DNA from: Panopea generosa
Taxonomy: Eukaryota > Mollusca > Bivalvia > Adapedonta > Hiatellidae
Assembly: GCA_029582155.1 (NCBI GenBank)
Contig: CM055908.1
Location: 22,119,103-22,183,102 of the forward strand
Direction: 5' to 3'
Length of the DNA: 64,000 nucleotides
The first letter of the stretch is position 1; every line of letters begins with the position of its first letter. Positions 1-64,000 of the stretch are shown here, piece by piece. A program made the translations under genes and the position numbers. Below the pieces are notes generated by a model. That model did not search any database, was not told the origin of the DNA, and saw only the letters and a program-made list of their open reading frames with translations.

Positions 1-1060
1 AGATTGTGCATCCAACGATGATGCCATGTCTTGCCAGCAAAACAAGATCGTGCACCAATGATGTGATGTCTTGCCAGAAAAACAAAATTGTGCACCCAAT
101 GATGATCTGATGTCTTGCCAGCAAAACAAGATTGTGCACCCAACAATGATGCGATGTCTTGCCAGCAAAACAAGATCGTGCACCAATGATGTGATGTCTT
201 GCCAGAAAAACAAAATTGTGCACCCAACGATGATGTGATGTCTTGCCAGCAAAACAAGATTGTGCACCCAACAATGATGTGATGTCTTGCCAGAAAAACA
301 AGATCGTGCACCAATGATGTGATGTCATGCCAGAAAAACAAGATTGTGCACCCAACGATGATGTGATGTCTTGCCAGAAAAACAAGATCGTGCACCTGCA
401 ATGATGTGATGTCATGCCAGAAAAACAAGATTGTGCACCCAACGATGATGTGATGTCTTGCAAGAAAAACAAGATTGTGCACCCAACGATGATCTGATGT
501 CTTGCCAGCAAAACAAGATCGTGCACCCAACGATGATGTGATGTGTGCACCCAACGATGATGTGATGTGTGCACCCAACGATGATGTGATGTCTTGCCAG
601 CAAAACAAGATTGTGTTCCCAACGATGATGCGATGTCTTGCCAGCAAAACAAGATCGTGCACCAATGATGTGAGGTCTTGCCAGAAAAACAAAATTGTGC
701 ACCCAACGATGATCTGATGTCTTGCCAGCAAAACAAGATTGTGCACCCAACGATGATGTGATGTCTTGCCAGCAAAACAAGGTTGTGCACCCAACGACAA
801 TGTGATGTCTTGCCAGCAAAACAGGATTGTGCAACCAATGATGATGTGATGTCTTGCCAGCAAAACAAGATTGTGCACCCAACGACAATGTGATGTCTTG
901 CCAGCAAAACAAGATTGTGCACCCAACGATGATGTGATGTTTTGCCAGCAAAACAATATTGTGCACCCAACAACAATGTGATGTCTTGCCAGCAAAACAA
1001 GACTGTGCACCCAACAATGATTTGATGTCTTGTCAGCAAAACAAGATCATACACCCAATG
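1..1060. repeat. Tandem array, about 41-44 bp unit, 24 or so copies
   Basis: Units of the form TGATGTCTTGCCAGCAAAAC followed by AAGATTGTGCACCCAACGA, with variants that lack a few bases and two short 21-bp sub-repeats near 535-590. It runs off the left edge and lies in the intron after exon 28. Open frames through it are by-products of the repeat. Confidence 0.95.
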
Positions 1061-1084
1061 AAATGCAAAAATAATTTCTCATCA

Positions 1085-1800
1085 TGCTTATTATCAAATC
1101 ATTAAGTGTCTGTGACTGGTGTATACTATCAAACCATTAAGAGTCTCACTGGTATCTACTATCAAACCATTAAGTGTCTCACTGGTATCTACTATCAAAC
1201 CATTAAGTGTCTGTGACTGGTGTATACTATCAAACCATTAAGAGTCTCACTGGTATCTACTATCAAACCATTAAGTGTCTGTGACTGGTATCTACTATCA
1301 AACCATTAAGTGTCTGTGACTGGTGTATACTATCAAACTATTTATTGTAGGTGATTGTGCTGTTTACTATCAGACCATAAAGTGTCTCACCATAACTGTG
1401 GTGTTAACTATCAACCATTAAGTGTCTGTGACTGTGGTGTTTACTGTTAAACCATAAAGGGTCTGTCACTGGCATTTAATATTTAACCATTAAGTGTCTG
1501 CGACTGGTTGACTATTAAACCATTAGGTGTCTGTCACCGGTGTTTAATATTTAACCATTAAGTGTCTGTGACTGGTTTACTATTAACCCATAAAGTTTCT
1601 GTGACTGTGGTGTTTACAATTATGTGTCTGTCACTGGTATCTACCATCAAACCATCAAGTGTCTGGTGTTTACTATCAAACCATAAAATGCCTTATTGTG
1701 ACTGTGGATTTTATAATCAAACCACAAAATGTATGTGATCATGATGTTTAATATCAAGCCATGCAATGTTTAAATGGTGCTGACTATCAAACCATACAAT
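1085..1800. repeat. Degenerate tandem array, about 37 bp unit
   Basis: Core ACTATCAAACCATTAAGTGT plus CTGTGACTGGTGT, well conserved at 1100-1330 and increasingly diverged to the right. Intronic. Confidence 0.85.
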
Positions 1801-1928
1801 GTCTAAAGTCAATTGCAAAGTATCTGAGTCATTGAGAACATGACAACATACACATGTCCGAGTTCAACAAGGGACAATGGGACACGACTCTCAAAAAACG
1901 AAAGAGAATCGACAACAGAGTGACTTAC

Positions 1929-2147
1929 TTGCAGAGTTGTTCATGCGGAGTGTACGGATTGAACATCATGTTTAATAACATTACAGTATATCCTCCACAA
2001 CTACAATCACGTTCACGTGTCAGACAGCGGGTCCAGGCGCGACTCTGACGAAGGCGTTCTGCGTAAACACTCATGATTTGGCTCATGCCATCCATCGTGC
2101 ATGAGTCTCTGATTTTGCTCATACAATTTACAGACTCAAACAGTACT
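1929..2147 (-). CDS. Exon 28: six-cysteine module, last exon visible
   Basis: 219 nt, phase 2-2. VLFESVNCMSKIRDSC is C1-x7-C2, C3 in TRC, then RDCSC and the closing EQLCK at donor GCAA|GTAAGT. Acceptor TGTTTCAG. As it ends with a donor, at least one more exon lies beyond the left edge. Confidence 0.86.
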
Positions 2148-2784
2148 CTGAAACAGCACAATTGTAATATCTGTTACTGAGCACAATTCATTTTATTCTT
2201 TTTGATGAATTCTAGATATTTCTCAGTGGATTATTTATGGTAATCCACTGTTATCGTTTTTTTGTCCTTTCATATCAATGTAAAAAAAAAGATTAAAAAA
2301 AAAAAAAAGTACTAGTTCTACTTTAATTTTTTTATTAATCTATTACTATTAAATGGAAAATTGAGGTAAAAATAAACAAAAAATTAAATAAATGCATGAA
2401 ATAAAAAGAAAATTTGTTTGTTTTCGTGTAAAATCAAATGATATTTCATCTAGTTATCACCAAAAATGAGAATATGACTTTTGGTGGTTACTTGATGAAA
2501 TATAATTTGATCTTACACCAAAACAAACAAATATCCTCTATGTAATTGTTGTATCCATAGTAGCAATTATTCATATTCTAACCTGGGACATACATTACTT
2601 TGATGTTTGGTAATTTTATTTGGCATTCTCTGGTTTTATAATAAATAAAGTTCAATTAAATTTTTTAATCAGAAGTGTCAAAAATGGCAAATTCAAATCA
2701 GGTTCATATTTTACATTTGCCAAAACAGGAGGCAGGGTTACAGCCATTTACCACATCATATCCAATAAATCTTTTTGATCGATT

Positions 2785-3030
2785 GATTGAGCATTTAGCG
2801 TCATTTTTATGCCATCAAGGGGTAACAAACGATCAGTTAACCTAACCACTGTCTCCTGGGAACCTGAAAGGTTAACCAGTACTCGAACAAACCCCATCTC
2901 TGCAAGTAACTGATAACTTTCCTACTTGTATCAGTGGTGAGAGACAAATTACAATGAGACACAATGTCGTATATAAGTCATCACGGAGACTATAGTAGAG
3001 CGAGGAATCAAACTCATGACCCCTGGAAAG
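2785..3030 (-). mobile_element. SINE-like element, inverted copy
   Basis: Reverse-complement copy of the family at 33844, 49888 and 54633. It shares the stretches with TTAACCTAACCACTGT and AATGAGACACAATGTCGTAT, and a B-box-like GAATCAAACTCATGACCCC at its right end. It lies between exons 28 and 27. Confidence 0.7.
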
Positions 3031-3236
3031 TTGCACTTCTTAACTTCAAAAGTTAAAATAAATCTTTTTGAAAGTTGGTGATAAGTACTTCTAGCCAAAA
3101 GTCTTAACGAATGTGAAGACATAAACGGTCCTCACAACTGATTTTTAAACCTTCCCCCCAAAAATAAACCTAAACCCTACACACTTGAATATCCATTTAT
3201 GTGTCGGAGCAGACAGAAGGATTTGTGTTATCTTAC

Positions 3237-3327
3237 ATGCAATCCATCTTGTTTGCATGTATGAGAACATGCGCCATCCTGAGTGTACAGTACATCTGCT
3301 GGTGAATACTACATTCCTTGGCGGGTT
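3237..3327 (-). CDS. Exon 27: second half of the module interrupted by the LU domain
   Basis: 91 nt, phase 1 in and phase 2 out. (E)PAKECSIHQQMYC is C4-x7-C5 and NKMDC is C6. It closes the module opened at the end of exon 24, so the LU domain of exons 25-26 sits between C3 and C4. Acceptor TTATTTTGCAG, donor GCAT|GTAAGA. Same size and phases as exon 4. Confidence 0.84.
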
Positions 3328-3361
3328 CTGCAAAATAACACAATCATCGTTAAACACTGAT

Positions 3362-4056
3362 AGTACAGTAATGTTTAATTGGTTAATACCTGATATAGTA
3401 CAGTTTAATTGGTAATTACCTGATATAGTAAAGTAATGTTTAATTGCTTATTACCTGATAGAGTACAGTAACGGTTAATCGTTAAATTGCTTAATACCTG
3501 AGAGAGCACAGTAACTTTTAATTGCTTATTACCTGATATGGAACAGTAACGTTTAATTGCTTATTACCTGGTATAGTACAGTAACGCTTAATTGCTTATT
3601 ACCTGATATAGAACAGTAACGTTTAATTGCTTATTACCTGGTATAGTACAGTAACGTTTAATTGCTTTTACCTGATAAAGTACAGTTACATTTAATTGCT
3701 TATTACCTGATATAGTACAGTAATGTTTAATTGGTAATTACCTGATATAATACAGTAACGTATAATTGCTAATTACCTGATATAGTACAGTAATGTTTAA
3801 TTATTACCTGATAGAATACAGTAATGTTTAATTGCTAATTACTTGATAGAGTACCGCAATATTTAATTGCTTATTACCTATACCACAGTAACATTTAATT
3901 GCTTATTACCTGATATAGTACAGTAATGTTTAATTGCTTATTACCTATACCACAGTAACATTTAATTGCTTGTTACCTGATATAGTACAGTAATGTTTAA
4001 ATGCTTATTACCTGGTATAGTACAGTAACGTTTAATTGGTTATTACCTGGCATGGT
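3362..4056. repeat. 35-bp array carrying copies of the exon 26 donor
   Basis: About 19 units of the type TGTTTAATTGCTTATTACCT plus GATATAGTACAGTAA. Read on the minus strand, each holds CAG|GTAATAAGC, the same donor as exon 26. The last unit (4027-4050) also copies about 15 bases of the exon's 3' end (20 of 21 bases match across the junction). Confidence 0.9.
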
Positions 4057-4069
4057 GTCATCATTTTTC

Positions 4070-4602
4070 ATTATTCTGTACTGTACAATAATATAAGGTT
4101 ATTTTACAGTGTTTTGTACAATATGGGAATATATTGTACGAGTATGTATTGTGGTGAAAATCAAATTAGAAGAGATGCCATAGGCGCTAAGCCCAATTTG
4201 ATTTTCACCACAATACGTAGGAGTACACTATATTCCCATATTGTACAAAACATTGTAAAATGATCTTTTTATTCTATACCTCAACTGAAAATAATTTATC
4301 AAATGAGTGAAGAAAAATTAAGATACTTTTAAATAGTTCAGATCCATGACAGTGACAGATGAAGGAAGTTGCAGATATTTGAAATTTTTTCAACGTCGAT
4401 AGTCATACCGAACATTTTGTCCATTGTTTGTTTTTATCATTGAAATTTCTACTAAATTTATTTCCTTTATTAATCCCCATCTTGATATTTGAACTGTACA
4501 ATATAAAAGTTATTGGATCTAATAAACTTCTATATATTGTACAGTCACATGGAAACATCTGGAGTAGGTGGATTGACTATACACTTACAGGTATAGAATA
4601 AT
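4070..4602. mobile_element. Foldback element with long hairpin
   Basis: Arms at about 4103-4168 and 4194-4260 are near-perfect inverted repeats (TTTTGTACAATATGGGAATA on one side, its complement on the other) around a loop of about 25 bp; a second hairpin with TGTACAATATA ends lies at 4493-4545. Outer ends ATTATTCTGTACTGT and CAGGTATAGAATAAT are imperfect inverted repeats. It sits between the exon 26 donor and its duplicated copy. Confidence 0.6.
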
Positions 4603-4611
4603 AGTTATTAC

Positions 4612-4765
4612 CTGGCATGGTTTCATTTACAACAACCTCTGCATCCTTCGCTTTGTTACACAAGTGTCCAACACAACATGATTCAGACTTCCGACCATTA
4701 CAAACTTCCTTCTTGACGCATCTCTTTGTCACAAGTCCATTTGGTTTATTCAGTGTCTGGCAAGT
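4612..4765 (-). CDS. Exon 26: second part of the LU three-finger domain
   Basis: 154 nt, phase 0 in and phase 1 out. It encodes TCQTLNKPNGLVTKRC, VCNGRKSESCC and the diagnostic C-terminal CCVGHLCN of the Ly6/uPAR/three-finger fold, then an acidic tail with the sequon NET. Acceptor ATTTTATAG, donor CCAG|GTAATA. Nine or ten cysteines across exons 25 and 26 fit the family. No GPI signal follows, because the frame continues into another half-module. The donor and last exonic bases are duplicated downstream (to the left). Confidence 0.88.
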
Positions 4766-4919
4766 CTATAAAATGCAAAAAGTTTGTTAATTTTTGCAGT
4801 CAACCAAATTTAACTTTTATTTCTGTATTATATCCTGCTGATGTTGATAGTCACATCACCATAATTCAGAATCTATGAATGAAAATAATTAATTCATGAA
4901 AGAGCAACTAAATCAGATG

Positions 4920-5290
4920 AAACAATGTTACTACATTTAAACCTTTATTATGAATCAAATGAAATCAAACTGAAATCACGTGACTCATTTAATATGTCAC
5001 ACATAATATGTTGCAATTGTAAGCGGGAAATCTGTTTTAATCTAACATCGGCGCATAGCCCAAGTTAGGAAATCCCTTTTAAATTATAACATTTTGAAAA
5101 ATCCTAATACATTCCCTTTAAGACCTGATGGCCACAGCCCAAGACAAACCATTGCAAGAAATGCACTCTTTGCTTTAAGACCTGATGGCCACAGCCCAAG
5201 ACCAACCATTGCAAAAAATGCACTCTTTGCTTTAAGAGCCATTTATCATGTTAATCCAATGTATAAGTTCCATATGACACATCACATATT
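4920..5290. repeat. Dispersed repeat plus a short tandem duplication
   Basis: The segment at about 4945-5075 recurs inverted at 31615-31740 (shared GGGATTTCCTAACTT and ATATGTTGCAAT stretches). At 5115-5235 a 59-bp unit containing TTTAAGACCTGATGGCCACA is duplicated. Intronic. Confidence 0.6.
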
Positions 5291-6159
5291 ACCAGTCATT
5301 CCTAGTTGACCTAGTTTGTGGAACAACCCAAACTGTGTTAAAAGCTCCTTTGATGTTAAATAAGGCAAGGTGGGCTGTATTTCTGTGCTCCATATTGTAA
5401 TAAACTGTTTTGGACACAGAAATATTAATATATATATATATCAGTTTTAACTTGTAGGAATGTTTAACATATCACCAAGACTACCTTCTCAAACATTTTG
5501 CAGAAACATGGTACTAACGATATGAGTCTATAGCTGATTGCGTGTTTTTGGTTTGCTCCCCTCCATATGCAGTAGAATAAGAATAATGTCTCTACGATTT
5601 TGTTAAAGAGCAAAACAATAGATTGAAGGAAGGATAAACCACAGTATATCATGTGATCATGTAATACCATGTCGTTTCCGTCGGCCTATCATCTTTTAAG
5701 ATTGTCCTTTGTTTCAATTCGTCAAAGTTAACATGTTTTTGTAGTATTTCGGAATAGGAGGGATATTCTGAACACTGCATACTTTTTACGTTAGACTTTG
5801 CTGGATAAAATCAACAAAAGCTTGCAGAGTTCAAGTGTGTTGATTCTCAATGAATATCTTTTCAAAACCCAGATGGGACGTCACTTTCAGTCGAGTAGTA
5901 AATATCATCCATTGTGATATCCGTGCATGCTAGTGATGGTTTCTAGTTATGCACACGAAATAGCTTCCGAAACAACCAATAGTCTAGGTCAGCCACTTCC
6001 TTAAGTTCCTGATAAAGTTTATCATTGTTATTGTCAGATTCAATTCAATGATTCTATGAAATATTTATTTTCAAAGCTTTTATGTCAGAAACTATCTGCT
6101 TACTAAATGCAGAATTCTATTTTTAGGTATCTGCCTGGCACTTTGAAACTGTATTATCA

Positions 6160-7035
6160 CCCCTGAAACCCGTTACCTCCGACATGAGCAGCCAACTACC
6201 CTTCCACTATATTACCACCCCTCAAACCCGTTACCTCCGACATGAGCAGCCAACTACCCTTCCACTGTATTACCACCCCTCAAACCCGCTACCCCCGACA
6301 TGAGCAGCCAACTACCCTTCCACTATATTATTAACCCTCAAACCCATTACCTCAAACATGAGCAGCCAACTACCCTTCCACTATATTACCACCCCTCAAA
6401 CCCACTACCTCCGACATGAGCAGCCAACTACCCTTCCACTATATTACCACCCCTCAAACCCGTTACCTCCAACATGAGCAGCCAACTACCCTTCCACTAT
6501 ATTACAACCCCTCAAACCCATTACCTCCGACATGAACAGCCAACTACCCTTCCACTATATTACCACCCCTCAAACCCGTTACCTCCGACATGAGCTGCCA
6601 ACTACCCTTCCACTGTATTACCACCCCTCAAACCCGTTACCTCAGACATGAGCAGCCAACTTCACTTCAACTGTATTACCACCCCTCAAACCCGTTACCT
6701 CAAACATGAACAGCCAACTACCCTTCCACTATATTACCACCCCTCAAACCCGTTACCTCAGACATGAGCAGCCAACTTCACTTCCACTGCATTACAACCC
6801 CTCAAACCCATTACCTCCGACATGAGCAGCCAACTACCCTTCCACTATATTACCACCCCTCAAACCCGTTACCTCCGACATGAGCATCCAACTACCCTTC
6901 CACTATATTACCACCCCTCAAACCCGTTACCTCCAACATAAGCAGCCAACTACCCTTCCACTATATTACCACCCCTCAAACCCGCTACCTCCGACATGAG
7001 CATCCAACTACCCTTCCACTATATTACCACCCCTT
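6160..7035. repeat. 58-bp tandem array, about 15 copies
   Basis: Unit CTCCGACATGAGCAGCCAAC plus TACCCTTCCACTATATTACC and ACCCCTCAAACCCGTTAC. It ends about 35 bp from the exon 25 donor without sharing exon sequence. The rest of the interval 5290-6160 shows only an AT microsatellite at 5430 and no recognisable gene. Confidence 0.95.
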
Positions 7036-7070
7036 TTTCCAGAACAGCACAAAAAACTATTATGCAATAC

Positions 7071-7162
7071 CTGTTTATTACTAGCACATGTTTCCACTGG
7101 GCTGGCATCACATTCAGCGTGACTTTTTGCATCAAAGCACCTGTGGCACTGTCGGGGCAACA
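7071..7162 (-). CDS. Exon 25: first part of an LU (Ly6/uPAR) three-finger domain
   Basis: 92 nt, phase 1 in and phase 0 out. It encodes V-LPRQCHRCFDAKSHAEC and then DASPVETC, the CxxC...C...C start typical of LU domains. Acceptor TTCCTTACAG, donor ACAG|GTATTG. A phase-0 intron inside the domain separates it from exon 26; LU genes commonly have an intron within the domain. Confidence 0.86.
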
Positions 7163-8221
7163 CTGTAAGGAAGAGAAAAGTAAAGGTATATGAATTTTTT
7201 ATAGGTCATCTCTATGGTTACCTGATATTTTGATTATGTTGTATTGCTATATTACAAAGGTCACAGCGTAATTGATGCTTCTGAGAGTGATTTGAGTTCA
7301 GCTCAAAAGGACTATGGACTGAGTGAAATAGACATTGACTGTAGATATGGCTGCTGGAACAGTGCATTATAATGCAGAGATTTAAAAAAAAAATGTAATC
7401 TTAAAATAAAAATCTTTTGAAGGTGGTTCATGTGCGTGATGAAACACCAGAAGTGTGATGTAAAATTTAAGTTAAAAGAACAAACTGCCATAATTTCATT
7501 ATAATAATTTAACTAGAAAGCCAAAATCACAAGCACATGTTTTGACCATGAACCTGATGAATAACAAGTTTCATATCAATCAGGTTAAAATTGTGTGATG
7601 AGTTGCGTTCACAAAGTTGTTGGTCATTACATTTAAGTTCAAACAACAAAGGGCCATAACTCAATTCAATTAGAATGCTGAATTTGAGCTACACAACAGA
7701 TTTTAGCCACATAAAGGCATGTTTAAGTTTCTGGAAACAGCAACATCATTATTTTACAACTGTTATTTTACATGTCCAGATAGTTACTATCCCTAAAACC
7801 TAAACACCTTAATATCCATTTGTGTGTACGGACAGACAGATGCCATTTCAATATCTCCCAATTTTCTTTAAAAAGAAATGGGTAAAAACAAAAACAGGCT
7901 GGACAAGATGTTCATACATTGGTCTTTTGATCTCGTAACTATAACATTGACCTTGGGAAATAAAAATGGGACTTTGATGTCATACACTCTTTCCATATGT
8001 TGACTGGGTGCAAGATATTTTCTTATTTCTTTTGTTGTACACAAACTTACCAAACAATAAACATGTATATGACATTTGACTTCTGACTACAAACTTTAAG
8101 CAAATGAAGATGAGAGACCTTGAAAGACTCCTCTCATTTCACTGGCTGTATGTACACAAAACAGTTACCAACAAATTACAGCTGGATTAAATATATATAT
8201 ATAATAATTATAGAGCCTTAC
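7163..8221. other. Intron 24, no element recognised
   Basis: AT-rich intron between exons 24 and 25. The stretch 7540-7760 has the look of an old dispersed repeat (phrases such as AAGGGCCATAACTCAATTC, common in mollusc repeats). A short (AT)n tract lies near 8192. I see no exon or promoter. Confidence 0.5.
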
Positions 8222-9337
8222 CTTGACACTTATGTTTTACGGTCTGAAGTATTGTGTATAAAGATGTTTTCACAGTGTCCCGGATGCTAATGTCCAGCTG
8301 AAACAAATGATCTTGGAGACAATCCCAGGACTGATACAGCTTCAAGCACATTCTATGCAACTCATAGTGCATTGGAACTGGCCTTTTGCGTAAACAATCT
8401 TTTTTTCCACCACTTTTTTGTGATCCAGGTTTCTTTTCTTTTTTGTCCATGCTTCCAGATTTTGTTTTTTCTTTGTCCTTGCTTCCAGATTTTGTTTTTC
8501 CTTTGTCCTTGCTTCCAGGTTTTCTTTCTTCTTTGTCCTTGCTTTCAGATTGTTTTTCCATGCCTCCAGTTCCTGTTTCTCCGGTGCTTCCAGATCTTTC
8601 TGCTGACCTTCTACTCCTGCCACCACGTTTAGAAGAATTTTCATCACTTCTGTCATCAGTCTCTTCACTCTCATCTTCATCAGCAGATCTTTCGACAGAA
8701 CTATGTGATGATTCACTTCTGGATTTGTCATGTGACCAACTCGGATAATGTTCAACCCACCATCGTTCATTACTTAGGTAATTTTCATCACATACTTCAT
8801 CTTTATCTTCACCAGTCTTCCAAGAACCACCATTTTTACTGGGACGATCCGACTCCTCAGAACTGCTTCTTCCATTTGAAGCACTCCATTGAGAATCAGT
8901 TGGACGTGACCTACTTGACTCCCGAGAGCCAGATTGACTAAAGTCATCTGACTCCGAATAACCAGTATCACTTTTACCAGAGCCCTTTGACCTCCCAGTA
9001 TCACTTTTACCAGAGCCCTTTGACCTCCTAGAACCACTTTTACCAGCGCTCTTTGACCCCTCAGTACCAATTTTACCAGAGCCCTTTGACCCCCCAGTAT
9101 CACTTTTACCAGAGCCCTTTGACCCCCTAGAACCACTTTTACCAGAGCCCTTTGACCCCCTAGGACCACCTTTGCTAGAGCCATCTGACCCCCTAGTACC
9201 ATTTTTACTACCATTATCTGACCCCATAGAGTCACTTTCGCTGGAGTGTTCTGACATATCAGCTGATTTCTCTGATGACAGACTATCATCCTCATCTGAG
9301 TAAAATAATGGTTCAGAGTATGACAAGAGTGACCATG
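8222..9337 (-). CDS. Exon 24: long Ser/Gly/Lys-rich exon ending in a half-module
   Basis: 1,116 nt, phase 1-1, the largest exon. After WSLLSYSEPLFYSDEDD it is acidic and Ser-rich, then has about eight copies of an 11-residue repeat of the GSKGSGKSDTG type (33-nt coding minisatellite), an acidic Ser-rich stretch with basic clusters (RSRRS), and four 10-residue KDKEKTKSGS-type repeats. The last 60 residues revert to module sequence: MCLKLYQSWDC (C1-x8-C2) and HKC (C3). Acceptor TTCTGTTTCAG, donor CAAG|GTAAGG. The alternating Ser/Gly and charged repeats suggest an extended, disordered or adhesive segment; inference only. Confidence 0.88.
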
Positions 9338-9900
9338 CTGAAACAGAAGAAAATCAACAGCAGTTAAATGCAAACATTTAAACCATGTAAACCTAATATG
9401 ACCATGCTGAAATAGAAAAGTTCAACAGCAAATACAGAAACAAACATCTCAACCATGTAAATCTGGTATGGCCATGCTGGAATAGAAAAGTTCAACAGCA
9501 GTTATAGAGACAAACATCTCAACCATGTAATCTGGTATGGCCATGCTGAAATAGATCAGGTCAACAGGCTACAGACAAACATCTCAACCATGTAATCTGG
9601 TATGGCCATGCTGAAACAGAACATATCAACAAGCTACAGACAAACATCTCAACCATGTAATCTGGTATGGCCATGCTGAAATAGAACAGGTCAACAGGCT
9701 ACAGACAAACATCTCAACCATGTAATCTGGTATGGCCATGCTGAAATAGAATATAATCGATAGGCTAGAGACAAATATCTCAACCATGTAATCTGGTATG
9801 GCCATGCTGAAATAGAACAGATCAACAGCAGATAGGACAAACATCTCTACCATGTAAATCTGGTATGGCCATGCTGAAATAGAAAAGTTTTTCAGCAGAT
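9338..9900. repeat. Array of 60-70 bp units carrying copies of the exon 24 acceptor
   Basis: About nine units. On the minus strand each contains TATTTCAGCATGGCCAT, matching the exon 24 acceptor TGTTTCAG and the first nine to ten exonic bases (CATGGTCAC). Between these lie AACCATGTAATCTGG and CTACAGACAAACATCTC segments. The first unit abuts the exon. Confidence 0.9.
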
Positions 9901-10269
9901 AGAGAGGTTAAAAACAAACATGTCATCGAAATGTTTCATTGTCATGTTATGTTGAACACTGTTCAGTATACGGAAATAGACAACTTCCAAATGGTCAAGT
10001 CCTTTATGTGACCTTGACATTTGAGTTCTGTTTAGTTATTTGATAATTGATCCTTGACCCCTGAGTGTCTCCCTGTAACACTGTAACCTTCCTCTCCACC
10101 CAGTATACCCACACACCAAGTTTTGTGGCAATGTCTCATTCCTAGTCAAAATGCAACTAGACGAGACACAACGGAATATGATGCGACAAAGTGAACCTAA
10201 TGTGGCTTGGAAGGACATAATGTGCATACAAACATTTTAATGGTTCACACAAAACACTGCCATATTTAC

Positions 10270-10430
10270 CTGTATCATGAAAGTCAGTTAGACACGACTG
10301 AACCTTCCTGGTGCAGAAATCTTCAACCATTTCTGTAACCCTCCTCAACTGCTTCCAGATGTCCTTTGCATGTTCATGGTCACACCGTTCTGTTTTTTTC
10401 TCAACACATGTGCGGGCTTCCATGGCCAAT
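10270..10430 (-). CDS. Exon 23: first part of a module
   Basis: 161 nt, phase 2 in and phase 1 out. LAMEARTCVEKKTERC is C1-x7-C2; C3 in EDFC and one more cysteine in VQSC. It ends DFHDT-G at donor ACAG|GTAAAT. Acceptor AATCGTAG. The reading frame continues into exon 24. Confidence 0.84.
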
Positions 10431-10654
10431 CTACGATTGACAGCAGCAGTAAATAAATAGAATAAAACAGAAATGTATTCTGTTCTTCAAGTATGTTTCT
10501 TTATGTTACATTGCTTTCAGAAGAAAAATCGAGTTAAACTAAAATACCTCCAAACAAACACTTCGTTTTCAGTGAACTTTGTTTGCATTCTTTTTTCAAA
10601 ATGCGGGTGATCCAAGAAATCAAAATTTAAATTTTGTATAAATTGTGTTTTTTT

Positions 10655-10870
10655 TTCCATTATTATAATTTTTTAATGGGGTTTTACCCCATTTTCAACA
10701 CATTTCGGCTTATATATGACATGTCCAGTTATATTGGTGGAGGAAAACCTAAGAATAAATCTGAGCAGAACCACCGTCCTTTCGCAAGCGACTGGCAAAC
10801 TTTCTCACATAAAGTCTTAAGAGCAAGCTGGACACGAACCTACCTTCTTAGAGATGAGAGGTAACTGATC
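10655..10870 (+). repeat. Dispersed repeat family B, copy 1
   Basis: Shares ACTGGCAAACTTT, ACCACC and TCTGAG blocks in the same order with 37505-37700, and more weakly with 51630-51740. No terminal repeats seen. The open frame here is not convincing as a gene. Confidence 0.6.
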
Positions 10871-11228
10871 TTGAGACAGTCCCATAAGCTGTTCAGGACC
10901 CTCTTAAATTATGTAGAAAATGACATGGAAAACACAACCACTTATGATGCATTTATTAAACTTTGAAACTTTAAAATGTTAAACTTAATTATGAAAACTG
11001 AGTGTCTTAATTTTATTATTAAAGACCAAGTTCCAGAGAGTTAAGTTACTTTAATTTTCCATAGAAATAGATAGGGGTGGGGGAACAGGTAGTTATCTGC
11101 ACAATCAATAGATGTTTGTGCCTGTTTCCGGAAACTTTGCTTTCGTTGGTTAAAGTCAATCATACAAAATACAATTTTTCATTCAGAAATTCTAAATAAT
11201 ACAACATTATTGTAAATTTAAAACTTAC

Positions 11229-11429
11229 TTGCAGAAACCCTTCTTTCCATACATGTTCTTCACACTGTCAAGGCATTGTTGGGCTCCACAGAGGTCACAG
11301 TCTACCTGGGCACAATGACCACTCACCTTTCTCTTTAATGTGTTTTCAAGGTGAGTAATGACATTAACATCATCCTGGCCACAATCAGCCAGGTGTTGAT
11401 GAACACACACAGACATGTATGGCACTTTT
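11229..11429 (-). CDS. Exon 22: compact module with extra cysteine
   Basis: 201 nt, phase 2-2, 67 codons, the shortest complete module. KVPYMSVCVHQHLADC is C1-x7-C2, C3 in SGHC, then DCDLCGAQQC (C4-x7-C5 with an additional Cys inside) and GFCK. Acceptor CAATTACAG, donor GCAA|GTAAGT. With only four residues between C3 and C4 it shows the insert-free core. Confidence 0.88.
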
Positions 11430-11459
11430 CTGTAATTGTTTATTTAATTATTAGCTAGA

Positions 11460-12260
11460 GTAATAAAAACAAGAGACCCAAGAGGGCATGAGGACACTCT
11501 ACTTGCTTAACCCCAACCACAGCCTTACTGAACAAAAAGTTCATAACTATGAAAAAGAAATATTTTAAATTCCCCTGTCATTCATTTGTACATAAACAGG
11601 GAACTTTGATAAAAAAAAATGTGATTTTTCCTTTTCCTGTAGTATCCTAATATAAAACTCTTAAAAAGTTCCCTTACAATGCCCCTATATACCCTAGCCC
11701 CTGGACTTAAAAAAGCTTTAAATCCAGTAGGAAAATAATTTAAATCAATTATGAACATATTTGACTGACTGGTTTTAACCATATTTGAGCCACTTCTGAC
11801 CCCTTATAGAAATAGAAGAGAAAATAAGAATATTTTACAAAACTTAGTCCCTTGTCAGGGCTTCTATAAATCCCAGTGCCGCTTGATTTGTACAGACTTC
11901 AAACTCTTAATCATAGGGATAACTTGTATCAAATATGAACAAATTTGAATAACCAGTTGTTAAGAATAAGATTCTCGAAAATTTTAACCCTTTTGTGACC
12001 TCGCCTGGCCCCTTATGGACAGTCAATTCTCCTTGTTAAGAAAATCGTTATTTTTATTAAGATAAATGTCATCTAATTTAAACAACAAAACTCAAACTTT
12101 TTGACCTTATGGCTATAGCAACAGTTAAGTTAAGCCTAGATAAATTTGAGATTTTTTCTCAATATGGATAATGATATAGATATTACCCAAGCCATTTTTT
12201 AAAATAAATTTTACAAATAAATTTTGAATATTTATGCCACAGTAAGTACGTAAATTACTA
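11460..12260. other. Intron sequence with old dispersed repeat
   Basis: Non-coding AT-rich sequence with phrases such as AAGAGACCCAAGAGGGCAT and CCCCTTATGG that look like decayed non-LTR or unclassified mollusc repeat. No coding trace can be supported. Confidence 0.35.
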
Positions 12261-12261
12261 G

Positions 12262-12650
12262 GAGAGAGATGTATGTAAGGGGTTCAGTAATCTCTGTCGG
12301 TAGAGCATTCGCCCTGTAAGAGAAGGGTTCCAGTTCGAGTTCTGGACTGGCTGCATATTTTTCTCGTCCTGTTACATTTGGTGCCCATCGAGGGACTGAT
12401 CTGACTTATATATATTCCGAGAAACACTCACATGATTCTCTGGTCTCTATGGAAATTTGGGGACAAATTCCAAATTTGTGGGAGAATATGTAACAGTGTG
12501 TATGTGATCTACTAGGAGAAAAATGTATGTAAGTTATTGGTAAGCTCAGTCAGCAGAGCATTTGCCCTGTAAGCGAAGGGTCCTTGGTTTGAGTCAGGAA
12601 CTGGCTACATATTTTTCTTGTCCTGTTACATTTACGACAGACTGTTGGGT
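12262..12650 (+). mobile_element. Two tandem tRNA-like repeats
   Basis: Two copies (about 12262-12385 and 12510-12645), each preceded by ACTAGGAGA...ATGTATGTAAG and followed by TTTTTCTYGTCCTGTTACATTT. Each has A-box-like TCGGTAGAGCATTCGCC or CAGCAGAGCATTTGCC and a B-box-like GTTCGAGT/GTTTGAGT. Too diverged for functional tRNA; probably a SINE or tRNA-derived repeat. Confidence 0.6.
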
Positions 12651-13393
12651 TACATACTGTGAAGAACATGTACATAAAAATTAATCTTAAATTGTCTGCA
12701 TATTTTATGTATTTTTGAGACCTTGACATTTTTTTATAAGGTCATAAGGACCCATTGGTTTAAGTTAAAGACTTACTGGGTTATCCTGCGTAATGTATAC
12801 ATGTATGTCTCCAATCTATGTATTTAAATGTAACCGTAATATACACTAAACGGATCAGCTAACCTGACATTTTATTTATATGACAAACCGCTGTTCATTT
12901 TAATAATTGAAGGCAGACGCTAAATGAATAAACGGGAATGCAGTAGCCAGTCTACGTACCTTGGACGGAATGTAGAGTGAATTAGTCTAGTATTCCATGT
13001 TTATTAAGTTTATGGAAATTCTTTCTCCGTACAAAATGGAACTGTGTTGCTTTCAATACCATGATACAGAAGTTGTTCAAACTTCCTTTATAATTCACCT
13101 TAACTACTCACATATCTATAAAGTTATTACTGCAGTCGAGTCATTTTCTACGTTTTGAACATACACAATGATTCAAATTTACAAAAATACTGTTTGACGC
13201 GTCATATTGATAAGGTGATCAACAGGTTAACAGAGAAATACAGCTAAAAACACTTTTGACAACAATAGCTGTAGCAGACGACTAATAAATATTAAAATTT
13301 TAAGAACAAAATGTATTGTTGCATTCAGCAATGATTTGTTTACACATATTTGTCTCAGTGCATTCACTATAAACTATGGTAAAGACAACTTAC

Positions 13394-13657
13394 GGACATA
13401 TTTGTGTCCAATCTGGTTTCTCACACATGAGTGCAATCTGCGTATCTATCAAACAGTGTGCAGCACCATCTGCATCACATTTTTTCTTGGCTCCAGCCAG
13501 TGAGCATTGCCTACTTGGTTTTGGCTTAGCTGGTGGTGCACAGACACGTTCCACAACTGACATGACCTCTGATGCAGAAGTTTCTACAATATTTTTCACT
13601 GGTGCGGGACAGCCTAATGTGTTCATGGATACGCACATATCTGTGGACACAGCTTTT
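13394..13657 (-). CDS. Exon 21: eight-cysteine module
   Basis: 264 nt, phase 2-2. KAVSTDMCVSMNTLGC is C1-x7-C2; C3 in ERVC is followed by a basic Pro/Lys linker (APPAKPKPSRQC) and KCDADGAAHC (C4-x7-C5); it ends LMC ... TQIC. Acceptor TTATTGCAG, donor TGTCC|GTAAGT. The open frame continues upstream with an apparent hydrophobic leader and a Met at 13734, but this crosses the acceptor and is intron sequence. Confidence 0.88.
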
Positions 13658-13839
13658 CTGCAATAAATGTTTGACAGTAAAAATATAAAGAAGAGTAAAC
13701 AAAGGATGGCAGCAGCACTCCGATTCATGTACATTCATCATTTCAACGAGAATAATTTGTATGTTCCTTCTAAATTAATTAATATAAAGATCAATTGCAT
13801 TTTTCAATGAAAAACATTTGCCTTGTTTGTATGTGTGTG

Positions 13840-13945
13840 TGTGTGTGTGTATATGAGCAAACCCAAGTGGTTCCACCAAGATTCCAATCTTCGACCTCCC
13901 CATTCTGAAGCTGATACCTTAACCACTAGGCCACAGAAGACGGTA
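13840..13945 (-). mobile_element. tRNA-derived SINE fragment beside a (GT)n tract
   Basis: On the minus strand GTGGCCTAGTGGTTAAGG is A-box-like and GGTCGAAGATTGGAATC is B-box-like. The (GT)n microsatellite at 13830-13850 could mark its 3' tail. No acceptor stem pairing, so not a tRNA gene. Confidence 0.55.
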
Positions 13946-14222
13946 TATCTGATTGATTTCACAATCTCGATTTGCTTGCACAGTGTCACAATGTCATGAG
14001 GCCATCAGTTGTCATAAAACTTAAAAAGGATCTTTTACGTCACTTGATACAAACTAAATATTGTGCTAAAAAATATGGAGGTGACAGTGAGATGCAAACT
14101 GGTAATTTTAGCTCCACCCAGCTGTTTTTCAATGAACCATGATGATATTCTACAGGTGATCTATATAGTTCTTTTAAGGTTGATTGCAAAAAGTCGGTAA
14201 ATATTATTGTATACTAGCATGT

Positions 14223-14439
14223 TTAACCTTTTACTCCATAGATACGTGTTTTCCCACTCAATCACAGAAGGCCTTTGAAAACAGTGCAGGAAGAGTTCAG
14301 ATTGCTTGTAACAAGTAATCTATACACTTCCTGCACTGTTTTCAACTCTGTCAGGTAATATAAACATAATTTACTCATTAATTCAAAAGCCTTCTACCTT
14401 AGAGGTGTCCAAAGGCCTATATATGAAGTAAAGGGTTAA
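14223..14439. mobile_element. TTAA-flanked MITE, copy 1
   Basis: Bounded by TTAA, with ends CCTTTTACTCCATAGA and TATATGAAGTAAAGG. Inside is a strong hairpin: AAAACAGTGCAGGAAGAGTT and its complement around 14280-14342. Same family as 30480 and 35785. TTAA targets with CCC-type ends are a piggyBac-group trait. Confidence 0.75.
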
Positions 14440-14529
14440 TATTGGGAAATAGTATTTCTAGTTAGCCTAATAGTATTAGGTAAGGATTAACTGTTCTATT
14501 GTAACTGTGCACACATAATTATAAAGTAC

Positions 14530-15185
14530 TTTCCTTCAGACTATTAACTTACAATAAAGACTAGAAATGTGTCCATGGGTCACAGATGTCCTGCTTTGTA
14601 ACTATATTGAAGATATCAATAAAGCCAAATATCAAGTTTCATCAAAATCAGGCCATCAATAAAGATTTTAGAGGTTGGAAACTGTCAGCCAATCAGAGTC
14701 CAGATCAACTAAGTAATATGCGCCAATTCCATCTATTGTCGAACTTGACCTGGGTCTTGTTGATAAAAAGGCAAATAAAAAATTTCGTCAAAATCAGTCC
14801 ATAAATAAAAACTTTAGAGGTTGGAAACGATCAGCCAATCAGAGCCCAGAACACCTAATTAATATGCAGGTATTTTGATGGAAATCGAACTTGAGCTGTA
14901 GTTTATCACCATACATCCATCCAATCATTCAAGAGTTATCGAGCTGAAACCAATTTCTTAACATTTGTCAATAATCCAAGTCCAAAAAGGGGCATAACTC
15001 CATCTAAGATCAACAGACCATAACAAAATATGAACTTGGCCTGTATTACCTGTATGTAAAGTCACAAACCAAATTTGGTTTAAATCTGTTTTTCAAAACT
15101 AAAGATATAAGTCGGAAACCATTTTTGCACATATGTAAGTACCGACGGACAGCGGTGATACTATATGCCCGACCACTGAAAATGG
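14530..15185. repeat. Dispersed repeat with internal duplication
   Basis: Two related 130-bp stretches (about 14640-14740 and 14790-14870) share TAGAGGTTGGAAAC and CAGCCAATCAGAG. The segment ends with ACCGACGGACAGCG and GCATAA phrases, as does 41490-41560, suggesting the same class of mollusc dispersed repeat. No coding potential supported. Confidence 0.5.
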
Positions 15186-15194
15186 CAGGGGCAT

Positions 15195-15755
15195 AAAAAG
15201 ACTTCCCTGGAGTCTTGCCCGTTACAGTATAGAAAAGACTTCACTGGAGTCTTGCCCGTTACAGTACAAAAAAGACATCCCTGGAGTCTTGCCTGTTACA
15301 GTACAGAAAAAACTTCACTGGAGTCTTGCCCATTACAGTACAGAAAAGACATCCCTGGAGTCTTGCCCATTACAGTACAGAAAAGACATCCCTGGAGTCT
15401 TGCCCATTACAGTACAGAAAAGACATCCCTGGAGTCTTGCCCATTACAGTACAAAAAAGACATCCCTGGAGTCTTGCCCATTACAGTACAGAAAAGACAT
15501 CCCTAGAGTCTTGCCCATTACAGTACAGAAAAGACATCCCTGGAGTCTTGCCCATTACAGCACAGAAAAGACATCCCTGGAGTCTTGCCCATTACAGTAT
15601 AGAAAAGACATCCCTAGAGTCTTGCCCATTACAGCACAGAAAAGACATCCCTGGAGTCTTGCCCATTACAGCACAGAAAAGACATCCTTGGAGTCTTGCC
15701 CATTACAGTACAGAAAAGACTTCCCTGGAGTCATGCCCGTTACAGTATATATATT
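15195..15755. repeat. 37-bp tandem array, about 15 copies
   Basis: Unit TACAGTACAGAAAAGACATC plus CCTGGAGTCTTGCCCAT. Since 37 is not a multiple of three but units lack stops, open frames appear in all three frames; this shows they are not coding. Intron between exons 20 and 21. Confidence 0.96.
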
Positions 15756-16264
15756 AATACACAGTAGTAATAGTTTTTATCACATAATTTACGGTGTAGA
15801 AGTGTAATAAACCCATGACATATGTTTATATAAACTTTTAATCTAACGTAATATCACTTCTGATTCATTGCTCAGTGCTTTCCATATAACTCAGCTCGAA
15901 TACATAAATTGTCAAAGTACTTTCAGACTTATATAATACAGAATATATAAATGATGTTGATTTGTCATGGTTAAATGAAGTTATTTTGAAACATTAAGTC
16001 ATACGATGACTCGGGGAAACTAATATGCCCGATTATTTTCCGAGTTATGTGATAAAACGAATCTTACATTTGTGCTCATTTATTATTGAATTTATCAAAC
16101 TCGTTGGGGGAAATGATATAATGCTTTACAAAGCCTCGAATAATTCTTTTTTCTCAACTCGTTTAATAAATTCAATAATATATAAGCACTCATGTAAGAT
16201 CCTCCATGTGTTATTTCATTAAACATGTGAATCTTTATCTTCAAACTACCAATAAATGACTTAC

Positions 16265-16501
16265 GAGCATGTTGAGTATTTGTAATTGTCCTTATAATTT
16301 ACAAGCACTGCTAGTCCCGTATCAAATACACACGCAACGGCTTCCTTTGGTTTACACTCTCTGGGATATGAGACTTCCGAACACATACCCATGGTGTCTA
16401 CGAGAGCTTTCAACAAGCTCAGCACTTCACGCATATTGTCTATATCATTGCCTGAGCAGCTGTAGAGGAGAAATTCAAACGATCCAAAAAGGTCGTGACC
16501 T
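16265..16501 (-). CDS. Exon 20: module with five cysteines
   Basis: 237 nt, phase 2-2. GHDLFGSFEFLLYSC has one cysteine (C2), GMC is C3, ECKPKEAVAC is C4-x7-C5 and YSTCS is C6. Acceptor TTATTTCAG, donor GCTC|GTAAGT. In the 5' part C1 is replaced by a hydrophobic residue, as in exon 13. Confidence 0.85.
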
Positions 16502-17748
16502 CTGAAATAAGTCAATGAGAGTATATACATAATCATGAGATGACCTTCAGTACACAATGTGATCTTTAATGGACAACTTTTCATATTTCAAAAATGATAC
16601 AATTGATAAGTTGTTGATTTAATGTTTGATTCTGTAATGAAGAATATTTTCGTTAGGTATCTGTGTATTTCGAAATAATAAAATTCATAAAAGTAGACAT
16701 TAATAATTAAGTCTTAAAACATCCCTAATAAACAGGACAGCAGTAACCTATGCGCTGACTTTTAGGATCCGATTTTTGAAGGCGCCAACTTTTAGATCAG
16801 GTTTCTTAAGATAAACAACCTCCCATATTTTTTTTGCTTCAAACAAATTCTACGATTGGTTTACAAAATAAACCGTTTTAAGTGGTGATTTTATCCTATA
16901 TTTGTTGAAATTAGATGCTCAGAAAACCTTTTATAACTACATCAATTTGTTTACTTGTAAAATGGTCTCAATAATACACTACGATTAAAATTCCAGACAC
17001 CCTTTATCAACAGCGTGTATGCGTAACTTGCCAATATAATCCCATTAAATGGACAGATCTGAATCTACACGACATATAGTCTATTAATACAGCATATTAC
17101 AGAACTTTTCTGCATTAATGTTTAACATTTCTGAATCTAACATCAATTCTAAATCAACCATGATTGACGACGACATAAAGAAAGCCGGTAATATTACATT
17201 TGCTTTAGGGACTATTTTCATTATCCATATGCTAATTAGTATGGACACTCCTACAAGGGACTATTTTCATTGTTGAGTGAAATGCTAATTAGTATGGACA
17301 CTCCTACATTTCAGCCTTACTAGTAAATAGCAATCATTTGCGACATCAGATATCAAAGTAAAGACTCAAACATGTTATCACCTCATTACTTTATTTTTCA
17401 TATATTGAAATGTAACATTTATCCATTCTTAAAAATTAAGAATTACTTTCTCTTGAGCAGTTAGACGGTGCATATGAAATGAGATGATTTTATCCAATAG
17501 TATGATTCTAAAGATAATCTGGCGCCTCAAAAATCTCATTTTTCTCATGTTGTTTTGATTTATACATCGTTCAATATGAAGGAACTGTTTTCGCACACTA
17601 GTTTATAAAAATAAAATATAACTTATAATTGATGTACACGAGTTCTATATAAATGCACCAATTAATATGGTTTTGTATTGTTTCAACTTTCATAATGCAA
17701 AAAACATTGTAAGTATTACAAATGCATAATTTTAATCCAACTATTTAC
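16502..17748. other. Intron 19, one short direct duplication
   Basis: AT-rich intron. A block with GGGACTATTTTCATT and GCTAATTAGTATGGACACTC occurs twice in tandem at about 17208-17310. Nothing else recognisable. Confidence 0.55.
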
Positions 17749-17860
17749 CTGTTACAGAGATGTTCTTTATCAGAGTGTGAATAAAACGGAACAACAGCGA
17801 TCCCTGTGACTACATCTTTCAATACTCTGTGAGCAGATTCCTTATGCTGGCATTTAGACT
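17749..17860 (-). CDS. Exon 19: second half of the module begun in exon 16
   Basis: 112 nt, phase 1 in and phase 2 out. Encodes SKCQHKESAHRVLKD ... KEHLCNR, with C4 and C6; the C5 position is Arg. Acceptor ATTGCTAG, donor ACAG|GTAAAT. Its acceptor is only about 20 bp from the first unit of a roughly 93-copy array. Confidence 0.82.
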
Positions 17861-17879
17861 CTAGCAATAATTGAAACAT

Positions 17880-20800
17880 ATACATATAGCAACTTATATA
17901 AATCAACTGGTAATTACATTTACATATAGCTGCTCATATAAATCAAATGGCTGTTACATTTACATATAGCAGCTCATGTAAATCAACTGGCTGTTACATT
18001 TATATATAGCTGCTAATATAAATAAACTGGCTGTTACATTTACATATAGCTGCTCATATAAATCAACTGGTTGTAACATTTGCATATAGCAACTCATATA
18101 AATCAACTTGCTGTTACATTTATATATAGCTGCTCATATAAATCAACTGGTTGTAACATTTACATATAGCTGCTCATATAAATCAACTGGCTGTTACATT
18201 TACATATAGCAGCTCATATAAATCAACTTGCTGTTACATTTATATATAGCTGCTCATATAAATCAACTGGTTGTAACATTTACATATAGCTGCTCATATA
18301 AATCAACTGGCTGTTACATTTACATATAGCTGCTCATATAAATCAACTGGTTGTAACATTTACATATAGCTGCTCATATAAATCAACTGGTTGTAACATT
18401 TACATATAGCTGCTCATATAAATCAACTGGTTGTAACATTTGCATATAGCAGCTCATATAAATCAACTTGCTGTTACATTTATATATAGCTGCTCATATA
18501 AATCAACTGGTTGTAACATTTACATATAGCAGCTCATATAAATCAACTGGTTGTAACATTTACATATAGCAGCTCATGTAAATCAACTGGCTGTTACATT
18601 TATATATAGCTGCTCATATAAATAAACTGGCTGTTACATTTACATATAGCTGCTCATATAAATCAACTGGTTGTAACATTTGCATATAGCAACTCATATA
18701 AATCAACTTGCTGTTACATTTATATATAGCTGCTCATATAAATCAACTGGTTGTAACATTTACATATAGCTGCTCATATAAATCAACTGGTTGTAACATT
18801 TACATATAGCAGCTCATATAAATCAACTGGTTGTAACATTTACATATAGCAGCTCATATAAATCAACTGGTTGTTACATTTGCATATAGTTGCTCATATA
18901 AATCAAATGGCTGTTACATTTACATATAGCAGCTTATATAAATCAACTGGTTGTAACATTTACATATAGCTGCTCATATAAATCAACTGGCTGTTACATT
19001 TATATACAGCAACTTATATAAATCAACTGGTTGTTACATTTGCATATAGTTGCTCATATAAATCAAATGGCTGTTACATTTACATATAGCAGCTTATATA
19101 AATCAACTGGTTGTAACATTTACATATAGCTGCTCATATAAATTAACTGGCTGTTACATTTATATATAGCAACTTATATAAATCAACTGGTTGTTACATT
19201 TGCATATAGCTGCTCATATAAATCAAATGGCTGTTACATTTACATATAGCAGCTCATATAAATCAACTGGTTGTTACATTCACACATAGCTGCTTATATA
19301 AATCAACCGGTTGTTACATTTACATATAGCAGCTCATATAAATCAACTGGTTGTTACATTTACATATAGCAACTCATATAAATCAACTGGCTGTTACATT
19401 TACATATAGCTGCTCATATAAATCAACTTGCTGTTACATTTATATATAGCAGCTCGTATAAATCAACTGGCTGTTACATTTACATATAGCTGCTCATATA
19501 AATCAACTGGTTGTTACATTTACATATAGCTGCTCATATAAATCAACTGGCTGTTACATTTACATATAGCAGCTCATATAAATCAACTGGTTGTAACATT
19601 TACATAAAGCTGCTCATATAAATCAACTGGTTGTAACATTTACATATACCTGCTCATATAAATCAACTGGCTGTTACATTTATATATAGCAACTTATATA
19701 AATCAGCTGGTTGTTACATTTGCATATAGTTGCTCATATAAATCAAATGGCTGTTACATTTACATATAGCAGCTTATATAAATCAACTGGTTGTAACATT
19801 TACATATAGCTGCTCATATAAATTAACTGGCTGTTACATTTATATATAGCAACTTATATAAATCAACTGGTTGTTACATTTGCATATAGCTGCTTATATA
19901 AATCAAATGGCTGTTACATTTACATATAGCAGCTCATATAAATCAACTGGTTGTTACATTCACACATAGCTGCTTATATAAATCAACCGGTTGTTACATT
20001 GACATATAGCAGCTCATATCAATAAACTGGTTGTTACATTTACATATAGCAGCTCATTTAAATCAACTGGCTGTTACATTTACATATAGCAGCTCATATA
20101 AATCAACTGGTTGTAATATTCACAAATAGCTGCTCATATAAATCAACTGGTTGTTACATTTACATATAACAGCTTATATAAATCAACTGGTTGTTACATT
20201 TACACATAGCTGCTCATATAAATCAACTGGTTGTAACATTTACATATAACAGCTCATATCAATAAACTGGCTGTTTCATTTACATATAGATGCTCATAAA
20301 AATCAACTGGTTGTTACATTTACATATAGCAGCTCATATAAATCAACTGGCTGTTACATTTATATATAGCAGCTCATATAAATCAACTGGCTGTAAGATT
20401 CACACATAGCTGCTTATATAAATCAACTGGTTGTAACATTTACATATAGCAGCTCATATCAATAAACTGGTTGTAACATTTACATATAACAGCTTATATA
20501 AATCAACTGGTTGTTACATTTACACATAGCTGCTCATATAAATCAACTGGTTGTAACATTTACATATAACAGCTCATTTCAATAAACTGGCTGTTTCATT
20601 TACATATAGATGCTCATAAAAATCAACTGGTTGTTACATTTACATATAGCAGCTCATAAAAATCAACTGGCTGTTACATTTATATATAGCAGCTCATATA
20701 AATCAACTGGCTGTAAGATTCACACATAGCTGCTTATATAAATCAACTGGTTGTAACATTTACATATAGCAGCTCATATCAATAAACTAACTGTTTCATT

Positions 20801-21600
20801 TACATATAGCTGCTCATATAAATCAACTGGCTGTTACATTTACATATAGAAGCTCATATCAATAAACTGGTTGTTACATTCACATATAGCAGCTTATATA
20901 AATCAACTGGCTATTACATTCACATATAGCAGCTCATATAAATAAACTGGCTGTTACATTTACATATAGCAGCTCATATAAATAAACTGGTTGTTGTTAC
21001 ATTCACATATAGCAGCTCATATCAATAAACTAGTTGTTATATTCACATATAGCAGCTCATATAAATCAACTGGCTGTTACATTTATATATAGCAGCTCAT
21101 ATCTATAAACTGGCTGTTACATATACACATATCTGCTCATATCAATAAACTGGTTGTTAGATTCACATATAGTTGCTCATATCAATAAACTGGTTGTTAC
21201 ATTTACACATATCTGCTCATATTAATCCACTGGTTGTTACATTTACATATAGCAGCTCATATCAATAAACTGGCTGTTACATTTACATATAGCAGCTAAT
21301 ATCAATAAACTTGTTGTTACATTCACATATAGCAGCTCATATCAATAAACTAGTTGTTATATTCACATATAGCAGCTCATATAAATCAACTGGTTGTTAC
21401 ATTTACATATAGCAGCTCATATCAATCAACTAGTTGTTACATTTACACATAGCTGCTCATATAAATCAACTGGTTGTTACATTTACATATAGCAGCTCAT
21501 ATCAATCAACTAGTTGTTACATTTACACATAGCTGCTCATATAAAACAACCGGTTGATACATTTACACATAGCAGCTAATATATATCAATTTATTGCTAT
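17880..21600. repeat. 40-bp tandem array, about 93 copies
   Basis: Unit CTGCTCATATAAATCAACTG plus GCTGTTACATTTACATATAG. It starts about 20 bp from the exon 19 acceptor, so it supplies the branch-point region of that intron. Local higher-order blocks (pairs and larger groups) repeat, for example around 18880-19260 and 19700-20000. Confidence 0.97.
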
Positions 21601-21676
21601 ATTTCAAAACATAATAAACTTAAAACCATATTTATGTAAGAAATCACCTTGAAAACAACCAAGATCAAAATCCTAC

Positions 21677-21703
21677 CTTCATTATCTTCTGACCCATCAT
21701 CAC
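21677..21703 (-). CDS. Exon 18: 27-nt acidic microexon
   Basis: 27 nt, phase 1-1, acceptor TTTATTTCAG and donor GAAG|GTAGGA. It encodes G-DDGSEDNE, an acidic linker with one Ser. It joins exons 17 and 19 in frame. It lies between two very large arrays (about 3.7 kb and 4.2 kb), so correct splicing of this tiny exon has to bridge more than 10 kb of intron in total. Confidence 0.68.
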
Positions 21704-21739
21704 CTGAAATAAACACAGGTATGTTATTATTATATATAA

Positions 21740-24700
21740 TCAACTTCAATACCACTACAGTAAAAATATTTCCTATATTGTCAACATCATTATCACCACA
21801 GTAAGTGTTTCAAACACTACCAACTTCAAAACCACTAAAGTAACAGTGTTTCATATACTGTCAACTTCAATACCACGACTACAGTAAAAGTGTTTCATAC
21901 ACTACCAACGTCAAAACAACTACAGTAACAGTGTTACATAAATTACCAACGTCAATATTACTACAATAACAGTGTTTCATATATGTCAACTTCAACACCA
22001 ACCACCACAGTAATAGTGTTTCATACACTACCAACTTCAATACAACTACAGTAACAGTGTTACATACACTACCAACTTCAATACCATTACAGTAACAGTG
22101 ATTCATACACTACTAACTTCAATACAACTACAGTAACAGTGTTACATGCACTACCAACTTCAATACCACTACAGAAACAGTGATTTATACACTACCAACT
22201 TCAATATCAACCACTACAGTAACAGTGTTACATACACTACCAACTTCAATGCCACTACAGTAACAATGATACATACACTACCAACTTCAATACAACTACA
22301 GTAACAGTGTTACATACACTACCAACTTCAATACCAGTACAGTTACAGTGATTCATACACTACCAACTTCAATACCACTACAGAAACAGTGTTACATGCA
22401 CTACCAACTTTAATACCACTACAGAAACAGCAATTTATATACTACCAACTTCAATATCAACCACTACAGTAACAGTGTTACATACACTACCAACTTCAAT
22501 ACCACTACAGTAACAGTGTTACATGCACTACCAACTTCAATACCACTACAGTAACAGTGTTTCATACACTACCACAATCAATATCAACCACTACAGTAAC
22601 AGTGTTTCATATAAGTCAACTTTAATACCAACCACTACAGTAATAGTGTTTCATACACTACCAATTTCAATACCACTACAGTAACAATGTTACATACACT
22701 ACCAACTTCAATACCACTACAGTAACAGTGTTACATGCACTACCAACTTCAATACCACTACAGTAACAGTGTTTCATACACTACCACCTTCAATATCAAC
22801 CACTACAGTAACAGTGTTTCATATAAGTCAACTTTAATACCAACCACTACAGTAATAGTGTTTCATACACTACCAATGCCAATACCACTACAGTAACAGT
22901 GTTTCATGCACTACCAACTTCAATACCACTACAGTAAGAGTTTCATACACTACCAACTTCAATACCATTACAAAAACAGTGTTTCATGCACTACTAACTT
23001 CAATACCACTACAGTAACAGTGTTTCTAACACTACCAGCTTCAATACCACTACAGTAACAGTGTTTCATGCACTACCAACTTCAATACCACTACAATAAC
23101 ATTGTTTCATGCACTAACAACTTCAATACCACTACAGTAACAGTGATTTACACACTACCAACTTCAATCCCTCTACAGAAACAGTGATTCATACATTACT
23201 TACTGCAATACTACTACAGTAACAATGTTTCATACATTACTAAATTCAATACCATGACAGTAACAATGTTACATACACTACCAACTTCAATCCCACTACA
23301 GAAACAGTGATTCATACACTACCAACTTCAATAACACTACAGAAATAGTGATTCATACACTACCAACTTCAATACCACTACAGAAACAGTGACTCAAACA
23401 CTTCCAACTTCAATCCCACTACAGTAACAGTGTTTCAAACACTACCAACTTCAATCCCACTGCAGTTACAGTGTTTCAAACACTACCAACTTCAATCCCA
23501 CAACAGAAACAGTGTCACATTCACTTCCAACTTCAATACAACTACAGCAACAGTGTTACATACACAACCAATTTTAATCCCACTATAGTAACAGTGTTAC
23601 ATACACTACCAACTTCAATCCCACTACAGTAACAGTGTTACATACACTACCAACTTCAATACCACTACAGTAACAGTGTTACATACACTACCAACTTCAA
23701 TCCCACTACAGTAACAGTGTTTCAAACACTACCAACTTCAATCCCACTACAGTAAGTGTTACATACACTGCCAACTTCAATCCCACTTCAGTAACAGTGT
23801 TACATGCACTACCAACTTCAATCCCACTACAGTAACAGTGTTTCAAACACTACCAACTTCAATTCCACTACAGTAACAGTGTTTCAAACACTACCAACTT
23901 CAATCCCACTGCAGTTACAGTGTTTCAAACACTACCAACTTCAATCCCACAACAGAAACAGTGTCACATTCACTACCAACTTCAATACAACTACAGCAAC
24001 AGTGTTACATACACAACCAATTTTAATCCCACTATAGTAACAGTGTTACATACACTACCAACTTCAATCCCACTACAGTAACAGTGTTACAGACACTACC
24101 ACCTTCAATACCACTACAGTAACAGTGTTACATACACTACCAACTTCAATCCCACTACAGTAACAGTGTTTCAAACACTACCAACTTCAATACCACTACA
24201 GTAAGAGTTTCATACACTACCAACTTCAATACCATTACAAAAACAGTGTTTCATGCACTACTAACTTCAATACCACTACAGTAACAGTGTTTCTAACACT
24301 ACCAGCTTCAATACCACTACAGTAACAGTGTTTCATGCACTACCAACTTCAATACCACTACAATAACATTGTTTCATGCACTAACAACTTCAATACCACT
24401 ACAGTAACAGTGATTTACACACTACCAACTTCAATCCCTCTACAGAAACAGTGATTCATACATTACTTACTGCAATACTACTACAGTAACAATGTTTCAT
24501 ACATTACTAAATTCAATACCATGACAGTAACAATGTTACATACACTACCAACTTCAATCCCACTACAGAAACAGTGATTCATACACTACCAACTTCAATA
24601 ACACTACAGAAATAGTGATTCATACACTACCAACTTCAATACCACTACAGAAACAGTGACTCAAACACTTCCAACTTCAATCCCACTACAGTAACAGTGT

Positions 24701-25985
24701 TTCAAACACTACCAACTTCAATCCCACTGCAGTTACAGTGTTTCAAACACTACCAACTTCAATCCCACAACAGAAACAGTGTCACATTCACTTCCAACTT
24801 CAATACAACTACAGCAACAGTGTTACATACACAACCAATTTTAATCCCACTATAGTAACAGTGTTACATACACTACCAACTTCAATCCCACTACAGTAAC
24901 AGTGTTACATACACTACCAACTTCAATACCACTACAGTAACAGTGTTACATACACTACCAACTTCAATCCCACTACAGTAACAGTGTTTCAAACACTACC
25001 AACTTCAATCCCACTACAGTAAGTGTTACATACACTGCCAACTTCAATCCCACTTCAGTAACAGTGTTACATGCACTACCAACTTCAATCCCACTACAGT
25101 AACAGTGTTTCAAACACTACCAACTTCAATTCCACTACAGTAACAGTGTTTCAAACACTACCAACTTCAATCCCACTGCAGTTACAGTGTTTCAAACACT
25201 ACCAACTTCAATCCCACAACAGAAACAGTGTCACATTCACTACCAACTTCAATACAACTACAGCAACAGTGTTACATACACAACCAATTTTAATCCCACT
25301 ATAGTAACAGTGTTACATACACTACCAACTTCAATCCCACTACAGTAACAGTGTTACAGACACTACCACCTTCAATACCACTACAGTAACAGTGTTACAT
25401 ACACTACCAACTTCAATCCCACTACAGTAACAGTGTTTCAAACACTACCAACTTCAATCCCACTACAGTAAGTGTTACATACACTGCCAACTTCAATCCC
25501 ACTTCAGTAACAGTGTTACATGCACTACCAACTTCAATCCCACTACAGTAACAGTGTTTCAAACACTACCAACTTCAATCCCACTACAGTAACAGTGTTT
25601 CAAACACTACCAACTTCAATCCCATTATAGTAACAGTGTTACATACAAAACCAACTTCAATTCCACAACAGTAACAGTGTTACATACACTACCAACTTCA
25701 ATCCCACTACAGTAACAATGTTACATACACTACCAACTTCAATCCCACAACAGTAACAGTGTTTAAAACACTACCAACTTTAACCCCACAACAGTAACAG
25801 TGTTACATACACTACCAACTTCAATCCCACAACAGTAACAATGTTTCAAACACTACCAACTTCAATCCCACAACAGTAACGGTGTTACATACACTACCAA
25901 CTTCAATCCCACAACAGTTACAGTGTTTCAAACATTACCAACTTCAATCCCACTACAGAATCAGTGATTCATACACTACCAATTT
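21740..25985. repeat. 41-bp tandem array, about 100 copies, with 1,267-bp higher-order repeat
   Basis: Unit ACTTCAATACCACTACAGTA plus ACAGTGTTTCATACACTACCA. Positions about 22925-24191 and 24192-25455 look like two tandem copies of a 1,267-bp block: markers such as TGCAGTTACA recur at 23461/24728 and 23910/25177, all 1,267 apart. Inside the block some sub-blocks also repeat at 449 bp (11 units). Confidence 0.95.
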
Positions 25986-26344
25986 CAATCATTTCAGAAG
26001 TGATTGGTCCACGTACAGCCCTATGAATGCATGATTCTTGGACCAATAACTGAGTCAATAATTATGAAATCACTTAATTAATGGCATTATAATACAAGTA
26101 GCCTGTGAGAAGTATATATAAGCAGTAACAATGTTACTATGACTACAGTCAGTTGTTACTATGACAACTGTCATAGTTGCCATGTATGTTAATATCAGTT
26201 ACAGCCATATATAACTTGGATATCACATGTATAAATAATGTCTGTACAAATCCTCAACCATGCATGTAATATAGATGATACAGGCTAGAAAATTATTTTA
26301 TGGCATAAAAGCAAGATACATAAAGGGTATGTTTTTTACATCAG

Positions 26345-27735
26345 GTTTGATGCCTTTTATTAAATCATTGTCAGACGGACAGTGCACCAAATCATTGTTC
26401 CAGTTATAAAATGTCAGATGGACAATGCACCGAATAACAGTGCCCCAGATAAGATGCATTTTTGCGTCATTTACACTACAAATAAGCTAATTTATGCAAG
26501 ATAATTATATTCCATGCGTAGGCAAAATGCACGTTATTTTAGATACACGCAAAGGATGAAAACAACCAAAAATAAAATTCTAAATTCTACTTTCACTTTG
26601 ATAAATACTTCCATGAAACGGCAACTGATTTGCAACAAATGATTTTTTTAATCGTAAATACACTGTTATTCAATTATAATTGCACAGTAACCCAGTCTAC
26701 TTTTCACTTAAAAACTTGACAAACATAACGCATGTGGAAAATCATGGGCTTTTACAATCATGAAAAAAAAAATGTTAAAACAGCAGAAGACACTTGAAAG
26801 TTTCTTTTCTTTAAAAGAACCAATACAAAGTACCGATATCCCTACAAAATATATTGTTTAACCAATTATAGATGACATTATAAGTACTGTCATCAAAGGC
26901 AAAAAGGCACACGTTTCTTGCACAAAAGGAACGGCGGAGACATGGTGAGTCTCTTTCCCTTGGCTAAAAATTGAAACTGCAAATGGTTCAACGATCTTCA
27001 GATGTGCAGTATGTACAAAGCACAAGGGCTCGGATGTTTGGGCAAATGTTGGTGCCCAGAATATTCAGAAATCGACCCTTGATAGGTAAGTAAATTTGAC
27101 TGCAGGATACAATTTTAAATACATTTCTCAAAGTTTAAAAACAATGTTCAGATTTTATTGAAGTTGGTCGGTTAACTGGAAGAAGAATAAGTAATGTGTG
27201 TATATTCTACGTATTTATTAATACGGTACCCCCTCAAATTTAAGATTATGCCAATTTACCCCCAAGCTTTAAAAAATGGAGGTAAATTATCCCCAAGATT
27301 TCAGAACTGGGGGTAAATTACCCCCATGCCAAAATAATTATCTGGGGCACTGGAATAATTATTCCAGTTATAAAATGTCAGATGGACCATGCACTGAATC
27401 ATTGTTCCAGTTATAAAATGTCAGATTGACCATGCACAGAATCATTGTTTCAGTTATAAAATGCCAGATGGACTGTGCACCAAATCATTGTTCCAGTTAT
27501 AAAATGTCAGATTGACCATGCACCGAATCATTGTTTCAGTTATAAAATGTCAGATGGACCGTGCACCGAATCATTGTTCCAGTTATAAAATGTCAGATTG
27601 ACCGTGCACCGAATCATTTTTCCAGTTATAAAATGTCAGATGGACCGTGCACCGAAATCATTGTTCCAGTTATAAAATGTCAGATGGATAGTGCACTGTA
27701 AAATGTCAGATGGACAGTGCACCAAATCATTGTTC
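26345..27735. repeat. 43-bp tandem array split by a transposon
   Basis: Unit CATTGTTCCAGTTATAAAAT plus GTCAGATGGACCGTGCACCGAAT. Two units lie at 26345-26437 and about nine at 27353-27735. Between them is the 915-bp element described separately, so the array predates that insertion. Confidence 0.9.
26438..27352 (+). mobile_element. hAT-like DNA transposon remnant
   Basis: Perfect 15-bp terminal inverted repeats CAGTGCCCCAGATAA and TTATCTGGGGCACTG, flanked by GAATAA on both sides. Inside, about 26962-27090 on the plus strand reads WLKIETANG, FRCAVCTKHKGSDVW and NIQKSTLDR, like the N-terminal zinc finger of hAT-derived ZNF862/ZMYM-type proteins, then a GTAAGT. An in-frame stop lies just upstream. 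Non-autonomous and decayed. A 6-bp flank rather than the usual 8 leaves the class uncertain. Confidence 0.65.
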
Positions 27736-28283
27736 TTGTGATCTGCTGATACATATTGTTAAATAATTAAATCTTACATTCAGATTTTGTTTTTTTCCTA
27801 TTTGTCAGTCATTCTGAAAAATGGTAGCCATTTTGAAAAATCTCAAATGGGTCAATAACCAAAAACATTCAGTAAGGTAGGTTTTACTTATCAATGTGAA
27901 ATCTGAACAAAAGTCACTCTTTAAATATCATTTTCATAAAATTAGTTTAATAGCCTAAAATTGGAATCTCTATAACTGAAAAATCTGATGATTGGTGACA
28001 AACATCCGATGATTGACGGCCAAGTACTCGTCAAGCTTGGTATCTTTTATCTATAAATAATGTAATATATTTTAGTCATTCTCTGTGTTATATCTATTAC
28101 AATGATACCAAATGACATAAAAATATTTAGAATGAATGCATGAAAAAAACCCAGGTCATATGAATCACAATGTTTCTTTGTATTGTAATACCAGTATTAT
28201 AATTAGTAAAAGCTCCGGCAGCACATGTATTATATGATTGTGTGTTAGAAACAAAAACAGCATTCATTTGCAGGGTCTCTCAC

Positions 28284-28322
28284 CGGATCCAGAACCACTG
28301 AATATCTCTTCTTCCATTTCAA
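28284..28322 (-). CDS. Exon 17: 39-nt acidic microexon with SGSG motif
   Basis: 39 nt, symmetrical phase 1-1, acceptor TTTTAGCAG and donor TCCG|GTGAGA. It encodes V-EMEEEIFSGSGS-G. Acidic residues followed by Ser-Gly-Ser-Gly are the classic context for glycosaminoglycan attachment, so this short insert could make the protein a proteoglycan; that is inference. Being symmetrical, it could be skipped without a frameshift. Confidence 0.7.
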
Positions 28323-28389
28323 CTGCTAAAACAGCGATGCAATATCAATTATGTAGTCATATATACAGGTATTGCAATTACTCAATAGG

Positions 28390-28740
28390 GGTCTACATAG
28401 ATATGTAGTCTCACTATAGTGTTGGTCTGTAAGTAACGTGGTCTGAAGTTTATGTGGTCTGTAAATACAGTGAGATCTGTACATATATGTGGTCTGTAAG
28501 CATAACGAGAAATATTAATATAATTAAGTGGTTTGTAAATATAATTATGTGGTCAATATGTTAATATATGAAATCTGTAAATATAATTATGTGATCAATA
28601 TGTTAACATTGCAATCTGTAAATATAATTATGTGATCAATATGTTAATATATGAAATCTGTAAATATAATTATGTGATCAATATGTTAACATGCAATCTG
28701 TAAATATAATTATGTGATCAATAATCTATTAACATACATT
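28390..28740. repeat. Short AT-rich tandem array, about 42-50 bp unit
   Basis: Unit TGTAAATATAATTATGTGAT plus CAATATGTTAATATATGAAATC, five or six recognisable copies with degenerate edges. Intron between exons 16 and 17, starting about 70 bp upstream of exon 17. Confidence 0.8.
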
Positions 28741-29149
28741 ATGTGACATGTAAGTATATGATTGGGGCATGTTACTAAATATGAATCTGGCTGTATAAAG
28801 ACGTAAGCTAGCTGAATGCTTCAGAAGGATAAAACTAACAACTTAATTTTTAGCTGAACAGTTCAAAAGCATTTTAGATACTTCATAACAAGGGTTCAAA
28901 TACTTCAAAGAAGTAATAACCGTACATCAAAATATGTTTTATATCAAAATATCTATGGCTTAAAGTCAAATTTAACAGCTCTGTATATGACTGTATGCAT
29001 CTGGGCTATGGTCTGTCAATGTAACTTATACAAGTGATCCCTTAAATGACCCCATAGACAAGATATTCTCTCTGTGTGATAAAGGTGATCCTTCACTATA
29101 AGTGATGTTTGGTGGGGTTTCAGCATCCTGTAGAAGGGACAGAACCCAC

Positions 29150-29330
29150 ATAGACATGTAAACTCTGAGTGGTCCAGTGGTAGAGTACCGGACCTAAGAT
29201 CTGACGGTTGTGGGTTTGATCCACCGCCATGGCTATGTGTGGTGTCTTTGAGCAAGACATTTTATCTGCATACACTTAGTAATGGTTCTACCCAGGACGA
29301 CCTCATGCACAGTGTGTGTAAGTAATAATA
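29150..29330 (+). mobile_element. tRNA-derived SINE-like element
   Basis: GTGGTCCAGTGGTAGAG resembles an A box and GGTTGTGGGTTTGATCC a B box, 35 bp apart. The following TTTGAGCAAGACATTTTATC resembles the conserved central region of several aquatic-animal SINEs. No proper tRNA fold expected. Confidence 0.6.
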
Positions 29331-29483
29331 ACTTGATTCACAATAGAGGAATAAACAAACCGAAATCCATATTTTTTTAACTTCACAGTGTATCCTTAAT
29401 CTTGGGGAAGATAATTATTATCATTGCACCATCTTGGCATCATACTTTTATATTGTTATCTATATTGGATAAAACATTCATAC

Positions 29484-29587
29484 CTTCTATTTTACAGAAA
29501 TCCCCAGCAAAATTGCCTATCATCTGTACGAGCACTGTTAACCTTCCGTGATCAAATGGATACAATAAACCAGTTTGCAAGTCAGTT
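29484..29587 (-). CDS. Exon 16: first half of a module, lacking C1 and C2
   Basis: 104 nt, phase 2 in and phase 1 out. It encodes TDLQTGLLYPFDHGR ... GDFCKIEG with only one cysteine, at the C3 position. Acceptor CTTTTTTTAG, donor GAAG|GTATGA. The acceptor plus roughly the first 25 coding bases recur in every unit of the 56-bp array immediately upstream (to the right). Confidence 0.83.
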
Positions 29588-30105
29588 CTAAAAAAAGAAT
29601 AATATAACAGTGAATATAGAATAAATCAGTTTGTAAGTCAGTTCTAAAAATAGAAAAATATAACAATGAATGTAGAATTAAGCAGTTTGTATGTCAGTTC
29701 TAAAACAGTGAATGTACAATAAACCAGTTTGTATGTCAGTTCTAAAAATAGAACAATGTAACAGTGAATGTAAAATAAACCAGTTTGTATGTCAGTTCTT
29801 AACATAGAATAATATAACAGTGAATGTAGAATTAAGCAGTTTGTATGTCAGTTATAAAACAGTGAATGTAGAATAAAACACTTTGTGTATGTCAGTTCTA
29901 AAAATAGAACAATATAACAGTGAATGTAGATTAAACCAATTTGTACATCAGTTCTCAAAATAGAATACTTTAACAGTGAATGTAGAATAAACCAGTTTGT
30001 ATGTCAGTTCTAAAAATATAATAATGTAACAGTATATGTAGAATAAAACAGTTTGTAAGTCAGCTCTAAAAATAGAATAATATAAAGTGATTGTAGATCG
30101 AATCC
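29588..30105. repeat. 56-bp array carrying copies of the exon 16 acceptor and exon start
   Basis: About nine units. On the minus strand each has ATTTTTAGAACTGACATACA followed by AACTGGTTTATTC; exon 16 begins TAG|AACTGACTTGCAAACTGG then TTTATT. So acceptor, polypyrimidine tract and about 25 coding bases are repeated. The array abuts the exon. Confidence 0.92.
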
Positions 30106-30187
30106 TTGTTGTTTTCCACAAAATATTAAAGCAAATATTATGACAATTATGGATGTTGTTTTATATATCAAAATACATAAATAAAAT

Positions 30188-30371
30188 TACAGTCAAACCT
30201 GTGTTAGAGGTCACATCTTTTAAGCAACCTCTTGTCTTAAACAGCCACTTTTTCTAATAAATATTTTTTTTATGATAAGTTTTAATGCACCTGTATTGAG
30301 CAATCACCTGCCTCAAGGGGCCATTATTGCCCTTTCCCTTAAGTGGCTGCTTAAGACAGGTTTTCCTGTAT
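30188..30371. mobile_element. Short MITE with inverted ends
   Basis: Ends TACAGTCAAACCTGTGTTAG and CTTAAGACAGGTTTTCCTGTA are inverted repeats, with more inner complementarity (AGGTCAC, TTAAGCAACC against GTGGCTGCTTAAG). TA at both outer ends is compatible with a Tc1/mariner-type element. Confidence 0.55.
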
Positions 30372-30479
30372 AAGATGCCAATAAGAAAGTGTTTAACAAA
30401 TATTTCAAATATCTGATGCTGAAGTAGAGAACGCTACTACAGTGTAAAATAACAATTCGGAATATCAAATTTGAACTTC

Positions 30480-30705
30480 TTAACCCTTTACTTCATATAT
30501 TCGCATTTTCCCGCACCAATCACAGAAGGCCTTTGAAAACAGTGCAGGAAGAGTTCAGATTGTAACGAGCAATCTGAACACTTCCTGCACTGTTTTCCAC
30601 TCTGTCAGTTAATATAAACATAATTCATCCATTGCTGATACTTGGTGAATTAATGCTTTCAATATTAGAGGTGTCCAAAGGCGTCTATATGAAGCAAAGG
30701 GTTAA
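30480..30705. mobile_element. TTAA-flanked MITE, copy 2 (best preserved)
   Basis: TTAA on both sides, ends CCCTTTACTTCATATA and TATATGAAGCAAAGGG, perfect TTAA and near-perfect inverted repeats. The inner hairpin pairs AAAACAGTGCAGGAAG with CTTCCTGCACTGTTTT. Non-coding, 226 bp, piggyBac-type signature. Confidence 0.8.
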
Positions 30706-30774
30706 TTCAAACAACTCCACATATTTACAGACCAACTCTCTTCTTACCAGCAACAATCAAATATAAGAACATAC

Positions 30775-31035
30775 CTAATACAATCTTGAAATTCAACCAG
30801 TCCTTTGCATAGTAACATTTTATTATAGAATCTTCCGTTTGAGATCAGGGAGAAGCACTGTTTCAGCGGTGCAGCAGACATTGTCTCATTTTGGCTGTAT
30901 TCAATGTTGCATTCTTCTGTTTTTGATAGGGATTCATTTCTGTAGGTTTCTATCTCCGCCTGCACACTGGCCCTCAATGTACTACCGCAATCTGCCATCA
31001 TGTCTTCAATACATGTGTTTACCTCTTCTACAGAA
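30775..31035 (-). CDS. Exon 15: six-cysteine module with two sequons
   Basis: 261 nt, phase 2-2. SSVEEVNTCIEDMMADC carries C1-x7-C2; C3 is in TEEC; further cysteines in LKQC, LLC and QDCIR. Sequons NES and NET occur between C2 and C4. Acceptor TTTCCCAG, donor ATTAG|GTATGT. A typical acidic module. Confidence 0.87.
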
Positions 31036-32102
31036 CTGGGAAAAATAATAATAAATGGAATTCAATATTTGTTGATTCTCATCTAAATATTTCATACTAG
31101 GAAAGCCCAAGAGCTTATATGAATCGCTCTGTGGTCAGTGACTTGGGTAGAACCAATACTTAATGTTGTTTTGGAAAGGCCATTGTGCTGAATGTGGGAT
31201 CTAACATGCCACCTCTGGCCTGAGCAGCCAACACCATAGTCACTGCATCCAACTTGTGCTTTACATTTATAACTAGCACAATGCATAGTCTGTCATCCAT
31301 ATGCACAAAACTATTCACTCTCTGATACACTACAGAACAAATAAATATATCTGTAAAACATTTTTTCTCCTTTCCAATAGCGCTGTAAGCCATTACTTTC
31401 TTGAATGACTGAGCAAACATATTCCTGGTCACATGACCAGCTTAAACTTATATATATATATAAGCGGCTATATTGTTTCTTTAAAGGAAATATATCAGGA
31501 TTTTTCAAATTTTAAAATTAGCTAAAACTTTTTTCCAATAAACCATGCTTATATATACCCACTGACCCCATATTGTCACAAATATATGTATTTAAACATG
31601 CCAAAACGATATATTGAAAAGGGATTTCCTAACTTAGGCTACGCACCAAAATTAGACTTAGATTTCCCACTTAGAATTGCAACATATTTTGTTACATATT
31701 AAATGAGTCGCATAATTTCCTTTTGATTTCAATTTGATCCATGTTACAATCCATTCTGGTTTGAATAATATTGAAATGCTTTTTATACATTGAGAAAGCA
31801 ATTTTATTTTTTAAGACATTTATAGCGTGTTTTCCTGATATACTCCCTTGAAAGACATAAAAATTATATGAAAATAAAGCATTACTCTTACCACACTGTT
31901 CAAACAGCTGTTTACAAGTAACAGTGCATGGCTGATTATTGTGTGTTCTAATCGTGGATTGGCATAATTATATACAAAGGTCACAAGTCTTCAATGTACA
32001 GTCTAATCTTACTGGAACATAGTAAACAGGTACAATTAGCAAGTTTTGTTGAGATTCAAGCAGCTTTACCGTGGTGATAGGAAGAAAGGGAGATAACCTT
32101 AC
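31036..32102. other. Intron 14 with dispersed repeat
   Basis: Includes the inverted copy (31615-31740) of the repeat at 4945-5075, an (AT)n tract at 31450, and otherwise undistinguished AT-rich sequence. Open frames at 31092-31508 lack splice or family support. Confidence 0.5.
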
Positions 32103-32486
32103 CTGCAAGTTTCATTTACAGTGTCCTTCAAACACAACTTCCAGTTGACATTACACGTAGATGGAACCCCACAGAATGGCAGCATGGCCTGTCCAGTTGT
32201 GTTTTCAGTTTCATTGTTTGCCAATTCGTTCCCTGTTTCTCTCTTTCTTCTTGGCTCTGCAGGATCAGATTCACCTGTTCCATCATCTGTACTGGTTTCA
32301 TTCTCAGTTCTTTCTGAACCACCTGTTACTTCTTCATCATCAACACACCATAATGGCCGTTTGCTACATTCTGTTCTGCCAACATTCTTGTGTACATGGT
32401 CCAATACCGCCAAAATTGAATCTTGCGTTTCATTGTCACAATCTACTGAATATTTAGCTACACATTCAAACATGTTGCTAAGTTTT
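32103..32486 (-). CDS. Exon 14: module with acidic insert and RRKR site
   Basis: 384 nt, phase 2-2, 128 codons. ECVAKYSVDC is C1-x7-C2, C3 is in GRTEC. After RPLWC comes an insert of about 50 residues rich in Glu, Thr, Asn and Asp, with several NET/NTT sequons and the basic cluster PAEPRRKRETG, a good match to a furin-type cleavage site (RXKR). The second half resumes at LPFCGVPSTC and ends NETCR. Acceptor TTTTACAG, donor TGCAG|GTAAGG. The insert sits at the same place as the phase-1 introns of other modules. Confidence 0.88.
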
Positions 32487-32519
32487 CTGTAAAAGAAAGG
32501 AAACAAATGGGTCAAAGCC

Positions 32520-33840
32520 ATAAAAAATTTGCATACAATTACACATCGCTATAATCATGTACACAAAGTTTCTTTGAAAACATGCAAACACTCAACAGGA
32601 AAATATCATTCAAAGATCAATAACTCTGCATGGTAACGGGTGTGGCTAGAAGAAACGATGTCATGCATATTGTTATGATCATAAACAACCAAGTTTCATT
32701 AAAATTAAATAAAACTGTTGAAGCAGTACAAGTTTTAGCCCAATTTGAAGTACAGGGACAAGCACTAACAAAGTGGCCCTGTAAGGTACTTTAATTCTTT
32801 TATACAGACTCAATGGGAAAATGAAAACATTTCATTTTTATCACCCATATCTGCAAAAATAGTATTCAGTTTGAGATCTGAAGCATCTTCTAGTCACAGT
32901 GTGAATAAGAGTTGGCTCAATAAGCAGGAATGGATTTCCATGAGGGGCCAGGTGGGGATCTCAAAAAGGTTATAATTGAAAGTTTTCCAAAATCTTCTGA
33001 ACAACTGGTGAGTAAATTTGGTTCATATTTGATATATGTTATACCAATGAGTAGGGGTTTAACGTTTGTATAAATTAAGGGGCTGGGATGAATAGCAGCC
33101 ATATAAGGTGACTTTTGGATTTTACATAAGAATAATATGAGAAATCCTAAAATTCTCATTTTCTCACCCATTTGTGTAAATAGGATATTCAAATTGAGAT
33201 CTAAAACAATTTCTAGTATTTAAGCAAAGTTGATTAGGTTCAATAAAAATGATTAAATTTCCATAAGGGGCCAAAAGGGACCCCAAAAGGAGAATGTTTT
33301 TTTCAACCCACAGTCAGTTAAATATGTTTTTACAAGTCAAGGGGTTATGGTATATAGGGGGCCTTTAGGGGGACGTTTTATATAGGAATACTTGCATACT
33401 ATCCAGGTGAAATGAAAATTTTTTCATTTTCACATCCAAGTGAAAAAGTTATTTCAAGTATTCTCTGATTTTTATTATTAGCAGCCATCTTTAATTTTAG
33501 ATTAAAGTCAAAGGCCTAAACAGAAAAAATGAAAAATGTGTCAAGGATTCAACCCTCAAGAATGCATTCATGTGTACCATATATAAAGAAACCGTCAGGC
33601 ATTCCTAACCTTTTGTTGCATGTCTACCTCGCGAATAAATTCATCTTTTGCAATATTTCAAAATAGACGATAGGTAGTTCTGTTTCTTAAGTGGTTGTTA
33701 TTTTTTAAGATAGAATGGTGTCATACATATTAAATATAATTTACACACTTTTAATCACTGCTATTAATAAATGATAGTAGAGGATCTTTGAGCAAGTTTA
33801 AACTTGCGTTATAACAATCTTTCTCAGGTCCTGAAAGTCC
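32520..33840. other. Intron 13, old dispersed repeats
   Basis: Two related stretches (about 32870-33190 and 33190-33480) share GGGGCC, TTTCCATRAGGGGCCA and CTCATTTTCTCACCCAT phrases, like decayed copies of one mollusc repeat. No coding trace supportable. Confidence 0.4.
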
Positions 33841-33843
33841 GCT

Positions 33844-34130
33844 GGGCCCAATTAGCTCAGTCGGTTACGCATCTGACTATCAATCCAGGGTTGTGAGCTT
33901 GAATCCCCACCTGGCAACAGACTACGTGATGATTGATATACAACATTGTGTCTCATTATCATACGTCTCTCACCGCCAATTCAAGTAAGAAAGTTATCAG
34001 TTACTTGCGGAGATGGTGTTCTAAAGTTCTGGTTAACCTTTCAGGATCCCAGGAAACAGTGGTTAGGTTAACTGAGCTTCTGTTAGCCCTCGATGGCATT
34101 AAAATGACGCTAAATATTCAATTATTCAAT
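33844..34130 (+). mobile_element. tRNA-derived SINE, full-length copy
   Basis: Starts GGGCCCAATTAGCTCAGTCG (A box) and continues to GGTTGTGAGCTTGAATCC (B box), then a body with CATTGTGTCTCATTATCATA, AAAGTTATCAGT, CAGGAAACAGTGGTTAGG and TTAGCCCTCGATGGCAT, ending AAATATTCAATTATTC. Copies at 49888, 54633 and inverted at 2785 share the body. Confidence 0.8.
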
Positions 34131-34734
34131 CAAAAATCTGAAAGTCCATCAAGATACCAAACAATGTCCTCACTTTTCGACATGCTGATATCAAGTACAC
34201 ACCATTAATCAGTGACAGTTAATGAAGTATTAATGCTTTGGTACACTTAAGAGTTAAGGTTGATTACCATTTAACTTGTTGGGTTATCAGAATGAAGAGG
34301 AATATTAATCGGATATTTCAGATTACCAATGGAAAGTAGACACATGTTATCTATAGATAGGTATACACAGTGATACAGGTGGTCGTCTGCATTACCATAT
34401 TAATGGAAATTGTATGCTCTAAGTATCGCATCTTTAACTCAGTTTTTTACTCCGTTTGATAGAAGGAAATAAACAAATGGAGATTCTTATTGTATAATAC
34501 GTCCTCCGCTATGGCAATTGTGTTTTAAAACTTTTAGAACTATTTTTCGGTCTGAGAAAATCGCGATCCACGGCATAATGAAGGTTATAGAACAAAATTG
34601 CACACCACACAACAGCTATAGAAGGCATCGCTGGGCTTGTTTTCCAAAAATTCTCGCATACATGTTAAAGATCCATATGAAGCTAGAGTATAACGGGCAG
34701 TAAAAACTAAATGTAGCACTAAATAAAGACGTAC

Positions 34735-34977
34735 TTGCAAGGGTCTGATGCAGCCAGTGCATAGACCATCCCTAAGTCTTTCACGCAATCAGTTACTGCT
34801 TCAAAAGAGCACGTAGATTCTGGTACCGGTGCTTCCAAGGGACAATACTCTTGTCTAATTTCCTTCATAAAAGCAGTAGCCTCTGCGACCAGACTTATGG
34901 CATACCCTGAACATGAAGCTGTCATCTCTGATGTTATCTCTGTCAATTTTCTCTCAAGATTGTCAAGTGTACTTTCA
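34735..34977 (-). CDS. Exon 13: module with five cysteines
   Basis: 243 nt, phase 2-2. ESTLDNLERKLTEITSEM is helical and lacks C1; C2 is in TASCSGY, C3 in QEYC, then TCSFEAVTDC (C4-x7-C5) and SDPCK (C6). Acceptor CTATTTCAG, donor GCAA|GTACGT. Confidence 0.86.
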
Positions 34978-35631
34978 CTGAAATAGACATATGATTAGAC
35001 AAAAAATTAAGTGGTTTTCATTTGAAATTTTCTGAATTCTCATTTCAGTAAGAGGAGCCTTACTGGATTTTGGATGCAACAATCAACATAAATCTGAAAG
35101 TGCACCATACAAGGATCAAAGTGACCTAGTACCAATAAAATAAGTTACACAGTTACAGAGAAAGTAATTTCTAGAAATTGTGGACAACAGAAGTAGACAA
35201 CAGGTTATTGATGATGATAGACTCAAGAGGGAGAACTTCTCTACAGGGAATATAAAGATTAGCTAATAGGGCCATTTTTCAAAAAATCATTGGAGTGTAA
35301 CATTATAACAACCATACACAAAGTTATAATGGCATTTCCTATCAAGTTTCATAAAAATCCATTGAAAGGTCGAGGAGGAGTCACACAATTAAGATGTTTT
35401 TATTAAATAAAAATTGTGTTAATTTGAGACATTTTACGCAATTTCTGTAAAATTGTCAACAGCAGATGACACAAAAGAATGGGTGATATCGAACTATGGA
35501 AATAGCTCCACCAAAACTCAATCAATATGCATGCATACCCCCTAAATGGGTTCATAACCAAACTGTCATCTAATTCCAATTGATCTTAATATATCTCAAA
35601 TATTGAAAGAGAAAAACACACTTCTACTTAC
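34978..35631. other. Intron 12, nothing recognised
   Basis: AT-rich sequence between exons 12 and 13. Phrases such as AAGTTTCATAAAAATCC resemble the dispersed repeat of 41 kb, but no boundaries are visible. Confidence 0.4.
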
Positions 35632-35746
35632 GAGCAGGTGTCTTTGTACATGTCTGTGGTCCAGCTTATAGCCAGAAATCCTGTAAACCTGGACCAGTAC
35701 TCACCAACATGCTGTACTACTGGCCATAAGTTGCAGTCAGCCAAAT
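35632..35746 (-). CDS. Exon 12: second half of the module begun in exon 11
   Basis: 115 nt, phase 1 in and phase 2 out. Encodes (D)LADCNLWPVVQHVGEYW ... KDTCS, with two cysteines. Rich in aromatic residues (four Trp), unlike its neighbours. Acceptor ATTCAACAG, donor GCTC|GTAAGT. The phases fit exon 11 and exon 13. Confidence 0.82.
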
Positions 35747-35784
35747 CTGTTGAATAATTAACAGTGTCATTATTTTAAAAATCA

Positions 35785-36090
35785 TTTATCCCTTTACTTC
35801 ATATAGACGCCTTTGGACACCTCTAATATAGACGCCTTTGGACACTTCTAATATGAACACCATTGGACACCTCTATTAAATAAAGACGTTTTGGAAACCT
35901 TTAATATAGATGCCTTTGGATACCTCTTATTTAGAAGGCTTTTGAATTAATTGGTGAATTATGTTTATATTAACTGACGGAGTGGAAAACAGTGCAGGAT
36001 GTGTTCAGATTGCTTGTAATGAGTAATCTAAACTCTTCCTGCACTGTTTTCATAAGCCTTCTGTTATTGGTGACGGAAAATGCATATCTT
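35785..36090. mobile_element. TTAA-type MITE, copy 3, degraded and internally expanded
   Basis: Related to 14223 and 30480, in inverted orientation relative to their asymmetric parts. The left end CCCTTTACTTCATATAGACG is followed by about four tandem copies of a 30-bp piece containing GACGCCTTTGGACACCTCT, then the hairpin core with CTTCCTGCACTGTTTTC. No clear TTAA on the right. Confidence 0.65.
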
Positions 36091-36149
36091 TTACAACAGT
36101 CCAGTTGTACTGCATGTAAAACCATAGTATATAAGTCATAGTTGACACC

Positions 36150-36488
36150 CAGTGTTTTTTTTAGGCCAGTTTTATAGCCGTAATTGGGTCATATTCCCAA
36201 TGGCAAAAAGTATCTTTTTTTCCCAATTGAGTAGTAAAAATTCCCAATTGAAAGTTTCAAAAATTGTAAATTGAAACTTGCCATAATTCTTTGATAAAAT
36301 AAACAAAGTTTTCCCCATTCTGAATTGAGTATGACATTAAATGGCCAGAGAAGCAAGTGTAACCATTTTTATGAAGTTGGACAAATATAGTTAATGCAAA
36401 AGTTTTCCCAATGTTAATGAAAATGCCGCTAAAATTCCCAATTCCAAGGGTATGGGTCATCTTCCCAAACTGGTGAAAAAAAACACTG
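36150..36488. mobile_element. 339-bp MITE with CAGTG ends
   Basis: Ends CAGTGTTTTTTTTAGGCCAG and TGGTGAAAAAAAACACTG are inverted repeats, flanked by ACACC on both sides. Inside it repeats TTCCCAATTG and ATTCCCAAT. CAGTG ends suggest the hAT superfamily. A fragment with TATTCCCAATGGCAAAAAGT recurs at about 50920. Confidence 0.65.
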
Positions 36489-36832
36489 ACACCAATTATA
36501 TTGGGTTGGTTTAGAACTTGATATTGTGTCTATGACTTGCATTGTAGCTAGTCGCACTTGTCATAGTCTAGTCTGTATATGTATGTCTTGTTGTTCACAA
36601 ATAATTATCTCTATAAACATATCATACATTGTGAATGTGCATCTGGAAAGATCCCAAAAATTGGAAATTCCATTGTTGTAATTTCAATTATCTCCCTTTA
36701 TGAAATAAAAACAGGTACATTGTTTTGGCAAGAAGGCATCTCCTGATGCCAATGGTCAAAGTGAGGTTATTCTGATGTCAATCAAACCGCCATCTGTGTC
36801 AGATACTGCAATAAGTCGTAAACCTTACTTAC

Positions 36833-37248
36833 CTAACTCACTATTAACCTCCAAGGTAAAATTCCCATTCCATTTTCCACAGTTCCTTGTCCAGAAGTTA
36901 TCAAAAAATGCACTATGGTGTGAACCTAGGAAGTCCATTATAATTGGGGTCTCTGCCTGCTCGATGCATTCAAATGATGAGAACATTGCCTGACAAACTG
37001 CTTCATTAAAGGCAGCCTGTGTTTTTATTGCTTCAAACAAAGTGTCAATGAAGATCTTGTCACATACAGCAGAGGATCGTGTGACATCAGGAAAGAATAA
37101 ATCTCTGTCCAGCTCACATTCTGCCAGGTTGTCAGCATACTTCTCGAGATGCATGTCCAGAGAAGACTGGAGAATAACTAAATCCTGGGAATATTGACAT
37201 GCCTCGATGTTCTTATGTAGACAATCATACACTACATATTTGGTATGC
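36833..37248 (-). CDS. Exon 11: long module exon, seven cysteines
   Basis: 416 nt, phase 2 in and phase 1 out, 138 codons. It starts HTKYVVYDCLHKNIEAC (C1-x7-C2), has C3 in LAEC, then extra cysteines in SAVC, EAVC, SFEC and RNC, and a sequon NFT near the end. The additional region between C3 and the phase-1 donor looks like an extra half-module fused without an intron. Acceptor TGTTACAG, donor TTAG|GTAAGT. It is completed by exon 12. Confidence 0.84.
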
Positions 37249-37504
37249 CTGTAACATAAATAAATGACACGTAGCAATGTGTAGCTAATAATATAATGTC
37301 AAGCATATGATGAACCTCTGGCTGGTGCCCAGTGTAATAACACAGAAATTGATCTTGACATATCTGCGGTTTTATCAAATTGAATGCTTCTAACTTAAAC
37401 AGATATATTTTAGTTTTGGTGCAGTGGTTGATGGCAGAGAGACTTACTCACATTGACAGGTAGCTAGATCCTTACCCTACCGACACGGCTTGTATTCCAT
37501 TTTT

Positions 37505-37700
37505 TTTTAATACGGTTTAATGCCATTTTTAACTCATTTCAGGTTATACATGGCATATCCAGTTTTAGTGGTAGAGGAAGACCTCTGAATCTGAGTAAAA
37601 CCACCACCTTTCCGCAAGTAACTGGCAAACTTTTTCACTTAAAAGTTTTTGGAGAGAGTGGGACTCTAACCTATGACCTTAGCAATGAAAGGTAAGTAAT
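37505..37700 (+). repeat. Dispersed repeat family B, copy 2
   Basis: Parallel to 10655-10870: TTTAATGCCATTTTTAAC, TGGCATATCCAGTTTTAGTG, GTAGAGGAAGACCTC, CAAGTAACTGGCAAACTTTT and ATGAAAGGTAAGTAATCTTG in order. No gene. Confidence 0.6.
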
Positions 37701-37927
37701 CTTGAGATGGAACCTGAGTTTTTTTTTTATCTCATTTCAAACAATTTGTGTGTTTCATTAAACTTATATGTTCACTTAATAGCAAGTTGAGAATATCATG
37801 TTGATTGTTCAAAAGAAATTTAATAGAAACTGTAAAACCAATTGGTCAATTAAAATTACCATTCCAAGTTTCATTTTTTCTTCAATTTAACCTATCAGAC
37901 GTTTTTTTTGTTCGTTTTTTTACTTAC

Positions 37928-38176
37928 TTGCAAACATCCTCTGTTTCAGAGGGCTGACTGAAGCACTCTGCAGCAGCAACATCAGGAGTACACTTTGGTT
38001 TTGGCTTGCATTCCGGTTTGGGTTTTTTAAAGTCGCACTGGTTTCTATCAATAGTATTCTTGGTAAAAGTCTTCATACGCCTCAAATTGTAATCGGAGTC
38101 AGTCTCAATTTCAGGGTCAAGCTTCTCGCAGCCCTCTGTTAAGTTATAGTAGCACAGCATCCCCTCTACTGCATAA
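37928..38176 (-). CDS. Exon 10: module with Lys/Pro-rich middle
   Basis: 249 nt, phase 2-2. It encodes YAVEGMLCYYNLTEGC (C1-x7-C2, with the sequon NLT), C3 in RNQC, a KPKPECKPKPKC stretch, KCTPDVAAAEC, and VCK at the end. Acceptor CATCTTCAG, donor GCAA|GTAAGT. The acceptor and first 24 exonic bases are copied about 19 times in the 91-bp array directly upstream (to the right), so this exon lies next to a row of decoy 5' ends. Confidence 0.88.
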
Positions 38177-39955
38177 CTGAAGATGAAGTTTTTACATTAT
38201 ACTATATGTAAGACATTGTCCTTACTATCGCAACCTGTAACTTCACAGCATCCCCTCTACTTCATAACTGAAGATGAAGTTTTACTATATGTAAGACATT
38301 GTCCTAACTATCGCGACCTGTAACTTCACAGCATCTCCTCTACTGCATAACTGAAGATGAAGTTTTTATATTATACTATATGTAAGACATTGTCCTAACT
38401 ATCGCGACCTGTAACTTCACAGCATCCCCTCTACTGCATAACTGAAGATGAAGTTTTTACATTAAACTATATGTAAGAGATTATCCTTACTATCGCAACC
38501 TGTAACATCACAGCATCCCCTCTACTGCATAACTGAAGATGAAGTTTTTACATTATACTATATGTAAGACATTGTCCTTACTATCGCAACCTGTAACTTC
38601 ACAGCATCTCCTCTACTGCATAACTGAAGATGAAGTTTTTACATTATACTATATGTAAGACGTTGTCCTTACTATCGCAACCTGTAACTTCACAGCATCC
38701 CCTCTACTGCATAACTGAAGATGAAGTTTTTACATTATACTATATGTAAGACATTGTCTTTACTATCGCAACCTGTAACTTCACAGCATCCCCTCTACTG
38801 CATAACTGAAGATGAACTTTTTACATTATACTATATGTAAGACATTGTCTTTACTATCGCAACCTGTAACTTCACAGCATCTCCTCTACTGCATAACTGA
38901 AGATGAACTTTTTACATTATACTATATGTAAGACATTGTCCTTACTATGGCAACCTGTAACATCACAGCATCCCCTCTACTGCATAACTGAAGATGAAGT
39001 TTTTACATTATACTATATGTAAGACATTGTCTTTACTATCGCAACCTGTAACTTCACAGCATCCCCTCTACTGCATAACTGAAGATGAAGTCTTTACATT
39101 ATACTATATGTAAGACATTGTCCTTACTATCGCAACCTGTAACTTCACAGCATCTCCTCTACTGCATAACTAAAGATGAAGTTTTTACATTATACTATAT
39201 GTAAGACATTGTCTTTACTATCGCAACCTGTAACTTCAGCACATCCCCTCTACTGCATAAATGAAGATGAAGTTTTTACATTATACTATATGTAAGACAT
39301 TGTCCTTACTATCGCAACCTGTAACATCACAGCATCCCCTCTACTGCATAACTGAAGATGAAGTTTTTACATTATACTATATGTAAGACATTGTCTTTAC
39401 TATCGCAACCTGTAACTTCAGCACATCCCCTCTACTGCATAAATGAAGATGAAGTTTTTACATTATACTATATGTAAGACATTGTCCTTACTATCGCAAC
39501 CTGTAACTTCACAGCATCCCCTCTACTGCATAACTGAAGATGAAGTTTTTACATTATACTATATGTAAGACATTGTCTTTACTATCGCAACCTGTAACAT
39601 CACAGCATCCCCTCTACTGCATAACTGTAGATGAAGTTTTTACATTATACTATATGTAAGATATTGTCTTTACTATCGCAACCTGTAACTTCACAGCATC
39701 CCCTCTATTGCATAACTGAAGATGAAGTTTTTACATTATACTATATGTAAGACATTGTCCTTACTATCGCAACCTGTAACATCACAGCATCCCCTCTACT
39801 GCATAACTGAAGATGAAGTTTTTACATTATACTATATGTAAGAAATTGTCCTTACTACTTCACAGCATCCCCTCTACTGCATAACTGAAGATGAAGTTTT
39901 TACATTATACTATATGTAAGACATTGTCCTTACCATCGCAACCTGTAACTTCAAT
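38177..39955. repeat. 91-bp array carrying copies of the exon 10 acceptor and exon start
   Basis: About 19 highly similar units. On the minus strand each contains CTTCATCTTCAG|TTATGCAG and then TAGAGGGGATGCTGTG, identical to the exon 10 acceptor plus its first 24 bases. Each unit also has GATA|GTAAGGA (or GTAAAG), 42 nt after the acceptor. The array abuts the exon. Confidence 0.95.
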
Positions 39956-40204
39956 GTTTTAACATAATGCTGACAACATCCCAGGCACTGTTGTTCCAGT
40001 TCTAGGTTTCCTCACATGTCACTATTATAATGTTAATAATCTGAACTAATCATACTGTCTTTGATATTGGGTCGAGGACTGTCGTCTTGACCCTCGGCAG
40101 TCAGAGGCTCAATATCAAGGTCAATATGAGTCACTTAATCCATGACAATTTTATTAATTAATGGTCAGTCGCTGCTTGAACAGTATTGCGTAAGAAATGT
40201 ATCT

Positions 40205-40565
40205 TCGTGTTATTACACGAACACATAACAACATGAACACTTCACAACATGAACACATAACAACACGAACACATAGTAACACAAACACATAACAACATGA
40301 ACAACTTGAACACAACATGAACACATGAACACATAACAACATGAACACCTCACACCACAAACACAGCAACACAAACACATAACAATATGAACAACTTGAA
40401 CACAACACAACACGAATACTTCACAACATGAACACATAACACCACAAACACAGCAACGCGAACATATAACAACATGAACAAATAACAACATGTACAAATT
40501 GGACACATCGCAACATGAACATATAACATGAACACATCACAACACAAACATATAACAACACAAGA
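40205..40565. repeat. Short-unit array (AACAYRAACACATAACAAC type), left block
   Basis: Degenerate 10- to 21-bp units built from AACATGAACACATAACAAC. The same array resumes at 41560-41815; the stretch between them (40566-41559) has probably been inserted or has separated them. Confidence 0.9.
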
Positions 40566-40799
40566 AAATATCGATGGAACCGATGGATGCTCCCCAAGTG
40601 AGTGTTTGACTCTGTACCACATTCCCTTAGTGCTGATGGCTACTTGGTTGAAAAATACTAAACTGCATAGCAGGAACAATATGTGGCTCTGCACTTGACA
40701 GAACTCATTCACAAATCATTGAACCAAAACAAAATGACAATATGTGCATATCTTAGTTAGTTTTAAACAATTAAAACTAGAAGTTGTAGCAAAATAGCA

Positions 40800-41545
40800 T
40801 CATGAAGACAATATGCACATCTCCACTTGGTAATCATGCATCCTAATAAGTTTCATAAAATTCCAACCAGAGGTTGTAGAGAAATAGAGCGGAGAAAAGT
40901 TTCGTCAGAGACACAAAGACAATATGTGCATCTCCGCTTGGTAGTGATGCATCCTAGCAAGTTTCATAAAATTCCAACATGGGGTTGTAGAGAAATGGCG
41001 CGGACAATAATTTCATCACAAACAAAATCAAAAGGCCATAACTCCGTGAAAAATCATCAAACCGAAACACAAAGACAATATGCACATCTGCACTTAGTAA
41101 TGATGCATCCTAGCAAGTTTCATAAAATTCCAACCTGAGGTTGTAGAGAAATAGTGCGGACAAGAATTTGGTCACAGACTCAATTAAAGGGCCATAACTC
41201 AGTGAAAAATCATTGAACCGGAACACAAAGATATTATGTGCATGTCCACTTAGTAGTGATGCATCCTAGCAAGTTTCATAAAATTCCAACATGGGGTTGA
41301 AGAGAAATAGCACGGACAAGAATTTGGTCACAGACAGAATCAAAGGGCCATAACTCCGTGAAAAATCATCGAACCGGAACACAATGACATTATGCACATC
41401 TGCACTTGGTAATGATGCATCCTAGCAAGTTTCATAAAATTCCAACCTGAGGTTGTAGAGAAATAGCCCAGACAAGAATTTGGTGACACACGGACGCACG
41501 CACGGACGCACAGACGAAGCGGCAACTATATGCTTCCCCACTTTG
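40800..41545. repeat. About 155-bp tandem repeat, four to five copies
   Basis: Units contain GCATCCTAGCAAGTTTCATA, AAATTCCAAC, GGTTGTAGAGAAATAG, GGGCCATAACTC and ACAATATGCACATCTGCACT. It ends with GGACGCACGCACGGACGCAC and CCCCACTTTGGGGGAGCATAA, a palindromic end seen in many mollusc dispersed repeats. Non-coding. Confidence 0.8.
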
Positions 41546-41559
41546 GGGGAGCATAATGA

Positions 41560-41815
41560 TCACACAACACCACAAACACATAACAACACAAACACTTCAC
41601 AACACGAACACATAGCAACACAAACACATAACATGAACACATCACAACATGAACACATAACAACATGAACACATCACTACATGAACACATCACAACATGA
41701 ACACATAACAACATGAACACATCACTACATGAACACATAACAACATGAACACATAACAACTTGAATACATCACAACATGAACACATAACAACATGAACAC
41801 ATAACAACATATAAT
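41560..41815. repeat. Short-unit array, right block
   Basis: Same motif as 40205-40565, more regular here with 20- to 30-bp composite units such as ACATCACAACATGAACAC. Confidence 0.9.
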
Positions 41816-42192
41816 AAGATTTTTAACGTTTACCTTTTATTTTTTTAGGCCTCACCCAAAGGGCCAAACCGTGAGACCCTGTGACATGCAATTCACAAAT
41901 TTTATAAAGGACCCATATGTGTCATTAATTATGCTCACCATTTGTTTCCCAGTGCTTCTAAAGTTTAAAATTTACCTTGAAATTGACAGTTTTGGCCCCA
42001 AGGCCTCAGGGGGGTGGAGACAAAACAATTCACAATTCTGATTCACCCTTAGGCACCAAAGCTTACGTTTTTTTAAGAAGAAGTCCAAAATGTGAATTAT
42101 TTACAGACGCAGGACAGACAAAATGTGATTGCAAAAGGTCATTTGAGACAATGTTTCAGGTGACCTAATAAAGCTTAATCTGTTAATCTTAC

Positions 42193-42450
42193 CTGCATAT
42201 CTCTTCTTTGTTATCATCTTTTACTATTTTGCTCAATTTAAGCATATCAAAACAGTTAAGGGCACTTTCTCTGCTACATTGAGGCTCTGTAACTTCTTCA
42301 CATTCTTCATCCTCTGGTTCAGGGTGACACAGTTTTGAGACTAGCATGTGTAAATACTCAGCCGAGCCCTGCAAAGAGGTACTGTACTCTGACGGCATGT
42401 CCATCACCCTGTCTGTCTCTCTCAGTGACATCAGCACAGAGTCTGCAAGG
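42193..42450 (-). CDS. Exon 9: module lacking the first CX7C
   Basis: 258 nt, phase 2-2. The N-terminal part (LADSVLMSLRETDRVMD) has no C1 or C2. C3 is in VSKLCHPEPEDEEC, followed by an acidic stretch, then QCSRESALNC (C4-x7-C5) and EEICR (C6). Acceptor TTTGATCTAG, donor TGCAG|GTAAGA. The first disulphide pair has apparently been lost while the second half is typical. Confidence 0.86.
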
Positions 42451-42879
42451 CTAGATCAAATAAAAACAAAACATGGGATAACCGTGTTGGTGATGACCAA
42501 GTATTCAACGGAGAGCACTAACAAATATCGCTTCAAGTTGCGCATATTTACTTCTTATCAAATATAAGGCCATCCTTAAAAAAATTTTAAGCAAAATTTG
42601 TTTGCTGTGCTCCGACCCAGTATTTTTCATGTGGGTAGTAGCTAATTTTTTTTTTGCCAGATTTTGCATAGCTATTTTAAAGAAAAATGGGCAGATATCA
42701 TGAAAAAAAAATTACACGCTTTGAAAGGCAATAAAAAAGATTGGATAGCTGCTATTTCAAGTGAGTGGGTAAGAGGACGGCCTAATTTCCTGTTGACCAT
42801 GGCCACTTAGAGACATTCGCTGAGTGTGTGGTGAACATTTTGTAAGTTTTGTTGTCAGATGAAAATAGTTTACATTAAT

Positions 42880-45245
42880 ATTTGGATTATCCGTCGTGGA
42901 CAAGCCCATTGCAGAATAGACCAAATATCGACTAATACTTGGATCATCCCTCCTGGACAGCTTATTGCAGAATAGACCAAATATCAACTTATACTTGGAA
43001 CATCCCTCTTGGACAAGCTCATTGCAGAATAGACCAAATATCAACTTATACTTGGAACATCCCTCTTGGACAAGCTCATTGCAGAATGGACCAAATATCA
43101 ACTTATACTTGGAACATTCCTCTTGGACAAGCTCATTGCAGAATAGACCAAATATCAACTTATACTTGGAACATTCCTCTTGGACAAGCTCATTGCAGAA
43201 TAGACCAAATATCAACTTATACTTGGAACATCCCTCTTGGACAAGCTCATTGCAGAATAGACCAAATATCAACTTATATTTGGATCATCACTTGTGGACA
43301 AGCTCATTGCAGAATAGACCAAATATCAACTTATACTTGGAACATTCCACTTGGATAAGCTCATTGCAGAATAGACTAAATATCAACTAATACTTGTAAC
43401 ATCCCTCGTGGACAAGCTCATTGCAGAATAGACCAAACATCAACTAATACTTGGAACATCCTTCGTGGAAAAGCTCATTGCAGAATAAACCAAATATCAA
43501 CTAATACTTGGAACATCCTTCGTGGACAAGCTCATTGCAGAATAGACCAAATATCAACTAATACTTGGAACAACCCTCCTGGACAAGCTCATTACAGAAT
43601 AGACCAAATATCAATTTATACATGGATCATCCCTCGTGGACAAGCTCATTGCAGAATAGACTAAATATCAACTAATACTTGTAACATCCCTCGTGGACAA
43701 GCTCATTGCAGAATAGACCAAACATCAACTAATACTTGGAACATCCCTCGTGGACAAGCTCATTGCAGAATAGACCAAATATCAACTTATATTTGGAACA
43801 TCCCTCGTGGACAAGCTCATTGCAGAATAGACCAAATATCAACATATTTGGAACATCCCTCTTGGACAAGCTCATTGCAGAATAGACCAAATATCAACTT
43901 ATACTTGGAACATCCCTCTTGGACAAGCTAATTGCAGAATAGACCAAATATCAACTTATACTTGGAACATCCCTCTTGGACAAGCTAATTGCAGAATAGA
44001 CCAAATATCAACTTACACTTGGAACATCCCTCATTACAGAATAGACCAAATATCAACTTATACTTGGAACATCCCTCTTGGACAAGCTCATTGCAAAATA
44101 GACCAAATATCAACTTATACTTGGAACATCCCTCTTGGACAAGCTAATTGCAGAATAGACCAAATATCAACTTACACTTGGAACATCCCTCATTACAGAA
44201 TAGACCAAATATCAACTTATACTTGGAACATCCCTCTTGGACAAGCTCATTGCAGAATATACCAAATATCAACTTATGATTGGAACATCCCTCCTGGACA
44301 AGCTCATTGCAGAATAGACCAAATATCAACTAATACTTGGAACATCCCTCATTACAGAATAGACAAAATATCAACTAATACTTGGAACATCCCTCGTGGA
44401 CAAGCTCATTACAGAATAGACCAAATATCAACTAATACTTGGAACATCCCTTGTGGACAAGTTCATTACAGAATAGACCAAATATCAACTAATACTTGGA
44501 ACATCCTTCGTGGACAAGCTCATTTCAGAATAGACCAAATATCAACTAATACTTGGATCATCACTTGTGGACAAGCTCATTGCAGAATAGACCAAATATC
44601 AACTAATACTCGGATCATCCCTCGTGGACAAGCTCATTGCAGAATAGACCAAATATCAACTAATACTTGGAACATCCCTCGTGGACAAGCTCATTGCAGA
44701 ATAGACCAAATATCAACTAATACTTGGATCATCCCTCGTGGACAAGCTCATTGCAGAATAGACCAAATATCAACTAATACTTGGATCATCCCTCGTGGAC
44801 AAGCTCATTGCAGAATAGACCAAATATCAACTAATACTTGGATCATCACTCGTGGACAAGCTCATTGCAGAATAGACCAAATATCAACTAATACTTGGAT
44901 CATCCCTCCTGGACAAGTTCATTGCAGAATAGACCAAATATCAACTAATACTTGGATCATCCCTCGTGGACATGCTCATTGCAGAATAGACCAAATATTG
45001 ACTAATACTTGGATCATCACTCGTGGACAAGCTCATTGCAGAATAGACCAAATATCAACTAATACTTGGATCATCCCTCGTGGACAAGCTCATTGCAGAA
45101 TAGACCAAATATCAACTAATACTTGGATCATCCCTCCTGGACAAGTTCATTGCAGAATAGACCAAATATCAACTAATACTTGGATCATCCCTCGTGGACA
45201 TGCTCATTGCAGAATAGACCAAATATTGACTAATACTTGGAACAT
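42880..45245. repeat. 57-bp tandem array, about 41 copies
   Basis: Unit AAGCTCATTGCAGAATAGAC plus CAAATATCAACTAATACTTG and GAACATCCCTCGTGGAC. Because 57 is a multiple of three, long open frames exist on both strands; they are repeat artefacts. Two sub-families alternate (AACTTATACTTGGAAC and AACTAATACTTGGATC). Intron between exons 8 and 9. Confidence 0.97.
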
Positions 45246-45249
45246 CAAA

Positions 45250-46030
45250 TGATCCAAGTAGAGAAGTATCAAATGATCACACCTAATATGCCATAGTTCA
45301 CAGATGCGTAATGAGAAGTATCAAATGAACACACATAATATGCCATAGCTCACAGGTGTGTAATGAGAAGTATCAAATGACCACAAATAATATACGATAG
45401 TTCACATGTGTGTAATGAGAAGTATCAAATGACGACAAATAATATACGATAGTTCACAGGTGTGTAATGGGAAATATCAAATGACCACAAATAATATGCC
45501 ATAGTTCACAGGTGTGTAATGAGAAGTATCAAATGACCACAAATAATATACGATAGTTCACACGTGTATAACGAGAAGTATCAAATGACGACAAATAATA
45601 CACGATAGTTCACAGGTGTGTAATGGGAAGTATCAAATGACCACAAATAATATACGATAGTTCACAAGTGTGTAACGAGAAGTATCAAATGACCACAAAT
45701 AATACACAATAGTTCACAGGTGTGTAATGAGAAGTATCAAATGACGACAAATAATATGTGATAGTTCACAGGTGTGTAATGGGAAGTATCAAATGACCAC
45801 ACATAATATGCCATAGTTCACAGGTGTGTAATGAGAAGTATCAAATGACGACACATAATATGCCATAGTTCACATGTGTGTAATGAGAAGTATCAAATGA
45901 CCACACATAATATGCCATAGTTCACAGGTGTGTAATGAGAAGTACCAAATGAAGACACATAATATGCCATAGTTCACAGGTGTGTAATGAGAAGTAACAA
46001 ATGACCACAAATAATATGTGATAGTTCAAG
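45250..46030. repeat. 52-bp tandem array, about 15 copies
   Basis: Unit GAGAAGTATCAAATGACCAC plus AAATAATATACGATAGTTCA and CAGGTGTGTAAT. It directly follows the 57-bp array and ends about 75 bp from the exon 8 donor. Confidence 0.95.
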
Positions 46031-46107
46031 ATAAATAACATGACTATATTATGTGTTTCACATGACTGGCATGCACATGTCAATATAGAGCCACAAATCA
46101 AACTCAC

Positions 46108-46431
46108 CTGCAAACACTGTCCTTGTTGGAGTATGGATTGTCTAATAAAGACCCCATAATCGCGAAAACCTCATAACCAGGTTCAACAGTTACTACAAAT
46201 GTGTTTTCCATGCAAACGTCTCCCAAATGACCTTTCAGAAAGTTGAGGCTGTAGCGTATAGACTCCAATCTGTAGTGTATGTTCATCATCTCCTCCTCGA
46301 TCTTGGTATCCAGGTAATCCCTCATTTCCATTATCTGGTATTGCATGTAATCAGTGAGGTCGGCAATTCCCCTCCCGTCCATTTCCAATTGCTTTATTAA
46401 TGCTTCAAACTTTTCCTTTAGTTGGTTCAAC
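46108..46431 (-). CDS. Exon 8: coiled-coil-like module with two cysteines
   Basis: 324 nt, phase 2-2, 108 codons. The first 70 residues look like a long amphipathic helix (LNQLKEKFEALIKQLE ... YLDTKIEEEMMNIHYRLESI). Only two cysteines remain, in GDVCMEN and in the closing SVCR. Acceptor TTATTCAG, donor TGCAG|GTGAGT. With exons 6 and 7 it forms a run of cysteine-poor modules in the middle of the protein. Confidence 0.83.
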
Positions 46432-46915
46432 CTGAATAATGACAGTCACAAGGTCCTCACAAGGTCATGTAAAAATATAAAACAAGTATAACTAATGAGT
46501 ATTACTAGTTCATGAAACTGAAGACCAAATGACAACAACTGAAATACTTTCTTGGTATTTGGTAGTGTTGTCTGGATTAATCGCCAAATTGTTTCCAAAA
46601 GCCAGTGAAACAATCATCGGCATTGGAGTTTTATTCATCAACAAACTTTGTAATATTTCTTACTTCTTTATAACGATATTGAATTTTCGGATTGGAAAAA
46701 TCCGAAAGCTAATCAAATTATGTTTAAGTTGCCTAGACCAATTTACCAACGTGAGTGACAAACGATAAGACAAACTATCCCTTTCCAATGAAAAATAAAA
46801 AATAAAAAGTAATAGACTATTTTGGGTTATCATAGAGAGAATCATACTATACATAAATCACGATTTTAATTGTTAATCCATCATCTGAAATGTTATATTG
46901 ATTATTACAACTGAC

Positions 46916-47284
46916 CTCACTAAATTGCGCTGTACATCTGACCCAGTTACCGCATTCACGACCTCATCCTTAAATTCCGTTAGATGTTCCAACAGCATAT
47001 GCAACTTTTTGAGTATATGATCTTCAACTTCCTCATTCCTACTGCCATCAGACTTGTGATCTAATCTTTCAATAAGGATGTAAACACGCTCCTCTATTTC
47101 CTTGAAATGTTGTATGAGTTGCATCCCTTGTAATTCACTGCTGGATTTCGATCCTTCATTCCTACCATCGCTACTAAATGACTCTTCATCCTCTTTCCTG
47201 CTTTCACGGTGAGAACCCTCACTTGCCGTCTCCAGAACCCGCATGCCATCAATGATTCTAAGATAAGCCTTTATAGCAGATTCA
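46916..47284 (-). CDS. Exon 7: cysteine-free module with acidic Ser-rich insert
   Basis: 369 nt, phase 2-2, 123 codons without a single cysteine. It reads as helix (ESAIKAYLRIIDGMRVLE), an acidic Ser-rich linker, then strong heptad-like helix (FKEIEERVYILIERLD; LKKLHMLLEHLTEF). It ends RNLVR, where other modules end xCR/xCK, so the final Cys is Val. Acceptor TTAACAG, donor GTGAG|GTCAGT. A nearby alternative GT (TTA|GTGAGG) would be phase 0 and would break the next junction. Best seen as a degenerate module that lost its disulphides. Confidence 0.78.
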
Positions 47285-47919
47285 CTGTTAATAGAAATTA
47301 AATAAAAATTTGCCAGATTAGTCGCGCCATGTACAGCTATTACACATTTTTTTATTCATATACAAGTATTCTTCAAAATAGAGAGCTATACATACATGAT
47401 GACCAATGATTTTAAACAAGTTTTGTTGTTTAAAATGTTACAAATCAAAGACTAAAGAAACAGTCCTTGTTGCTGATTGGTCAATTGCTTCAGCTGCAGG
47501 GGAAACATAGCACAGTTTGATAATAATGCATTTACAGTGCTATCACACATGTGATATTTTCAGGTCCTCAACCTGTGAATTTGGTGATTATTTAAAGGGA
47601 GACTCTCACTTTAAAAGAGATTTTTTTTACGTCTATTTTAGTATGCAAATTTAACAATTATTTCTTTATTGTTTCTATTACCAGATATACCTGTTGTAGC
47701 ACATTTGATGCTACATACATGTACTTTGAGTTTATTAACATACTCTATGCTATTTTGAAAACCCACCGGTAAGTTTGAAAGTGTGATACATTGACTGATT
47801 ATTGATTTTGACACTCAAAAGACAACGTGAACGAATTGTTTCACTATTCAAAACTGGTACATGTAGTTTTAGGTGTATTCTTCAGACTCTTGCTCATCCT
47901 GGTTGATACACAAGTCTAG

Positions 47920-49395
47920 TATGAATTGTGAGAAAGGCAGGGAATTCCATGCTTCACATTAGGGTACAACAGACCTGAATGAGGAGGTGTCAGATACTGG
48001 AATAGACTATGAAAAGGATCCAGATTCATGACAATTTGGGAAACACATTACAGTACTCTGTATGAATTGTGAGAAAGGCAGGGAACTCCATGCTTCACAT
48101 TAGGGTACAACAGACCTGAATGAGGAGGTGTCAGATACTGGAATAGACTATGAAAAGGATCCAGATTCATGACAATTTGGGAAACACATTACAGTACTCT
48201 GTATGAATTGTGAGAAAGGCAGGGAATTCCATGCTTCACATTAGGGTACAACAGACCTGAATGAGGAGGTGTCAGATACTGGAATAGACTATGAAAAGGA
48301 TCCAGATTCATGACAATTTGGGAAACACATTACAGTACTCTGTATGAATTGTGGGAAAGGCAGGGAATTCCATGCTTTCACATTAGGGTATAACAGACCT
48401 GAATGAGGAGGTGTCAGGTACTGGAATATACTATGAAAAGGATCCAGATTCATGACAATTTGGGAAACACATTACAGTGCTATGTATGAATGGTGGGAAA
48501 GGCAGGGAATTCCATGCTTTCACATTAGGGTATAACAGACCTGAATGAGGAGGTGTCAGGTACTGGAATATACTATGAAAAGGATCCAGATTCATGACAA
48601 TTTGGGAAACACATTACAGTGCTATGTATGAATGGTGGGAAAGGCAGGGAATTCCATGCTTCACATTAGGGTACAACAGACCTGAATGAGGAGGTGTCAG
48701 GTACTGGAATATACTATGAAAAGGATCCAGATTCATGACAATTTGGGAAACACATTACAGTACTCTGTATGAATTGTGGGAAAGGCAGGGAATTCAATGC
48801 TTTCACATTAGGGTATAACAGACCTGAATGAGGAGGTGTCAGGTACTGGAATATACTATGAAAAGGATCCAGATTCATGACAATTTGGGAAACACATTAC
48901 AGTGCTATGTATGAATGGTGGGAAAGGCAGGGAATTCCATGCTTTCACATTAGGGTATAACAGACCTGAATGAGGAGGTGTCAGGTACTGGAATATACTA
49001 TGAAAAGGATCCAGATTCATGACAATTTGGGAAACACATTACAGTGCTATGTATGAATTGTGGGAAAGGCAGGGAATTCCATGCTTTCACATTAGGGTAT
49101 AACAGACCTGAATGAGGAGGTGTCAGGTACTGGAATATACTATGAAAAGGATCCAGATTCATGACAATTTGGGAAACACATTACAGTGCTATGTATGAAT
49201 GGTGGGAAAGGCAGGGAATTCCAAGCTTTCACATTAGGGTATAACAGACCTGAATGAGGAGGTGTCAGGCACTGGAATAGACTTTGAAAAGGATCCAGAT
49301 TCATGACAATTTGGGAAACACATTACAGTGCACTGTATGAATTGTGGGAAAGGCAGGGAATTCCAAGCTTTCACATTAGGGTAATTTTAACAGAC
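47920..49395. repeat. 141-bp tandem array, about 10.5 copies
   Basis: Unit begins TATGAATTGTGAGAAAGGCA and includes GACCTGAATGAGGAGGTGTC and GAAAAGGATCCAGATTCATG. The first units are almost identical, later ones differ by shared variants (TGGTGGGAAAG, TTTCACATTAGGGTATAAC), which suggests recent stepwise expansion. The rest of intron 6 (47285-47919, 49396-49887) shows no gene. Confidence 0.95.
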
Positions 49396-49887
49396 CTAAA
49401 TTGGAATGTGTCGGGTATTTTGCTAGATTATATAATTCAACAGTTCTTTACATTTGTACAGTGAAATCTTCAAAAACTGAAGGCCAACTCTGACTATTAA
49501 AAATGTGTATGTTTCCCGATATTTAGAAGTTTTTATATTTTTAATTTTTGATATTTTCAGATAATTTCATGAGAGATCCATTTCAAGATAAATATTGTTC
49601 AAAAGATAATTCTATATTGAATGAATGCAGTACTCATTCATTTTAATACATCTTTCTAAATAATTATAATCTATAAAGTAATCATTTTTAATCTGTAATA
49701 TTATAACGATATGCACAACTACACTTCCTACCAAATCAGTTGAGAAGTTTACAAGAAATATTCTTGACAAGAAAGTATAATGTACAAACAAAGATTAACC
49801 ATTTGAAATAATTAAAGGGCCATCCATATGTAAAAGTTGGACAGGAAATTGTTGTTGCTGTAATGTATTAAGAGTTACCCTCATATG

Positions 49888-50105
49888 GCCAGTCTCCACA
49901 ATGATTTATATACGACATTGTGTCTCAATGTCACTTGTCTTTTACTGCTGATTCAAGTGGGAAAGTTATCAGTCATTTACAGAGAGGGGTGTGCTCGAGT
50001 ACCGGCTAACCTTACAGGATCCCAGGAAACAGTGGTTAGGTTAACTGATTGTCTGTTAGCCCTCGATGGCATAAAATTGATGCTAAATATTCAAACATTA
50101 ACTGC
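49888..50105 (+). mobile_element. SINE-like element, 5'-truncated copy
   Basis: Matches the body of the copy at 33844 (CATTGTGTCTCAATGTCA, GGAAAGTTATCAGTCATTT, CAGGAAACAGTGGTTAGG, TTAGCCCTCGATGGCATAAA) but lacks the tRNA-like head. Confidence 0.75.
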
Positions 50106-50299
50106 AACTGAAAGCTATGACTGATAAAGCACTTTTGTAATTCTAAACATTTTTCATTCAACTTTTCTGATCTCACACAAACTACTAAACAAAAAACGAA
50201 CAATTTATCTGTATATTTATATCTACTAGCTTTAGAGAGACATGTAAATTATATACAGATTTTATATAAAAGTACCAACAATATAAAAACCCCACTTAC

Positions 50300-50779
50300 C
50301 TGCTATCAGGTGAGCCCGTGTCTTCATATGAACCGCTTCTGTCAGATGAATCCTTGCTACCAAATGAATCCCAGCTACTAGATGAACCCCTTTCACGAGA
50401 AGAGCCCCTTTTATCAGATGAGCCCCATTTACCAGATGATCCACTTTTACCAGACGAGCCACTTTTACCAAACGAGCCACTTTTATCAGATGAATCCCCA
50501 TCACCAGTTGTTCCCGAGCTCCAAGGCAAGTCCATACTGTTTGATGAACCCGTACTACCAGATGTATGCTTGCCAGATCCACTCTTACCACCACTGGAAC
50601 TCATGCTACCACCAGATTGATCCATGCTACCAGACATGCTACCAGTACTGACATACCATTCATGATCACCTTTGCTTGGCAGGTCCCTGTCGTCATCATT
50701 GTTTATATGCAATTCCCTATACTGCATGTTACAGGACATGGTGTGACTGGCAGCACACTTTAGTGCTGACTTTAACCAT
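50300..50779 (-). CDS. Exon 6: CX7C start followed by a long Ser/Gly-rich tract
   Basis: 480 nt, phase 2-2, 160 codons. It opens with WLKSALKCAASHTMSC (C1-x7-C2) and then becomes acidic and strongly Ser/Gly-rich, with repeated SGSSGK-type hexapeptides (18-nt coding repeats) and SG dipeptides next to acidic residues. There is no C3-C6; it ends GSPDSR at the usual phase-2 donor (GCAG|GTAAGT). Such a tract is likely extended, heavily O-glycosylated or a site for glycosaminoglycan chains; that is inference. It resembles the Ser/Gly tract of exon 24. Confidence 0.85.
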
Positions 50780-51009
50780 CTGAAAATATTTCCATTGACT
50801 TACCATATGTGTTGTTACAAGAAAACAACAAAAAAACGACAATGAAATAATAACATATGTGTTGTGTCTTACCATTGTTACCCTATGTTTTGTATAATTT
50901 TATAGTCAATTTTGGGTTTAATATTCCCAATGGCAAAAAGTTTATTCTCCTTAAAGTTTACCTAACAATCAGCTGAAAAGCAATCTTAAACATCCATTTT
51001 CAAGGGCCA

Positions 51010-51610
51010 TATCACTGTAAGGTGATTCCTAACAGTAATAATGGTTCTTGTTATTACATAACTGGGTCCAAGTATAACTCAACCAAACACAAAAACAATG
51101 ATGGTTCTTCTTATTACATTACTGGGAACCAAGTATATCTTGGAACCAAGTATAACTGGGAACCAAGTATAACTCAACCAAACACAAAAACAATGATGGT
51201 TTTTGTTATTACATAACTGGGAACCAAGTATAACTGGGAACCAAGTATAAATCACCCAAACACAAACAATGGTGGTTCTTGCTATTACATAACTGGGAAC
51301 CAAGTATAACTGGGAACCAAGTATAACTCACCCAAACACAAACAATGATGGTTGATGTTATTATATAACTGGGAACCAAGTATAACTGGGAACCAAGTAT
51401 AACTCACCCAAACACAAACAATGATGGTTGATGTTATTACATAAATGGGAACCAAGTATATCTCACCCAAACACAAACAATGATGATTCTTTCTATTACA
51501 TAACTGGGTAACAAGTATAACTGGGAACCAAGTATAACTCACCCAAACACAAACAATGATGATTCTTGCTATTACATAACTGGGAACCAAGTATAACTGG
51601 GAACAAAGTA
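51010..51610. repeat. Composite tandem array, about 75-bp units
   Basis: Units contain CACCCAAACACAAACAATGA, TTATTACATAACTGGGAACC and one or two copies of AAGTATAACTGGGAACC. Intron between exons 5 and 6. Followed by a weak copy of dispersed family B at 51630-51740. Confidence 0.9.
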
Positions 51611-52311
51611 TTATTTATGACATCCAAAATACTCAGAATTAATCTGAGTAGAATCAACCTCCTTCTGAAATGACGACTTTCCCAGATGAAGTGTTCATGA
51701 TGTACAAAGTGGGATTAGAAAGTTCAAAGGTATGAGCTAAGTGATCTATAACTCTGTGAAATCACTTTCATGGGGGGACTCATTTTCATTTATTTTGTGC
51801 CGAGCCTCAACAACGAAATCAAATCCCAACAAAATGATCAAAGACAAAATTGTGTTATATCTATATTGCATAGCATACACTAACCTGTACCAAAACATAG
51901 ACCTACCTTTCTTAGCTAGATCTATGTGTTATCTGATTTTCTTTGTTTAATATATGAACTTTGCTTTTATTGAAGAATGAAATTAAAATAATTAAAACTT
52001 TATTTTTTTTATTTAGTGCACTGATTAAGTAAAATAAGGTTACTGTATTAATATTCCATTTGTTTCATTACATAAAATATACATGTCAATATCAGAGTCG
52101 TATTACATGTCTGTCTTTTTCATCACTGAGAAAAGCACAAAAAAATAGACCGATTCCTAAAAGAATATGCCTAAATTTACAATAACAGACAATATTTCAC
52201 ACCAGTGTGACATATTTAATGTGTGACGTAAATAGATCACTTTTAAAAAGAAAGAGTAGCAGGCGTATAAGTATGTTGTAAGAGAAAAGAGATTTATAAT
52301 AACACACTAAC

Positions 52312-52536
52312 TTGCAACTTATTACGGAGCCCTCATCCTTGTACAGTGGTGCTCCATTGATTGAATATCCTTCCGCGATACATCTCTCTGCCATGCCCAG
52401 GTTACAAGCATCAGCTCTACACACAGTCTTCATTGTTGTCTGCATCACCATGGTAACCATTTCAAAGAGGTTCTTGTGGGGGTCGGAACAGCTGTATGTG
52501 GCTTCTTTTATACATTCTATGGAAACCTTGACTTGT
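52312..52536 (-). CDS. Exon 5: complete six-cysteine module
   Basis: 225 nt, phase 2-2. This is the best single-exon example of the module: ECIKEATYSC (C1-x7-C2), TVC (C3), then ACNLGMAERC (C4-x7-C5) and VISCK (C6 plus Lys). C3 to C4 is only four residues here, so there is no insert. Acceptor ATTTTCAG, donor GCAA|GTTAGT. The first bases of the exon and its acceptor are repeated in the minisatellite immediately upstream (to the right). Confidence 0.88.
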
Positions 52537-54395
52537 CTGAAAATATTGATGGGTAGTAAATAAAAATAAACTCAGGCAATGCAATGAGGTTCTGTTTGTC
52601 TGAAACTACTGATAGGAATTAAATAAAAGTAAACTGAGGCAATACTGGGAAGCTTGACTTGTCTCGAATTATTGATAGATCATAAATAAAAATAAATTCA
52701 GGAAATGCACCAAGGTTTGGCATTAACATAAAATAAACTGAGGAAATGCACCAAGGCTTTGCATTAACATAAAGTAAACTGAGGCAATAATGGGAAGCTT
52801 GACTTGTCTCAAATTATTGAAAGATAATAAATAAAAATAAACTGAGGAAATGCAATGAGGCTTGACATTAACACAAAGTAAACTGAGGAAATGCACCAAG
52901 GCTTGACATTAACATAAGTAAACTGAGGAAATGCACTAAGGCTTGACATTAACATAAGTAAACTGAGGAAATGCACCAAGGCTTGACAATAACACAAAGT
53001 AAACTGAGGAAATGCACCAAGGCTTGACATTAATTCAAAGTAAACTGAGGAAATGCACCAAGGCTTGACATTAACATAAAGTAAACTGAGGAAATGCACC
53101 AAGGCTTGACATTAACACAAAGTAAACTGAGGAAATGCACCAAGGCTTGACATTAACACAAAGTAAACTGAGGAAATGCACCAAGGCTTGACATTAACAC
53201 AAAGTAAACTGAGGAAATGCACCAAGGCTTGACATTAACATAAGTAAACTGAGGAAATGCACCCAGGCTTGACAATAACACAAAGTAAACTGAGGAAATG
53301 CACCAAGGCTTGACATTAATTCAAAGTAAACTGAGGAAATGCACCAAGGCTTGACATTAACATAAAGTAAACTGAGGAAATGCACCAAGGCTTGACAATA
53401 ACACAAAGTAAACTGAGGAAATGCACCAAGGCTTGACATTAACACAAAGTAAACTGAGGAAATGCACCCAGGCTTGACAATAACACAAAGTAAACTGATG
53501 AAATGCACCAAGGCTTGACATTAACACAAAGTAAACTGAGGAAATGCACCAAGGATTGACATTAACACAAAGCAAACTGAGGAAATGCACCAAGGCTTGA
53601 CATTAACACAAAGTAAACTGAGGAAATGCACCCAGGCTTGACATTAACACAAAGTAAACTGAGGAAATGCACCCAGGCTTGACATTAACACAAAGTAAAC
53701 TGAGGAAATGCACTAAGGCTTGACATTAACACAAAGTAAACTGAGGAAATGCACCAAGGCTTGAAATTAACACAAAGTAAACTGAGGAAATGCACCCAGG
53801 CTTGACATTAACATAAGTAAAGTGAGGAAATGCAACGAGGCTTGACATTAACACAAAGTAAATTGAGGAAATGCACCCAGGCTTGACATTAACACAAAGT
53901 AAACTGAGGAAATGCACCAAGGCTTGACATTAACACAAATTAAACTGAGGAAATGCACCAAGGCTTGACGTTAACACACAGTAAACTGAGGAAATGCACC
54001 AAGGCTTGACATTAACACAAAGTAAACTGAGGAAATGCACCAAGGCTTGACATTAACACAAAGTAAACTGAGGAAATGCACCAAGGCTTGACATTAACAC
54101 AAAGTAAACTGAGGAAATGCACCAAGGCTTGACGTTAACACACAGTAAACTGAGGAAATGCACCAAGGCTTGAAATTAACACAAATTAAACTGAGGAAAT
54201 GCACCAAGGATTGACATTAACACAAAGCAAACTGAGAAAATGCACCAAGGCTTGACATTAACACAAAGTAAACTGAGGAAATGCACCAAGGCTTGACATT
54301 AACATAAAGTAAACTGAGGAAATGCACCAAAGCTTGACATTAACATAAAGTAAACTGAGGAAATGCACCAAGGCTTGACATTAATAATAAACATA
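52537..54395. repeat. 41-bp array that begins with copies of the exon 5 acceptor
   Basis: The first few units (52537-52830) are 60-110 bp long and carry GCTTGACTTGTCTCGAATTATTGATAG-like sequence, the complement of the exon 5 acceptor region with its first ten coding bases (ACAAGTCAAG). From about 52840 they become a regular 41-bp unit, AAACTGAGGAAATGCACCAA plus GGCTTGACATTAACACAAAGT, about 37 copies. Confidence 0.88.
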
Positions 54396-54632
54396 ATATA
54401 CTTTTGATGTAACTTCAGTAAACCTTTACAACATGTAAGGTTTGTATAAAATATATCTCATTTAAGATTAGGGAAGGCTTGTGAACCATGCAAATTGTAG
54501 AGTTCTTATTGCAAACTGCAATTTTCCACAAGGTAATATTTGCTGAATGTGAGATTATTTTGATCCATATATACATAGCTTTAGTTAGTTCAGCAATTTT
54601 GTTTCGATATATTGCTTTTTCACTTCACCTGC

Positions 54633-54945
54633 TGGGCCTGATTAGTGCAGTCGGTTACCTGTCTGACTGTCAATACAGGGGTCCCAGATTCCAGTTCGAA
54701 TACCCCCCCCCCCCAAGCAAGTCTCCGTGATGATTGATATACAGCATTGTGTCTCATTATCATTGGTCTCTCACCGCTGATTCAAATGGGAAAGTTATCA
54801 GTTATTTGCGGAGATGGGGTGTGCTCAAGTACTTATTAACCTTTCAGGATCCAAGTAAACAGTGGTTAGGTTAATTGATTGTCTGTTAGTCCTCGATGGA
54901 ATAAAATTAACGCTAAATATTCAATCAATTCAATCAATTCACTTC
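54633..54945 (+). mobile_element. SINE-like element, near full-length copy
   Basis: Head GGGCCTGATTAGTGCAGTCG, B-box-like CCAGTTCGAATACC beside a run of C, then the shared body and tail AAATATTCAATCAATTC. Confidence 0.78.
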
Positions 54946-55329
54946 ACCTACAGTATTACACATTATGCAATTTACAATAACATGCAGGTTAAAAAAAACA
55001 ACGTGAAACTCCTATAAATCATTTAAAATGATGTTCTTTGCATGACACAATCATAATGAATAAAAGAGCATGGCTCACTAGTTCTCAATAAAATAAAAAC
55101 ATTAGCGTTTAATTTCACATTAAGGAAAGACAACTCAAAATAGCCAAAGAACTTTACCACCAGTCATTGCATTACAGAAGTCACATACTTCATTTAAAAA
55201 CTTGCTCAAGCATTTCAAATAATTCAACTCAAAATTAATGAAATTAAACATTGTGATTGGTATAACATTTTATATTATGAATTTTATATGAATTTAAGAC
55301 AATGTTGCACTTTGTATGAAACAAGTCAC

Positions 55330-56830
55330 AAGGTGCAAAAAAGCATGTCACAGCATATGAAAGTGTATCCCTTTCTTTGATCTATATGAACTTGTGTCCC
55401 TTTCTATGATCTATATGAACAGTGTTTCCTTTTGATCTATATGAAAGTGTGTCCCTTTCTTTGATCTATACAAACAGTGTGTCCCTTTGAACAGTGTGTC
55501 CCTTTATTTTATCTATATGAACAGTGTGTCCCTTTATTTGATCTTATTGTACAGTGTGACCCTTTATTTCACCTATATGAACAGTGTGTCCCTTTATTTT
55601 ATCTATATGAACAGTGTGTCCCTTTATTTGATCTAATTGTACAGTGTGACCCTTGGATATATATGAATAGTGTGTCCCTTTATTTGATCTATATGAACAG
55701 TGTGTCCCTTTATTTGATATATATGAACAGTGTGTCCCTTTATTTGATCTTATTGTACAGTGTGTCCCTTTATTTGATCTATATGAATAGTGTGTCCCTT
55801 TATTTGATCTATATGAACAGTGTGTCCCTTTATTTGATATATATGAACAGTGTGTCCCTTTATTAGATTTATATGAACAGTGTCCCTTTATTTCATCTAT
55901 ATGAACAGTGTGTCCCTTTATTTGACCTATATGAACAGTGTGTCCATTAATTTGATCTATATAAACAGTTTGTCCCTTTATTTGATCTATATGAACAGTG
56001 TGTTTCCTCATTAAATCTATATGAACAGTGTGTCCCTTTATTAGATCTATGTGAACAGTGTGTCCCTTTATTTGATCTATATGAACAGTGTGTCCTTTTA
56101 TTTGACTTATATGAACAGTGTGTCCCTTTATTTGATCTATATGAACAGTGTGTACCTTTTTTAGATCTATGTGAACAGTGTGTCCCTTTATTAGATCTAT
56201 ATATACAGTGTATCCCTTTATTAGATCTATACGAACAGTGTGTACCTTTTTTAGATCTATATGAAAAGTGTGTTCCTTTATTTGATCTATATAAACAGTG
56301 TGTCCCTTAATTTGATCTATATAAACAGTGTGTCCCTTTATTTGATCTAATTGTACTGTGTGTCCCTCTGATCTATATGAACAGTGTGTCCCTTTATTTG
56401 ATTTATATGAACAGTGTGTCCCTTTATTAGATCTATATGAACAGTGTGTACCTTTTTTTAGATCTATATTAACAGTGTGTCCCTTTATTGGATTTATATG
56501 AACAGTGTGTCCCTTTATTTTATCTATATGAACAGTGTGTCCCTTTATTTGATCTAATTGAACAGTGTGTCCCTTTATTTGATCTAATTGTACAGTGTGA
56601 CCCTTTGTTCTATATGAACATTGTGTCCCTTTATTTGATCCATTTGAACAGTGTGTCCCTTTAATTGATCCATATGAACAGTGTGTCCCTTTATTTTATC
56701 TATAAGAACAGTGTTTCCATTTATTTGATCCATATGAACAGTGTGTCCCTTTATTTGATCTATATAAACAGTGTGTCCCTTTATTTGATCTATATGAACA
56801 GTGTGTCCCTTTATTTGATCTTTTTGAACA
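55330..56830. repeat. 30-bp tandem array, about 48 copies
   Basis: Unit GATCTATATGAACAGTGTGT plus CCCTTTATTT. A multiple of three, so long open frames arise on both strands. Intron between exons 4 and 5. The adjoining 56835-57467 is AT-rich with nothing recognisable. Confidence 0.97.
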
Positions 56831-57467
56831 AAGTGGTAATTGGAACAACATATTTTATTTTGCAATGTTTTATGGTTCACATTTATACTGAAAATTCAGA
56901 TTTAATGGCTTTTCAAAAATATTTCTATTTACCTATTTCACCTATAAATGTTGAAATTAAGAAACAGCGTTTTCATTGTTTAACTTGTATTGAATAGATT
57001 TTAACTTTTTTACGAAACAATCTCAGATAAAGCTGACAAGTATATAAAGTTGGTGATGAAAGTCATCATTTAATACCGTACATGTGTTCTCAAGGAACTT
57101 ATGTTTGAAGTTTTTCTTGTATAATTTCAATATTAATACTTTTAAAAAAAGATGAATATATATAAAATGGTAATGAAATATGATGGTACTAACTGCTTGT
57201 TAATTAACAATTATATTTTACATGATATTATGTGTTGTAAATATGTTATTATCAGAGGCGACTTCAGGATTTATGTTTTTCAGTAGAAATAAAGTGAATT
57301 TTCTTATAATAATTAAATAAAATATGGGAGCTGTTTAGGACTGGGGTGCACTTTTTTCTGAAGAGTAGATCCGCCATTGATTATTGATCATGACAATGTA
57401 TTTATGTACAAGTCTGAAATAAAAATATCTGTTCTTGGCAGTTCTGTTCTAAGCATTTGTTGCATAC

Positions 57468-57558
57468 CTGCACGTTGCTATGATTGATCCATGCCCAGCA
57501 ACCTTGCCAAACTCGACCAGACATTGACCAGCCCGTTTTAGGTCAACTGAACTTTCAT
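57468..57558 (-). CDS. Exon 4: second half of the module begun in exon 2
   Basis: 91 nt, phase 1 in and phase 2 out; acceptor TTATTTCAG, donor GCAG|GTATGC. It encodes D-ESSVDLKRAGQC ... ATCR. C5 and C6 are kept, but no cysteine stands seven residues before C5, so C4 appears lost. The closing Cys-Arg at a phase-2 donor is the standard module end in this gene. Confidence 0.82.
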
Positions 57559-58006
57559 CTGAAATAATAAAAGATATTCTTATTTAGAAACACTTAACAC
57601 TAACTGTTAAAGAACAATATGTCAAATGTTATATAAAAACCTTTATTTATGTGAAACTTTTTCAATGTGTTGTGTTGTCATTTAATTATTAACCAAGAAG
57701 ATGTATTCTTTAATATCCCTCCCTGTGGGTTATTTCATCAAGATGTTTTGATTTCTGAAAATTGATAAAAAAATACTTCACTTAAAATGTACTACTAGAC
57801 CACTAGATTTTGGAGTTGTGCTCTGGAAAGGAAGAATAGGGTTATTTTGGCTAATTGTTTCCAAGGTAGAAAATAAAAAAAATCCCTTATAGCAAATGAC
57901 AATGATGCAAAAGCTGAGCAGGTTATGTCGTTTGGAACTCCTGCCTTTGACTTTAGTATCAAAGAAATTAAGTGTTATAGTCAATAGTGTATTGTAAATG
58001 TCTTAC

Positions 58007-58018
58007 CTCCTTTCATAT
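58007..58018 (-). CDS. Exon 3: 12-nt microexon in the middle of a module
   Basis: Twelve bases between a strong acceptor (TTTTTCAG) and a good donor (GGAG|GTAAGA), symmetrical phase 1-1. It would add four residues (D-M-K-G), joining exon 2 to exon 4 in frame. Because it is symmetrical, exons 2 and 4 also join without it, so it may be a cassette microexon. The position, between C3 and C4, is the one that receives inserts in other modules. Confidence 0.6.
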
Positions 58019-58398
58019 CTGAAAAAGATACCAAATACCCATAAACAGAAAATAAAGGATATAAATTTATAGATCTATCTGTATGTTGTCTGTGACTTAC
58101 ATGTAAGTAATAATGTTTATATGTCTCTAGTTATGTAGAACGAAATATCAAGTTATATCTATTTACAGTCAAAGAATAAAGAAAGCGTATGTATGTCTAT
58201 AATTATAGTTTTCTTCTTTCAATAATTCCAGCAGTTATACATTTATGAAGCCCTCCCTGGGGTTTTGGAGATCTGGGGAACATTGGCCGTTACTTTCACG
58301 GATCCAGATATCAAATGCCTAGTTTTAAAGATCTTGGGGAAATACACTTGGGGAACTATGGCAAGTACTTGGGAGAACAGGGACCCCCTGGGGACCTC

Positions 58399-58911
58399 CA
58401 GAGGCGTAGCTGCCTTAAGGCCGTGTAGGCACGGGCCTACACATCTCTCTCACCAAAAAAAATGCAACAACCTTGTGATACCATTAAAGGACACACTGGA
58501 TTAGAATCTGGATGCATTATCCATGTATCATGTTGCAAACCCTGCTGACCATTCCTGTGATATCTACCTTGTACGATCTATCTCAAGCATGATAAGGCCC
58601 AAAACATAGTATTATATTTTGTAACACCATGACTAGGGATAGAATTTCCTCGTTAGGAATATTGCACTTTCAAGGGGCTTGGTGATCAATGTGTTTGCCT
58701 CTTTGAAAGCGAGAATTTGAACGTCCATTTTGCTAAATTCTATAATCCAAGAGCAATAGCTTGATTTCTTGCTTAAATGTCTTGAAATGCACCAGAAGTC
58801 ACCATTTCAAGTCTCTATTTTAAAAAAATCGGGTGAGGGAGACCGAAGCACGACCCAATAACCATAGACGACTCAGGCCTACACACAAAACTTTAGCCAG
58901 CTACGCCTCTG
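58399..58911. mobile_element. 513-bp MITE with CAGAGGCGTAGCTG ends
   Basis: Perfect 14-bp terminal inverted repeats CAGAGGCGTAGCTG and CAGCTACGCCTCTG, plus inner GTGTAGGC/GCCTACAC. This end sequence is typical of hAT-type elements in animals. No clear target duplication was seen. Lies between exons 2 and 3. Confidence 0.75.
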
Positions 58912-59791
58912 GGCTCAAACTCTCGTCGTGTGACAATAGTGGGGACTTGATAGACTACTTTCACAGGGTTTGAACTAGAATTAATACAACTGCCGTTGAC
59001 TCCCCACGTCCGTTACATTAAATGTAAACGTGCTTTACTAGGTTTGAGCGTGATTCTAACGGGCAGACTGCAACCGCGCACGTGATTCTCACCGCGCACA
59101 TTTTAACGGTGCAGCGTTATTTACGCAGACCGTGAAAATTAATTGGACATGCTCACATTTTTCTATGCAAAAATCACTACTGTTAATATATGAAAGGTTT
59201 AATTTATTTACGTAGCACAATATTATATAAATTCTACAGGCTAAAATGTGACCTTCATGACATACAGAACAATTTGTTTATAATCATTTTTGTTAAAAGA
59301 AACGTCAAATATCCAAGCTCAAATATACCTACCGACAAGTCTAGCTTTTGGATAGTAAATATGTTTGTCTAGAAAACAACACATATACTATCATTAACAT
59401 AAGTTGTGATCCGCATAAAATAGCTCAAAGTTTTTAAACGCACCGGTGCTGAGGAAATTAATTGTATGTTACTGCACGCATTATAAATGTCACAAAATGT
59501 AACTTTGATAACTTACGTTTTATTCATATAGTCGAATGAGCTTTAACAGCCCATGAGGACACAAAACAGATACATACATACTATCACGGAATAAATATAA
59601 AACAATAGGAAACAAAAATCGCTTAGAATATTTCAATACACACTCTATTAGAACAGTCAACTGTGTTTATTTCACGGATGCGTTATAAGTTTACTCTTCA
59701 AACATTCAAAATGTTCATGGCCAATGGTCAACACATATTTATTACATATATTGTACGAAAAAGAAAATGAACAACAACGAGAAAATCTCAC
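58912..59791. other. Intron 2 remainder, nothing recognised
   Basis: AT-rich sequence with a few CpG-containing patches around 59040-59120. No exon, repeat or element is supportable. Confidence 0.4.
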
Positions 59792-59928
59792 CTGTGTAAC
59801 AAAAAGTATGAGTAAGCATTCCCAAGACTTTGGTGTATTGTTCCAATACGGAGGTCTGTATGCTGCCGAAATGTGTCTTGCACAGTTCCAGTTTCCTCTT
59901 TACACATTGTTCTACACGTCTTCGCTTG
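59792..59928 (-). CDS. Exon 2: first half of a CX7C module
   Basis: 137 nt, phase 2 in and phase 1 out, with acceptor TACAG and donor ACAG|GTGAGA. It encodes KRRRVEQCVKRKLELC (C1-x7-C2), a likely helical stretch, and C3 in HTFCYT. The module continues in exons 3 and 4. The basic run before C1 is unusual for this protein, whose modules are mostly acidic. Confidence 0.82.
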
Positions 59929-60672
59929 CTGTACGAATATGATTTATATGTATTACTTTATAAATTAACCAAAAAACGAGAAGGACCGAAAAGTGTTATT
60001 ATTTCGTAGTGGGACTGGGCATAAATACGCAAAATCCATCTTATAGTTATTCTAAAAGTTTATGCTCTCTCTTTTTATAAATATGTTTTAGGTATATCTA
60101 ATATACATGTATGTACTATGCATATACTATTTTAATGTGCATATCGCTGAGATTTGTATAAACAGAGGCCCGTACGTTGAGAAACCTTCTCGGTATCATT
60201 TGAAATACGGGCACAGTGCAAATTGCCTCTTTGGTAAAAAAAAAAAAAACGATTCCAAAGCAATTTATGTTTATGTTAAAGCCCACTTTAGTAACAACAT
60301 GATTTCAACGAGTTTTGAATAAATATTGCCACAATTCTGTAAAATCTCAAATCATTTTGTTTTCATGATAGAATTTTCCATAGACTATGTCCGTTTGGAC
60401 AACTTTATACTCGGTCAGCATGATGTGCTCTATTTGAAACGCACACACTAAATTCCCGGCTTAATTCTTTTTCCCGGCTCCCTATAACTTTACCCCCGGT
60501 TACAGCAATGCAACAACTTAAACAGTTACTTATAGAAACAGATAGTTTTAATTTCAAATATTGGATCAAGCTGTCTGCATTTAACGTTCATTATTTATAT
60601 ATGATATTTTATTAGTTATTATAAAAAAAAATATGATATTTCATTATTTATATTTGATATTTCCTACTTTAC
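59929..60672. other. Intron 1, nothing recognised
   Basis: Between exons 1 and 2; an A-run at 60235-60250 and AT-rich sequence only. Open frames here have no splice or family support. Confidence 0.4.
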
Positions 60673-60769
60673 CTGCAAATCCACTGCTTGTCCTTGCTGA
60701 CCATCACGTGAAACGCAATCTCGAACTGTTCAACGAAACATTCACCAAAACCAGTCACTGAGCATTTCT
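60673..60769 (-). CDS. Exon 1: second half of a CX7C module
   Basis: Acceptor TTTACAG and donor AG|GTAAAG bound a 97-nt exon, entered in phase 1 and left in phase 2. It encodes about 32 residues containing KCSVTGFGEC (C4-x7-C5) and ending QWICR (C6). It matches the second halves encoded by exons 4, 12, 19 and 27. The matching first half must lie upstream, further right; I found no convincing exon for it before the window end. Confidence 0.8.
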
Positions 60770-61204
60770 CTGTAAATGAAAGAAAACAATGTTCTAAACA
60801 CCATATTTTGTTGTATATGTGTATCGGAGTTCTTCTCAAGATCATAAACCACCACGTTGTATGCCATATGAAAACAAATACTCTGCAAGTATTTGTATCT
60901 GAAAATGCTAAGAATTTATCAATATGTTTTAGAAAACTATCTGCCTCATGCTAAAATATGTGTAAAAGTTATTAAAAATATACAAATTGATATTTTCTTG
61001 AAATTATTTCTATCATACTGATAAACATTGACAGAAATCGAATAGTTGTTGGTCGTCCTTGACCACGACTATATGAACTACGATGTTTTCACCATCTACA
61101 TGAGTTAAGGTATGCAAAAACAGAGACGAAACCGAAAGTCTGTACGCATACTGAGGTATTCTTCTTGCAATTTTAGTGAGAAATAGAGTTAAGTGAAAAC
61201 AATT

Positions 61205-62105
61205 AAACGTGTCACGTGTCCCTTTAAAGTAGGCTTGTAATCTGTTTCTTTAAAGTATGTTTGTCATGTGTCCCTTTAACGTAGGCTTGTCGTGTGTCCC
61301 TTTTAGGTAGGCTTGTCATGTGTCTCTTTAAAGTAGGCTTGTTATGTGTCCCTTTAAAGTATGCTTTTCATGTGTCCCTTTAAGTCCCTTTAAAGTTGGT
61401 ATATCATTTTCCCTTTAAAGCAGGCGTGTTATGTGTCCCTTAGTATGCTTTTCATGTGTCCTTTTAAAGTAGGCTTGTCATGTGTCCCTTTAAGGTTTGC
61501 TTGGCATGTGTCCCTTTAAAGTAGGCTTGTCATGTGTTCCTTTTAAGTAGGCTTGTCACGTGTCCCTTTAAGATATGCTTGTCATGTGTCCCTTTTAAGT
61601 ATGCTTGTCATGTTCCCTTTAAAGTATGCTTGTCATGTGTCCCTTTAATGTGTGCTTGCCATGTATCCAATTAAAATAGGCTTGGCACGTGTCCTTTTAA
61701 GGTAAGTTAAGGTAAGCATGTCATGTGTCCATTTAAAGTAGGCTTGCTATGTATCCCTTTAAAGTAGGCTTGTCATGTGTCCCTTTAAAGTATGCTTGCC
61801 ATGTATTCATTTAAAGTGTGCTTGTCATGTGTCCCTTTAAAGTAGGCTTTCCATGTATCCAATTAAGGTAGGTTTGTCATGTGGCTGTATAAAGTAGGTT
61901 TGCAAGTATACCTCTAAAATATGTGTCCCTTAAAGTAGTCTTATCATGTATCTCTTTAAAGTTGGCGTGAATGTGTCCCTCTAAAATAGGCTTGTCATGT
62001 GTCCCTTTAAAGTAGGCTTGGCACGTATCCCTTTAAAGTAGGCTTGTCATGTGTCTCTTTATATAGGTTTGACATGTGTCTCTTTAAAGTAGGCTTTCCA
62101 TGTGC
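61205..62105. repeat. About 26-bp tandem array, 33 or so copies
   Basis: Unit TGTCCCTTTAAAGTAGGCTT plus GTCATG, quite diverged with small indels. Upstream of exon 1 on the transcript, so probably in the preceding intron. Confidence 0.93.
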
Positions 62106-62514
62106 CCCGTTGGCTTGAAAAGTTTATGTCGATTTGTCAGACCCAAGAGAACTTGTTATAGGTTTATGTAACGTTTACTATTAACAAATAATACATTTTT
62201 TATCAAAAGAGCTTATCAGCATGATCTCAAATCGTCATTCGCCAGTCAGCGCGGAAGTTTTCAATTAAGAGTCGTTTAAATGCGATTTGTAAGATACTTT
62301 TTAAGTGAGTCCATAAAGGATCTGATCATAAAGGACGCCCACAACATATGCCTCATAAATCAAAGCAATATCAGTGATAAAACAATAAAAAAAATAAGCG
62401 CATATACTGATTAATCATGTAACAGACAATAAATATAAAGGTAGGAAAATCGTCACGAGGTAAATCGCCGTCGAAGAAAAAGATATGCGCATTTAGACGT
62501 CTCAAGTAAAACGC

Positions 62515-62519
62515 ACACA

Positions 62520-62567
<48 letters not shown>

Positions 62568-62600
62568 CGAACGCACGCACGCACGCACGCACGCACGTAC
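62515..62600. repeat. (ACGC)n microsatellite
   Basis: About 20 tetranucleotide repeats of ACGC with one ACGA interruption. The Cys/Arg/Val-rich minus-strand open frames over it are artefacts. Confidence 0.97.
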
Positions 62601-62799
62601 ACACCACGCGGCACACACAAACAAATTGTTTGTACAATGGAGATTGTCAGGTATGATTGAAAAAAGTTCATATGAAAGAAGATACTTCTGATGTTTATCA
62701 ATACGAAGAAAAATAACTTTTTTACAAATACCATAGCAAGATAAAATTTAAAATTTCATATTTGGGTCTTGATAGAAATTTGTGCCAGAACGTAAACTT

Positions 62800-64000
62800 G
62801 AGTCGATATACAGTCAACACGACTGTTGTTGTCAGTGGTGTGCCGGACCAGTGGTCGATATACAGCCAACATGACTGTTGTTGTCGTGGTGTGCCTGACC
62901 ATTGGTCGATATACAGCCAACATGACTGTTGTTGTCAGTGGTATGCCGGACCAGTGGTCGATATACAGCCAACATTACTGTTGTTGTCAGTGGTGTGCCT
63001 GACCTGTGGTCGATATACAGCCAACACGACTGTTGTTGTCAGTGATGTGCCGGACCAGTGGTCGATATACAGCCAATATGACTGTTGTTGTCAGTGGTGT
63101 TCCGGACCAGTGGTCGATAAACAGCCTACATGACTGTTGTCAGTGGTGTGCAAGACCAGTGGTCGATATACAGCCAACAAAACTGTTGTTGTCAGTGGTG
63201 TGCCGGACCAGTGGTCAATATACAGCCAACACGACTGTTGTCAGTGGTGTGCCGGGCAAGTGGTCGATATACAGCCAACATAACTGTTGTTGTTAATGGT
63301 GTGTCGGACCAGTGGTCGATTTCAGCCAACACGACTGTTGTTGTCAGTGGTGTGCCGGACCAGTGGTCTATAAACAGCCAACACGACTGTTGTCAGTGGT
63401 GTGCCAGACCAGTGGTCGATATACAGCCAACAAAACTGTTGTTGTCAGTGGTGTGCCGGACCAGTGGTCGATATACAGCCAACATAACTGTTGTTGTAAG
63501 TGGTGTGCCGGACCAGTGGTCGATTTCAGCCAACACGACTGTTGTTTTCAGTGGTGTGCCGGACCAGTGGTCTATAAACAGCCAACACGACTGTTGTCAG
63601 TGGTGTGCAAGACCAGTGGTCGATATACAGCCAACAAAACTGTTGTTGTCAGTGGTGTGCCGGACCAGTGGTCAATATACAGCCAACACGACTGTTGTCA
63701 GTGGTGTGCCGGGCAAGTAGTCGATATACAGCCAACATAACTGTTGTTGTAAGTGGTGTGCCGGACCAGTGGTCAATTTCAGCCAACACGACTGTTTTTT
63801 TCAGTGGCGTGCCGGACCAGTGGTCGATATACAGCCAACCCGACTGTTGTTAGTGGCGTGCCGGACCAGTGGTCGATATACAACCGGACCAGTGGTCGAT
63901 ATACAGCCAACACGACTTTTGTCAATGGCGTGCCGGACAAGTGGTCGATAAACAGCCAACACGACTGTTGTCAGTGGTGTGCCGGACCAGTGGTCAATAT
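62800..64000. repeat. About 52-bp tandem array, running off the right edge
   Basis: Unit GTGCCGGACCAGTGGTCGAT plus ATACAGCCAACACGACTGTT and GTTGTCAGTG, with 49-bp (one GTT less) and shorter variants, some missing the ATA of GATATA. A higher-order block around 63150-63440 recurs near 63600-63720. More GC- and CpG-rich than the other arrays. Open in several frames. Confidence 0.96.

Follow-up and report, generated by a model that had tools for sequence, protein, structure and literature searches.

Tandem repeats that contain an intron-exon boundary have been described in amphioxus, where minisatellite-like tandem duplications at either intron end, termed mirages, were found in Adh3, TnC and the globin genes Gb6 and Gb9, with like repeats in PGBD5 (PMC3087553, PMC3902484). 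According to these accounts, the units measure 10-72 bp in Adh3 and 150-160 bp in the globins, AG/GT is present in many, not all, of the copies, and splicing is reportedly undisturbed. The human CBS gene contains a polymorphic 31-bp VNTR of 16-21 repeats (c.1444_1467+7; PMC2630376), whose unit, judging from this notation, straddles the donor with 24 coding and 7 intron bases; it is comparable to the arrays considered here in this respect, although only one array, at a single donor, is concerned. Tandem genomic duplication as a route of intron gain (PMC4974935, PMC3443670) likewise results in a copied splice signal, whereas in the present case existing junctions are copied and no new intron is evident.

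The initial annotation of this locus had named no described system like its junction arrays, a statement that the lancelet accounts correct: the arrays look like a further, unusually rich case of lancelet-type mirages. As far as those accounts describe them, the likeness lies in tandem units that include the intron-exon boundary, in the involvement of both intron ends (acceptors in six cases, donors in one clear and one weak case) and in splice signals kept in many, not all, copies (AG in 17/19, 7/7, 8/10 and 48/49, GT in 4/9). The differences are the presence of 7-8 arrays in one 131-kb gene, the copy number (up to about 50) and the acceptor bias.

Most of the 64-kb window (the whole stretch of 64,000 nucleotides analysed here) is occupied by one very large minus-strand gene. 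A model of 18 exons with AG/GT junctions translates into 1849 amino acids with zero stops, and a 23-exon model, which adds X11b, a mini-exon, X11e, X18b and X19, gives 2033 amino acids in one frame without a stop, the remaining frames having 233 and 109; for two further 5' exon calls, an in-frame join was not obtained (2 stops). A search for protein homologues of the 1849-residue translation returned 6434 word-sharing candidates, none of them at E <=0.001. Pfam gave no match above its cut-offs for six window exon frames (weak hits at E 0.08-0.12 numbered three) and none at E 0.5 for two joined pieces, and the Rfam search gave none at gathering scores. Three tRNA-Ser calls inside the array at 21741-25989 were taken as spurious. 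The exons next to the junction arrays are as follows, with the exon numbers of the initial annotation in brackets:

52312..52536, minus strand: exon X1 (probably exon 5), acceptor at 52536; consensus AG/GT, frame closes
37928..38176, minus strand: exon X6 (probably exon 10), acceptor at 38176
29484..29587, minus strand: exon X11b (probably exon 16), acceptor at 29587; phase-consistent, frame closes
8222..9337, minus strand: exon X16 (probably exon 24), acceptor at 9337
4612..4765, minus strand: exon X18 (probably exon 26), donor at 4612
3237..3327, minus strand: exon X18b, the next exon after the donor-derived array at 3360..4049

Four acceptors (52536, 38176, 29587 and 9337) are copied within tandem arrays on the minus strand:

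52520..54384, minus strand: array at the X1 acceptor; degenerate junction copies by the exon, then 41-bp units
38153..39953, minus strand: 91-bp array at the X6 acceptor; unit of polypyrimidine tract, AG and 24 coding bases
29560..30097, minus strand: array at the X11b acceptor; 42-58-bp units with AG and about 24-27 coding bases
9333..9887, minus strand: 65-bp array at the X16 acceptor; acceptor and about 8 coding bases per unit

Alignment of the array units to the exon boundaries placed AG and about 8-27 coding bases in them at all four acceptors. The junction core occurs in 19 copies at acceptor 38176, with AG intact in 17. At acceptor 29587, nine upstream copies were seen in an alignment read by eye, eight of which keep AG, and at acceptor 9337, CAG is kept in all eight upstream copies (read by eye; TRF overlap 5). 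Acceptor 52536 has just three upstream copies, all degenerate, that extend over the junction into at most 17-18 coding bases, and the 41-bp array at 52834-54384 (about 38 copies) is without the X1 acceptor. The automatic signal count recovered too few copies for a judgement at X1, X16 and X18, and those arrays were read by eye. The annotated observation that five arrays repeat exon junctions of one gene was thus confirmed, with four acceptors copied and the fifth case, at donor 4612, a weak one. The array of this fifth case, together with arrays that adjoin other junctions, is listed below:

3360..4049, minus strand: 35-bp array; first unit appears to copy the end of X18 with its donor; the X18b acceptor lies 32 bp from the array end
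17876..21589, minus strand: 40-bp array, about 93 copies; ends 15 bp upstream of the acceptor of X11e (exon at 17860-17749)
21741..25989, minus strand: 41-bp array, about 103 copies; ends 37 bp before the acceptor of the mini-exon at 21703-21677
35801..35942, minus strand: 25-bp array; 54 bp upstream of the X8 acceptor (35746)
6148..7034, minus strand: 58-bp array; 36 bp downstream of the X17 donor (7071)

The partial copy of donor 4612 lies about 560 bp away in the array at 3360-4049, with 72% identity over 40 bp, and nowhere else in the window is 68% reached; CAGGTA occurs 17 times within this array, which TRF does not score as overlapping the donor. The similarity suggests, as a weak case, that this junction was copied as well.

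Exons run on for 70 kb past the window, and three more junction-overlapping arrays were found there, one of which overlaps the donor of a Kunitz exon (Pfam, E 7.5e-17); at another junction (-69725), the overlap is 2 coding bases only. These flank exons are predictions from an exon finder trained on this same gene, which recovered 22/25 window exons (largely its training set) and made no calls on the reversed window sequence, 5 on reversed flank sequence (60 kb), and 3 on reversed control sequence vs 18 on the real one. The flank counts were made without plus-strand calls and without exon calls of which arrays cover more than half (25/36 kept), and a doubtful call at -35637 was kept in the pooled 70-kb test and left out of the acceptor/donor, cut-series and 131-kb counts. 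Arrays make up 41% of the gene, and their density is high in the window (29 in 64 kb, as compared with 40 in random stretches totalling 200 kb). In 22 other loci (20 random stretches and the upstream flanks L003 and L004), 21 exon calls, some of them doubtful, had an array within 60 bp of two acceptors and no donor, numbers too few for a test. One of these acceptors, at 11 bp from an array, is in L004; the other, in L017 (2857), overlaps a 34-bp repeat of 2.5 units in which it is copied, and its exon resembles half a PHD finger (E 0.043 on a hypothetical join, below the Pfam cut-off).

A chance model with random seeding in the window (22 arrays and 25 exons, with three arrays wholly inside exons left out) predicted 1.86 junction cases vs 4-5 seen (P(>=4) 0.11, P(>=5) 0.03), the window itself having been picked after the fact. 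Over 131 kb, 3.44 were expected vs 7-8 seen (P 0.06-0.02), and the total thus exceeds random seeding marginally. When the two intron ends were counted separately over the 131 kb, six arrays spanned acceptors vs 1.73 expected (P 0.006), and 1-2 spanned donors vs 1.71 expected. Moreover, 13 arrays crossed an acceptor or came to within 60 bp of one vs 3.17 expected, a count reached in 0 of 20000 placements and with a similar outcome at 10-150 bp; three edges lay at donors, for which the expectation is equal. The 60-bp limit was set once the window and the first 60 kb of flank had been seen, and the excess at acceptors persists for limits from 10 to 200 bp. For the 70-kb flank taken by itself, the acceptor count was 5 vs 1.43 (P 0.0095), and acceptors and donors pooled gave 3 vs 1.75 spanning (P 0.25) and 7 vs 3.62 within 60 bp (P 0.057). 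Array coverage at 50-150 bp was 0.27-0.31 for acceptors vs 0.07-0.14 for donors. A genuine acceptor bias is possible, as seen in one gene with part of its exons predicted.

These figures bear on the view that chance alone, that is, even seeding along the gene at the given array and exon density, predicts the junction cases. The near two cases expected in the window, the pooled spanning count beyond it and the match of the donors to expectation all agree with this view, but the spanning acceptors and the 13 array edges at acceptors do not, and it appears somewhat doubtful. The earlier argument that random seeding would rarely give junction arrays is accordingly right only in part, as it goes too far for the total (about 1.9 expected in the window); of the junctions that it suggested as favoured for array birth, the acceptors are in excess and the donors at expectation. 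An alternative is that acceptor regions are hotspots of minisatellite birth, owing to the branch/polypyrimidine region or to a process tied to transcription or splicing. The asymmetry of edges and coverage between the intron ends argues for it, as do the two acceptors vs no donors near arrays in other loci, including the L017 repeat of its own junction. However, it rests on one gene with partly predicted exons, nothing in these data points to a particular process, the 21 calls from other loci include doubtful ones, and tolerance (selection) predicts the same pattern. Such hotspots seem rather unlikely as an explanation in their own right, although this reading overlaps with the favoured one given below and the weights attached to the two are not exclusive. 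It is an equally tentative thought that the 3' end of introns is a birthplace of minisatellites in this genome, with tandem duplication beginning by preference in the branch/polypyrimidine/AG region; arrays would then adjoin acceptors far more often than donors, and mirages would be the extreme cases whose seed crosses into the exon.

The junction arrays are probably mirage-type minisatellites, a by-product of tandem duplication that is tolerated. A short tandem duplication would first have produced a unit made of the last tens of intron bases and a few to about 27 exon bases, or, at a donor, the mirror image of this unit. The unit was then multiplied up to about 50 times, as the arrays themselves display, and every copy initially carried the splice signal. 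Exons are recognised as units by splicing. The copy joined to the exon would thus still be spliced, and would be chosen because that copy alone is followed by the remaining exon sequence with its enhancers; the others would stay intronic and leave the protein unchanged. The arrays may be tolerated because the exon-side copy goes on working. Array birth is likely to explain the junction events, with donors close to random seeding and acceptors about 3.5 times above it. A purely neutral model alone gives no explanation of the excess of acceptors over donors; this excess may reflect mutation that favours the branch/polypyrimidine region, or arrays being better tolerated at that position.

Three further explanations compete with tolerated tandem duplication. 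Rows of decoy sites could be functional, regulating or delaying splicing or yielding alternative transcripts, in line with the often intact AG (17/19, 8/10 and 48/49 copies in three arrays); young arrays would, however, have intact copies anyway, and GT is kept in just 4/9 copies at the Kunitz donor. An upstream X6 copy, if used, would lead to a stop at the eighth codon, as read from the sequence, and off-junction arrays have no sense-strand enrichment of splice-like sites (acceptor-like, 0.85 sense vs 0.83 antisense per kb; donor-like, 0.63 vs 0.98). Splicing is also described as normal in lancelet mirages (PMC3087553, PMC3902484). A function is thus very unlikely, and, where the initial annotation had left decoys as either tolerated or useful, tolerance fits and usefulness is unsupported, acceptor-like sites off the junctions being equal on both strands. 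The birth of introns from array units, put forward for lancelet globin introns, is highly improbable here: among 40 junctions of 20 exons, a test that missed the diverged X16 copies and did not include X11b and X18b, only the acceptors of X1 and X6 and the donor of X18 had copies, and the far-end donors of the X6 and X16 introns (X5 and X15) are without copies. Finally, an assembly artefact or wrong exon models could be suspected, as tandem arrays are difficult to assemble and the exon models are predicted, but the 2033-residue open frame runs through the junctions, the repeat copies differ among themselves, and Pfam Kunitz, WAP and Ly6 domains occur in predicted exons beyond the window, which makes this explanation scarcely credible.

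With 7-8 arrays, each a natural series of copied splice signals, this single gene would be a test bed for how the spliceosome chooses the exon's own copy. Should the acceptor bias extend across the genome, the birth of minisatellites would be linked with splicing or with intron-end sequence, a directly testable statement on the origin of tandem repeats. In addition, gene prediction may misplace exon edges in genomes with such arrays.

Introner-like dispersed elements would recur in many unrelated introns; the units of the five window arrays had no matches in the other loci examined except L001, which overlaps the window. Profile matches for exons of ordinary genes, recorded as positions only, were 81 for myosin (PF00063) and 19 for ABC (PF00005).

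The arrays that repeat splice junctions of the minus-strand gene form a real and striking finding, statistical in part, and they are a rich further case of a kind already described, the lancelet mirages (minisatellite-like tandem duplications of intron-exon boundaries). In the accessible text of two papers, mirages are reported to leave splicing undisturbed, to be unstable in length (at Adh3 also somatically) and to be put forward as a source of introns (PMC3087553, PMC3902484). The human CBS VNTR has a unit that comprises, by its notation, 24 coding and 7 intron bases (PMC2630376). No report of mirages outside lancelets was recognised by title or start of abstract in the literature searched, from which most subscription journals are absent.

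The gene covers most of the window, and 23 exons with consensus splice sites yield a single open frame of 2033 aa. At least 10 of them encode a cysteine-rich repeat (approximately 65-130 aa, about one per exon, introns mostly phase 2-2; X1, X6, X7, X9-X14 and X19), which had no Pfam match above the cut-offs and is possibly an undescribed domain family. No relatives of a first 1849-aa model were found at E 0.001 among 5.8 billion proteins. Same-strand exon calls run on for 70 kb past the low-coordinate window end (negative coordinates, counted down from window position 1), where Pfam domains were identified in four of five queries (Kunitz twice, WAP, and Ly6-type, the last from two exons joined). 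Because of their strand, spacing and similar cysteine patterns, these exons were treated as probable parts of the same gene. Two exon calls in that stretch (about -3626 to -3465 and about -6192 to -6031) lie 2.6 kb from each other and have the same translation, which possibly reflects a recent duplication within the gene.

Splice junctions overlapped by, or copied in, tandem arrays (minus-strand gene)
38176, acceptor of X6: 91-bp unit with polypyrimidine tract, AG and 24 coding bases; 19 upstream copies
29587, acceptor of X11b: unit with polypyrimidine tract, AG and about 24-27 coding bases; 9 upstream copies
9337, acceptor of X16: unit with polypyrimidine tract, AG and about 8 coding bases; 8 upstream copies
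52536, acceptor of X1: junction in three degenerate copies; large 41-bp array without the junction
4612, donor of X18: one partial copy, heading array 3360-4049, which has CAGGTA 17 times
-16989, donor of a Kunitz exon: 53-bp unit, about 25 coding bases
-49659, acceptor: 78-bp unit, about 18 coding bases, two blocks
-69725, acceptor: 42-bp unit, core in 49 copies, only 2 coding bases

The initial annotation had proposed five such arrays in the window. Three (38176, 29587 and 9337) are plainly repeated, 52536 survives as degenerate copies, and the donor case is real but weak; TRF arrays overlap three further junctions in the 70 kb beyond. By eye, and in this single case, the 38-copy 41-bp unit at 52834-54384 looks like the 63-bp junction unit minus its acceptor, as if the decoy had been lost before amplification. 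In an unrelated random stretch of the genome, a short 34-bp repeat contains copies of an acceptor.

Junction arrays carry decoy sites because their unit contains the junction. Arrays in this gene do not carry rows of decoys as a rule, since off-junction arrays have similar densities of acceptor-like sites in sense and antisense (0.85/kb vs 0.83/kb), both below that of non-array intron (1.47/kb). The exon segment contained in the 91-bp unit runs into a stop at its eighth codon, so that splicing to an upstream copy would disrupt the protein; the copy used in splicing is presumably the exon-side one.

Minisatellites are dense in the window (29 merged arrays covering 44%, compared with 40 arrays and 14% coverage in 20 random 10-kb stretches drawn from 19 contigs of 42-101 Mb of the 1.474-Gb, 39-contig assembly), and coincidence with junctions was weighed against two models. 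When each array was collapsed to one unit placed randomly in the gene, with wholly exonic seeds excluded, 1.86 junction cases were expected in the window (P 0.11 for at least 4, 0.03 for at least 5), 1.75 in the 70 kb outside (against an observed 3, P 0.25, both sides pooled) and 3.44 in the combined 131 kb (P 0.056 for 7 seen, 0.020 for 8). Since 7-8 were seen against 3.44, the total excess, in a gene picked for looking odd, is a little over twofold at most. The claim that such arrays would rarely arise by chance is therefore overstated for the total. The excess lies at acceptors (6 vs 1.73 expected, P 0.006), whereas donors are at expectation (1-2 vs 1.71).

In the second model, arrays were placed at random inside their own introns (20000 placements), and edges lying across or within 60 bp of a junction were counted, a cut picked when the window and the initial 60 kb of the adjoining sequence had already been seen. 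Acceptors had 13 such edges vs 3.17 expected, a count reached in none of the placements, and donors 3 vs 3.15; beyond the window only, the values were 5 vs 1.43 (P 0.0095) and 2 vs 1.44 (P 0.44), respectively. Nearness beyond the window under the seeding model, both sides pooled, gave 7 vs 3.62 (P 0.057). The acceptor excess persists at all the cuts applied (10-200 bp); when only arrays of at least 200 bp are counted, it persists at cuts up to 100 bp. This acceptor bias, observed in one gene including a part not used for discovery, may be what is new.

The same gene also holds coding minisatellites, with units that are all multiples of three and lie within Ser-rich linkers.

Wholly exonic arrays
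8424-8558, X16: 30-bp unit
8962-9238, X16: 33-bp unit
50376-50507, X2: 18-bp unit

Three tRNA-Ser predictions (23828, 25095 and 25544) all fall inside copies of a 41-bp array (21741-25989) and are likely spurious hairpins of the repeat. Beyond the window, a 42-bp array (about -32935 to -30797) was repeatedly called as exons by the exon finder and was left out of the counts; it has long in-frame open stretches with a GDCVRG-type repeat.
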